A program made the position numbers and the translations under genes. Under the pieces are notes generated by a model that worked only from the letters and a program-made list of their open reading frames with translations, did not search any database and was not told where the DNA came from. Below are positions 1 to 64,000 of a stretch of 64,000 nt of DNA, in pieces. The stretch is taken from the NCBI GenBank assembly GCA_963971425.1, contig OZ020521.1, positions 24,940,012 to 25,004,011 of the forward strand. Reading direction: 5' to 3'. The stretch is from Bryoerythrophyllum caledonicum. Its lineage: Eukaryota > Streptophyta > Bryopsida > Pottiales > Pottiaceae. How positions within the stretch are numbered: the stretch's first letter is position 1; each line of letters begins with the position of its first letter.

Positions 1-670
1 TCGAGTTAAAGTGCAGCCAAAAGAGCATACTAGAGAGCGCACTTTATCTCGACTCGAGCTAAAGTGTGGCCAAATGTGCACAGTGGAGGCCTACTTTAGC
101 TTGACTTGAGCTAAAGTGTGGACAATAGTGCATAGTGGAGGCCCACTTTAGCTCGAGTTGAGCTAAAGTGTGGACAATAGTGCAATATCGATGTCCCACT
201 TTACCTCGACTCGAGCTAAACTGTGTTCATTGAAAAGCTTATTTATTGCAGTTTGAGCAGATTCGTCTTTCGTTATATGATATTGAAGGCGTAGGGTTTA
301 GGGCTTCTGTGTGAGAGCATGGATTTTACCTTTCAGCCATTGATTATGAACCTTAATCCTAGTCAAATTCTGCTGGAACTAGACGTCCTGCAACAACAAT
401 AACAAACCCACACACACAAAAAATCAAACAAAGTAGCACATGGAAACCAACACATTGAAATCATTCACAATGAAATCAGCACTTTGAAATGAGCACATTG
501 AAATTAACACATTGAATTCAGCACATTGAATTTAGCAATTGAAACCACGACATTGAATTCAATGTGCACATCTAAACTAGCACAAACCAGCACATTTAAA
601 CTAGCACAAACCACGACAAATAACCACAAACCACCACAAACCACCACATTCAAACGAGCACATTGAATAC
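1..670 (-). mobile_element. AB2 giant transposon, left fragment (gene A 5' region, reverse orientation)
   Basis: The reverse complement matches about 20125-20930 of AB1: the 5' untranslated intron, the first coding exon and the start of intron 1 of gene A. Positions 1-230 hold four or five copies of the AGCTCGASTCGAGCT palindrome found in intron 1. Positions 390-665 are CACATTGAAT-type repeats from the 5' UTR intron. The match to AB2 resumes at 34399 after the AB1 insertion: the left flank ends in ATAC (667-670) and the right flank starts with ATAC (34399-34402). The rest of this gene A copy lies left of the window. Confidence 0.85.
330..340 (-). CDS. gene A of AB2, first coding exon (partial gene)
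   Basis: On the minus strand ATGGCTGAAAG is followed directly by GTAAAATCC. The same micro-exon and donor occur at 20477 in AB1 and 57813 in AB3, where splicing to the next exon reads MAER-(F/S)ERDRMV. Only this exon of the AB2 copy is in the window. It is annotated because all three copies conserve it, which supports the gene model. Confidence 0.6.
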
Positions 671-700
671 AAACACCATATTTGTTATATTGGGAGATTT
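671..700 (+). repeat. AB1 left terminal inverted repeat
   Basis: It starts AAACACCATATTTGTTATAT and continues into GGGAGATTT. The target duplication ATAC lies immediately outside. The same B-side terminus, with few differences, ends AB2 at 43886 (reverse orientation), where similarity continues inward through a GCGACTCCC block. Confidence 0.9.
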
Positions 701-1656
701 AGTGACTCCCAAATTAACACATGTAGATAATAAGAGCTAAAGTGCACATCTAAACTCTACAATATGGAGGGATATGAGTTTCCATTAAATTGGGAGGTAA
801 TGTTTTCTACAAAAACCCCTAGAAAAATAAATCTTACGGATAACATTACATTACGAATCTAACTATAATATTGAAAAGAAGAACACATTAGTTGACACTT
901 CTTTTATACCACATGTGTTCATTGAATATGAATAGCTAAATATTCACACTCGATCCTACTAACCCGGATTAACACCATGCTCGAATTTAGCTAAAAGTGA
1001 GCTAAATGACGGACAAATATCCACTTGTAAGAGAATTAGCTAAACACATTTTGATGAGCCCTTTTTGATTTAAAAGAATTTCAATTCTCCTTGTCAAATA
1101 CACATTGGCAAAAAATATATATAACGAGTTTCAAATGATGGTGCTCAGAAGTGGGAAAAAAATTGCACACACTACCTCTTTTCGAACTAAAGTGTCCCCA
1201 TCACTTAGAGGTGCAATGAACTCAAAAAGGAAATTCCACACACTTTAGCTCCACTTGACCTAAAGTGCGCACCATTACTACGTACACTGAACTAAATAAG
1301 AAGATTTGCTCACACTTTAGCTCCACTAGAGCTAAAGTGCGACCCAACATTTACTTTCTATCATTCACCATGAAGGCAATTATTGGTATTATTGGTTTCA
1401 AGACTAGAAGCAATTTACCACATTGTTATTATAAAAATAAAAAAAAAACATACTGCAAATTATCACCGATACACAAAAAGAATGGAGAGAATATTTCATA
1501 GCAATCATTGGCATCACATTTTAAAGTCATACAGAGTGTAAATTAATGAAATACAAAATCTATAATCTCAGCACCAATGGATCTAACCATACTACATGAA
1601 GTATTACACATCAGAATCTAAAATCTAGGAAAAGGAAATCCATTTATCTAAGTCTA

Positions 1657-4488
1657 TTACAATTCGGACCTAGCAAGTGCTTCCAAGGAGGCCTTGATAA
1701 TTGCTACTTGTCCCTTCGGAATTTTTGTAGTTGAATCTTGCACATCACCTCCATCCCTCTTTGAAGACCTAGGTTTCCATGCTGTCAAGATTGAATCAGT
1801 ACTCTCCCACGTTACGGCTATCCCCTTTTCAATTGTCCAGCGAAGGTTGCAATCTGTATCCCAATCTTTATAGAACTTCATAACATCCCGATCGTGCGAT
1901 ATAGGGCGGAAGAATTGGATATGCACGGTGTTTGGCATATCCGGGTTAGAATTAGGATCTGAAACTGCTTGAGCAATCCAAAATGGACGCTCGCCCCCAT
2001 CACAAGGCCGCAATACAACAAAATAGCCAGCAAAAAGATCACGACCAACTCTAAAAGAAGGAGGTGGACGATCGCGTCTCTGGCCAACAAAATGCTCATC
2101 TTCACGGTACTCCTCGCGAACCTCACCCTCCGCTGAGAACTCATCTTCAATGGCATGGGCAATTCTCGTCGTTGGCCAAAAGCCGTCTTCCAATGATATC
2201 AGCGTATCCATTGGAATAATCAGAGCATCTCTAACATCACGCCAATAATACGAAAGTGGCTCAAAACGAGATCTGGCTTCAACAGACTCCCGCGATGATT
2301 GCTCCCAGTGATCAGGGAATCGTGAAAGTCCCTTCACCACCTCATGGAGATGCCGCATCATAGAAGGCTTCAATGCATCACGTTCTCCGCAAGGCCATAA
2401 AGATCTTCCTTCACAATCCTCCTTCCACAATTTGATGCCACTACCTTCTCCTCCTTTTGGAAGCCAATCCTCATCATGACAAAGGATTTTATACTTCATT
2501 ACCGGACAACCACTTGAGTCCAAATAAAACTTGAACTGATGAGCCTTTGTATGACCCTCCAAAGCTTCATCACCGTTCGCAATCATACCCCCAATGAACT
2601 TCTTAAAGTCAGGAACCTCTTAAATGAGATGCGAAATTGTGGGAACACTCTCATTTTTCATAAACGACCTCATGAGCAAAGGAATGGTTGGAAAACTTTC
2701 CTTCCTCAGAGTCATACTCCAATGTCCAAATAAGGCATCTATATCATCATGTGTATGACCAACTAGCATAAAATTAACGTACACCACGCTGAAGATGCGT
2801 TTTGCAATAAGGAGAGACCAAAAACAGAAAACAAATCTATTTTTGTTATCACCAACTGCATTGTCCATTTGCACATTCAATATTAGTGGCAAAGGCCTCT
2901 CTAGAACTAGGATATCTGGAATCGGCCCTAATGGATCCAAACACATCTCCGCACCCCGTAATACCGCCGCATATAATGGATGAGAACTAGATTCTGGAAA
3001 GAATTGCCGGGACGATGACTTCGGAGGCGCCTCCAGGTCACGCAATAGTTTTGCGAACGACCCGACCTTGTAATTGGCATCATGGGAGTATAAATCAAGG
3101 CCGTAATGGGTGTAACGCTAGTCCACATGACCATGGACAAGCATGCCTGTGATTGCAAGAGGCAACTTCATAAGCCCATCTAAGTCCTTTGTTTTATATG
3201 AAAAAACCGGGGAGGCAGTCTTTGAGTGATCCATCTTATCATGCATGATGGTAAGAACCTCCTGGGGCGACGACTTTGATCGAAATCGGTTCAGGTAGTA
3301 CAAGTCCCGATGTGAGAAAACAGAATCAATGTGAACCTCCATCTTCTTTTGCCATAGCAGTGATGCTTGTGTACCAGGTTGAGTAAGCTTCTTCTAATCC
3401 TGGTATTTGTCACAAGTAGAACAACGGGCAAAGTTGTCTCCACCTTTCTTGGCATAGTACTCAGGGAAGCTCACACGCCGAATCTTATTCAAGCTTGAGG
3501 TTGAGATAGGCGGCAATCCTCAATCAGCGAGATGATCATCAAGAAGCGGTATCTGATCCTTCCACTTAATATTTGCAGGGAGGACCTTTGCCACAGCCTT
3601 CTCGCCAGATGGGAGAACACGAGACTTGTGAGGCATGTGGTCCGCATGTCTATCGAGAATGGCTCCAAGAGCAGCAGTAGCCACAACCGTATGACCTCTA
3701 GGCTTACGCAAACCGGTATTCCCATGGTGTTGAGCCGCATGACCAGCGGCAGCGTCCTTTGCATTCCGATAGAAAGTACTCGCACTTACACCCATGATTT
3801 TCATCCAGGCATGGGCACAAACGTCCACACCCTCTAGGGTTACAACCTTCCTACCCGCAGCGTCTCTATGAAACTGTCTGTGAACATCGAGTTTGATATG
3901 ATTTCTGAACTGCACGATGGTCTCACTGTACAAGCGCGTCCGAAGGACTCTTATTCTATCTCTAGGATAGTGTTGAACACAGTTTTGACTACAACAAGTA
4001 TTGCTCGCAACAGCGTTAATGGAAAGAGGGGTCATGAGGAATTCAGCATTCCTGGACACTGTTGGACGTGTATTCCTTGAGGAATTGTCGTACGAACTAG
4101 AGCTCCTACCTAGAGGTCCGTTACGCTCAACCAACCAGACATTGTAAATGTCCCTAAGGCAATGATGGAAGAGACTCACACCGTTTAAGAAGACTTGTTG
4201 AATAGGCCAGGACTTAAACGAGTACCTCCACTCATTAGGAGCTTCCTCTAAAACAAAAGTACTGGACACCTGTACAACAACATTTGAATCCCCAAGAGGA
4301 CCAGAGGAACCTAGAAGTGCACTGGAGTGGACATTGCGAACCAACCCTTCCCCAACGCGAACACCCGAACCATTGTGAAGCAAAACAGTCATCCCGAACC
4401 AGAGACGGCGAGGAATAACATCAAACTCAGGAAGGTCTGGGTTCACGGGAGCGTCAACATGAACATCGTCGCCCTCCGAAGACGACAT
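1657..4488 (-). pseudogene. gene B of AB1: decayed DDE-like (DUF7869-type) transposase
   Basis: The minus-strand reading opens at ATG 4488 (MSSSEGDDVHVDAP), just after a likely intron acceptor (TGCAG|G). It shows a cysteine-rich CC...C motif and an HTH-like VCAHAWMKIMGVSASTFYR segment. The second half has CSTCD-like cysteines, HDKMDHSKTASP, NVQMDNAVGDNKN and VGHTHDDIDALF, the putative acidic triad of an RNase H-like fold. It aligns end to end with the element C transposase. In-frame stops: TGA 3520-3522, TAG 3394-3396, TAG 3118-3120, TAA 2620-2622. It keeps sense codons where AB2 and AB3 have stops (KRIF, DHWEQ), so it is the least decayed B copy. Family membership is from motif recognition, not a search. 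Confidence 0.8.
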
Positions 4489-4599
4489 CCTGCATTCCAA
4501 TGAGATACATATTAAATAATCCTGACAAATAAAAATGGGTAAACGCCTTGGAGGAATAGACATTTATGAAGAAGCATAGGAAGAGGGTAATTGATCTCG

Positions 4600-4995
4600 A
4601 ATCGAGGTAAGGTCTGGCGCTTGAAAATAACTATGATTCTAGTGAGTTGACATGGCAGACCAGGCAAATTTAGCTCGACTCGAGGTAAATTCATGCGGTA
4701 TAAGAAGAAAAGTATAAATTTTCATGCAATAAGCTATAATCCGAATATGAAATTATTTCACCCCTGACAAAGACAACTAAGCCCGACCCGACCTAAAATT
4801 ATGACTATCAGACTCATTGTCATTTTAACTCGAGTCAAGGTAAACAGAAATAGGACATCAGGTATGTCAGTTTAGCTCGAGTCGAGCTATACTTTCCTTC
4901 AAAAGAAGATAAGACAATTTAGCTCGACTCGAGCTAAACTGTCCTTGGAAAGATGATAAGACAGTTTAGCTCGACTCGAGCTAAACTGTCCTTCC
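4600..4995. repeat. cluster of AB palindromes upstream of gene B
   Basis: Near-perfect copies of TTTAGCTCGA-S-TCGAGCTAAA occur at about 4871-4891, 4918-4938 and 4965-4985, with degenerate copies from 4600 on. Equivalent clusters lie upstream of B in AB2 (39495-39720) and AB3 (49370-49810). They may bind an element-encoded protein or regulate the B promoter; the function is inferred. Confidence 0.75.
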
Positions 4996-5149
4996 GTGAT
5001 TTTTGGCATCTTTTTAGGGATTCATATGGTAAAACTCTGCAGCATATGAATCTGACTCTCTGTGTACTACAACCCAAATCTTTCCGTTAGTCGTCACGAA
5101 ACTCGCAGTGATGCTTCAAAATCACAGTAGCAACTGGAACCACCGCAAT

Positions 5150-5560
5150 AACCCTACACACTGTCACATCCTAATTGCTAGAGACTGTGCACGGAGAATG
5201 CAAGAAGTATACATTGTGTACCTTATGAAGAAGACAACTGCTGCGTTGTTGCCTCGCTCAAGCGCCCTGCTCAACCGTGCGTAACCTAAAGATGTTACCC
5301 TCCTCAACCAACAACAGTTCTTCTACCTCCAAGCCTCTCCACAACAACCTTGCAGAGCAACCAAAGTGAGAAGGAAAGAAATGAAGAAAGTTTTCGAGGA
5401 TCGGCGAGGTCACTCACGGACACACGACCGTTTCAGAATTGGCGGGAGGAAACTTCAGAATTGGCGGGGGGCTTTTCCACGGCCCCTAAAAAGGTGCAAA
5501 TTCGAAATCTTAGCGGGAAACAAAATCAACTATTTCCTGGCTGACTAAAATAAGGAAGAG
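5150..5560 (-). promoter_or_regulatory. gene B upstream region with E2F-like boxes
   Basis: This block is conserved among the three AB copies (39330-38940 in AB2, 49990-50350 in AB3). It holds repeated TTGGCGGGA / TTAGCGGGAAA boxes near 5439, 5461 and 5512. TTSGCGGGAAA-like sites are E2F/DP consensus sites in plants. It lies 0.65-1.05 kb upstream of the B start codon and may include a non-coding first exon. The short ORFs here are not convincing as genes. Confidence 0.45.
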
Positions 5561-5620
5561 TACATACCTCGAATATACTTGCACATGCGAGTTATATACA
5601 AGGTTTTAGGGTAACGCTCA

Positions 5621-5735
5621 GGATTAGGGTTAGGGTTAGGTTTAGGGTTTAGGGTTAGGGTTTTTAGGGTTTGGGGTTTAGGGTTTAGGGTTTGGTATTT
5701 AAGTTCAGGTTTTAGGGTTCAGGGTTTAGGGTCCT
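5621..5735 (+). repeat. degenerate telomere-like tract (TTTAGGG type)
   Basis: About 115 bp of TTAGGG/TTTAGGG/TTTAGGGTTTAGG variants. The same tract is at the same element position in AB2 (38755-38882, reverse) and AB3 (50431-50540), so it is part of the transposon rather than a chromosomal end. Confidence 0.85.
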
Positions 5736-7048
5736 TAGTTTAGATGTTATCTTCTGATGTCATTTCATTTCAATATAATAATACTTTGAAGATTCAAGAT
5801 TTTGACAATTCAACTAAGGTATAGGGAAATGTTGAAAAGATATTGAGATGATTAGAAATAATTTGTATTACAATCCAAATAGGACTTATCTATTATGTTG
5901 AAATCAAAGACCTTAACAAACAAGTAGCATTAAAAAAAAACATATTTTATGTGCACGTGTATTTTTAGCAAAAAAGTATGTATTCAAACATGCTTTGGAC
6001 ATCATTTCTTTGGGGTTTTAAAAATGTGCATTATGTTACTATTTTGTCATCAATTTAGAATGTGCATTCTTTGGCAAGAATCCCAAGTGTCTCCATGGTC
6101 TGGATTTGGAATTGAAATTGGTTACTAATATTTTGAATTAAAATATCTTATATTTGAGTTCACATTGCATTATCATGAGTTTAGGGTGTGGCAGTCTAAG
6201 CATGACATGAAAGATGGAAGAATTCTTGACCATACAAATTTATTTCATGTTTTGACGTGAAATTAAAGACTTTGTCATTTGTAAAACATAGAGAGTGGAA
6301 CAATATTAAAAGATTTCAACATGAAACGGAGAGACCTCCTCATGACAAAAAAAGGATAATCAAAATATAAAATATAACTAATACAAAGTGTATCACTGAG
6401 TACATCAGGCATAATTTAATGTTCGTAATGTAAGTAATTTTGAATTTATTTATACATGCAAAAAAGGAATAATTAGTTTTTGAGCACATTCTAGTGGTCG
6501 CAAATTATATTTGAAATTCTCAAAATTTTGTAGAAGGATGATAAAAGTCATGAGGCATAATTATTATTAATTTATTTTCTCAATGAACGTCTTCAATAAA
6601 AGTTATGCGAGCCAAAAGAGAAACTTCTCGATTGCCGGCACGTCGAGCAACCTAAAAAACGTTTTGCTATGACTCAGTATGGAATGTGATATTTTGAATA
6701 CATAGAAGTAATACTAGAACGAATGATATTGTGGAAAAACATGTTATTCTTCTAGTGAAAAATAAGATTACATCTCCAATTCATACATTTTCACACATTG
6801 TCACACATTATTGATTTAGGGTACCAAGAATATTTAGACTTCATATCCACTGAAGACTAGGGGATCGTCATATTTTTTTGCTTTTTAATATTACTATTGG
6901 AGATTTAGGTCCACACATTTTGAAAATGCTTTTAAATTTCAAAAGATTACTATTTCACTTGTGAAATACTTAACCATAAAAAGAAGTACGGAGTTCAAAA
7001 TGATTGTTTGTAGAAGTGGATATACACATTGCACATACATAAGCTCGG
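5736..7048. other. AB1 AT-rich spacer, left of element C
   Basis: Non-coding, AT-rich sequence aligned throughout to 37480-38750 (AB2, inverted) and to 50550-51930 and 53220-54190 (AB3, duplicated). No ORF is conserved between copies. It ends at the TCGG (7045-7048) that element C duplicated on insertion. Confidence 0.8.
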
Positions 7049-7074
7049 ATGCCATATTTAACTATTTCTGGACT
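7049..7074 (+). repeat. element C left TIR
   Basis: A 26-bp terminus beginning ATGCCATATTTAACTATTTC, identical to the reverse complement of 16709-16734. TCGG precedes it. Just inside are variant palindromes CCGGATATCTCCGG (7176-7189) and CCGGAGATATCCGG (7374-7387). Confidence 0.95.
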
Positions 7075-7570
7075 TTGCAAAGTCCAAAAATAAGGAAGAA
7101 GGATTTCAGTGTAGTAGAATTGTGGCACCCAATAGATTGAGAGGGATACAAATAAAAATAAACGAAGTCATTCAGCCGGATATCTCCGGATGATTACAGT
7201 CAGACGATACGAATCGATTACAGTGATAGAACCTTGCTCAAGGCAAGGTACAGTATTATCGACAGAAATTGTACTGACTCAATTTTCTTCCCAGGGAGTA
7301 CTTAGGGGAAGAATTTAGAGAAAATGAACTTAGAGCAGAAGGCATTGACATTTCATGGATGCCGTTAAAAGAGCCGGAGATATCCGGTCGAAAGCAGGGA
7401 AAGCAGAAAACAGGTGGTGAGCTTTGAAAAACAAAATTGTTTTTTCGGAAGGGAGTCCGTGTACAAGACCATCACATACTTGATCAACTCTACGAGACAG
7501 CAATGATTAGTCTCAGTGAAACTCCTGCATGAAAGAGCAAAACCTATCCTGGCACTACCTCTGAAGACTT

Positions 7571-8008
7571 CTAAAGATCTTTCCAGTGCGCCGGCGCGTA
7601 CATGTCCGAATCAACATCAGACCCTGTGTCACAACCAGTTTGAAATGGGCTGCAGCCGCCCTCCGAAGAAGATTCCTCCTCGTCAACATACCAGAGGTCG
7701 TCCTCCTCCTCATCTTCAACCAAACGACCTCCGAAGACCGACTCATCTTCATCACAGTCGACCTCGTTCTCGTCCTTCGCTTCATAGTCGCTGCCGTCCT
7801 CCTCCTCTAGAACATACTTGCTCTGAGCGTCCTCCTCCAATTCGTCCCGAGCACGCCGAATGGAACCTATCGCCCCTGTGTACCCGACTTGAAAGCGTAG
7901 CAGTAGTCCCTTCTCCGAACCCTGAGCGTCGCTCACGATCCTTCGAGAAACTCTACGGTCTACCGAATCAGACTCTTCCCTCTCCCTCTTCCTACTTGCA
8001 AAAGCCAT
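7571..8008 (-). CDS. small acidic protein of element C (145 aa)
   Basis: The minus-strand ORF begins ATG (8008) with MAFASRKREREESDSVDRR, a basic KRER stretch usable as a nuclear signal. It then becomes strongly acidic (DELEEDAQS, EEEDGSDYEAKDENEVDCDEDES, DEEEDDLWYVDEEESSSE). No catalytic motif is visible. The composition would suit a chromatin-binding or transactivating accessory protein. It lies downstream of, and on the same strand as, the transposase, like a second product of a DNA transposon. The opposite-strand ORF over the same bases is proline/arginine rich and looks like a shadow. The function is unknown. Confidence 0.55.
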   Translation of the reverse strand: MAFASRKREREESDSVDRRVSRRIVSDAQGSEKGLLLRFQVGYTGAIGSIRRARDELEEDAQSKYVLEEEDGSDYEAKDENEVDCDEDESVFGGRLVEDEEEDDLWYVDEEESSSEGGCSPFQTGCDTGSDVDSDMYAPAHWKDL

Positions 8009-8993
8009 ATCCTCTCTCTCAACCCTGGCTATCGACTAACAAAACTAACAAGTTGAAAGACAAAACATGTGAATTGGTGCAGACCCGAACCCTTTCTTAT
8101 ACTATCCTCCCTACCAACCCATTTATTACAGGTCTCGAGCGTAGGTAAAGGATGAGTCATTGATAGAAGTCGCCATAACACCGAGACTGATAAAAATAAA
8201 GGCAGCTTTCACAGACACGAATGACCAACATGGGAGGCGACGCGTCAAGCGTGCTGTCGTAACGTGATGTGCGAAGTACAATCTCCGCCGCCAACCATTA
8301 GCATCACATGAATGATAAGAAGGTCCTCGTACAACTGATATGAAGTGTGTAATTGACCGCGTATTATAATTTTACTTATGGCATGTCAAAAATCTAAGAA
8401 GGAAACAGCCACGGGAATAACCGAAAGGTCTCTGATACATTGTTGAAACATCCATCGTAAATTGAAATGCATTATCGAAGCCACAAAAGATCTCCGGATA
8501 TGATTCAATACTATTCAGAACACCTAGGTAAGCTCAAAATTGGGAAGCTCAAAATTAGATCTCCATAGACGAGAATGGGGGATGTGAATCTCCTATCCGG
8601 AGATCTCCGGCTAGATCTCACTGACTGAAACATGGCAATATACGAACATGCTAAGGTCCACAAAATATTACTTCCACAGCCGGAGATCTCCGGTAAGCTT
8701 TCAGAAAGACGTGAGGGTCCAAAAATATAGCGCTGGCAGAATTGAGTCAACAGTAACTCTGTCACTCCTCAATGTACCTAAATTTCATTGAATGGAAGAG
8801 TACAATTTCGGTCCTCTTCACGCTGACTGGCAAGAGCTAAAAGAAAGGATGCCGAACTCGGGCCCAGATAAATGAATTCGCCCACAGCCGGAGATCTCCG
8901 GTGCTCTTCGGTGTGAACATAGCAACTCTTCGAGATTTTAAACGAAGAGAATTTCACAGAACTGAATTATTGGTAGAGGGACTGATAAACGTA
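8009..8993. other. element C intergenic stretch with palindromes
   Basis: Between the acidic-protein gene and the transposase stop. It contains CCGGAGATCTCCGG at 8597-8610, 8680-8693 and 8888-8901, the latter two preceded by CACAG. No conserved ORF is seen. The promoter of the acidic gene is presumably here. Confidence 0.7.
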
Positions 8994-11900
8994 TCAAGGA
9001 TCAGCGGCATTCGCTTTCTCTAAGTTCACAAGCGCTGCTTCTTTCATTTTCCGTGGAATGGACCTCGTAAGTTGGTTAACTTTGCTTGACCAGGTCGCAA
9101 ACAACACGGAACTCACATGACACCAAACAGGCTTCTCTTGGTCCGCAACCCAAGTGGCTTCCCAACAGTCCTGGTACTTCCTCTTCAGATTCTTCTGCTT
9201 GTTATCAGGCTCCCAATACTTAACGAGGAATTTCCCGTAGTTGACATTACCATCTTCCCTGACGACCTCCGAAACTGCTCTTCCCTGCCAGACAGGATAG
9301 ATGTCAGGATCACTAGATCTTACTAAAACCCAGGAGCCATGACGAATGTCACGCCAAGGATTAAATGTGGACTTGGGGGCTTCATTAGCGGGTCCGCAGT
9401 AAGGCTCAAGAACCTCATCCTCGGGAGTCACATCCTCTGGTTGTGGAAGCAGTCCTAGAAGATTTTCACCTCCCTCATGAGGGCCTCTCCAATCATGGGC
9501 AGGCCAGAATCCCTCTTCGAGTTCGAAAGGCGTCTGGGGAAGTGGCTTGTCAAGCTCGTCGATGACATCCTTCCAGTATTGCAGGTATGGGCGAATGGAG
9601 TCCGCGTACCCTGCGCACTTAGACATTCCGGACGCCCAGTAGTCAACGTACTTCCGAAGCCCCGTCTTTGTAAAGTTTTTGTTCTCCGTCGCTTTCCTGG
9701 CCTTGTCTCTGGCAACATCTTGGTTTCCAACAGGGCTCTGCTCCTCATTACCCCATATGGGCTTGAATGGAACGGGCTTGGGAGATCCTGATGGAAGCAT
9801 GGGACGTCCGAAGTCATCTACCTTCCAAAGTTTTATCGGCTCTCTGTTCATGGGTAACCACTCTGCGTCAACGGCAGATTTCTTGAACTTCATGACCGGA
9901 ACACTGTCATTGTCAACGAAGAACTTGAAAAGATGCATATCACTAAGTCCTACCAGACGTCCCGCCCCGCTGCATAGATAGCCATCGACATACGATTTGA
10001 AGTCGGCGACCTCTTGGATAACTTCCGGCGTGAAGGCTAGTTTCTGTGACTTCATGAATGCCTTCATCAAATCCGCTAGAATATATGTACTACTTTTCTT
10101 CAGTTCTTTCGAAAGATGACTAAAGTAAGCATCAATATCTTCATGCGTATGTCCGACGACCAAGAAGCCAACCTGTATCTCCTTGAAAACACCTCGAGCA
10201 GTTAGCAGTGATAAGAATGCCATCAAGTATTGGTTCTTGTTATCCTTCGCGGAGTTGTCAAGCTGTAGGAACAATTTCGGTGGCAAAGGTTTCGGTCCCT
10301 TAAAAGCACTCGGCTCCACGGGCTCTAAAGCGTCCACGCACCTGCTCTTTCCCCTCATGAGCGCCGCGAACATCGAGTTTGGAGGTGGGTGCTCGAAGAG
10401 TGCGCGCGTCTCATGTAAAGGTGCTCCCTCAAGCCGCCGAAAAAGTTTTGCCAGGGAGGAGATGGTGGCTTTCGAATCTCCAGGCCATAAAGCAGGAGCA
10501 TAGTGAGCATACGCTCCGTCGACAAGACCGTGAGCCACCATTCCAGTGACATTCATGGGAAGTTGTCCGAGACCAGATGTCGCCTTCGTAGTCCTCCACA
10601 TGCGAGGAAGTGCAGTCTTCGCAGTGTCCATCTTGTCGTGAATGACACAAAGAAAGGTCAGCGGCTTCGCCTTCGACTCCTCTCTCCATGTCGCGTAGAG
10701 CTTCCGGCAAGATTGCTGGTGATTCAAGTGAGCCTGCCTGTTGCTATAGAATAGCTCGTAAGCGGGCGTTCCCTTTGGAGTCGTCAGTAAGAACTGATTG
10801 AATTCATCGCAAGTACTGCATTTTGCGAAGGTGCTTCCAAATGGCTTAATAGCAACATTCTCGAAGAATTCCTTTCTAACCCTACTAACTGTGGACTGAC
10901 TTACAGGAGGAAGACCGTAGGAGTCGTTTGTCTGCAAGATGAAAAAATTACCAAGTGAGGACAGTATATCAGAAGGACAATCCAGCAGATAGGGCGAAGA
11001 ACAGAGTATTGCAAAGAAAAGAAATTTTAGTTCAACATTGACACAGCCGGAGATCTCCGGTTCACTAACTAGGACTTTGGTCGACTGAAGAAAGAGAGTT
11101 CAAATCCATATCATTGTGCAGGGACAAGTAACTTACAGCATTGACGCTTGCTCGAATTTGATTCCAGCTGTTTCCCGCAGGAAGATACTTGAGAGTGTCA
11201 ATCCGACCATTCCCGACACTACGCATTTGGTGAGGCATCTGATCCGCGTTGTCATTAATAATCGACGTCATTGACCCCATTGCTTGAATAGTGGCAAGCC
11301 GTGGGCGCTTAATGCCCTTGTTACCGTGAGTTGCATTGATGATTCCTCTACTGAAATGTGCGATATACGAGTGAAATGTGGACTTCCGAATTCCATGGAT
11401 CATGTACCATGCAACGGAGCAGACCTCCGTTCCTAATAGAGTGACGTACTTTCTCTTCCGGTCCCCTTCAATTGAGTGAAACTGCCCGCCTACCGAGATC
11501 GCATACTCCTTTCGGTCTTCAAAGGATTTGTCATAGAATTTCTGTCTAACAGAAAGAGTCTGGGACTGTTGAAAATATTGGCAGCATCGTCTGGGACAGC
11601 ACATTTCCGAGCTGACTTTGCGAATTTCGTCATCCATAGTCCTCTTGGTGTACAAGGATTCTTTCTTGTTAAGGTCTTGCTGTCGGGAAATAAAGCGGTA
11701 AGGCTCCTTTGCACGACCCCCCAAATAAGCACCAGAATCTGGTTGTAATGGCAGGGATGCAAAATGATCTATTGTGCTTTTCAAAGACCTCCCGGAAGGA
11801 AAACAACATTCAAGAATGGGCCACGATTCATGACTCATAATTCTCTCCGTGTCCCCCACAAAAACGTCGAGGACAGTTACACCAATGTTATCTTCTCCCA

Positions 11901-12450
11901 AGCATCCACTTCGAAAGTGATCCCCTGCTAACGACGCCATGATTCTACCAGAGCAGAGTACTAACAGATTCCCGTCCAATCGTTGCACTTCAAGTCCAAC
12001 CCATCTCTCACGTGGAACGAAAGGGGACTCGTCCGACCGGAGATCTCCGGTTGGAATCTTCACATCCGCCCTTCTCCACAGGACCGTCCGCCGAAGTGTT
12101 TGAACAAGTGAACAATATCCGCGTTGCAAGGGAATTAGTGGAAATTCTTCCGCCAAAGACGTTATGGCCGTTGGTCTGAGTAATACGAACTCACTGGAAC
12201 CGACTGGTATGTCAACTCCAAGCCATTGACCAACTGGGTGAACCTCGACAATTGATGCTTCTCCAATTTCGCCTGAGCCTGGCCTCAAGAGGTTCACGGA
12301 CAATCCTGACCACAAAACCTCCGACCTTCCAGTAGACTCCTCGGATGGATCATCTTCTTCCATAGAATCCGCTCGACACAATTCGGGGCATTGAGCTGCG
12401 ACCATGGCAAGATCGTCCGAGTCACTCTCCCACCAATCAGAGTCAGACAT
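8994..12450 (-). CDS. element C transposase, DUF7869-type DDE-like, two exons (about 1,083 aa)
   Basis: Exon 1 runs from ATG 12450 to 11137 (438 codons) and ends at a strong donor, CT|GTAAGT. Exon 2 starts at 10931 after TTGCAG and runs to the stop at 8994; the phase is 0 on both sides. Exon 1 starts with an acidic tail (MSDSDWWESDSDD) and has a CCPRRCC cysteine cluster and an HTH-like segment near VCSVAWYMIHGIRKSTF. Exon 2 has CSTCDEF (C476, C479), HDKMDTAKTALP (D537, D540), LQLDNSAKDNKN (D663) and VGHTHEDIDAYF (H699, E702, D703). I read these as the D-D-E/D triad of an RNase H-like transposase. There is no internal stop or frameshift. The B genes of AB align with it throughout. The intron contains a CCGGAGATCTCCGG copy (11047-11060). 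The family label is from memory of the HTHEDID signature. Confidence 0.85.
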
Positions 12451-13079
12451 TCTTCCTGCCTCCGTCGGTCGATGTTCGGCTGGTGGCCGATGGCTTTAGT
12501 ACATGAATATATGGACGTGGATTAGAACTGAAAAACCATGGTCAAAATCGTAGGGTGTGTCTAGCCGGAGATCTCCGGATGACTCGATATTGAACAGCAA
12601 CGTCCATTCCTCGCGTAAGTGACGATGTGAAGGGTAAATCTACAAGTTCTATTCGAATCTTACCGGAGATCTCCGGTTCATCCCAACCACGCTGCCGTGA
12701 TATCGTTCAATGATCATCTCGCCCATGAATAGCCGGAGATCTCCGGGAAACCTGGGCTCATAAATGGGACAGCCAGATGTTATTTGGATAGTTACCGTGG
12801 CTTGCAAGTGAGCACTGCAAAATCTAGAATGTCACAGCTAGAACAGCCGGAGATCTCCGGTTTGAATCAACGTCGTTATCGAAACATTGGCCGTACGGAA
12901 CATTCGAGGCTGTGGCAGAAAGATTCAGTTGCCAATCCTTGAGAACTGTTCGGATTCACACCCCGATCAGTCACGTCATCCTACTTCTCGAGTCGAAATA
13001 TATAAGGCGCTCCGGATCTATCTCTTAATTAGGAGACGATTTAGTTACTGAATCACTACACGACAGCTTCCGGTCGACT
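12451..13079. promoter_or_regulatory. divergent promoter region of element C with four palindromes
   Basis: Four CCGGAGATCTCCGG copies (12565-12578, 12663-12676, 12733-12746, 12847-12860) cluster upstream of the minus-strand transposase. A plus-strand TATA-like AAATATATAAGG lies at 12996-13007. This is the densest run of palindromes in the element and suggests a regulatory or transposase-binding region; binding is inferred. Confidence 0.6.
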
Positions 13080-13289
13080 TTGAGGGCGAAGAGAAACACA
13101 ATCTACACCAATCCTATCAAATTGAATGCCGATTTGAAATTATACGAGGATACAATTCTAACACTCCTGGAATACCTACTGTCTAATTGTTTCCCTGCAG
13201 AATTCAAGCACGATGTCGCGCACTCAAACACTCTCACTAACTGGCCCAGCTCCCACAGTATCCCAAACCTCTACAGCAAAAAAGGATGA
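13080..13289 (+). CDS. possible 5' exon of a plus-strand element C gene (uncertain)
   Basis: An open frame of 69 codons lies about 75 bp downstream of a plus-strand TATA-like box (12996-13007). It opens on TTG rather than ATG and has no recognisable domain. It may be a first exon of the plus-strand gene whose last exon is at 15756-16208, with the 13704-15107 insertion in an intron. No splice chain could be established. Confidence 0.25.
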   Translation: MRAKRNTIYTNPIKLNADLKLYEDTILTLLEYLLSNCFPAEFKHDVAHSNTLTNWPSSHSIPNLYSKKG

Positions 13290-13703
13290 GAGCTGAGTTG
13301 AAGGATACTCTTATCAACCTCCTCATCACCTCCTGGTGGGAAAATTCAGGCGCTCAAATTTGAAACGAATCTTGGGCATGCATTCTCTATCATAGTAGCA
13401 GCTGTACACCATCATGATAGTGCGCATTCTCCGACGTGCCCACGACCGAGGCCACATTCCACTCATGATAAATGAATGGCTCGTACTCGTGGGATGACCG
13501 TATTGTAAGGAAACCATCTAGTTTACAGAGTGCTGCAAATTAGAAAACGGAAGATGAAGTATGCCCCATGGTGTGTCTTTGTGATTACAAGGGCCGTATC
13601 ACGTCATGGACTAAGTATAATGTAATCGTATTATTCTTCTTGTACTCACCATTGTGAATGAAATTATACCCTACGCATGGATAACAGTCGGCCCACTGCT
13701 GCC

Positions 13704-15107
13704 CACTATACTAAAAGTTTCATTTAGTGTAATGGCACGAATAGTGTACTTACCTTTGTACTTTAATTGCAAACAACTTGACAAATAGTGTACTAATTGC
13801 AAAGAAGTGTACATTCTAAATAGTTAATTCGATCAAAAATTACTTCATCAATAATAACTTTATCGGAGTACACTCCATGGAAATTTATTTTTTATTAGCT
13901 TACTTTTACAAGATATTACTTTTTCACGTTTTTCTTCTTAAAAAGTTAACTTTTACAAAATTTACTTTTCCAAACATCAACTTTTTCAAAACTTTACTTA
14001 ACCATACATTTACTTTTACCAAACATTTACTTTTTCAAAACTTTACTTAACCATACATTTATTTTTACCAAACATTTACTTTTTCAAAACTTTACTTTAC
14101 CATACAATTACTTTTTCCAAACATTTACTTTTTCAAATTTTTACTTTACCATACAATTACTTTTACCAAACATTTACTTTTTCAAAACTTTACTTTACCT
14201 TACAATTACTTTTTCCAAACATTTACTTTTTCAAAAATTTACTTTACCATACAATAACGTTTTCAAAACTTTACTTCTTCGAAACCTTACTTTTTCAAAA
14301 ATTAACTTTTTCAAAAATTTACTTTCTTCCAAGTTTACTTTGAATTAGTGAACTCTTGAAATAGTTCACGTTTTCAAAAGTTCACTTTTTCAAAAGAAAA
14401 TTATTTCAAAAGTTCACTTTTTCAGAAGTAAATTATTTCAAAAGTTCACTTTTTCAAAAGAAAATTATTTCAAAAGTTCACTTTTTCAGAAGTAAATTAT
14501 TTCAAAAGTTCACTTTTTCAAAAGAAAATTATTTCAAAAGTTCACTTTTTCAGAAGTAAATTATTTCAAAAGTTCACTTTTTCAAACGTCTACGTTATCA
14601 AATCTTTACTTTTTCAAATGTTTACATTTGGGAAAGCTTATTTTTACAAAAGTTAACCTTTTCAAATGGTAAGTTGTCTTTTTTCCCCGAATTGATGTTT
14701 TTTCATAGTTCTTGTTTTTTTCAAAAATATTGTTTCTTCCTAAATGTTTTTTCCTAATTGTTGTTTTCGCAAAAATGTTGTTTTTACCTATTTGTTGTTT
14801 TCCCAAATTGTTGTTTTTTCCTAATTATTATTTTTTTGCAATTTTTGTTTTTCCAATTTTTTGTTTATGAGTTTTATTTTTTCTCTTCTTCACCTTTGAG
14901 AACACATAATTCTCTTCTACTTTCAATACCCTAAACGTGCACGAGTAAAATAGTTAATATTCCAATAGGGTTTACAAAAGTTCACAACTAGTGTAGTAGT
15001 TCACATTTAGTGTACTATTTTGTCACTACAGTAATTGCGTAGTTGACAATTAGTGTATGGGTTCGTATTTAGTGCGCACTACACTAAATGAAACTTTTAG
15101 TGTAGTG
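13704..15107. mobile_element. MITE-like element with 31-bp inverted repeats and AT-rich repeat interior
   Basis: The left end 13704-13734 (starting CACTATACTAAAAGTTTC) matches the reverse complement of the right end 15077-15107 with only a couple of mismatches. The 1.4-kb interior has no gene and is mostly TTTACTTTTTCAAAA-type repeats. I do not see a convincing target duplication (GCC versus TTG outside), so the superfamily is open. It is younger than element C, since it lies inside it. Confidence 0.7.
13870..14880 (+). repeat. AT-rich direct repeats
   Basis: Short-period arrays: units of the kind TTTACTTTTTCAAAACTTTA (13910-14330), an AGTTCACTTTTTCAAAAG / AAATTATTTCAA array (14360-14600), then TTGTTTTTTCCTAA-like units (14690-14850). 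Non-coding; the short ORFs across it are low complexity. Confidence 0.8.
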
Positions 15108-15755
15108 TTGTTCAACTGACACTACAGGACACAAGTAGAACGTCGACATTCGTTTCCAATGTGAAATATCTCCAAAATTTCCTTGTTCGACAAAAGCTAT
15201 TTCTCTACTTTTGAAGATACGTGTAGAAAGATACCTGGGTGTCCGCCATTTTTCTCCCATGGCTCTCCGGACTGCTAGCGCCGAATGAGGATGTTCCCGA
15301 CTTTGTTAGACGTCATCCTTTGATGTTTGCCAGTGATCCAGTAGACAAAAATTCCAAAGAGGCCCGGTCCGTGGTGAAGGGCATAATTTCGGCTCCTTAG
15401 AACAATGAATTATACTGGTTATTTTAAACTCTATGCTTTGTAAATGTTACGTCAAGGATGTCTGTGGGATTTCGACCATTCAATTTTGAAGATAAAAGTT
15501 GTTGTCAGTAACGTTATTTGTTGAGGTCCTTCTTTTTATTTGTTATTGTTAGTGTCTCGCCCCCAAGCTTCACCTTCCAATATCTGTGATCACTTCTAAG
15601 TATTCTCCTCACCATTTCGTCTGCCGAACGTTGGTCTGGGAGGGTCACCCGGAGATCTCCGGTCGAATTCGTGTCACTTGAACTCCTCCTACCATATTTT
15701 CTCCTCATTCCAGTGCTCTATTTCTAATTCGATGGTCTTGCCTTCTTATTTGCAG

Positions 15756-16208
15756 GTCATAATCATATCACTCCGCGGTCCTCTCTGCTCGGACGAGGTC
15801 CTTGACTCGGCCAAATCCCGCTCCACGCAGCTGCCTTCCTTTAATGACACGGCAGATGTTATTCGAATACTACTGCCGTATTTCAATGTCGGGATCTGGT
15901 CTCCTATGCGTCCAGATAGGCTCATGGAGGCGGCCCAATTGTTGTTGCCCCCAGACATCTTATCAGATATTCTTTTTTGCTATGCCAGCAAACAGACTCG
16001 AAGGCCCACCTATATTAGGTTTCTCCACATCTTCAAGAAGGCTTCATTTAATCCTCGAACAAGGCATTATTTGTGGCCCAAATGTGTTGTTGTTGCAGAT
16101 CTAGATCCATTCAAGAATCCTAGAGAGGCTATAGTTCATTATCTAACTTATGGGAGACACCATACTGGACGGGTAGAGGGCATCTGTAAAGGACTTAAAT
16201 TAGAATAG
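15756..16208 (+). CDS. 3' exon of an unidentified element C gene
   Basis: A likely acceptor (TTTGCAG, 15750-15755) opens a plus-strand frame starting VIIISLRGPLCSDEVLD and ending LTYGRHHTGRVEGICKGLKLE-stop. The composition looks like a real globular protein (PFNV/IWSPMRPDRLMEAA, LLPPDILSDILFCYAS), but I recognise no family. The 5' exon or exons are unknown; a CCGGAGATCTCCGG copy lies 94 bp upstream (15649-15662). It may be an accessory protein of the element. Confidence 0.45.
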   Translation, partial: VIIISLRGPLCSDEVLDSAKSRSTQLPSFNDTADVIRILLPYFNVGIWSPMRPDRLMEAAQLLLPPDILSDILFCYASKQTRRPTYIRFLHIFKKASFNPRTRHYLWPKCVVVADLDPFKNPREAIVHYLTYGRHHTGRVEGICKGLKLE

Positions 16209-16708
16209 TTGAATCGATTTTCCATAGATTACACGCGCCTCTTAGCAACGGCCACCCCTCATTTATTGAATGACACTTTTTTATAATGAAACAGTTTAGA
16301 ATTGGACTCCTACTCTCATTTCATCCGGAGATATCCGGTTGCATATTCTATCAATTGCGAGTATTTTCTGTCCGTAGCTCTGTCCCAGTTTTCCCTACCA
16401 CATTTTTCCTAACCACACATTTGTGATGTACAATATGTCCATCAATTTCTATTCTCAGGACTCGGTTCTTCTTCTGAATTCCCCCTTGATATTTACCCGG
16501 AGATATCCGGCTGCATGCTGCAGACTCACGTATTGTCTAGCCATTTCAAATTTGGTCGCTCTAGCCATTTCTTCCTTCATAAGTGTCATTGGTGATACAT
16601 TTAATGCTTGAATAGTACTCTAAACTCCTCGACTTTTATGCTTCACTATCTTTTATGAGGCACATTTCCGGATCTTTCTTTTAGTCCTTAGTCCAGAATT
16701 CACCTCAT

Positions 16709-16734
16709 AGTCCAGAAATAGTTAAATATGGCAT
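16709..16734 (-). repeat. element C right TIR
   Basis: Perfect inverted match to 7049-7074, followed by the TCGG duplication at 16735-16738. Just inside are CCGGAGATATCCGG copies at 16324-16337 and 16497-16510, so both termini carry the ATATC variant of the palindrome. Confidence 0.95.
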
Positions 16735-16738
16735 TCGG

Positions 16739-19240
16739 GTTTTAGCAGAGGTGTGCACCATCACTTTGTGCAATGAACCAAAAGGAGTGTGTGCAGACAC
16801 TTTAGCTCCAGTAGCGCTAACGTGTGCCTCATCACTAGGTGCACTGAACTAAAAAGAAAATACGCACAGTTTAGCTCTACTGGCGCTAAATTGTGCAGCA
16901 TCACTAAATGGAGTAGATTAGAAAGCAAAAATGCACTATGTAGCTCTAGTATACAGAAGATGGCTTCTAGAGAAGTGGACACTAAATAGGAATCCATATA
17001 GTAATTGTAAAATGTACAATAAGTGTAGTGACAAAACTATACATCACCCAATGTCAACTACTACTCTAGATGTCAATCCTAGTAAATAGTGGAACATAAA
17101 GTTTTTTACTTGTGGACAATTAGTTTAGGAAACCTTAATCATGGTTTGATTACATCTTGAGCATCATAGTAAGGAAGGGTTGAGTGCATGTAGAAAAGCA
17201 AGAATTTGCAAGAAAGAGCTTGGGAATAATCGGACGTAGGTATGGAGCAAACGCAAAATATCAAAGATTGGACAAAGTAGAATGTAAAATATGGAGGGAA
17301 AATGAAACTGCAAGTAGAAGATTGGAAATATAAGAACATTCTTCTGGAAACGAAAATGAGTAAAGAAAGGAATATTGGAAAAGGAAAAAACTTAAACATA
17401 CCATAAATATAGAAATACAAGTAAAATACTCATTAGATATCCATCACATATTATGCATTCAATGTGCATTACATATTCAGTACATATTCATTAAATACTT
17501 ATTGAATATTCATATACACATTAATTTTACATTAGAAATTTATGCACTATTCATTATCTATTCATTAACAGTGCATTAAATACTCTATAAATAATCATTA
17601 AATATACAAATATTAATTAAGCTATCATAAAATATACTTTTAAAACTTCAAACATTCATTAAGTAAAATTTAAATATTCTTTAATTGTGCATAAAAGTTA
17701 CAGATATACAAATATACATGAATTATCCTATAAAAAATCATTACAAAGTCATTAGTTATTGGCTAATTATATGATTACACATTAAATATTCATTTGGATA
17801 ATATTTAAAAATATAAAAAAAATGCAAGAGATGGGAATGAGAATAGTTGTGGATAAGACGATAAGAAATTGAGGTTGAAGATGAGACGAAGAATAAATGC
17901 ATGGCGACCGGTAGGCAGAACATATTGAGCTTATACCAATTTATCAAGTATCAAAATTGTGTGCTAGGGAAGAGTTTTGATAGAGGGCTATTACAAAATG
18001 AACTGTAGTAGGTGAACAAATGAGGGATAATATTCATGACAATGGTGGCTAAAACTAGTTGCCAACTTGTTGACTAATAGTGTACTAGAAATAGAGAATC
18101 TCCACCGGGGCCGAGGGACCGGGATGCGAGAATAAACACGGTAAAGCCCACTCCGTGAGGCCTAGGCCGGTGTATCGGCCCACCGGAGTGGCGGCGCCGG
18201 TTCTTCTAAACAAAAAATTTACAGAAAGTACAGGGGAGACTATAATTCCCCGGGAGCATGTGTTCAATCATGTAATTACACGAGGGAATTAAAAAAAATC
18301 AATAAAAATCCCAAAACAAATTAGCCTACTATGGCGTAAGTGTTGGGCGCTGGCGTTTCCTCACAGTGGCCAATTCGGAGACGGTGCGGGGGGAAAAGGG
18401 TAAACCCCCCTCCCTCCACCTCAAACTTGGGCACCTTCCTGCTGGCGTGGAAAATTCCCCGTCAGGGGTGGAGATGCTCTTACTACTGGATTTGTACCGT
18501 TAGAGTAAAAGCAAAATGAAGTGAAATGTAAAGAAAAAATTCACACTTTAGCTCTATTAGAGCTAAAGTGTGCACCATCAGTAAATGTAGGAAACTAAAA
18601 AGAAAATATGCACACTTTAGCTCCAATAGAGCTAAAGTGTGCACCGACATTTATTTTATAATTATACAATTGCAAGATGTGGTCTTAACATACTTAATGT
18701 CAGTTCGATTCTCAAAGTAAATAATATCAAACTCATAAAAAATCAAAACGTGAATTCAAAGTAATAGAATCTTAAAATCGTAGCTTTAAAATTCTCTTAA
18801 GTGTGCTTCACCTAATAATTGGTGTAGGAGGAACTTATATACATCGATGGTAATCAATTTACTCCTTGTGTAACGCAGAAATTGAAATCGAGTCAAGTGA
18901 TAGCCAGCTGATCCACTAAAACCATGAAAGAAAACTAAACACTATAATCCTGTTTCTAACACTAAACACTATAATCATTCACTTCCGTCCTATCCAAGTT
19001 TGTGTTTTATTGAGAAAATGCCAATTTAGAAGTTTTAATTGAGATCATACGAATGAAATTGGAAATAATCACTTTTCTTTTGCTACCTGTTCGTTGCCTC
19101 AGAATATGCAAAATTGTAGTGTTAATGGCCAAGAAAAATTGTGTAGGAAATTTACGAGTACAGAAATACAACACGCGCGTAATATCTAGAACTTACATTA
19201 GAAAGATTAAAATGGCTTCTTGAAACTCCGGGTATCAATA
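16739..19240. other. AB1 spacer between genes B and A, right of element C
   Basis: This continues the spacer interrupted at 7048. It matches AB2 37490-35180 in reverse at very high identity and AB3 54190-56690 more distantly. It holds variant palindromes (AGCTCTACTGGCGCTAAA kind) spaced by GTGCACCATCACTAAATG, a very AT-rich tract with ATTAAATATTCATT runs (17400-17780), and a GC-rich patch (18095-18230, 18350-18470). The short ORFs are mirrored in AB2 but are low complexity; I do not call genes. Confidence 0.75.
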
Positions 19241-20476
19241 ATGAAGGTGAATGATTTGTGGTGCATCCATCTGTAATATCCGAGGGTCTCACCCGAATAT
19301 CACGAAGGGTATCCCGAGGGTATCTCGGGAGCACCACACGGCCACAGGGTTTCGACCCTCACGGCTTTAGGTGCCCCCAAAAGTACCTCACGAAATCGTG
19401 GCGCTCGCTTTTTTTCTTCCCTTTTCATTGTTGTCCAGGTTTTATGTGTGTCCGTCTACGCGTTGTTGTTTTGTGAGTGTGGTGCGTTTATGCGTTGGTT
19501 CGTCGTGGTTTTGTGTCTGTCCGTCTACAGGTTGTTGTTTTGTGAGTGTGGTGCGTTTATGCGTTGGTTCGTCGTTGCGAGTTTGCGGTTTGTGTTGGTT
19601 TCGTTATCAACAAGGTTTGTTAAGTTTGTGTATATTGTAGCGCTGCGTTTAGGCTTTCGTGCACAGTTTACTGGAAGTTAGGGTTTCCTGCAGATAGGGT
19701 TTGTAGAACGTGCGATTCTTTGTTGTATGAGTTTGTGTACACTGTAGCGCTAGAGTTTAGGGCTATTTGTGTGAGATTGTGTGAGTTTCTGTGAGTTTGT
19801 GAGAGTTTGTGAGTTTGTGTGAGTTTCTAGGAGTTTCTGTGAGTGTGTGTGAGTTTCTAGGAGTTTCTGTGAGTGTGTGTGAGTTTCTGCGAGTTTCTGT
19901 GAGCACGTAGAGTCTGAAACGGCCGTGCTCGGAGGATTGACGTGAAGAAGGAACAAGACTTGCAGCTTTTTCAGTCGGATTTCTCAGTTTTAAAGGTAAG
20001 TGCACTCATTCAATCTTGCATTTCTTTTGATATTTGTGTAGTTTTGCTTTAGATATGATGTATTGAAACACTATGATAGCATTGCTTTTGATGTATGTGT
20101 GAGAAGGTAGATGAGATTGTTTATTCAATGTGGTGGTTTGAATGTGGTAGTTTGAATGTGGTAGTTTGAATGTGGTGGTTTGTGGTGGTTTGTGGTTATT
20201 TGTCGTGGTTTGTGCTAGTTTAAATGTGCTGGTTTGTGCTAGTTTAGATGTGCACATTGAATTCAATGTCGTGGTTTCAATTGCTAAATTCAATGTGTTG
20301 AATTCAATGTGTTAATTTCAATGTGCTCATTTCAAAGTGCTGATTTCATTGTGAATGATTTCAATGTGTTGGTTTCCATGTGCTACTTTGTTTGATTTTG
20401 TGTGTGTGGGTTTGTTATTGTTGTTGCAGGACGTCTAGTTCCAGCAAAATTTGTCTGGGAATCAGGTTCATAATCA
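19241..20476 (+). promoter_or_regulatory. gene A promoter and 5' leader with UTR intron (AB1)
   Basis: Positions 19270-19345 have repeated ATCCCGAGGGTATC-like inverted motifs, also present at 35090-35160 and 56690-56760. A GAGTTTCTGTGAGTGTGTGT-type microsatellite spans 19760-19910. A non-coding exon ends at AAAG|GTAAGT (intron from 19996) and resumes after TTGCAGG (intron end about 20429), placing ATG 20477 in exon 2 of the transcript. The intron carries TTCAATGTGCT-type repeats (20120-20380). The exon borders are conserved in AB2 and AB3. Confidence 0.6.
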
Positions 20477-20585
20477 ATGGCTGAAAGGTAAAATCCATGC
20501 TCTCACCCATGAGCCCTAAATCCTACGCCTTCAATATCATGTAACAAAAGACGAATCTGCACAAACTGCAATAAATAAGCTCTTC

Positions 20586-21075
20586 AATGAACACAGTTTA
20601 GCTCGAGTCGAGCTAAAGTGGGACATCAATATTGCACTACTGTCCACACTTTAGCTCGACTCGAGCTAAAGTGGGCCTCCACTGTGCAATATGGCCCACA
20701 CTTTAGCTCGAGTCGAGCTGAAGTGAGATCCCCAATGTGCTCTTTTGGCTGCATTTACCTCGACTCGAGATAAAGTGCGCTCTCCAGTGTGCTCTTTCGG
20801 CTGCATTTTAACTCGACTCGAGGTAAAGTGTGGCCAATGAAGCACACTGGAGAGGGCACTTTAGCTCGACTTGAGCTAAAGTGTGGTCAATAGTGCACAA
20901 TGGAGGCCCTCTAAAGCTTGAGTCGAACAAAAATGTTCGACTTAATACGTCTATGGTTGCGCCAAAGCCGGCTCCAGGAACAGTAATCATAATAACTACT
21001 CTCAAACTCTCGGTCTGAAAAATGTCATGGCCTTCCAGTAAAGCGAACACTCTTTAACTCGAATCGAGCTAAAGT
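20586..21075. repeat. AB palindrome array in intron 1 of gene A (AB1)
   Basis: About eight copies of the AGCTCGASTCGAGCT palindrome, each extended by CACTTTA/TAAAGTG, spaced about 50-70 bp with TGTGGCCAATA-like linkers. Single copies recur in later introns and spacers (near 21735, 23303, 23400, 27882, 27975, 29205, 30550, 31270). Confidence 0.85.
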
Positions 21076-24000
21076 GTATGACAATAAACTTAAACAACAA
21101 CTCAAACACAACAACATTCGGACTTTAAACATTCCAAAAGTATAGTAAACCAATGATATCGACGACCCAACTCATGTCCACTTCTCGTTATATTTTCACA
21201 TGTGTCCAAGAGCTTCAGTCTCGCTTCAACCACTTGAGAACCTTAAAGAGTGAGGTTCGTGAGTGATTAAAGTGTGAAGTGAAGCTCTTTCACAATTCTG
21301 AGAGTTAAACGACAAGTAGCCATGATTTGAATAAAAATGTATAGGAAAGTCGTTTGAATGAATACTGTAAGTGTCAGAACTGTTCAGCTATGCATTCCAT
21401 GCATGAGCACTTTAGCTCGAGTGGAGCTAAAGATGAAGCTAAAACTTGAATACAACATTGATACATTGGTGTAATTATAGTCTCCTAACTCAACTCACGT
21501 CTACTTTTCGTTCACCTCTCATAAATCGTGCAAGAGCTTAGGTCCCGCTTCAACCACTTGAGAACCTCTAAGACTGAGGTTCGTGAGTGATTTAAGGGGA
21601 ACTGAAGCTCTTCCACAGTTCTGAGAGTTGAACGAGAAGTAGGCATGAGTTGATTGTAAGCGTCTAAAAGAATGGTCTAATTGACTAGATTTTGTTGCAG
21701 AGTATTATTAACATACTTGTATAAAGTTACACATTAACTCGAGTCGAGCTAATGTGTCTTCTCGCCATTCTAATCGGATGATCATTTAAACAATCTAATA
21801 TTTGTGCTCCGTTTTGTGTTTGTGTAGATTTGAGAGGGACAGGATGGTGTCTCAGCTGCAGCACTTCTTCCAGCCAAAGCATGTCGACATTGACGATGAC
21901 AATGGAGACGACAACAACCACTTAGATTGCAGGGAGCTCAAGGATCCTTCGATGACACTGAAGTGGACGCTGCTGTGGGCCCCCTACACAAAGAATCTAG
22001 TGTTTGGTCAGAACTTCGCTGGTGATATCCGTGAACCCCAGCACACCGACTTCAAGACCAAAATTATTGATGTAGTCCATGAAGATAACGATATAGTGAA
22101 GTTGTCGTGTGAGACAACCACTGAGTCTGTCGATCCTTATATGTTCACTATTGTAGTGAACAATACTTCGTCTCCCTTCTGTATCTTCGACTTAGTCAGT
22201 TCTCTTAGGGGGTCACAGTTTGATGACATAGTGGCTCAGGTCGACCACGAAATCTCCCAAAAGAAATGGGAGACTAGTAGTGGTCAGCCGCTGAAAGCGA
22301 AGGCTGTAGCGAACAAACTCCGCGTCATTCTTTCCAGAATGAGTACTTTTGCCGCTCTTGAGAAGGCAAAATTAATCGCGTCTAGGCGCCCAATAGAACT
22401 TTCGATAGTTTCTGGTGCCGTAACCGGTAGCCAGAATATAAGTCAAGCATCGGTACCGGTAAGAACTCCTGGTGCAAGAGCAAGTCGAAGCACCTTGCGC
22501 AACACGCTGTCCGCGTCTCCCGTCAAGGAGCGCTCAGCTGCCAAGAAGCCGGAGACTTCTTCCAGGAAGAAGACGAAACTTGTTTCAGAGGAAGAGTTGG
22601 CCAATTTGATGGCCTCTGCACTGTTGGAACTCCCTTCGGCGCTCGGGTTCGGAGAGGTAACAAACTACACCAACGTCCAACAGATATATCAGAAATTCTG
22701 GACGGAGTGTCAGAGCTGTTTCTTCCAAGGAGACAGAGAGATGAAGATCGAGCTTGATGTGATGAGGCTGCATAATGCACCGCCGGAGTGGACGATCCGT
22801 GCATTCGAACCTCGGGGTATGGAGGAGTTGAAGCATTACTACCTCGAAATGCCGGACAAGACGGAGAAGCAGACTCTCTGCGTCATGCCTAAGCTCGATC
22901 ATATGCCAACGAAGGTTGAGGAGCTCAGCGACTGCGACTTCTATATCATCAACGGCCAGCACAGCGTTGCTGCATCAAAGTCGATGATAAACGGCAACGT
23001 ACCGGAGGTTATGAGAAGGCACTTCCGAACATGGCAGTGTTACATTGTCTGGACGGAGGACCCTGAGAAGCTGAGGAAGATTTCCGCGTATTATAATCGC
23101 GTAAATTACTTGGTCCAATTCAAGTCGACGTGGGCAACAAATATCCTTGGCTCTCGCGCGTTGTGGATCCAAGCTGGTAGACCGATGCCGAAGCACTCCG
23201 CCGCAGGCATTCACGAGTCCCATAGATCAGGTCGGAGAACGGCAGTGGAGATTGCCAAAGACAAGAAGTTTGAGGTAATTAATCTTAACCAAGGTCATGC
23301 ACTTTAGCTCGACTCGAGCTAACTTCTGTGCTTGTCCTTCTTAGTATAGTTCTGTATATAGATTCAAGCACTTAGAGTGTACACTCTCCGGTTGCAAGTT
23401 AGCTCGACTCGAGTTAATCTGCATTTTTGGGTCCTGCTGGTTTGGTTTTTTTCCTCTGTGGTTGTACGCTAAATCAACACTACCAATGTTCTGCATAGCC
23501 ATTTCTAAACGCGGTTCGTGAGCGCTTCGCAATGATCGACGTCGCCAAAAGCCAGGCAGCGCTCAAGAAAGCCGGTAAGGCGAAAGAGCTCTCGATTACG
23601 AACAAGGTGAAGATTATCACCTCGTCCAATGAGACCTTCAAGCTCTGGTCGGATGTCATCTCTTCGGCGGCGCAAGGCGACCTCATCAACGTGGATTCAA
23701 CAACGTCGCCCTTGTCAAAGTTTAAGGACGCCAAGTCCTAGGTGCCTGAGAAAGATGGGGTATTGACGCGTGAGTTCTTTAAGTTTTTCGGCAATATGAC
23801 CGAGGCTGATCACGCAACGCTGTGTAAGCATATTCTCAATCGATCAGGGCCATCGCTAAAACTACCTTATCCTAAGGTGGTTGTAAAGCAGCCGCAATCA
23901 GTGCTGGAGGATTGCTGCAGCACCCGGGACTGGGTCGATCGAAAGAAGAGGAAGGAGGTCGCTCGGATGGGGCTTCAGTTGATCAGGTCGGAGCTCGCCT

Positions 24001-24535
24001 TCTTCAACAGCACTGGAGCGTACAGTCGTTCCAACTGGCAAAAGTTCAAGAAGGACTACAACGTCAGCAAGGCCTCAAAGCGTGCCCTCTTGGATTGGAG
24101 TCCACCGGATTCGTACTACGCAAACTTAAGGCAGACGCAGTTTCGCAACTGCAAATGTGAAGATCTCTTTCCGTATGCGAAGGAGTTCTTCAAAGTCTTC
24201 CTCGATGTGCGGGCACGGTTCGTTGCACCTGTAAGGGCCTTGCACTTTCGTCCATACAAGGCGGCAACCAACTCGCTCGGAGGATGGCCCTCGGATGCGT
24301 GGCGTAACTTGGGCTGCAACGTGAAGCTCGGCATCATCGACTTCCGTAATATCCCTGGGTTCGCAGGGAAGGCAACGTCGTCATTGGAGAAGCCCTTCTT
24401 TGACGAGTTCATGACAATGTTCGCATAAAAAGGGCAGCCTTCTCTCACCAGTCTTCCAGCGTGGCTCTTCATTTGCGGCGACGAGCAGTCACACCTTCAA
24501 GTGACAGCGTTTGTTGAGGGCCCGTCGTTGTGCCA

Positions 24536-27532
24536 TGTGAGAGCCGCAAAAACGGCTCACGGTGATGAATGGACCTCACATCGGGTCCATTAAGGCTAAT
24601 AAGTGGTGAAAATGGGTTATCCCATTGGTTAGCTCGTGGTCTTTTGATCAGAATAGCTAAATAGCCTTCCATGCGCTAATTCCTTAACTAGGAACCACTT
24701 ATTGGCAATCGCAGAATTTAGGTAGTTAGCCAAAAAAAAAATAGAAAGGAAAAATGAAGAAAAGATAGAAAAGAAAAAAAACAATAGAAAAAAATTAAAA
24801 TTAATAGTGATGGAGAAGAATTTACCTCCTACCAAGTCGTGGATCGCAATTGGTCACGATGAAGAAATCACGAAACCAAAAAAATGGAAGAAGAAGAGAA
24901 ATGATGGTGAAGAGAAGAAAAGAAAAGAAGAGGCTTAAAAGCCCTTAAAAAAATAGTGGGAAAGGTCCAAAAGGCTTGGACAACCCCCTCATTACTCGCT
25001 AAGTAAAATTAGGAATTACCCCAAGCAAAGGGGATTCAATTTAGGTAGATTAAATTAGATTTAGCCTCCTTGGAAATTAGCTAATAGCTCACTTATTAAG
25101 ATCATACACACCCATGTGGCATGGAGTTAATGTTTAGATTTAGATATTCCTTGGTTAGTGGGACACCCACTCTTGTTAAATGCAAGGGTGGCACGGAATA
25201 AGTAGTCAAAGGGGTTAGTAGGTTTTGTAAGAAGGAAGCCATTTATGGAAGAAGGCCAAAGGCGGCAGGGAACTTCTTTGAGAACTCAAGGAGAGCAGAG
25301 GTTGGGGGGTTACCCCCTGGAGAAGCCTCATTCGGTTAGTGTGCGAGGAGTAGGAAGAGAGAGAACAGGGGAGAGACTGAATTTGTGTGGGGAGAGAGCC
25401 GGAAGCCCTGGCCCAGAATTGGTGAACGAGATTAGATTAGATCACAGAAGGAAGAAGATCACACGAGCTGGAGCAAGATCACAGGACAAACAAGAGGAAG
25501 AAGATCACACGAGCTCGAGTAAGCAAGCACAACAAACAGGAGGAAGAAGATCACACGAGCTGGAGTGAGCAAGCACGACGAACAGGAGGAAGAAAATCAC
25601 ACGAGCTGGAGTGAGCAAGCACGACGGACAGGACGAAGAAGATCACACGAGCTGGAGTGAGCAAGAACGACGAACAAGAGGAAGAAGATCACACGAGCTC
25701 GAGAGAGCAAGCACGACAAACAGGAGGAAGAAGATCACACGAGCTGGAGTGAGCAAGCACGACGAACTTGAGGAAGAAGATCACACGAGCTGGAGCAAGA
25801 TCACACGACGAACAAGAAGAAGAAGATCACGCGAGTTGGAGCAAGATCACACAACGAACAAGAGGATAAAGATCACACGAGCTGGAGTAAGCAAGCACGA
25901 CGAACAGGAGGAAGAAGATCACACGAGCTGGAGCAAGATCACATGACGAACAATAGGAAGAAGATCACACGAGCTGGAGTGAGCAAGCACGACGAACAAG
26001 AGGAAGAAGATCACACGAGCTGGAGTGAGCAAGCACGACGAACAAGAGGAAGAAGATCACACGAGTTGGAGTGAGCAAGCACGACGAACACGAGGAAGAA
26101 GATCACACGAGCTGGAGTGAGCAAGCACGACGAACACGAGGAAGAAGATCACACGAGCTGGAGTGAGCAAGCACGACGAACACGAGGAAGAAGATCACAC
26201 GAGCTGGAGTGAGCAAGCACGACGAACTTGAGGAAGAAGATCACACGAGCTGGAGTGAGCAAGCATGACGAACACGAGGAAGGAGATCACACGAGCTGGA
26301 GTGAGCAAGCACGACGAACAGGAGGAAGAAGATCACACGAGCTGGAGTGAGCAAGCACGACGAACAGGAGGAAGAAGATCAAACGAGCTGGAGTAAGCAA
26401 GCACGACGAACACGAGGAAGAAGATCACACGAGCTGGAGTGAGCAAGCACGATGAACAGGAGGAAGAAGATCACACGAGCTAGAGCAAGATCACACGACG
26501 AACAAGAGGAAGAAGATTACATGAGCTGGAGCAAGATCACACGACGAACAAGAGGAAGAAGGTCACACGAGCTGGAGTGAGCAAGCACGACGAACAAGAG
26601 GAAGAAGATCACACGAGCTGGAGTGAGCAAGCACGACGAACAAGAGGAAGAAGATCACACGAGCTGGAGCAAGGTCACGAGAGCTGGAGTGAGCAGTTGG
26701 ATGGCTAAGAATGGAGGGTGAACCGAATTAAATCAGGGAGCCCCTCTTCTCCCTCGGACCTCTTAAAATTCCTTGTGTATGACGTGAAACCTAATTTTCT
26801 AAATACAAAAACCACGCGGAAGCGCTGCCAATTTTTTGGTAGAATTAGGGTTTGCTATATATTCAACTGAACAATCGATTAAAACGCCATTAGTAAGTGA
26901 ACGGAGCTGGAGGCTCATTCTAAGTAAGGCTGGGGTGGATTCTTGTGTGAATGGATGTGGTATATGCGTAGGAATGTCGTGCACGATCTTGAATAAACTT
27001 ATATGTTGAGTGTGCACTGCTGGTCGTTGGTTATGAGTTCATGATTGAGTCGCATGGTTGATTGAATGCTGCCCTCATGTTAAGCACAAAAAACTAATAA
27101 GAATAAAAAAAACAAACATAAGAATCGGAGTTAGAGTCAAGGAGATAATTAGGATTATAAGTTTGTAGAAAATAGGGACGCCTGTCTGCTGCCAACTGGT
27201 TCCAGGGTCACACCTAAGCCTAAAACTGATCATTAAGGGTCTAATCAAGTTCGGAATGCTGAATTGAATCCATAAGAGTTGGAAACGTTGCATTCGGAGC
27301 CCTAGAACAAAAGTTACACTTGTTCAAAGGTGGGTTCAATCAAAAGGTTGGATTAAGTCACCACCTCACTAATCAACCACAAGGGACCTAAGTGAACATG
27401 AGATGTGTCACCATGCTTGTATAAGTTGTGTATGAATGGGCTGAGGATTGGTTACACAAGGAACTAGGCCCTCGTATTAGGATCTTGTGTTCAAGATAAG
27501 CCACCCTTTAGGGGCGGTTTATTTGGCTCACA
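24536..27532 (+). mobile_element. TG...CA element 1 (solo-LTR-like, 3.0 kb) in gene A
   Basis: It starts TGTGAGAGCCGC and ends GGCTCACA, interrupting the A coding frame inside TGC-CAT|CCG; only CCA/CCAT is duplicated. It is homologous in reverse orientation to 31592-33734, sharing both termini and flanking motifs such as AATGGGTTATCCCAT. It encodes no protein. TG...CA ends fit a solo LTR, but the longer imperfect inverted termini (about 19 bp) would also fit a non-autonomous DNA element. Confidence 0.75.
25448..26670 (+). repeat. 46-bp minisatellite inside TG...CA element 1
   Basis: About 26 tandem copies of a 46-bp unit of the form GAAGAAGATCACACGAGCTG-GAGTGAGCAAGCACGACGAA-CAAGAG, with a variant having GCAAGATCACAC in the middle. 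The ORFs over it only translate the repeat. The homologous element at 31592 has just two related 26-27 bp units near 32434-32490, so the array expanded in this copy. Confidence 0.92.
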
Positions 27533-29695
27533 CCATCCGTACGACGTCCTGCAGTCGAAGTATCTTCCCTCCGACAACGAGCGCTTGGGGGGATTCGCGC
27601 CGAAGACCAACAACGCTCTCGACCCGGTTCGCCTCCTCTTTCTCTTTAAGAAAGAGCTTACGCAGATTCCGGCCGTGAAGAAGATCTACGCAGCTCTGGA
27701 GCATGTGTTGCACACCAAGCTACGCAAGTACAACGAGCTGGCGTACTCCATGAACATGAACGAGCTGAGAATGGAGTTCTTTATCAAGGTTCTGGAGCTG
27801 TTCTGCAAGAAAGGGGATTCTACTGTCCACCTGTTTTGCGGGACGAAATTACTGATTGCGAGTGTGGTGAGTATCCCTGCAGTTTAGCTCGACTTGAGCT
27901 AAACTGTTGATCCCCTCTCTGGTTGTGAATGTATTGTTTCAGAGAGGTCGTCTCTCATGCTTTTGTAGCGTGGCACTTTAGCTCGAGTCGAGCAAAGTGC
28001 CGGCTTATATTTATATGGTTTTCTAGCAGTCGTCAATCGCGTCATATTCTTCCAAGTTTTAATGGCTGCGTTTTCCTATCAGTGTTCTTTTGTACTCACT
28101 TTAGCTCAAATCGATCTAAAGTGTAACTTGTTTAATCCATTGGTGTGCAGATGTTGGATCTGGAGGCATTCTACATATCCCACGACACCGATGAGCAGGA
28201 CCTGGACGACGCCCAGGATGTAGCGTTGACGTTGGATCGGGCCGATTTCGTTATTGGTTCATATCACGTCAGCGCGGAGATCTGCCCCGAGCTTGGAGAG
28301 GCTGTTTCCAAGGGGAAGGGGAAAGCGATTATCGATCTCGTCGATGAGGAAGAGGAGGATGTGGTCCCGAGCCCCATTGGTGTGTGCCCGAGCACCAGTA
28401 TTGTCACACCTGATGCCGATTCCCATGACGACTTTGATACCAACACTCCGGTGGAGCTTCATAGTGGCTCTCAGTCTAAAGCGGGAGAGACAATGGGTAC
28501 CTCGCCGCAGCGGCTCGATTTCCTGGAGTTTGAATCGCTTGATATCTCCGAGAGGCCTCATTTAGCTCCAACCTTGGGTGGGTCATCCGCTCGCCCCGCA
28601 ACCAAGAAGAGGAAAGTCGCCAACGCGACCGGCCGCTCTCCGTTGGCAACGACGAGCAGTGCTCAGGATTACATTAGGTTTATCGCCCTCGAGAAGAAGC
28701 TCGAAGAGGAGGCCACCCTGATGAGGTTGATGGAGCAGCGGCTGGCGGAGCGTGACGAGGAGCTCAGGGATATGCAGCGGAGGCGTGACGAGGAGATGAA
28801 GAGGGACCAGGACCAGAGGCATAACGACATGATGCTCATGATGCAGAGATTCATGACGGCTACTATGCCTCTTGTCGCCACAACACAATCCGTAGTGAAT
28901 TCTACGATCCCTCAGCCTCCAATCTCAGTTGACGATGGGACTGGGAGACTGCCTTGCGGTTTGCTTATGCCGTCTCCGGCGGGTTCCTCCCCCGTCTCCA
29001 TGGGGGCTCAATCGCTGCCTGATCCCCGCCCACCCGCCCCTCTTCCTCCCCGAAGTCGCCCACTCGGGACGATTCTGTCGTTGATGTCCCCAGCTCATCG
29101 TCAGGTTAGTGTAACGTAGTTACAAGTGTTAGAGGCAGAACATTTTGTAAATGTCCAATTTTGTACTCCAGTATTTTTGTTAATATTATAGTACTCAGTG
29201 ATCACTTTAGCTCGACTCGAGCTAAACTGCTAGACATCTGACGACTCTGACTTGTATCAGTGTCCAATGTGCGCATGAACTGATGGGTTGAAGTTGTTGA
29301 ATTTTTTCAGTTCTTAGTTTTGGTGATGACGCGATTGCTCAACCAGTCGTAGATGAGGTCGTCCAAACTGCGGTCCCAGTCGTAGAGGATGTCGTCCAAT
29401 CTTCGGCCGTGCTCGTAGACGAGATCAATTGTGATTCTCCTGTCCTGGAGCCCGCTCTTCTTGTCCCGGAACCGTGCCCCCAAATAGTTCTGGAGCACTC
29501 GAGGCCCCTTGACACCGTGCAAGTTTTGTTGGAATCGATGGGGGTCCGAAACGAATTGCTCCAAGACGATGAAGTTCTCGAGGTGCTCTTCTAACACTAT
29601 CCACACTCTGCGCTTCCCCATGTTGCTTCCCCCCTGTTTGCTCTCTTCGTTCTACATTATGTTGACTTGTCGTTGTTAATGAATCTTTAGTAATA

Positions 29696-30520
29696 TTGTT
29701 CGTTCTCCTGGCGTTTCCGAACCAGGTCTGCGAGGCATCAATAAGTGGTGCCAGTAATTTAGAAGAAATACCTAGAGTCTATTCAGATTCCGAGGGCAGG
29801 TGGTTGAATGTTGTGCTGGACCTAAATGGGATTCTATGCACTTGTAAGCCATCGTGGCAGGCCAGGAGATCTAGGGACTCTATCCCGTCCATTCACTTGG
29901 CTTCGATGCCGGCCGAAGTAGGCCCTAAGCTTGTTCGGGTGCCCCCTAATTGTGCTGAATTCCTTACGAAGTTGTCAAAGATTGCCACCATCACGGTCTG
30001 GAGTTCAATGATGGAATCTACAACACGTGAGATATGTCAATATCTTTTTCAGCATAGTTCTGCGTATCCTCTCAGGATCTTTGGTCAGGAGAGTTGCGAT
30101 AGGGTTCCCGAGCGTAGAGTTGGTAACAGAACAATCTACATGAAGGAATTTGGCACTCAGAAGGACATCTTCTTGAAGACGTTATCGAACCATCTCTTTA
30201 ATAGGTTGGGCCGTAAGTATACTCCGGCAAATACGCTTGTCAATGACGATAGCCCGATTAAGCATGTCCTCAATTTGCCGGAGAACGTCCTTCTTCTTCC
30301 ATCATGGTTGCACAACCATGATGGCGCAAGATATGATTCTGTACTGCTGGAGGAATTGCTACCATATCTCTTTGACCTTCATCAGTTTTCGGGTGGCCTA
30401 GCGCAGTATCGTGCTGAACATCCCTCGGGCCGGGAGATGTTCTATAATGATCAGAAGACGTGTGGTCAATCTGCGAGTATTTGTAACGCAATTCAAGCCT
30501 ATCAGAATCTCCGTTCCTAA
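29696..30520 (+). CDS. FCP1/NIF-like HAD phosphatase-domain protein (cargo of AB1)
   Basis: The open frame contains the FCP1-homology motifs in order: VVLDLNGILC (motif I, D42 and N44 in this frame), ITVWSSMMESTTREICQYLF (motif II), then NTLVNDDSPIKHVLNLPENV (motif III/IV). Members of this HAD family dephosphorylate serine/threonine, classically the RNA polymerase II C-terminal domain. The second motif I aspartate is asparagine (DLN for DxD), so catalysis may be weak or lost. The first codon is unclear: CCGAACCAG at 29717-29725 is a possible acceptor, and DDEVLE|GTGCTC at the end of gene A is a phase-compatible donor. It could therefore be the C-terminal domain of protein A instead of a separate gene. 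Confidence 0.6.
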   Translation: MFVLLAFPNQVCEASISGASNLEEIPRVYSDSEGRWLNVVLDLNGILCTCKPSWQARRSRDSIPSIHLASMPAEVGPKLVRVPPNCAEFLTKLSKIATITVWSSMMESTTREICQYLFQHSSAYPLRIFGQESCDRVPERRVGNRTIYMKEFGTQKDIFLKTLSNHLFNRLGRKYTPANTLVNDDSPIKHVLNLPENVLLLPSWLHNHDGARYDSVLLEELLPYLFDLHQFSGGLAQYRAEHPSGREMFYNDQKTCGQSASICNAIQAYQNLRS

Positions 30521-30897
30521 TGTAGTTGGAAACGCTTAGATCCTTAATACACTTTAGGTCGAATAGAGCTAAACTGTTTCGATTGACTGCAGCTCCATTT
30601 TATAAATTTTGTTGGGCCGTGTTTTGTATATATTTTTTGATAATACAAATGGAGATGTTTCTCCACTGAATTTGTTGTGCGGATTGGATACCTACTGCTG
30701 GTGAAATGTTGTCCTTTTTTTAATGATTGGAATTTTTATCTATTGTTCTGAGGTATGTGGGTGTCACTTTTGTTGAAATTTCTACAGGGCTGTGATTGTT
30801 GGGCGTCCGTGGATTCCTGCTGGGCCTACATGAGTTCGTTGTTTCCCTTCGGAGTAAAGGGTTTTTGTTGCACTCTGCAGCAACCGCGCAGTCAACC
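30521..30897 (+). other. short intergenic region with one AB palindrome
   Basis: A variant palindrome (TTTAGGTCGAATAGAGCTAAA kind) at about 30551-30573, then AT-rich sequence and a likely acceptor TCTGCAG (30875-30880) just before the gene D start. It probably includes the 3' end of the FCP1-like gene and the leader of gene D. Confidence 0.5.
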
Positions 30898-33800
30898 ATG
30901 GATTATTCGACCATGGCAGTGGAGGACGGAGTTGTTGAAAGCCCTATTGCGCGGGAGCCAATTCATGAAAGGAACAATTCACCTTCGCCGCAGTGGCCTC
31001 GTTCAGTTCCGGGGTCTCCGCGCCTAAACCTGGATAATTGTATTCCGGCAAAGCGTATTCTCTATGACGGTTTAAGGGATGCCACTCACCACCGCTCGCT
31101 CACGGTGCGTGTTATGCTGACCTCCAAGTTATTGCACTATTGAGTCGTTCTTGCCTAGAGAGTCTTGGTTTGTTGTTGAGGTACCTTGCACTCTTGTAGT
31201 TTTGCTTCATTTGAGCTTGTTTTTGTTCATTGGATGTTAAATGTGCTCTGTGAATTTCCCCTTCTGCATTTTAGCTCCATTCGAGCTAAAGTGCACTAGG
31301 ATGGATCTTGATGATACAGTTTTCCTGTACAGTTTTCACTCAAACCAACTCTCTTACTACACGAAGTCATACATAAACCAATTACCCTTACCATATGACT
31401 ACATTACTATGACTACACATAGTAAGCACTCAGAGCATGACTCTGGAACCGGGCAGGAGAACATATGTCCCGTTCCCGTAGCCGTTCCCACCCAGGTCCT
31501 CAAAAATATGACTACATATATGACTAGTGCATGACTGGAACCTCTTAGGACTGATTTTAGACTAAACCAATGACTGAGGTGACTACGCAGTTGTGAGCCA
31601 AATAAACCGCCCCCTAATAGGGTGGCTTATCTTGAACACAAGATCCTACATATGGGATGCAGCCCCTTGTGCAAACATACTTTAACCATTCATACAAGCA
31701 TGATGACCCAAGGCGTGGTCACTTAAGAGGGTTCGTTAATAATTAGTGATGTGATGGCTGAATTCAGCCTTAGGTTGAATCCAACCTTTAGACAAGCGTA
31801 AATTCCGCCCCAAAGCTTTGTTTCCAATGTTTTAAAGCTCCATTCGGTTCAATTTTGCCTTGTGAACTTGATTAGCACCTTAACCACCAATTCCAGGCCG
31901 AAGTGCGACCCTAACAGCAGCAACCAGCAGACAGGCTCCTCTTTTTATGTTAAAAGTTTAATTCTTCATTATCTTCGTGATTATGACTCCGTTTTTTACG
32001 TTTGTTTTGTGTATTCTTATTAGTTTTTCTTGCTTAACACGATGGCAGCCTTCAATTGATCATTTGACTCGACCCTGGACCTCCCAGCCAGCGACCAGCA
32101 GTGCACCTTCAACATATGACTTTATTCAAGATCATGCACCACATTCCTATGCATGTATCACATTCATTCACACAAGAATCCACCCCAGCCTTACTAAGAG
32201 TGAGCCTCCAGCTGTGTTCACTTACTAATGGCGCTCTAATCGGTTATTTAGTTGAGTTGATAGCAAACCCTAATCCTAGTGAAAAATTGGCAGCGCTTCC
32301 GCGTGGTTTTTGTATTTAGAAAATTAGGGTTCAAGTCATACACATGGAATTGAAGAGGTTCGAGGGAGAAAAGAAAAGGGGCTCCCTGAGTTAATTCGGT
32401 TCACCCTCCATCCTTAGCCTTCGACTTGTTTGGTCAGCTCGTGATCTTGCTCCTCTTGTTCAGCTCGTGATCTTGCTCCTCTTGTTGGTGCTCTTCACTC
32501 CGCAGCCCGTATCTTCGTCGTCACAGCTTCGATCCGCGCGTTCTTGAGCTTGTTGAAAAGCCAACGTTCTAATCTATCTACTCCTAAAATCTTAGCCCGA
32601 TTGGACAAGAACTCCGCTACTGACGAGGGAAAACCTGAGGCCGTATGAGATCCGCCACCGATCCTCCAGCTGGTCGTCCTCACTCCACCGCCCGTATCTT
32701 CGTCGTCAGAGCTCCGATCCGCGTGTTCTTGAGCTTGTTGGAAAGCCAACTTTCTAATCTATCTACTCTCTTATTATCGCAACGATTGAATCACATTCCA
32801 GCCCACAGGAGGGGGAAATCTGAACCCTACCTCTCTCTCTCCTTCCACACACCTCTCTCCGTTTCCTAGCTCCTACCACACACCTCTCTCACTCCTACCT
32901 CCCACCCTTCGAATGAGCGCCCTCCAAGGGGGTAACCCCAAGGCCCTTGCTCCCTTCTTTGTTCCCAAGGTCGTTCCCTTCGTCGTTCACAGCCGCCATT
33001 TTGGGTGGGCACATTAATGGTCACACTAAACAACTAGTAACTAAAAGCTAATAAATCACTAGCCACCCTTGCATTTAACACAAGTGGGTGTCCCACTAAC
33101 CAAGGAATATCTAAATCTAAACTTTGACTCCATGCCACATGTGTGTGCATGATCTCAATAAGTGAGCTATTAGCTAATTTTCAAAGGTGCAAAAATCTAA
33201 TTTAACCTACCTAAATTGAATTCCCCTTGCTTGGGGTAATTCCTAATTTACTTAGTGATTGATGAGGATTCTTTTCCACTTCTTTTTGGACCCTATTGAC
33301 TATTGACTATTGGCTTTTAACGCCCCATTCTTTTTTCTTTTCTCCTCACCATCCTCCTTCTTCTTCTCCCATTTTTTTGGTTTTGTGATTTCTTCATCGT
33401 GACCGAATACGGTCCAGAACTTGATAGGAGGTAAATTCTTCTCCACCACTACTCATTTTAATTCTTTTCTAATTTTCTTTTGTCTTTTTTCCCTTCTCTC
33501 TTTGCATTTCTTTTCTGTTTTATTCCCTTTTTTTTTCTTCCTTTTTGGCTAACTACATAAATTCCGCGATTGCCCATAAATGGCTCCTCTTTTAGTGAGG
33601 GGAAAGGCCACTTGGCCATTTTAATCAAAAAACCACGAGCTAGTCCATGGGATAACCCATTTTCACCACTCATTAGCCTTAATGGACCCGACGTGAATTC
33701 CATTCATCACCGTGAGCCGTTTTTACGGCTCACAGCAGTCATATGCGCTTAGTCACATCCAGTCACATTGGGCTGGTTTTCTTGTAGTGTGTGTTGTCGT

Positions 33801-34105
33801 GTAGGTGTATTCGACCTAAAGTGTATTTGTTTGGATTGTTTGTGGCGCCTATTGTGAAGGAACCATCTGGTAAATGTCTTCGCCCCCGTATTCTCTCAAG
33901 AAATGCTGCTGGAATCAAATGCTCTCCTTCCGCTCCCACCCGCCGTCACTCGCAACCCAAATCAAACACGGACGAGGTGCGTAGGCCTGGTTTGCAGCGT
34001 CTTCTGGAGAGTCCATTAATGCAAGAGAATGGCGCAACATGGACTCGGCAACGTCAGAGGGCTTTTTTGAAGACGCGTATAGAAGCTTATGGAGGGACTC
34101 CCTAG
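30898..34105 (+). CDS. gene D: unidentified two-exon gene (150 aa), intron hit by CACTA
   Basis: Exon 1 is 30898-31104 (MDYSTMAVEDGVVESPIARE...DATHHRSLT), ending ACG|GTGCGT. Exon 2 is 33860-34105, starting after GTGAAG with EPSGKCLRPRILSRNAAG and ending KTRIEAYGGTP-stop. Both sides are phase 0, giving 69 + 81 codons with no internal stop. The protein is Ser/Pro/Arg rich and basic at the C-terminus (RRHSQPKS, RQRQRAFLKTR); no family is recognised. The CACTA fragment and TG...CA element 2 both lie in its intron, so the coding parts are intact. An AATAAA at 34188-34193 follows. Confidence 0.5.
31330..33789 (-). mobile_element. CACTA element fragment (one terminus), itself interrupted
   Basis: Read in reverse, it begins CACTACAAGAAAACCAGCCC at 33789 and matches 61593-61905 of the second CACTA copy, with TGACTAC/GTAGTCA subterminal repeats. 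Only about 320 bp of CACTA sequence is present (33789-33735 and 31591-31330); the other terminus is missing. It is split by the TG...CA element at 31592-33734. Confidence 0.85.
31592..33734 (-). mobile_element. TG...CA element 2 (2.1 kb), inserted in the CACTA fragment
   Basis: The ends are TGTGAGCCAAATAAACC and GGCTCACA, with a clean 5-bp duplication GCAGT (31587-31591 and 33735-33739). The uninterrupted CACTA sequence at 61641-61660 confirms the empty site. It is the reverse-orientation homologue of 24536-27532. No coding region. A 5-bp duplication plus TG...CA supports a solo LTR. Confidence 0.82.
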
Positions 34106-34187
34106 ACTGTTTGATTAGTAATAGGGCGATTGTGTTTTGCGTCGAGGTAAATTAGTGTTGTGTGTGAATTTTTTTCATGAAGTTTTG

Positions 34188-34193
34188 AATAAA
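34188..34193 (+). terminator. polyadenylation signal candidate for gene D
   Basis: AATAAA, 83 bp after the gene D stop and about 205 bp before the AB1 right terminus. Nothing else gene-like is seen between 34106 and 34368. Confidence 0.4.
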
Positions 34194-34368
34194 GCTTGGA
34201 TTAATAGTATATGCTTCCTTTACCGTTACCACTTTTTTGGACAATCAGCTATTTTGGTCCATCCATGGTATGAAATACAATATTTTTGATACATTGTCTT
34301 TATGCTTTGCACCTTCAAATGTCTATATTTATTGATACTTCAACCACCATATTTCTCCATAGTCATGG

Positions 34369-34398
34369 AAATTTCCCAATATAACGAATATGGTGTTT
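34369..34398 (-). repeat. AB1 right terminal inverted repeat
   Basis: The reverse complement starts AAACACCATATTCGTTATAT and continues into GGGAAATTT, 28/30 identical to the left terminus. ATAC follows at 34399-34402. Confidence 0.9.
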
Positions 34399-35179
34399 AT
34401 ACAATCTCATTTTCCTTCTCGCACATACATCAAAAGCGATGCTATCATAATGTTTCAATACATCATATCTAAAGCAAAAGTATACAAATATCAAAAGAAA
34501 TGCAAGATTGAATGAGTGCACTTACCTTTAAAACTGAGAAATCCGACTGAAAAAGCTGCAAGTCTTGTTCCTTGTTCACGACAATCCTCAGCGCACGGCC
34601 GTTTCAGACTCTACGTGCTCACAGAAACTCGCAGAAACTCACACACACTCACAGAAACTCATAGAAACTCACACAAACTCACAAACTCTCACAAACTCAC
34701 AGAAACTCACACAATCTCACACAATCTCACAGAAACAGCCCTAAACTTTAGCACTACAGTGTACACGAATTCACACAACAAAAACTCGCACGTCCTACAA
34801 ACCCTATCCGCAAGAAACCCTAACCTACAGTAAACTGCGCACGAAAGCCTAAACGCAGCGCTACAATATACACAAACTTAACAAACCCTGTAGATAACGA
34901 AACCAACACAAACAGCAAAGTCGCAACGACGAACCAACGCATAAACGCACAAAACTCACAAAACAACAACGCCCTGAAATACACACAGAAAACCTGGACA
35001 ACAACGAAAAGGGAAGAGAAAAGGCTAGCGCCACGATTTTGTGAGGTACTTTTGGGGGCACCTAAAGCCGTGAGGGTCGAAACCCTGTGGCCGTGTGGTG
35101 CTCCCGAGGTACCGTCAGGATACCCTTCATGATATTCGGGTGAGACCCTCGGGTATTACAGATGGATGCACCACAATAC

Positions 35180-38100
35180 ATTCACCTTCATTATTGATAC
35201 CCGGAGTTTCAAGAAGCCAATTTAATCTTTCCAGAACAAGTTGAAGATATTACGCGCGTGTAGTATTTCTGTACTCGTAAATTTCCTACACAATTTTTCT
35301 GGGCCATTAACACGACAATTTTGCATATTTTGGGGCAACGAATAAGTAGCAAAAGAAAAGTGATTATTTCCAATTTCATTCGTATGATCTCAATTAAAAC
35401 TTCTAAATTGGCATTTTCTCAATAATACACAAACTTGGATAGGACGGAAGTGAACGATTATAGTGTTTAGTGTTAGAAACAGGATTATAGTGTTTAGTTT
35501 TCTTTCATGGTTTTAGTGGATCAGCTGGCATTCACTTGACTCGATTTCAATTTCTGCGTTACACAAGGAGTAAATTGATTACCATTGATGTATATAAGTT
35601 CCTCCTACACCAATTATTAGGTGAAGCACACTTAAGAGAATTTTAAAGCTACGATTTTAAGATTCTATTACTTTGAATTCACGTTTTGATTTTTTATGAG
35701 TTTGATATTATTTACTATGAGAATCAAACAGACAACAAGTATGTTAAGACCACATCTTGCAATTGTATAATTATAAAATAAATGTCGGTGCACACTTTAG
35801 CTCTATTGGAGCTAAAGTGTGCATATTTTCTTTTTAGTTCCCTACATTTACTGATGGTGCACACTTTAGCGCCCAACACTAACGCCATAGTAGACTAATT
35901 TTTTTTGGGGTTTTATTGATTTTTTTTAATTTCCTCGTGTAATTACATGATTGAACACATGCTCCCGGGGAATTTTGGTCTCCCTTGTACTTTTTGTAAA
36001 TTTATTGTTTAGAAGAATCGGCGCCGCCACTCCAGTGGGCCAAGACACCGGCCTAGGCCTCACTGAGTGGGCTTTACCGTGTTTATTCTTGCATCCCGGT
36101 CCCTCGGCCCCGGTGGAGATTCTCTATTTCTAGTACACTATTAGTCAACAAGTTGGCAACTAGTTTTAGCCACCATTGTCATGAATATTATCCCTCATTT
36201 GTTCACCTACTACAGTTCATTTTGTAATAGCCCTCTATCAAAACTCTTCCCTAGCACACAATTTTGATACTTGATAAATTGGTATAAGCTCAATATGTTC
36301 TGCCTACCGGTCGCCATGCATTTATTCTTCGTCTCATCTTCAACCTCAATTTCTTATCGTCTTATCCACAACTATTCTCATTCCCATCTCTTGCATTTTT
36401 TTTATATTTTTAAATATTATCCAAATGAATATTTAATGTGTAATCATATAATTAGCCAATAACTAATGACTTTGTAATGATTTTTTATAGGATAATTCAT
36501 GTGTATTTGTATATCTGTAACTTTTATGCACAATTAAAGAATATTTAAATTTTACTTAGTGAATGTTTGAAGTTTTAAAAGTATATTTTATGATAGCTTA
36601 ATTAATATTTGTATATTTAATGATTATTTATAGAGTATTTAATGCACTATTAATGAATAGTTAATGAATAGTGCATAAATTTCTAATGTAAAATTAATGT
36701 GTATATGAATATTCAATAAGTATTTAATGAATATGTACTGAATATGTAATGCACATTGAATGCATAATATGTGATGGATATCTAATGAGTATTTTACTTG
36801 TATTTCTATATTTATGGTATGTTTAAGTTTTTTCCTTTTCCAATATTCCTTTCTTTACTCATTTTCGTTTCCAGAAGAATGTTCTTATATTTCCAATCTT
36901 CTACTTGCAGTTTCATTTTCCCTCCATATTTTACATTCTACTTTGTCCAATTTTTGATATTTTTCGTTTGCTCCATACCTACGTCCGATTATTCCCAAGC
37001 TCTTTCTTGCAAATTCTTGCTTTTCTACATGCACTCAACCCTTCTTTACTATGATGCTCAAGATGTAATCAAACCATGATTAAGGTTTCCTAAACTAATT
37101 GTCCACAAGTAAAAAACTTTATGTTCCACTATTTACTAGGATTGACATCTAGAGTAGTAGTTGACATTGGGTGATGTATAGTTTTGTCACTACACTTATT
37201 GTACATTTTACAATTACTATATGGATTCCTATTTAGTGTCCACTTCTCTAGAAGCCATCTTCTATATACTAGAGCTACATAGTGCATTTTTTCTTTCTAA
37301 TCTACTCCATTTAGTGATGCTGCACAATTTAGCGCCAGTAGAGCTAAACTGTGCGTATTTTCTTTTTAGTTCAGTGCACCTAGTGATGAGGCACACGTTA
37401 GCGCTACTGGAGCTAAAGTGTCTGCACACACTCCTTTTGGTTCATTGCACAAAGTGATGGTGCACACCTCTGCTAAAACCCGAGCTGATGTTTGTGCAAT
37501 GTGTATATCCACTTCTACAAGCAATCATTTTGAACTCCGTACTTCTCTTTATGGTTAAGTATTTCACAAGTGAAATAGTAATCTTTTGAAATTTAAAAGC
37601 ATTTTCAAAATGTGTGGACCTAAATCTCCAATAGTAATATTAAAAAGCAAAAAAATATGGCGATCCCCTAGTCTTCAGTGGATATGAAGTCTAAGTATTC
37701 TTGGTACCCTAAATCAATAATATGTGACAATGTGTGAAAATGTATGAATTGGGGATGTAATCTTATTTTTCACTAGAAGAATAACATGTTTTTCCACAAT
37801 ATCATTCGTTCTAATATTACTTCTATGTATTCAAAATATCACATTCCATACTGAGTCGTAGCAAAACGTTTTTTAGGTTGCTCGACGTGCCGGCAATCGA
37901 GAAGTTTTTGTTTTGGCTCGCATAACTTTTATTGAAGACGTTCATTGAGAAAATAAATTAATAATAATTATGCCTCATGACTTTTATCATCCTTCTACAA
38001 AATTTTGAGAATTTCAAATATAATTTGCGACCACTAGAATGTGCTCAAAAACTAATTATTCCTTTTTTGCATGTATAAATAAATTCAAAATTACTTACAT

Positions 38101-38754
38101 TACGAACATTAAATTATGCCTGATGTACTCAGTGATACACTTTGTATTAGTTATATTTTATATTTTGATTATCCTTTTTTTGTCATGAGGAGGTCTCTCC
38201 GTTTCATGTTGAAATCTTTTAATATTGTTCCACTCTCTATGTTTTACAAATGACAAAGTCTTTAATTTCACGTCAAAACATGAAATAAATTTGTATGGTC
38301 AAGAATTCTTCCATCTTTCATGTCATGCTTAGATTGCCACACCTTAAACTCATGATAATACAATGTGAACTCAAATATAAGATATTTTAATCCAAATATT
38401 AGTTTGCGCACATTTCAAGTCTTTGAGTACCTTTAAGTGGATAGTAACCAATTTCAATTCCAAATCCAGACCATGGAGACACTTGGGATTCTTGCTAAAG
38501 AATGCACATTCTAAATTGATGACAAAATAGTAACATGATGCACATTTTTGAATGATACTCGTTTGTTAAGGTCTTTGATTTTAACAAAATAGATAAGTCC
38601 TATTTGGATTGTAATACAAATTATTTCTAATCAACTCAGTATCTTCTCTACATTTCCCTATACCTTAGTTGAATTGACAATATCTTGTATCTTCAAAGTA
38701 TTATTATATTGAAATGAAATGACATCAAATGATAACACCTAAACCAAGGACCCT
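35180..38754. other. AB2 spacer between genes A and B (no element C)
   Basis: Near-identical inverted counterpart of 16739-19260 and 5740-7040, joined continuously at 37485-37490. This is the empty site proving element C was an insertion. It contains variant palindromes near 35795-35820 and 37320-37420 and AT-rich tracts. No conserved protein gene is seen. Confidence 0.8.
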
Positions 38755-38882
38755 AAACCCTGAACCCTAAACCTGAACCTAAATACCAAACCCTAAATCC
38801 TAAACCCTAAACCCCAAACCCTAAAAATCCTAACCCTAAACCCTAAACCTAACCCTAATCCAAACCCTGAGCGTTACCCTAA
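38755..38882 (-). repeat. degenerate telomere-like tract of AB2
   Basis: CCCTAAA/CCCTAA variants over about 125 bp, the reverse counterpart of 5621-5735. Confidence 0.85.
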
Positions 38883-38939
38883 AACCTTGTATATAACTCG
38901 CATGTGCGAGTAGATTCGAGGTATGTACTCTTCCTTATT

Positions 38940-39340
38940 TTAGTCAGCCAGGAAATAGTTGATTCAGTTTCCCGCTACGATTTCGAATTTGCACCTTTTT
39001 AGGGGCTGTGGAAAAGTCCCCCCGCAAATTTTGAGGTTTCCTCCCGCCAATTCTGAAACGGTCGTGTGTCCCCGAGTGACCTCGCCGATCCTCAAAAACT
39101 TTCTTCATTTCATTCCTTCTCACTTTGGTTGCTCTGCAAGGTTGTTGTGGAGAGGCTTGGAGGTAGAACAACTGTCGGAGGTTGAGGAGGGTAACATCTT
39201 TAGATTGCGCACGGTTGAGCAGGGCGCTTGCGCGAGGCAACAACGCACCAATTGTCTTCTTCATAAGGTACACAATGTATACTTCTTGCATTCTCCGTGC
39301 ACAGTCTCTAGCAATTAGGATGTGACAGTGTATAGGGTTA
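38940..39340 (+). promoter_or_regulatory. gene B upstream region of AB2 with E2F-like boxes
   Basis: Inverted counterpart of 5150-5560. It has TTTCCCGCTA at 38968-38977 and TCCCGCCAATT at 39041-39052, the E2F-like motifs in reverse. A donor-like TCATAAG|GTACAC near 39265 may end a non-coding first exon. Confidence 0.4.
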
Positions 39341-39494
39341 TTGCGGTGGTTCTAGTTGCTAATGTGATTTTGAAGCATCACTGCGAGTTTCTTGATGACT
39401 AACGGAAAGATTTGGGTTGTAGTACACAGAGAGTCAGATTCACAGGCTGAAGAGTTTTACCATATGAATCCCTAAAAAAACGCCGAGAATCACG

Positions 39495-39720
39495 GAAGGA
39501 CAGTTTAGCTCGAGTCGAGCTAAATTGTCTTACTATATTGTATTGATAGTTTAGCTCGACTCGAGCTAAACTGTCTTATTATAATGTATTGACAGTTTAG
39601 CTCGACTCGAGCTAAACTGACTTACCTTCTTTCCAAGGACAATTTAGCTCGACTCGAGCTAAACTGTCATACCTTATTTTCTATTTTTGTTTACCTTGAC
39701 TCGAGATAAAATGACATTGA
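39495..39720. repeat. AB palindrome cluster upstream of gene B (AB2)
   Basis: Four near-perfect AGCTCGASTCGAGCT copies with TTTA/TAAA arms between 39502 and 39665 and a diverged copy near 39690, at 45-65 bp spacing. Confidence 0.85.
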
Positions 39721-40045
39721 GTTTGATAGTCATTAATTTAGGTTGGGTCGGGCTTAATTGTCACTGTCAAGTTTGAGATAATTTCATATTCGGATTAAAA
39801 CTAATCGCATGAAATTTTATACCTTTCATATAATACGGCATGAGTTTACCTTGAGTCAAGCTAAATTTTCCTGGTCTACAATGCCAACTCACTAGAATCA
39901 TAGATATTTTCAAGCGCCAGACCTTACCTCGATTCGAGATTAATTACCCTCTTCCTATGCTTCTTCATTACTGTCCATTCCTACAAGGTATTTACCCATT
40001 CTTATTTGTCAGGGTTATTTAATATGTATCTCATTGGAATGCAGG

Positions 40046-42876
40046 ATGTCGTCTTCGGAGGGCCACAATGTTCATGTTGACGCTCCCGTGAACCCAGACC
40101 TTCCTAAGTTTGATGTTATTCCTCGCCGTCTCTGGTTCGGGATGACTGTTTCGCTTCACAATGGTTCGGGTGTTTGCGTTGCGGAGGGGTTGGTTCGCAA
40201 TGTCCGCTCCAGTGCACTTCTAGGTTCCTCTGGTCATCTTGGGGATTCGAATGTTGTAGTACAGGTGTCCAGTACTTTTGTTCTAGAGAAAGCTCTTCAT
40301 GAGTGGAGGAACTCGTTTAAGTCTTGGCCTATTCAACAAGTCTTCTTAAACGGTGTGAGTCTCTTCCATCATTGCCTTAGGGACGTTTACAATGTCTGGT
40401 TGGTTGCGAGTAACAGACCTCTAGGTGGGAGCTCCCGTTCGTACGACAATTCCTCAAGGAATACACGTCCAACAGTGTCCAGGAATGCTGAATTCCTCAT
40501 GACCCCTCTTTCCATTAACGCAGTTGCGAGCAATAGTTGTTGCATTCAAAATTGTGTTCAGCACTACCCTAGAGATAAAATAAAAATCCTCCGTACGCGC
40601 TTTTACAGTGAGACCATCGTGCAGTTCAGGAATCATATCAAACTCGACGTTCACAGGCAGTTTCATAGAAACGCTGCGGGTAGGAAGGTTGCGACCCTAG
40701 AGGGTGTGGACGTTTGTGCTCATGCCTGGATGAAAATCATGGGTGTAAGTTCGAGTACTTTCTATCGGAATGCGAAGGACGTTGCCGCTGGTCATGGTGC
40801 TCAACACCATGGCAATACCGGTTTGCGTAAGCCTAGAGGTCATACGGTTGTGGCTACCGCCGCTCTTGGAGCCATCCTCGATAGACATGCAGACCACATG
40901 CCTCACAAGTCTCGTGTTCTCCCATCTGGCGAGAAGGTTGTGGCAGAGGTCCTCCCTGCAAGTTTTAAGTGGAAGGATCAGATACCGCTTCTTGATGATC
41001 ATCTCGCTGATTGAGGATTGCCGCCAATCTCAACCTCAAGCTTGAAAAAGATTCAGCGAGTGAGCTTCCCTGAGTACTATGCCAAGAAAGGTGGAGATAA
41101 CTTTGCCCGTTGTTCTACTTGTGACACATACCAGGATCAGAAGAAGCTTACTCAACCTGGGACACAAGTATCACTGCTATGGCAAAAGAAGATGCAGGTT
41201 CACATCGGATGTGCTTTCTCATATCGGGACTTGTACTACCTGAACCGATTTCGATCAAAGTCGTCGCCCCAGGAGGTTCTTACCATCATGCATGATAAGA
41301 TGGATCACTCCAAGACCGCCTCCCCGGTTTTTTCACATACAACAAAGCACTTAGATGGGCTTATGAAGTTTCCTCTTGCAATCACAGGCATGCTTGCCCA
41401 TGGTCATGTGGACTAGCGTTACGCCCATTACGGCCTTGATTTATACTCCCATGATGCCAATTACACGGTCGGGTCGTTCGCAAAACTTTTGCGTGACCTG
41501 GAGGCGCCTCCGAAGTCATCGTCCCGGCAACTCTTTCCAGAATCTAGTTCTCATCCATTGTATGCGGCGGTATTACGGGGTGCTGAGATGTGTGTGGATC
41601 CATTAGGGCCGATTCTAGATATCCCAGTTCCAAGGAGGCCTTTGCCTCCAATATTAAACGTGCAAATGGACAATGCTGTTGGTGATAACAAAAATAGATT
41701 TATTTTTTGTTTTTGGTCTCTCCTTGTTGCTTAACGAATCTTCCGCGAGGTATATGTTAATTTCATGCTAGTTGGTCATACACATGATGATATAGATGCC
41801 TTATTTGGACATTGGAGTATGACTCTGAGGAAGGAGAGTTTTCCAACCATTCCTTTGCTCATGAGGTTGTTTATGAAAAATAAGAGTGTTCCCACAATCC
41901 CACATCTCATCCAAGAGGTTCCTGACTTTAAGAAGTTCATTGGGGATATGATTGCGGACGGTGATGAAGCTTTGCAGGGTTATACGAAGACTCATCAATT
42001 CAAGTTTTATGTGGACTCTAGTGGTTGTCCGGTAATGAAGTATAAAATCCTTTGTCATGATGAGGATTGGCTTCCAAAAGGAGGAGAAGGTAGTGGCATC
42101 AAATTGTGGAAGGAGGATTCTGAAGGAAGATCTTTATGGCCTCGCGGAGAACGTGATGCATTGAAGCCTTCTATAATGCGGCATCTCCATGAGGTGGTGA
42201 AGGGACTTTCAGGATTCATCGATCACTAGGATCAATCATCGCGGGAGTCTGTTGAAGCCAGATCACGTTTTGAGCCGCTATCGTATTATTGGCGCGATGT
42301 TAGAGATGCTTTGATAATTCCAATGGATACGCCGATATCATTGGAAGACGGCTTTTGGCCAACGACGCGAATTGCCCATGCCATTGAAGATGAGTTCTCA
42401 GCGGAGGGTGAGGTTCGCGAGGAGTACCGTGAAGATGAGCATTTTGTTGGCCAGAGACGCGATCGTCCACCTCCTTCTTTTAGAGTTGGTCGTGATCTTT
42501 TTGCTGGCTATTTTGTTGCATTGCGGCCTTGTGATGGGGACGAGCGTCCATTTTGGATTGCTCAAGGAGTTTCAGATCCTAACTCTAACCCGGACATGCC
42601 AAAGACCGTTCGTATCCAATTCTTCCGCCCTATATCGCGTGATCGGGATGTTCTAAAGTTCTATAAAGATTGGGATATAGATTGCAACCTTCGCTGGACA
42701 ATTGAAAAGGGGATAGCCATAACGTGGGAGAGTACCGATTCAATCTTGACAGCATGGAAACCTAGGTCTTCAAAAAGGGATGGAGGTCTTGTTCAAGATT
42801 GAACTACAATAATTCCGAAGGGTCAAGTAGCGATTATCAAGGCCTCCTTGAAAGCACTTGCAAGGGCCGAATCGTA
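40046..42876 (+). pseudogene. gene B of AB2: decayed DUF7869-type transposase
   Basis: Same frame and motifs as in AB1: start MSSSEGHNVHVDAP after GAATGCAG|G, HDKMDHSKTASP, NVQMDNAVGDNKN, VGHTHDDIDALFG, end ALARAES-stop at 42874-42876. In-frame stops: TGA 41012-41014, TAG 41414-41416, TAA 41732-41734, TAG 42227-42229, TGA 42800-42802. Reading through them gives a continuous alignment, with no frameshift seen. The first two stops are shared with AB1 and AB3. Confidence 0.82.
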
Positions 42877-44528
42877 GTAGAGTTAGAGTAATGGACTTTC
42901 TTTTTCCTAGATTTTGGATTCCGTTGCATGATACTTCGTTTAATATGGTTAGATCAATTGGTGCTGAGATTATAGATATTTGTTTTCGATTACACTCTGT
43001 ATGACTATATCTAATGCCAATGATTGCTATGATATATTCTCTCCATTGTTTTTGCGTATCAGTGATAATCTGCAGTATGTTTCTGTTTTTTTTTTTAAAA
43101 AACAATGTGGTAAATTACTTCTAATCTTGAAATTAATAACACCAGTTATTGCCTTCATGGTAGAATGGTAGAAAGTAAATGTTGGTTCACACTTTAGCTC
43201 TAGTGGAGCTAAAGTGTGAGCAAATCTTCTTTTAAGTTCATTGAACTTAGTAATGGTGCGCACTTTAGGTCAAGTGGAGCTAAAGTGTGTGGAATTGCTT
43301 TTTTGAGTTCATTGCACCTCTAAGTGATGGGGACACTTTAGTTCGAAGAGAGGTAATGTGTGTGCAACTTCTTTTCCACTTCTGAACACTATCATTTGAA
43401 ACTCGTTACTTATTTTTTTTGCCAATGTGTATTCCTCAAGGTAAACTGGAATTCTTTTTAATTAAAAAAAGACTCATCACAATATGTTTAGCTAATTCTT
43501 GTACAAGTGCCTATTTGTACGTCAGTTAGCTCACTTTTAGCTAACTTGGAGCATGGTGTTAATCTGGGTTAGTAGGTTCGAGAGAATTTTGGAACTAAAA
43601 GGCTTCAGTGTGCATATTTAGCTATTCATATTCAATGAACACATGTGGTATAATAGAAGTGTCGACTAATGTGTTCTTCTTTTCAATATTATAGTTAGAT
43701 TCGTAATGTAATGTTATCCGTAGTACTTATTTTTCTAGGGATTTTTGTAGTGAACATTACCTCCCAATTTAATGGAAACTTATATCCCTCCATAGTGTAG
43801 ACTTTAGATGTGCACTTTAGCTCTTATATTCTACATGTGATAATTTGGGAGTCGCTAAATCTTCCAATATAACGAATATGGTGTTTGCGACCCAACATTT
43901 ACTTTCAATCATTCACCATGAAGGCAATTACAGGTATTATTGGTTTCAAGACTAGAAGCAATTTACCACATTGTTATTTTTAAAAAAAAATAAAACATAC
44001 TGCAAATTATCACTGATACGCAAAAACAATGGAGAGAATATTTCATAGCAATCATTGGCATCACATATTATAGTCATACAGAGTGTAAATTAATCAAATA
44101 CAAATATCTATAATCTCAGCACCAAAGGATCTAACCATACTACAAGAAGTATTACGCATCAGAATCTAAAATCTAGGAAAAGGAAACTCCATTTATCTAA
44201 GTCTATTACGATTCGGACCTGGCAAGTGCTTCTAAGGAGGCCTTGTAGTTGAATCTTGCACATGACCTCCATCCCTCTTTGAAGACCTAGGTTTCCATGC
44301 TGTCAAGATTGAATCGGTACTCTCCCACGTTACGGCTATCCCCTTTTCAATTGTCCAGCAAAGGTTGCAATCTATATCCCAATCTTTATAGAACTTTAGA
44401 ACATCCAGATCGCGCGATATAGGGCGGAAGAATTGGGTACGCACGGTGTTTGGCATATCCGGGTTAGAATTAGGATCTGAAACTCCTTGAGCAATCCAAA
44501 ATGGACGCTCGTCCCCATCACAAGGCCG
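42474..44528. repeat. assembly duplication, left copy (contig end)
   Basis: Repeated at 44729-46785 with essentially no difference except two single C insertions near 44747 and 44836, close to the second contig's end. The two copies abut the N run on either side, so this looks like unmerged overlapping contig ends. It includes the 3' end of gene B of AB2, the AB2 terminus (43886) and the start of AB3 with the 3' end of its gene B (44232-44528, minus). Confidence 0.9.
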
Positions 44529-44728
44529 NNNNNNNNNNNNNNNNNNNNNNNNNNNNNNNNNNNNNNNNNNNNNNNNNNNNNNNNNNNNNNNNNNNNNNNN
44601 NNNNNNNNNNNNNNNNNNNNNNNNNNNNNNNNNNNNNNNNNNNNNNNNNNNNNNNNNNNNNNNNNNNNNNNNNNNNNNNNNNNNNNNNNNNNNNNNNNNN
44701 NNNNNNNNNNNNNNNNNNNNNNNNNNNN
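44529..44728. other. assembly gap (200 N)
   Basis: Exactly 200 unknown bases, a typical scaffolder placeholder. Because the flanks are the two copies of one 2-kb stretch, the true gap is probably a negative overlap, not missing sequence. Confidence 0.97.
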
Positions 44729-46785
44729 CTTCTTTTAGAGTTGGTCCGTGATCTTTTTGCTGGCTATTTTGTTGCATTGCGGCCTTGTGATGGGGACGAG
44801 CGTCCATTTTGGATTGCTCAAGGAGTTTCAGATCCCTAACTCTAACCCGGACATGCCAAAGACCGTTCGTATCCAATTCTTCCGCCCTATATCGCGTGAT
44901 CGGGATGTTCTAAAGTTCTATAAAGATTGGGATATAGATTGCAACCTTCGCTGGACAATTGAAAAGGGGATAGCCATAACGTGGGAGAGTACCGATTCAA
45001 TCTTGACAGCATGGAAACCTAGGTCTTCAAAAAGGGATGGAGGTCTTGTTCAAGATTGAACTACAATAATTCCGAAGGGTCAAGTAGCGATTATCAAGGC
45101 CTCCTTGAAAGCACTTGCAAGGGCCGAATCGTAGTAGAGTTAGAGTAATGGACTTTCTTTTTCCTAGATTTTGGATTCCGTTGCATGATACTTCGTTTAA
45201 TATGGTTAGATCAATTGGTGCTGAGATTATAGATATTTGTTTTCGATTACACTCTGTATGACTATATCTAATGCCAATGATTGCTATGATATATTCTCTC
45301 CATTGTTTTTGCGTATCAGTGATAATCTGCAGTATGTTTCTGTTTTTTTTTTTAAAAAACAATGTGGTAAATTACTTCTAATCTTGAAATTAATAACACC
45401 AGTTATTGCCTTCATGGTAGAATGGTAGAAAGTAAATGTTGGTTCACACTTTAGCTCTAGTGGAGCTAAAGTGTGAGCAAATCTTCTTTTAAGTTCATTG
45501 AACTTAGTAATGGTGCGCACTTTAGGTCAAGTGGAGCTAAAGTGTGTGGAATTGCTTTTTTGAGTTCATTGCACCTCTAAGTGATGGGGACACTTTAGTT
45601 CGAAGAGAGGTAATGTGTGTGCAACTTCTTTTCCACTTCTGAACACTATCATTTGAAACTCGTTACTTATTTTTTTTGCCAATGTGTATTCCTCAAGGTA
45701 AACTGGAATTCTTTTTAATTAAAAAAAGACTCATCACAATATGTTTAGCTAATTCTTGTACAAGTGCCTATTTGTACGTCAGTTAGCTCACTTTTAGCTA
45801 ACTTGGAGCATGGTGTTAATCTGGGTTAGTAGGTTCGAGAGAATTTTGGAACTAAAAGGCTTCAGTGTGCATATTTAGCTATTCATATTCAATGAACACA
45901 TGTGGTATAATAGAAGTGTCGACTAATGTGTTCTTCTTTTCAATATTATAGTTAGATTCGTAATGTAATGTTATCCGTAGTACTTATTTTTCTAGGGATT
46001 TTTGTAGTGAACATTACCTCCCAATTTAATGGAAACTTATATCCCTCCATAGTGTAGACTTTAGATGTGCACTTTAGCTCTTATATTCTACATGTGATAA
46101 TTTGGGAGTCGCTAAATCTTCCAATATAACGAATATGGTGTTTGCGACCCAACATTTACTTTCAATCATTCACCATGAAGGCAATTACAGGTATTATTGG
46201 TTTCAAGACTAGAAGCAATTTACCACATTGTTATTTTTAAAAAAAAATAAAACATACTGCAAATTATCACTGATACGCAAAAACAATGGAGAGAATATTT
46301 CATAGCAATCATTGGCATCACATATTATAGTCATACAGAGTGTAAATTAATCAAATACAAATATCTATAATCTCAGCACCAAAGGATCTAACCATACTAC
46401 AAGAAGTATTACGCATCAGAATCTAAAATCTAGGAAAAGGAAACTCCATTTATCTAAGTCTATTACGATTCGGACCTGGCAAGTGCTTCTAAGGAGGCCT
46501 TGTAGTTGAATCTTGCACATGACCTCCATCCCTCTTTGAAGACCTAGGTTTCCATGCTGTCAAGATTGAATCGGTACTCTCCCACGTTACGGCTATCCCC
46601 TTTTCAATTGTCCAGCAAAGGTTGCAATCTATATCCCAATCTTTATAGAACTTTAGAACATCCAGATCGCGCGATATAGGGCGGAAGAATTGGGTACGCA
46701 CGGTGTTTGGCATATCCGGGTTAGAATTAGGATCTGAAACTCCTTGAGCAATCCAAAATGGACGCTCGTCCCCATCACAAGGCCG
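44729..46785. repeat. assembly duplication, right copy
   Basis: Counterpart of 42474-44528 at an offset of 2257 (2255 before the two extra C bases). It includes a partial plus-strand gene B end (44729-45133) and a second appearance of the AB2/AB3 junction at 46143/46144. It should be counted once. Confidence 0.9.
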
Positions 46786-49263
46786 CAATGCAACAAAATA
46801 GCCAGCAAAAAGATCACGACCAACTCTAAAAGAAGGAGGTGGACGATCGCGTCTCTGGCCAACAAAATGCTCATCTTCACGGTACTCCTCGCGAACCTCA
46901 CCCTCCGCTGAGAACTCATCTTCAATGGCATGGGCAATTCGCGTCGTTGGCCAAAAGCCGTCTTCCAATGATATCGGCGTATCCATTGGAATTATCAAAG
47001 CATCTCTAACATCGCGCCAATAATACGATAGCGGCTCAAAACGTGATCTGGCTTCAACAGACTCCCGCGATGATTGATCCTAGTGATCGATGAATCCTGA
47101 AAGTCCCTTCACCACCTCATGGAGATGCCGCATTATAGAAGGCTTCAATGCATCACGTTCTCCGCGAGGCCATAAAGATCTTCCTTCAGAATCCTCCTTC
47201 CACAATTTGATGCCACTACCTTCTCCTCCTTTTGGAAGCCAATCCTCATCATGACAAAGGATTTTATACTTCATTACCGGACAACCACTAGAGTCCACAT
47301 AAAACTTGAATTGATGAGTCTTCGTATAACCCTGCAAAGCTTCATCACCGTCCGCAATCATATCCCCAATGAACTTCTTAAAGTCAGGAACCTCTTGGAT
47401 GAGATGTGGGATTGTGGGAACACTCTTATTTTTCATAAACGACCTCATGAGCAAAGGAATGGTTGGAAAACTCTCCTTCCTCAGAGTCATACTCCAATGT
47501 CCAAATAAGGCATCTATATCATCATGTGTATGACCAACTAGCATGAAATTAACATATACCTCGCGGAAGATTCGTTAAGCAACAAGGAGAGACCAAAAAC
47601 AAAAAATAAATCTATTTTTGTTATCACCAACAGCATTGTCCATTTGCACGTTTAATATTGGAGGCAAAGGCCTCCTTGGAACTGGGATATCTAGAATCGG
47701 CCCTAATGGATCCACACACATCTCAGCACCCCGTAATACCGCCGCATACAATGGATGAGAACTAGATTCTGGAAAGAGTTGCCGGGACGATGACTTCGGA
47801 GGCGCCTCCAGGTCACGCAAAAGTTTTGCGAACGACCCGACCGTGTAATTGGCATCATGGGAGTATAAATCAAGGCCGTAATGGGCGTAACGCTAGTCCA
47901 CATGACCATGGGCAAGCATGCCTGTGATTGCAAGAGGAAACTTCATAAGCCCATCTAAGTGCTTTGTTGTATGTGAAAAAACCGGGGAGGCGGTCTTGGA
48001 GTGATCCATCTTATCATGCATGATGGTAAGAACCTCCTGGGGCGACGACTTTGATCGAAATCGGTTCAGGTAGTACAAGTCCCGATATGAGAAAGCACAT
48101 CCGATGTGAACCTGCATCTTCTTTTGCCATAGCAGTGATACTTGTGTCCCAGGTTGAGTAAGCTTCTTCTGATCCTGGTATGTGTCACAAGTAGAACAAC
48201 GGGCAAAGTTATCTCCACCTTTCTTGGCATAGTACTCAGGGAAGCTCACTCGCTGAATCTTTTTCAAGCTTGAGGTTGAGATTGGCGGCAATCCTCAATC
48301 AGCGAGATGATCATCAAGAAGCGGTATCTGATCCTTCCACTTAAAACTTGCAGGGAGGACCTCTGCCACAACCTTCTCGCCAGATGGGAGAACACGAGAC
48401 TTGTGAGGCATGTGGTCTGCATGTCTATCGAGGATGGCTCCAAGAGCGGCGGTAGCCACAACCGTATGACCTCTAGGCTTACGCAAACCGGTATTGCCAT
48501 GGTGTTGAGCACCATGACCAGCGGCAACGTCCTTCGCATTCCGATAGAAAGTACTCGAACTTACACCCATGATTTTCATCCAGGCATGAGCACAAACGTC
48601 CACACCCTCTAGGGTCGCAACCTTCCTACCCGCAGCGTTTCTATGAAACTGCCTGTGAACGTCGAGTTTGATATGATTCCTGAACTGCACGATGGTCTCA
48701 CTGTAAAAGCGCGTACGGAGGATTTTTATTTTATCTCTAGGGTAGTGCTGAACACAATTTTGAATGCAACAACTATTGCTCGCAACTGCGTTAATGGAAA
48801 GAGGGGTCATGAGGAATTCAGCATTCCTGGACACTGTTGGACGTGTATTCCTTGAGGAATTGTCGTACGAACGGGAGCTCCCACCTAGAGGTCTGTTACT
48901 CGCAACCAACCAGACATTGTAAACGTCCCTAAGGCAATGATGGAAGAGACTCACACCGTTTAAGAAGACTTGTTGAATAGGCCAAGACTTAAACGAGTTC
49001 CTCCACTCATGAAGAGCTTTCTCTAGAACAAAAGTACTGGACACCTGTACTACAACATTCGAATCCCCAAGATGACCAGAGGAACCTAGAAGTGCACTGG
49101 AGCGGACATTGCGAACCAACCCCTCCGCAACGCAAACACCCGAACCATTGTGAAGCGAAACAGTCATCCCGAACCAGAGACGGCGAGGAATAACATCAAA
49201 CTTAGGAAGGTCTGGGTTAACGGGAGCGTCAACATGAACATTGTCGTCCTCCGAGGACAACAT
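46489..49263 (-). pseudogene. gene B of AB3: decayed DUF7869-type transposase
   Basis: Starts MLSSEDDNVHVDAP at 49263. Stops: TGA 48295-48297, TAG 47893-47895, TAA 47575-47577, TAG 47080-47082. The 3' end differs from AB1 and AB2: a short deletion near 46505 makes the frame end at TTRPP-stop instead of IPKGQVAIIKAS. It is almost identical to the AB2 copy through the body, which is surprising given its greater divergence elsewhere; gene conversion or template exchange is possible. A truncated duplicate end lies at 44232-44528. Confidence 0.8.
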
Positions 49264-49369
49264 CCTGCATTCCAATGAGAAAATTATTAGATAATCCTTC
49301 TAATAAGTATGGGTGAATACCTTGTAAGAATGGATATCAATGTAGATGCTTATTAAGTGGGTAATTTAG

Positions 49370-49815
49370 CTTGAATCGAGGTAAGGTCTAGCGCTTGAGA
49401 AATAACTTGCATTTAACTGAATTGACATTGTGCAGCAGGCAATTTTAGCTCGACTCGAGGTAAACTCAGATTGTATTATTTGACAAGAATACAATTTCAT
49501 GTTAGCACTCTTAATGCGATTATGAAATAATCACACCCTTGACAATGACATTTTAGCTCGAGTTGAGCTAAACTGTCGAACCAAAGACAGTAAGATAGTT
49601 TCACTCGAGTCGAGTTAAACTGACGCCGAAAAAATGGTATGACATTTTAGCTCGACTTGAGCCAAACTGTCAAACCATATTTTTCAGGTCAGTTTAGCTC
49701 GACTCGAGCTAAATTGCCGTCGAGAATAAGGTATGACAGTTTAGCTCGACTCGAGCTAAACTGTCGTTGAATTTATAATATGACACTTTAGCTCGATTCG
49801 AGCTAAATTGTCCTT
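49370..49815. repeat. AB palindrome cluster upstream of gene B (AB3)
   Basis: Six or seven copies of the AGCTCGASTCGAGCT palindrome or close variants between 49445 and 49812, separated by about 45-60 bp with TATGACA/GTAAGAC-like linkers. Confidence 0.82.
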
Positions 49816-49979
49816 CCGTGATTCCCGGCGTCATTTTTGGTCTTTGTGTTGACAAACTTTTCAGCCTATGAATCTGCCTGTCTATATACTAGCACCCGAA
49901 TTCCTGCGTTAGTCATCGACATAGTCGCAGTGACGCTTCAAAATCACAGTGACAACTGGAACTAGAGCAAAAACCTTCA

Positions 49980-50345
49980 CTGTCACATCCTAATTGCTAG
50001 AGTGCACGGAGAATGCAAGAAGTATATATCAATGTGTATCTTATGAAGTAGACTTTCGGTGCGTTGTTGCGTCGCGTAAGCGCCGAACTCAACCTTGCGC
50101 AACCCTAAACCCTCCTCAACCTCCCACAGTTGTACCACCTCCAAGCCTCTCCCAAACAACCTTGCACAACAACCAAACCGAGAAGGGAAAAAAATGTAGA
50201 AAGTGGGCGGAGGTTCGGCGAGGTCACTCACGGACACACAGCCGTTTCAGAATTGGCGGGAGAAAACTTCAGAATTAGCGGGAGGAAACTTTTCCACCGC
50301 CCCTTAAAAAAACAAATTTGAAATCTTGGCGGGAAACTTAATGAC
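49980..50345 (-). promoter_or_regulatory. gene B upstream region of AB3 with E2F consensus
   Basis: Contains TTGGCGGGAAA at 50326-50336 and TTGGCGGGA / TTAGCGGGA boxes near 50253 and 50275. Homologous to 5150-5560. The ORFs here are not conserved in frame between copies. Confidence 0.45.
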
Positions 50346-50430
50346 CTATTTCCTGGTCGACTAAAATAAGGAAGAGTACATACCTCGAATATACTCAAAA
50401 ATGCAAGTAATATACACGTAAATGTGGGAT

Positions 50431-50540
50431 TCAGGGTTAGGATAACGCTCAGGGTTTAGGGTTAGGGTTTAGGATTAGGGTTAGGGTTTGGGTTTAGGGT
50501 TTAGAATTTCGGGTTCAGGATTTGGATTCAGGGTTTGGGG
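50431..50540 (+). repeat. degenerate telomere-like tract of AB3
   Basis: TTAGGG/TTTAGGG variants at the same element position as 5621 and 38755. Confidence 0.82.
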
Positions 50541-50934
50541 TACTTGGTTTTGGTATTATCTTGCCGATGATATATCATTTCAATTTGCTAATACTTTGAA
50601 TATTCCGGATATTGACAATTCAACTACGGTATAGGGAAATGTAGAGAACATATTGAAATGATTAGAGTGAATTTGTATTACAATTCAAATAGGACTTATC
50701 TATAAAGTTGAAAGAAAAGACCTTTACAAATGAGTAGCATTATAAAAACAAAAAACAAATTATATGTGTACTTGAATTTTGAGCAAAAATGTATGTATTC
50801 AAACATGCTTTGGACATCATTTCTTTGGGGTTTTTTAAAAGTGCATAATGTTACTATTTTGTAATTAACTTTGAGTGTTCATTCTTTCGCAAGAATCCCA
50901 ACTGTCCCCATGGTCTGGATTTGGAATTGAAATT

Positions 50935-53900
50935 GATTACTATCTACTAAGTACCCAAAGACTGAAAATGTGTGGAAACTAATAATTGGATTAAAATAAA
51001 TTATTCTTGAGTTCACATTGTAATATCATGAGTTTAGGGTGTGACAATCTAAGCATGACATGAAAGATGGAGGAATTCTTGACCATGCATAATTTATTTT
51101 ATGTTTTGACGTGAAATTAAAGACTCTATCACTTGTAAAACATAGAGAGTGGAACAATATTAAAATATTTAAAGAAGAAATGGAATAACCTCCTCATGGC
51201 AATTAAAGGATAATCAAAATATAAAATATAACTAGTACAAAGTGTATCACTTGGTGCATCAAGCATAATTTAATGTTCATAATGTAAGTAATTTTGGATT
51301 TATTTATACATGCAATAAACGAATAATTAGTTTTTTAGCACGTTCAAGTGGGCTCAAATTATATTTTAAATTCTCAAATTTTTGTACAAGAATGGTGGAA
51401 AACATGAGGCATATTACTAAGTAATTTATTTTTGTATTCATGAACGTCTTCAATAAAAGTTATGCTAGCCAAAAGAGAAACTTCTCGATTGCCTGCAGTT
51501 CAAGCAACTTAAAAACCTTATGCTATGACACACTATGGAATGTGATATTTTCAATACATAGAAGTAATATAAGAACGTTTGATATTGTGGAAAAACATGT
51601 TATTTTTCTAGTGAAAAACATGTTATTTTTCTAGTGAAAAATAAGATTATATCCCAACTCATACATTTTCACACATTGTCGCATATTTTTCGTCTAGGGT
51701 ACCAATAATACTTAGACTTCATATCCAATGAAGACTAGAAGATCGTCATATTTTTTTGCTTTTTAATTTTATGATTGGAGATTTAGGTCTGCATATTTTG
51801 AAAATCCTTTTAAAATTAAAAAGATTTATATTTCACCTTGTGAAATACTTTACTAGGAAGAGACGTAGGGAGTTTAAAATGACTGTTTGAAGAAGTGGAA
51901 ATACACATTGCACACACATCAGCTCGGTTTTTAGCAGAGGTGTGTCCCATCACTACGAGCAAAGAACTAATAGGAGTGTGCGCACACACTTTAGCTCCAA
52001 TAGTGCTAACGTGTGGCCCATCACTAGGTGCAGTGAACTAAAAAGAAAATACGTAAGTTTAGCTCTACTAGAGCTAAATTGTGCACCATCACTAAATGGA
52101 GTGGATTAGAAAGCAAAAATGCACTCTTTAGCCCCACTACACACAAGATGGCTTCTAGTGTAGTGGACACAAAATACGAACCCATACACTAATTGTAAAA
52201 TTTACAATAAGAGTAGTGACAAAACTATCATACTACTAAAATTATAATCCGTGCAGTGAACCACGCACCGATCAATCGCGCAGTCAACCGTGCAGTGAAT
52301 TGTAGGAATGGTGCAGTCAACCGTGTAGTTAATTGCGCAGCCAACCGCGCAGTGAATCATGTTACTTTTGTTTTAATATAGTTTGTAATATAAATACTAC
52401 ATAAAAATGGTTGGACTAATGCGTTGCAAAGCATTAGCTTGAGTTTTTGGGTGTGACAAATTTGCATTTGTGTATTGCAATTTGTGCTCTTGATTACAAA
52501 TTTGACGTTCAAGATTTTTTTTGAGTTAAGCTCTAAAGATTGAATTGTAAATTATGAGTTGTAAACTTGGAGTGAAAAATTTGTGAAGTTGGAGTTGTGA
52601 TCTTGGAGGTTGGCATACAAAGTTGGAGTTGCAAAATTGCATATTCAAGTTGTGGAGATTGAAATTACAAGTTTTGAGGTGAGATTGCAAGTTTTGAGAT
52701 TGTGATTGCAAACTGAGTTTGCGGGTGTGTGAATTTGAGATTGTAATTGCAAGTTGAGTTTCTGGGTCTGTAAATTTTGCATTTGTGTGTTGCAATTTGT
52801 GCTTATAAAAATAAAATGAAACTCTTGATTACAAATTTGAGATTCATAACATTTTTGAAATTCCATGTTAAAATGCAAAAAATCAAAGACTTATTTAATT
52901 TTTTTTCTATTCTATTTTATTACATTATTAAAAGTCATGCATAGGTTTCAAAGATATATTTATATTTTATGTAGATTGTTGTTACCTTTCTTTTTTATAT
53001 TTTGTGATATAAAAAATACATTAAAATGGTTGAGCTATTGCGTTGCAAAGCAAGCGCGAACTGCTAATATTACACTAAAGGTCAACTACTACACTAAATG
53101 TCAAACCTAGTAAATAGTGGAACATAAAGTTAGGTAAGGAGCAAAAGGAAAATCTTAAAAATCGGACAAAGTATAAAATACATATGAAGGGAAAATGAAA
53201 TTTCAAGTAGATGATTGGTTACTATCCCTTAAGTACTCAAAGACCGAAAATGTGCGCAAACTAGTAGTTGGATTAAAATATCTTATTCTTGAGTTCACAT
53301 TGTATTATCATGAGTTTAGGGTGTGGCAATCTAAGCATGACATGAAAGATGAAGGAATTCTTGACCATACGCAATTTATTTCACGTTTTGATGTGAAATT
53401 AAAGACTTTGTCATTTGTAAAACATAGAGAGTGGAACAATATTAAAAGATTTAAACAAGAAATGGAATGACCTCCTCATGACAAAAAAAGGATAATCAAA
53501 ATAGAAAATATAACTTATTCAAAGTGTATCACTTAGTGCATCAAGCGTAATTTAATGTTCATAATGTAAGTGATTTTAAATTTATTTATACATGCAAAAA
53601 AGAATAATTAGTTTATGAGCAAGTTCCAGTGGTCGCAAATTATATTTCAAATTCTCAAAATTTTGTAGAAGGATGATAGAAGTCATGAGGCATATTTCTA
53701 AGTAATTTATTTTCTCATCGAACGTCTTCAATAAAAAATTATGCTAGCCAGAAGAGGAACTTCTTGATTGCCGGCACGTCGAGCAACTTCAAAACCTTTT
53801 GCTATGACATAGTATGGAATGTGATATTTTCAATTCATAGAAGTAATATTAGAACGTTTGATATTGTGGAAAAACATGTTATTCTTCTAGTGAAAAATAA

Positions 53901-54760
53901 GATTATATCCCAATTCATACATTTTCACACATTGTCACATATTATTGATTTAGAGTACCAGAAATACTTAGACTTCATATCCACTGAAGACTAGGAGATT
54001 GTCTTTTTTTTTTGCTTTTTAATATTACTATTGGAGGTTTAGGTCTATAGAATTTGAAATTCCTTTTAAAATTCAAAAGATTTATATTTCACCTTGTGAA
54101 ATACTTAACCATTAAGAGAAGTACGGAGTTCAAAATGATTGTTTGAAGAAATGGAAATATACATTGCACATACATCTGCTTGGTTTTTAGCAGAGGAGTG
54201 CCCCATCACTACGTGGAATGAACTAAAAGGAGTGTGTGCACACACTTTAGCTCCAGTAGTGCTAACGTGTGCCCCATCACTAGGTGCAGTGAACTAAAAA
54301 GAAAATACGCACAATTTAGCTCTACTAGAGCTTAATTGTGCACCATCACTAAATGGAGTGGATTAGAAAGCAAAATTGCACTATGTAGCTCCAGTACATA
54401 GAAGATGGCTTCTAGTGTAGTGGACACTAAATAGGAAACCATACACTAATTGTAAAATTTACAATAAGTGTAGTGACAAAATTATATTACACTAAATGTC
54501 AACTACTACTCTAAATGTCAATCCTAGTAAATAGTGGAACATAAAGTTTTTTACTTGTGGACAGTTACTCTATGAAACCTTAATAATGATTTGGTTACAT
54601 CTTGAGCATCAAAGTAAAGAAGGATTGAGTGCATGTAGAAAAACAAGAATTTGCAAGAAAGAGCTTGGGAATAATAGGACGTAGGTATGAAGCAAAAAGA
54701 AAATCTCAAAAATTGGACAAAGTATAATATACATATGAAGGAAAAATGAAATTTCAAGTA
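50935..54760. repeat. tandem duplication within the AB3 spacer
   Basis: Positions 53220 to about 54750 repeat 50935 to about 53215 minus the Helitron. The junction near 53205-53220 fuses the TTTCAAGTAGATGATTGG motif (compare 54752) to TTACTATC...AAGTACTCAAAGAC (compare 50940), so an unequal exchange between AB spacers is likely. Neither unit encodes a convincing protein; both hold variant palindromes (51985-52085, 54245-54340). Confidence 0.7.
52228..53067 (+). mobile_element. non-autonomous Helitron (840 bp)
   Basis: Begins TCATACTACTAAAATTATAA and ends ...CGCGAACTGCTAA (CTRR), inserted between A (52227) and T (53068) with no target duplication. The paralogous uninterrupted site at 54480-54490 reads ATTATATTACAC. 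A hairpin-forming GCGTTGC-AAA-GCAAGCGC lies just before the 3' end. A second hairpin (CTAATGC...GCATTAG, 52418-52440) suggests a composite of two Helitron ends. No Rep/helicase; positions 52440-52860 are AAGTTGTGAGATTG-type repeats. Confidence 0.8.
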
Positions 54761-57240
54761 GGAGATTGGAAAAATAAGAACATTCTTTCGGGAACGAAAG
54801 TGAGAAAAGAAAGGAATATTGGAGAAGGGAAAAACTTAAACATACAATAAATATACAAATACAAAAAAAATACTCATTAGATATCCATCACATATGCAAT
54901 CAATGTGCATTACATATTCAGTAAATATTCATTAAATACTCATTGAATATTGGGATAAACATTGATTTTATATTTGAAATTTATTAACTATTCATTAACT
55001 ATTCATTAACAATACATTAAATATTTTATAAATAATCCTTAAATATACAAATATACAAATATTAATTAAACTGTCATAAAATATACTCATAAAACTCTAA
55101 AGATTCATTAAATAATATTTAAATATTCTTTAACTGTTCATAAAAATGACAGATATACAAATAGACATTAAATATTCTAATAAAAATCATTACAAAGTCA
55201 TTAGTTATTGGCTAAAGATATGATTACACATTAAATATTCATTAGATATTCCTAAATAATGTAAAAGAAATGCAAGACAAAATAATGAGAATAGTTTTAA
55301 ATAAGACGATAAGAATTTGAGGTTGAAGATGAGACAAGAAGAATAAATGCATGGCGACCGGTTGGCAGAAGATTCTGAGCTAACACTATGTATGAAGTAA
55401 CAAATTTGTGTGCTAGGGTAGGGTTTTGATTGAGGGCTAATACCAGATGAACTACAGTAGGTGGACAAATGAAGGATAATATTAATGACAATGGCGGCTA
55501 AAACTAATTGCCAACTTGTTGACAAATAGTGTACTAGAAAAATAGCATCTCCACCGGGGCAGAGGGTCCGGGAGAATGTGTCCAATCATGTAATGCCACG
55601 AGGGAATTAAAAAACAATAGAAACCTAAAGAAAAATGGGCCAACTACGGCGACAGCGGCGAGCGCTGGCGTTCCTCTAGAGTGGTCAATTCCAGGACGGG
55701 TGCGAAAGGGAAAGGGTAACCCCTCTACCGTCATCTCAAACTTGGGCACGTCTTGCGTTGGCGTGGAAAATTCTCTCTCACGGGTGGAGATGCTCTAACT
55801 ACACTATTTGTATCGTTATATTAAAAGAAAATATACTAAAGCTTAACATACTAAAGCAAAATGAAGTGAAATAAAAAGAAAAAATTCACACTTTAGCTCT
55901 ATTAGAGCTAAAGTGTGCACCATCACTAAATGTAGGGAACTCAAAAATATGCACACTTTAGCTCCAATAGAGCTAAAGTGTGCACCAACATTTATTTTAA
56001 AATGATACTACTGCAAGATGTGGTCTTAACATACTATTAGTCTGTTCGATTCATAAAGTAATAAATATCAAATGCACAAAAAAAGAAAATTGGAATCAAA
56101 ATAATAGAATCTTAAATCGTATGGTTAGCTCTATTTAAAATGTGCTTCACCCCTCTCCAACACCTAATAACTAGTGTAGGAGGAACTTATATATATCGAT
56201 GGTAATGAATTTACACCTTGTGTAATGCAGTAATTGAAAATGTGTCAAGTGAAAGCCAGCTAATCCACTCAGAGCATGAAACAAAACCAAGCACTTCAAT
56301 CCTATTTTCAACACTAAACACATGAGTTGTTCACGTCCGTACAATCAAAGATTGTGTATTATGAATAATATGTAAATATATAAGTCTTAAATGAGATCAG
56401 ACGTTTGAAATTGGAAATATTATATTTTCTTTGAGTCCCGATCATTGTCTCAGAATATATAAATTTGTAGTGTTTTAGGCTCAGAGAAATTGTCTTGGAA
56501 ACTTACAAGTAGAGAAATTGTAAACGCGTATAAAAGTGAAATTACGAGAAGGTTTAACTTTTGTTAAAAAAGAAATGGAAAATGTGCAAAAAGTACGAAA
56601 TCAAAGTGAACATCGATAAGAATTTTTTTAAAAAAAATCTCAAAAAAGTTGGCACATCCACCATAATAACCAAGGGTATTAGCCCGATATCTGAGGGATC
56701 ATCCCGAGGGTATGGCGGCGATCCCACAGGTATCCCGAGGGTATCTTGAGGGTATCCACACGGCTATAGGAACCGTCCTCACGGCTTAGGGTCTGAAGTG
56801 GAAGATGTCCAGGGTTTGGAGTTGGGCCGCGACCTCCTTTCTTCTCTCTCATTTTCGTGTTCCTGTGCGTGTACCTCTTTGTCTTCGTGTCTGTGTTCGT
56901 GTCTGTGCTCTTCCACTTTTTGTTCGTGTTTGTCTTGCGCTCGTGCTCGTGCTGCGCTTGTGTTTGTAGTACGCTCGTGTTCGTGTTGCGTTCGTGCTGG
57001 TGTTGCACTTATATTTGTGTAGAGTATTGCTCAGTTTGTGTTTGTAGGAGCAATTTTGATAGAGTTTCTGTTAGGGTTTGTTGCGCACGTTCTCCGAAAT
57101 GTGTAGGCTTAGGTTTTCTGCTCATAGGATTTGTAGACTGTGAGGCTTAGAATTAAGTGAGGTTTGAAGCACATAGAGATAGAAACTCATGAAGCTGTGA
57201 AGGATTGACGTGGATTTTGAACGAGGAGGAAGAAGGAGCT
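54760..57240. other. AB3 spacer and gene A leader
   Basis: Diverged counterpart of 17420-19990: an AT-rich ATTAAATATTC tract (54870-55260), variant palindromes near 55885-55985, ATCCCGAGGGTATC motifs (56690-56760), then a TTCGTGTTCGTG-type microsatellite (56850-57010) and the non-coding exon ending GTTAAAG|GTATGT (about 57264). No gene called. Confidence 0.65.
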
Positions 57241-57812
57241 GGAGACGACTTTCGACAGTTAAAGGTATGTGTACAGTTCGCGTTCTTGTACAATTGTTTC
57301 ATGGTTTATCTGGTTTGGTGAATTATGTTTGTTGTTTCGTGTTTTCTGGTTTTCTGTTTGCTGAAATTATGGTGTTTGGTGGTGTTTGCTGTGATTGTAT
57401 GGTTTTTTTTCTTCTTCAGGCATTTGTTGTTTCTTATTGCTCTTAGTTTCAGTTTGTATTAGGAGTCCGTGAGTTGATTGTTGTTTTGTGGAATTGGTGT
57501 TAATATCTGTCGTAGTGTTGATGCTAGTTCGGTTTTTTTAAAAAACTGTAGTTTCAATGTGCTGCTTTGAATGTGCTGCTTTGTGTTCAATGTGCTGGTT
57601 TTAGTGTTTTGATTTCAATGTGAATGATTTCAATTTGTTGGATTCAATGTGTTGATTTCAATTTGCTGATTTGAATGTGGTGGTTTCAATGTGCTGGTTT
57701 CAATGTGTTGGTTTTCATGTCCTACTTTGATTGATTGTGTGTGTGCGTTTGTTATTGTTCTTGCAGGACGTCTAGTTCCAGCAGATTTTGTCTGGGATTA
57801 GAGTTCATAACT

Positions 57813-60800
57813 ATGGCTGAAAGGTAAAATCCATACTCTAACCCAGGAACCCTAAACCCTACGACTTGAATATCATTATACAAAACACAAACCTGCACAA
57901 ACTGTAATATATAACATTTTCAATCAACACACTTTAGCTCGAGTCGAGCTAAAGTGCGGCCCATAAGGCGATCTTCTAGGTGCACTTTAGCTCAGGTCGA
58001 GCTAAAGTGCGCTTAGAAGATCGCACTATTGGCCGCACTTTAGCTCGACTCGAGCTAAAGTGTAGCCAACAGTGTTCATTTTAGGGCGCACTTTAGCTCG
58101 AGTCGAGCTAAAGTGCGAACATAGATGCATTAGACCAGTACATTTTTGCTCGACTAGAGTTAAACTGTACAGGACCAATGCATCTCTGTTGGCACTTTAG
58201 CTGGACTCGAGCTAAAGTGAGGTATAAATTACACACTCTTGGCTACACTTTAGCTCGACTCGAGCTAAAGTTCGGACAAAGATGCATTAGACCAGTACAC
58301 ATTTGCTCGACAAGAGCTAAACTGTACAGGACCAGTGCATCTTTGTTGGCACTTTAGCTCGACTCGAGCTAAAGTGCAGCCTAAATTACACGCTAATAGC
58401 TACACTTTAGCTCGAGTCGAGCTAAAGTGCCAACAAAGATGCATTAGATCGTAGTCTCAACTCTATAACTCTGCCTATCGAAAAAATTATCCATCTATTC
58501 ATAAGAGCCAACAGACTTTACCTCGAATCGAGCAAAAGTGTAAGTCAAATGACCTATACCACAACTCAAACACGATCACAGTCAGGCCAAACACATGCCA
58601 AAAGATCATTTACCCAATGACATCGATGACCCAATCTATGACAACTTGTTTACCTCTCAGAAATTGTGCATGAACTTAAGTCCCGCTCCAACCACTTGAG
58701 AACGTCAGAGAGTGAGCTTCGTGAGTGATTGGATCGGTTCGTAAGCTTATTCACAATTTCGGGAGTTTAACGAGAATTGTTCATGAATTAATTGAATGGG
58801 CGTAGCTAATTATTAAAAGTGACTACATTATGTGTCAGGGTGTTTCTGACATACTTTGCACTCGGTTACACTTTAGCTCGACTCGAGCTAAAGTGTAACC
58901 TCTCCGACCTAATTGGATGATCAATTTAGCAATCTAATATATGTGCTCGGTATCGTGTGTGTGTGCAGATCTGAGAGGGACAGGATGGTGACACAACTGC
59001 AGCACTTCTTCCAGCCGAAGCCCGTCGACATTGATGATGACGATGGAGACGACAACAACCACTTGGATTGCTGGGAGCTCAAAGACCCATCGATGACACT
59101 GAAGTGGACGCTTTTGTGGGCCACATTTATAGATAATCTAGTGTTTGGTCAGACCTTCGCTGGTGATATCGTTGAACCCCAGCACACCGACTTCAAGACC
59201 AAAATTACAGATGTAGTCCACAAAGATAACGATCACGTGAAGTTGTCGTGTGAGACAACCACTGAGTCCGTAGAGCCTTATATGTTTACTATTGTAGTAA
59301 ACAATACTTCATCACCGTTCTGTATCCACGATTTAGTCAGTTCTCTTTGGGGGTCCAAATTTGATGATGTAGTGGCTCAGGTAGACCAAGAAATCTTGCT
59401 TAAGAAATGGGAGACTAGTAGTGGTCAGCGGCTGAAAGCAAAGGCTGTAGCGAATAAACTCTGCGTCATTCTCTCAAGAATGAATACCTTTGTTGCTCAA
59501 GAGAAGACAAAATTAATTGCAAGTAGGCGCCCGGTAGAGATTTCGATAGTTTCGGAGGCCGTGACCGGTAGCCAGGACATGAGTCAAGCGTCGGTACCGG
59601 TTAGAACACCAGGCGCAAGAACAAGTCAAAGCACCCTGCGCAACACGCTTTCAGCTTCCCCAGTCAAGAAGCGGTCAGCTGCCAAGAAGTCGGAGACCTC
59701 TTCAAGGAAGAAGACGAAGCTCGTTTCAGAAAAGGAGTTGGCCAATTCGATGGCCTCTGCACTCTCTAAGCTTCCTCAGGCACTCGAGTCTCGAATTCGG
59801 AGAGGCAATCGACTACAACAACGTCCAACAAATTTACCAAAAATTTTGGACGGAGTGTCAGAGCTGCTTCTTCAATGGAGATAGAGAGATGAAGATTGAA
59901 CTTGATGTGATGAGATTGCATAATGCACCGCCGGAGTGGACGATCCGTGCATTCGAGCCTCGGGGCATGGAGGAGTTGAAGCATTACTACCTCCAAATGC
60001 CCGACAAGACGCAGAAGTAGACTCTCTGCGTCATGCCAAAGCTCGATGCTATGCCGACGAATGTTGAAGAGCTCAGCGATTGCGACTTCTACATCATCAA
60101 CGGCCAACATAGCGTTGTTGCATCAAAGGAGATGATCAACGGCAACATCCCAAAGGTGATGAGAAGGCACTTCCGAACTTGGCTGTGTTACATTGTCTGG
60201 ACGAAGGATCCAGAGAAGTTGAGGAAGATTTCCGCATATTATAATCGCGTGAATCACTTGGTCCACTTCAAGCCGACGTGGGCAACAAATATCCTTGGTT
60301 CCCGTACTTTGTGGATCCAAGCTGGGAGACCAGTGCCGAAGCACTCCGCCGCGGGCGTTCGCAGGTCTCACAAGTCGGGTCGGAGAACTGCAGTGGAGAT
60401 TGCCAATGACAAGAAGTTCGAGGTAATATTCCATAACCAAGGTCATGCACGTTAGCTCGACTCAAGCTAACGTGCATTACTAATATACTATCTGTTTAGT
60501 GATGAATATAGATTGAAATCGCTTACATTGTATTCTGTCAGGTCGCAAGTTAGCTCGACTCGAGCTAACTTGCAATTTTTGGACCCTGCTGGACTTAACC
60601 GATTCGGCCCCGTTTATGTTCTTTGTAGCCATTTCTTAACGCGGTTCGTGAGCGCTTTGCAATGATCGACGTTGCAAAGAGGCACGCTGTGCTCAAGAAA
60701 GCCCGAAAGGCGAAAGAGCTCTCGATTACGAACGAGGTGAAGATTATCACCTCGTCCGATGAGACCTTTAAGCTCTGGTCGGATGTCATCTCTTTGGCGG

Positions 60801-60889
60801 CACGTGGCGACCTCATCAACGTCGATTCAACAACGTCGCCCTTGTCAAAGTTTAAAGACGCCAAGTCCTGGGTACCTGAGAAGGATGGG
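57813..60889 (+). pseudogene. gene A of AB3: ParB/Srx-like protein, frameshifted and cut by an insertion
   Basis: Exons: 57813-57823 (ATGGCTGAAAG), 58969-60422, 60629-60889. The splice signals match AB1 and the fusion reads MAERSERDRMVTQLQHFF. The ParB-like core is retained (YIINGQHSVVASKEMING). Breaks: a 7-bp insertion near 59788 shifts the frame, TAG at 60018-60020 replaces a glutamine codon, and the coding frame stops at PEKDG where foreign DNA begins at 60890. It keeps TGG (Trp) where AB1 has TAG at 23739, so that AB1 stop is private. The methyltransferase-like part lies beyond the window or is lost. Confidence 0.78.
57928..58435. repeat. AB palindrome array with long hairpins in intron 1 (AB3)
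   Basis: About nine AGCTCGASTCGAGCT-type palindromes. Some are nested inside larger inverted repeats: arms near 57955-57985 and 58015-58045 (GATCTTCTA...TAGAAGATC), and GATGCATTAGACCAGTACA versus TGTAC...ACCAATGCATC around 58125-58190, repeated at 58275-58345. Confidence 0.8.
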
Positions 60890-61592
60890 TGTCATAGTTT
60901 GCAGAGTCAGTATTCCTCCGGAATGCACTCATTCATCACTAAGCACGTCCAAAGTAAACCACTCCGGTTTCGTTCCCATAGAGACCTAATTATCCTTTCA
61001 AACTTATCCAAGACCTACAAGTTATCGGGCACCTATGTTAGTTGTTCTAAACCGTACTTGGTTTCCGGTACCGTTATCCGGAATGTACCGGAACAAGTTT
61101 CCGGGAGTTATGCACAGCGGTTTCCGGAAAGGATTTCCGGTAAACCAGGTGGGTAGTTTGATTTACCTCTGTTCCTCCTCGGAGCTGCTTCCGGAAGGTT
61201 TAAACGAGTGACCGGAAGGCCACTGATCATGTTTTGTGTAAGTGGCCGGATTCCCCACTGCCTTGTGACTTTAAATGGCTAGTCACCCACTGTCCCAGAG
61301 TTTATAATGTCCGGTCATTCACTCTCTCCCTAATCTACTCACTGGTGATATGGTGTTGAGTCTAGACTTCACTCTCACAACATCCAGAAGGCCTTCTGGA
61401 TGCGGTCACACAAAGGTAAGTCCGGACTACAACGACGTTCTGGCGGTTCATTTGCTGCACTCTGAAGATAGGGATGTAGTTTCACTTGGATGGACTCCTT
61501 CCAGACTCACATAACGGGTTCTTCCTATCGTGGGGGTAAACTCCGGCTCTGGGACCGGAATCCGGGTTCTCACGGAGTATTCCGTGCCCTAG
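60890..61592. mobile_element. LTR-like insertion in gene A of AB3 (partial in window)
   Basis: Sequence foreign to AB starts with TGTCATAGTTTGCAG right after codon PEKDG. It is rich in TTCCGG/CCGGAA motifs (60910-61210). There is no ORF of note. TG at the boundary suggests an LTR, but the other end and target duplication are outside the window because the CACTA element is inserted in it. The type is uncertain. Confidence 0.5.
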
Positions 61593-64000
61593 CACTACAA
61601 GAAAACCAGCCCAATGTGACTGGATGTGACTAAGCGCATATGACTGCGTAGTCACCTCAGTCATTGGTTTAGTCTAAAATCAGTCCTAAGAGGGTCCAGT
61701 CATGCACTAGTCATATATGTAGTCATATTTTTGAGGACTTGGGTGGGAACGGCTACGGGAACGGGACATATATTCTCCTGCCCGGTTCCCAGAGTCATGC
61801 TCTCAATGCTTACTATGTGTAGTCATAGTAATATAGTCATATGGTAAGGGTAATTGGTTTATGTATGACTTCGTGTGGTAAGAGAGTTGGTTTGAGTGAC
61901 TACACGCAGTCATGTAGTAAATAACCTGACTAGTAGTAGTCATATATGTCAATGAGATGATTTTGAAGTCCTCTACTCGTTGGCTCAATAGGTGAGTGCT
62001 GTGAAATTGGAGTAGGTCCATAATCTCCACTTACATTACAACTTCCCTGTTCAATACTACTATGTTTGCCCGCAAGCATTCTAGGATGTCATTTTAGGGC
62101 ACCATTCTAGAAACACTTTTAAATAAATCTTCAAAAATTAGTAACTAATTTGCAAGAGAGTCCAAATATCATGATTCCACTTGCTCTATCTTCCCACTTG
62201 CTCTATCTTCCCACTTGCTTTCTTGATGCACGAAATTGCCTTGTAGGCTTAACTTTCATACAGATTTCCCATGCTCACAAAAAAGCCGTTATTGATCACA
62301 TTCCCATATTTTTTTGAGACGTCAAAGTGACTGCAAAATAATGTAGTCATGTGGACGGTTTTCTTTACTACAATTAGTAATGAATACAAAATCACATAGT
62401 CATGTAGACTGTTTCCTTTACTTATATTAGTAATGATTTGCATGTTAGCAACACCTATAAATACAACTTCAAACAATTACTGACTACTTGCAGAAGAGTC
62501 CAAAACTCTTGATTAGCACGTGCTCTATCTTTCCACTTATTTTCATGATACACAAACTTTTTTGAGATGTCAAAGTGATTGCAAAATACTGTAGTCATGT
62601 GCACAGTTTTCTTTACTCATACTGGTAATGATTGCAACATTACATAGTCAACTGGACAGTTTTCTTTACTTATATTGGTAATGAACTGCCTTTCTCCATA
62701 CAACGTCATTTTGTTAACTGTGCAATCTCTGTGACTACTCCTTAGCTGTACCAAAATTCTACAGATAGTAGTTGGGCTCCTACACTCCTACTGTGGTGAC
62801 TCATCATTGTAGTCCGCCTCTGTATCCTCCATTTGCAGAGCAAGCTGCACCTCATTGCTAGACAGCTCCCTAGAACTTGATAAAACAAGTGGCATTGCTG
62901 CGGTATCGTCAGTGACATTCTGTGCCATCAATCCCTGAATTTCAGCATCGTCCCGTACGCTTATGCAATGTAGATCTGGTCTTCCCTCAGCCATGGAGGT
63001 CACTCTCACACTTCGTGCCTCCTTGCATAAAACAACCTTCCACCCATGATGTGCCACATCGTCAACAAAGAAGACTTGTTGAGCATGAAGAGGAAACGCA
63101 AACGAATCTGATGAGTACGGAATGGTACGGTCTATGTTCACGAGAGTGAAACCGTACTCATCTCTCTTCATAGTTGCCCGTGGCCCAATCCATGTAGCTT
63201 GGACCCACTTACAATACAGTAGCAGTAATTCAAACTTCCCATAGTCAGCACCAATAATCTCTTCGACCCACCCCACGTACTCCACGCTCGCGAGCCTGTG
63301 GTTCTTGTCCTTTCTGCAGGCACGGCAAGATTGTGAGAATGTTGCAGCTACTCCGCTGTCGCACGTTGACAAGTCTACCTCTGCTCCGCGTACACGTATA
63401 TGGTTCCCGTATGCATACATGCTGCGATACGATTTTGCCTCACATGAAGGTGGCAGGACAAGGCCAAGAACATCTTCATCGACCTGTGTGCCTGCTCCCA
63501 CATCCCGTTGCACTGCAGCAGGAAACCACTCAGAAAACTCCTCATTCCTTGCGATTGGTGGATACTCTGCTCTTCTACCCCGTGCTCGACGGCGTATCTC
63601 TGCACGCATTCTGTGCCGCGCTTCCATCTCCAAGTAGTGACGTCTGATTAGAAGCCATGGGGGCCGGAAAGTTTTTACATAACAAAAACAGGGAGCAGTT
63701 AGAGAAAACGCCTCTACAAAACAATCTCTAGTCATGTGTTGCAATATGATGACTACAATTAGTACGCAATAGACCTTTGATGACTACACACAGTCACATC
63801 GTCCCTACTAGATAGAGCGCATGACTAAAACAAGTGAAGCTTACTCTCTGTATGACTGTAGAGGCTCCGCGTTCGTGAGAACAAACTCGTGAATCCATGC
63901 CCTGAGCTCTGATGTCAAGAGTCGATATTGACCTGTACCCTCCACGACCTCACTCTTGGCCCCTACTTCCTCCTGATTGTCCCTGATCCTCGTGCGTGTT
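61593..64000 (-). mobile_element. CACTA (En/Spm) transposon, one end
   Basis: The terminus CACTACAAGAAAACCAGCCC begins at 61593, preceded by TAG (likely 3-bp target site). The first 350 bp and parts of 62340-62700 carry many GTAGTCAT/ATGACTAC subterminal repeats, typical binding sites of the CACTA accessory protein. The transposase gene reads towards this terminus on the minus strand. The element runs past the window end. Confidence 0.9.
62788..64000 (-). CDS. CACTA transposase-gene 3' exons (DUF4218 end plus DUF4216)
   Basis: The last exon (stop at 62788) carries RACRKDKNHRLASVEYVGWV, EEIIGADYGKFELLLLYCKW, KRDEYGFTLVNIDRT, PLHAQQVFFVDDV and HHGWKVVL, the order and spacing of DUF4216 found at the C-terminus of plant TNP2-type CACTA transposases. 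An upstream exon, 64000-63845, ends AGAGA|GTAAGC and encodes RLLTSELRAWIHEFVLTNAE, like the DUF4218 C-terminus. The intron spans about 63844-63660; the exact acceptor is not certain. No stop interrupts the visible exons. The catalytic domain is outside the window. Confidence 0.82.

Follow-up and report, generated by a model that had tools for sequence, protein, structure and literature searches.

In bacterial ParB-type systems, the recognised DNA carries palindromic sites. ParB-like genes have also been described in algal transposons. The closest such element is Sola1-1_Ec32, a 21.5-kb Sola-1 element of Ectocarpus in which a gene for a 1,104-aa ParB-like and DNA methyltransferase protein lies opposite the transposase, and the ParB-methyltransferase genes of such transposons have been suggested to act by binding and modifying the element that carries them (PMC12477816, in the part drawn on here). 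The main text of that paper contains no "palindrom-", FCP1 or phosphatase, and we found no description of a binding site in it. The VANDAL transposons of Arabidopsis encode sequence-specific anti-silencing proteins, VANC. In the passages of PMC5735166 and PMC10398659 used here, the VANC motif is short and concentrated in noncoding sequence, introns included; it often forms tandem repeats and differs among related families. The Sola superfamily, as characterized in the passages of PMC10741241 used here, has a DDD transposase, 4-bp target duplications and terminal inverted repeats of 11-1124 bp; some of its elements exceed 15 kb, and it is present in Physcomitrella. In titles and abstract starts of the open-licence literature, we found no land-plant transposon described as combining a ParB gene with palindromes tiled along it.

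We analyzed 64,000 nucleotides of the genome of the moss Bryoerythrophyllum caledonicum (the window; GCA_963971425.1, contig OZ020521.1), which contain a transposon, E, with a ParB-like gene and tiled palindromes (Table 1).

Table 1. Features of element E and its surroundings, in window positions.
Feature	Position	Strand	Basis or detail
Element E	671..34398	+	repeat proper 672-34397; terminus matches and flank comparison
A-type terminal inverted repeat of E	671..700	+	starts with AAACACCATATTTGTTATATTGGGAGATTT, then AGTGACTCCCAAATT
m1 near A end	1244..1336		starts 1244, 1316
Gene A, transposase with DUF7869 (PF25273, 3.8e-28)	1657..4563	-	Pfam profile and acidic motifs
m1 upstream of gene A	4669..4985		4669, 4824, 4871, 4918, 4965; last four at ~47-bp spacing
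Nested copy of second family C	7049..16734	-	TIR ATGCCATATTTAACTATTTCTGGACT, duplication TCGG/TCGG, DUF7869, 14 m2
C transposase DUF7869, two frames	8994..12495	-	PF25273 1.5e-43 in 8994-11099
m1 in spacer	16801..18636		starts 16801, 16870, 18547, 18616
m1 upstream of gene B	20597..21753		20597-20860 (~53-bp spacing), 21053, 21411, 21733
Gene B exon 1, predicted ParB/sulfiredoxin-fold domain (INGQHSVAAS)	21799..23304	+	predicted fold; 59 relatives found
m1 in gene B intron 1	23303..23418		23303 (exon edge), 23398
Gene B exon 2, methyltransferase-like part (LLDWSPPDSYY)	23489..24537	+	exon start inferred
Insertion X1, splits gene B exon 2	24538..27532		ends TGAGAGCC...GGCTCACA
Gene B exon 2, remainder	27533..27878	+	beyond X1
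m1 in gene B intron 2	27883..28120		starts 27883, 27977, 28100
Gene B exon 3 or separate gene	28149..29119	+	LDLEAF.ISHDTDEQDLDDA, then charged coiled-coil-like stretch
m1 between and after last genes	29206..31290		starts 29206, 30553, 31270
FCP1/SCP-like phosphatase frame (NIF, PF03031, 8.4e-13)	29666..30520	+	Pfam
Later insertion block in E	31329..33787		263-bp repeat and X2 (31592-33734, X1 family)
B-type terminal inverted repeat of E	34369..34398	-	then CCATGACTATGGAG
AB2, A-end half; host copy of E's insertion	34399..43886	-	continues 670-1; B end ~8.1 kb left of window
AB3, older disrupted E-family copy	46144..60889	+	resumes right of window

Ends, copy number and mobility of element E

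The inverted termini of E, about 30 bp long, are identical at 28 of 30 positions (AAACACCATATTTGTTATATTGGGAGATTT at 671 against 34369-34398), as a previous sequence-only reading of the window had stated. A genome-wide search with the terminus, which that reading had proposed, gave 2,306 matches (1,155 + 1,151) at ≤3 mismatches; the terminus read backwards, used as a control, gave none at the same threshold. Pairing was checked in a sample of 12 among the matches listed, all on contigs C1, C3 and C7. Exact 4-bp duplications were present at all ten A-B pairs (TCAA, TTGA, TGAA, TAAA, TTTA, TAAA, ATTA, CAAA, TATT, TCTG), and at neither of the two A-A pairs (P4 and P7). The two outcomes named beforehand as contrary to the transposon, termini not paired around the gene set and 4-bp duplications that do not recur, were both tested, and neither occurred. 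The E family consists of high-copy (many hundreds of copies), ~18.4-kb, mobile cut-and-paste DNA transposons of a plant. With 2,306 termini and a total of 11,112 palindromes, its elements are numerous enough for shaping the genome.

The duplication flanking E itself is TACA (668-671) and TATA (34398-34401), identical at three of four bases. The recurrence of 4-bp duplications expected by the earlier reading was found, but the register it gave for E, ATAC on both sides, was wrong. The first base of the E-type terminus was A, T, G or C among the 100 A-end places listed, so the repeat proper begins with AACACC. The target stretch without the insertion is also present inside E, at ~20115-20131 (reverse complement CATTGAATAAACAATC), and its length matches TACA/TATA and not ATAC/ATAC. 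The joined flanks of E gave the sequence of AB2, and their alignment with this unoccupied stretch ran across the join, which was made one base off register; the empty site claimed for AB2 is restored. Without its three later insertions E measures ~18,590 bp, close to the 18.6 kb first estimated, and AB2, P3, P6 and P8 are collinear with this core.

E had been described as a complete transposon, which holds for its ends and not for its genes. Gene A has in-frame stops at 3520, 3118 and 2620, and the same position in sister copy P8 is an 856-codon open frame. A single stop, TAG at 23739 in exon 2, interrupts gene B, which is ParB-like and is also split by the 3-kb insertion X1; X1 has a ~5-bp duplication (CCATG/CCATC) and 46-bp tandem repeats. 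E is a decayed member of its family, with complete ends and genes that are not intact. The flanks of AB2 (ACAT/TGCG) have no matching duplication and give no support to a clean insertion of AB2 into AB3.

Gene content and superfamily placement

Gene A contains the acidic motifs HDKMD, MDN..GDNKN and GHTHDDID. The D of each is conserved, in 26 of 26, 31 of 31 and 31 of 31 alignment rows with a residue there, which points to a DDD transposase. DUF7869 was the sole Pfam family in gene A, and we did not find this name in the open-licence papers searched. The motifs, the ~30-bp termini, the 4-bp duplications (with exceptions at E, AB2 and the A-A pairs) and members longer than 15 kb agree with the Sola traits in PMC10741241. 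By these described criteria, the first guess that the family is Sola-like is a good one. The Sola definition in the passages used does not include the ParB-like gene, phosphatase or palindromes of E.

Gene B forms a divergent pair with the transposase, as had been noticed. Its first exon is predicted to have a ParB/sulfiredoxin fold, so that its N-terminal domain would resemble those of bacterial ParB-parS, Noc and KorB; E differs from these in being a eukaryotic transposon with ~30 sites per element. Pfam ParB_N had no matches genome-wide, in the gene B protein or in the 22 aligned members scanned, and nothing above the Pfam cut-off supported ParB or methyltransferase in gene B. The lines below it (HTH_Tnp_Tc3_2, 0.028; FtsA_C, 0.067; DUF6551, 0.063, in one relative) were set aside. 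Methyltransferase-type motifs in gene B (SPPDSYY and FGGTK) were spotted by eye, and near the end of exon 2 the sister copies read VVQLFGGTKLFIAS / VQLFCGTKLLTAS, which is motif-I-like. The second half of the protein had no methyltransferase match among Pfam or PDB profiles, and DUF859, which 8 of 18 members matched at E 0.11 or weaker, was not credible. The SPPDSYY-type motif is not conserved, most relatives reading GPTDLYY, and the second halves of the E and C ParB-like proteins do not align (probability 0.1). The joining of exons 2 and 3 is putative, judged by eye from splice-like sites. From these predictions, the E family encodes two proteins besides its transposase: one with a probable ParB fold followed by a methyltransferase-like half, and a phosphatase resembling FCP1.

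Genes of the same types were found in two other places. A full-length element of the second family, C, and a third locus, marked by the palindrome m4, both have ParB-like and FCP1-like genes (NIF domain at 4.1e-13 in one full-length C-type copy and 4.9e-5 at m4). Because they recur there, the extra genes look like an inherited core of this class of elements. Three of three C-type copies had 4-bp duplications. The copy nested in E is shorter than the C-type copies we fetched (16.9 and 17.8 kb); it has kept its palindromes and has no ParB-like match. No DUF7869 was detected at the m4 locus. Sola1-1_Ec32 resembles E, by description only, as a DNA transposon of ~20 kb whose ParB-like/methyltransferase gene and transposase gene lie on opposite strands. 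It differs in that its host is a brown alga and not a plant, and the methyltransferase assignment is weaker in E (compared with PMC12477816 in the part drawn on).

Family-specific palindromes

About 30 copies of the palindrome m1 occur in E, and m1 is almost missing from the surrounding DNA. The palindromes stand out as the strangest trait of these elements and had gone unmentioned in the sequence-only reading. Both m1 in E and m2 in C tile their element as a family-specific motif that is dense in noncoding parts. Some m1 sites are arrayed in tandem at a spacing of 46-53 bp; the dispersed single sites keep one order throughout P3, P6, P8, AB2 and AB3. Conservation of m1 is mildly better than that of other noncoding DNA (mismatches of 3.7 v 4.0%, 9.6 v 12.6% and 10.4 v 14.9%), and gap columns in the palindromes numbered 0, 2 and 0, beside 756, 754 and 699 compared columns. 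Avoidance of coding sequence was seen for E only; a full C-type element has 21 m2 sites, and long stop-to-stop frames contain 9 of them. The E and C palindromes are unrelated and the E and C transposases are homologous. Family specificity was seen in three cases (m1, m2 and m4), of which m4 is the weakest because, at ≤2 mismatches, 8 places fall outside its region and 14 inside. Other hits of the 9-mer scan were two AT-rich words, tandem arrays within C and within X1, and an array at 98-100 kb; this last one was attributed to repeats in a hAT-like element and not considered further.

VANDAL elements are transposons of a different kind from E. As described in the passages used of PMC5735166 and PMC10398659, they share with E a family-specific short motif dense in noncoding parts, where sequence-specific binding at E is our proposal. 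The VANDAL motif is 9 bases arrayed in one orientation and m1 is a palindrome; those passages describe no ParB fold or methyltransferase for VANDAL.

Proposed self-recognition and other explanations

The tiling of E with m1, and its near absence around E, suggests that the element marks its own DNA. We somewhat favor, as the best explanation, a Sola-like giant transposon family whose ParB-like protein reads its own palindromes for self-recognition. The protein would bind the family's own palindromes (m1 in E, m2 in C and m4 at the third locus), cluster on the element and mark its DNA or chromatin, and the element might thereby stay transcribed or recognizable for transposition; the whole would be a self-recognition system, perhaps an anti-silencing one. 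Mobility, gene content, the predicted ParB fold, family-specific tiling, and the recurrence of a ParB-like gene in family C and at the tiled m4 locus are established here, and upon them DNA binding, methylation, anti-silencing and a role of the phosphatase are proposed. More tentatively, and with slightly less than even confidence, a class of eukaryotic giant transposons may run parS/ParB-like self-recognition, each family with its own ParB-fold protein and palindrome. Each protein would coat and mark only its own family's DNA, with the fused modification domain and CTD-type phosphatase as effectors; the device would be a selfish one, serving anti-silencing or self-recognition, and would diversify together with its sites. 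If true, VANC-like sequence-specific self-recognition would have arisen a second time, on a fold known best for its part in bacterial DNA partition. The three palindrome/ParB-like pairs in one genome supply candidate sites for the idea proposed for algal ParB-methyltransferases, and with these at hand self-binding is directly testable by binding assays.

The palindromes could instead be transposase binding sites, subterminal-type repeats that spread inward, with the ParB-like gene unrelated to them. The short C copy would fit, having a transposase, 14 palindromes and no ParB-like match, as would the hAT-like element at ~94-100 kb, whose palindromic array lies near its transposase frames and indicates that such arrays can arise without ParB. 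We consider this unlikely, though a serious alternative: m1 occurs in introns and spacers, many kb away from both ends, and is missing from the last core block of E (33735-34398), the m4 locus combines tiling and a ParB-like frame with no detectable DUF7869, and homologous transposases in E and C go with unrelated palindromes. By-products of repeat spread within each family, through slippage and gene conversion and with no dedicated reader, would explain the tandem arrays and the mild constraint on sites. They would not be expected to give single sites in the same order in five copies, almost gapless sites, or three cases of family specificity, and we regard this origin as quite improbable.

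An integrated virus or virus-like element, suggested by the size and the several genes, is scarcely credible given the DDD transposase, inverted ends and 4-bp duplications. No viral Pfam family was above cut-off in the part of the frames scanned, and gene B had no credible viral source, with no confirmed relative in IMG/VR contigs and phage matches at E 3 or worse only. The phosphatase family of the FCP1-like protein is known from eukaryotes. This fits a giant Starship-like carrier, a single element that took up the extra enzymes as host-gene cargo, and the sequence-only reading had seen host-like cargo of a kind without known precedent. Such capture is very improbable and largely contradicted, and neither part of that claim stood: a precedent exists in the ParB-like and methyltransferase gene of the Ectocarpus element (PMC12477816, in the part drawn on), and the ParB-like and FCP1-like genes recur, apparently by inheritance, in the second family and at the third locus.

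Termini, target duplications and mobility

Within the 437-Mb genome, the 30-bp terminus of the transposon E had 1,155 + 1,151 matches (≤3 mismatches), and the backwards control had none. A-type and B-type ends were distinguished by the sequence immediately inside the terminus. The first terminus base was A, T, G or C among the 100 A-end matches listed, so the repeat starts AACACC. From the matches listed, at least 12 inward-facing pairs less than 30 kb apart were drawn (8 + 4), and the pairing rests on these 12. All 10 A-B pairs checked among them had exact 4-bp duplications, each expected by chance at 1 in 256. The recurrence of 4-bp duplications on which the sequence-only reading depended held, but the exact ATAC that it gave for E did not: E is flanked by TACA/TATA, with one base differing. 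AB2, the copy that surrounds E, had no target duplication at its ends.

Three whole A-B elements elsewhere in the genome (P3, P6 and P8, with P8 lacking only its outer flank) were all collinear with E once the insertions in E were removed. Identity to E in matched blocks was 72-97% across the three, and 91-97% in P8. E belongs to a mobile family with defined ends and duplications. Going by the named relatives of its gene A, the host is probably a moss. By published criteria alone E is Sola-like, and it is not classed as a member of Sola, which had been the initial guess.

Two inverted A-A pairs among the matches listed, with ends 22-24 kb apart (C1:42923427-42947345 and C3:23726607-23749187), were also checked, and neither had matching duplications; these are chimeric, nested or rearranged copies.

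Nested copies around E

Self-comparison of the window (C9:24940012-25004011), together with 100 kb of flanking DNA (164 kb in total), revealed nested copies of one element family. Without its three later insertions E is ~18,590 bp, in agreement with the 18.6-kb core estimated earlier.

Features of the window and its flanks (window numbering unless stated)
Feature	Position	Strand	Remark
E	671-34398	+	sits within AB2
AB2	A end 43886, B end ~8.1 kb left of window	-	contains E
AB3	46144-60889, continuing rightwards		older copy, adjoined by AB2
C	7049-16734		later insertion in E
X1	24538-27532		later insertion in E; repeat family X
Insertion block	31329-33787		later insertion in E
X2	31592-33734		repeat family X
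Third family X copy	8646-10785 bases left of window		
DUF4216 frame	62788-63783	-	3e-10; in stretch splitting AB3 into two parts
Assembly gap	44529-44728		200 N
Gap flanks	42474-44528 / 44729-46785		repeat ~2,055 bp, 99.9% identity
m4-locus ParB-like frame	L002:7024-7743, ~12.3-13.0 kb left of window		2.4e-7
hAT-like frames	L010:826-5151, ~94.8-99.2 kb		by eye

DUF4216 is a frequent domain of CACTA transposons. The scaffold join at the gap has probably produced a false duplication of its flanks.

Family-specific palindromes

At ≤4 mismatches, the E core and AB2 each contained 28 copies of the palindrome m1 (TTTAGCTCGASTCGAGCTAAA) and AB3 contained 30, with 30, 32 and 33 in P3, P6 and P8. At this threshold there was one copy in 52 kb of left flank and none in C, X1, X2, 28 kb of right flank or a further 12.4 kb; in 50 Markov sequences of the E core the average count was 0.02 and the highest 1. 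At ≤2 mismatches there were 11,112 places genome-wide (control 0), including 18, 16, 23 and 23 in E, P3, P6 and P8. The palindrome tiling is family-specific.

In E the sites lie upstream of genes A and B and within both gene B introns. Only 1 of 28 overlaps coding sequence, at a splice edge, although coding sequence makes up 7,506 of 18,904 bp. Mismatch between E and its sisters was 3.7, 9.6 and 10.4% in palindromes versus 4.0, 12.6 and 14.9% in other noncoding DNA, with nearly no gaps in palindromes. This slightly lower divergence and near-absence of gaps lend mild support to sequence constraint on the sites.

ParB-like genes in and beyond E

The gene set of the E family is directly observed, and a ParB fold is predicted for its gene B. 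The ParB-like protein may bind the palindromes of its own family, and its second half may modify DNA; the outcome would be self-recognition, perhaps shielding from silencing, and the phosphatase could aid transcription. VANC of Arabidopsis VANDALs (PMC5735166, PMC10398659) is the nearest analogue in function, whereas Ectocarpus Sola1-1 (PMC12477816) is the nearest relative by design.

A ParB-like gene recurs beyond E. The nested second-family element C carries 14 copies of its own palindrome, m2 (CCGGAGATCTCCGG), with none elsewhere in the 164 kb; exact matches numbered 2,718 genome-wide (control 3), and those listed formed four clusters, three of them ~15 kb long. C in the window had no ParB-like match. 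On the premise that palindromes accompany ParB, a ParB-like gene was expected in full-length C-type elements, and both elements examined, from two of the four clusters and of one family, had it (HMM 2.1e-5 and 2.3e-6). The first was also compared by profile, with probability 93.4 and E 2.6e-7 across 163 columns. The two elements carried 21 and 22 copies of m2, DUF7869, and exact 4-bp duplications (TAGG and ACAA, respectively); a scan of the first also identified the phosphatase domain NIF (4.1e-13).

At a third, single locus, a divergent ParB-like frame (motif YIIGGQHTYLACRAL) lies in a 9.2-kb region that also holds NIF-like frames and 11 copies (≤1 mismatch) of m4, GTCGGC-N5-GCCGAC, picked up by scanning 9-mers with no motif specified beforehand. 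The rest of the 164 kb had none (Markov control 0); at ≤2 mismatches there were 14 inside the region and 8 outside. Within the 164 kb, DUF7869 was detected only in the E and C copies and not at the m4 locus.

An array of GGGGCGGGGACGTCTCCGCCCC-like palindromes adjoins the hAT-like transposase frames. Family X has ends resembling TGTGAGCC...GGCTCACA; X1 has a 5-bp duplication (4/5 bases alike) and contains a 46-bp tandem array. The family may represent a solo LTR or a further kind of inverted-repeat element.
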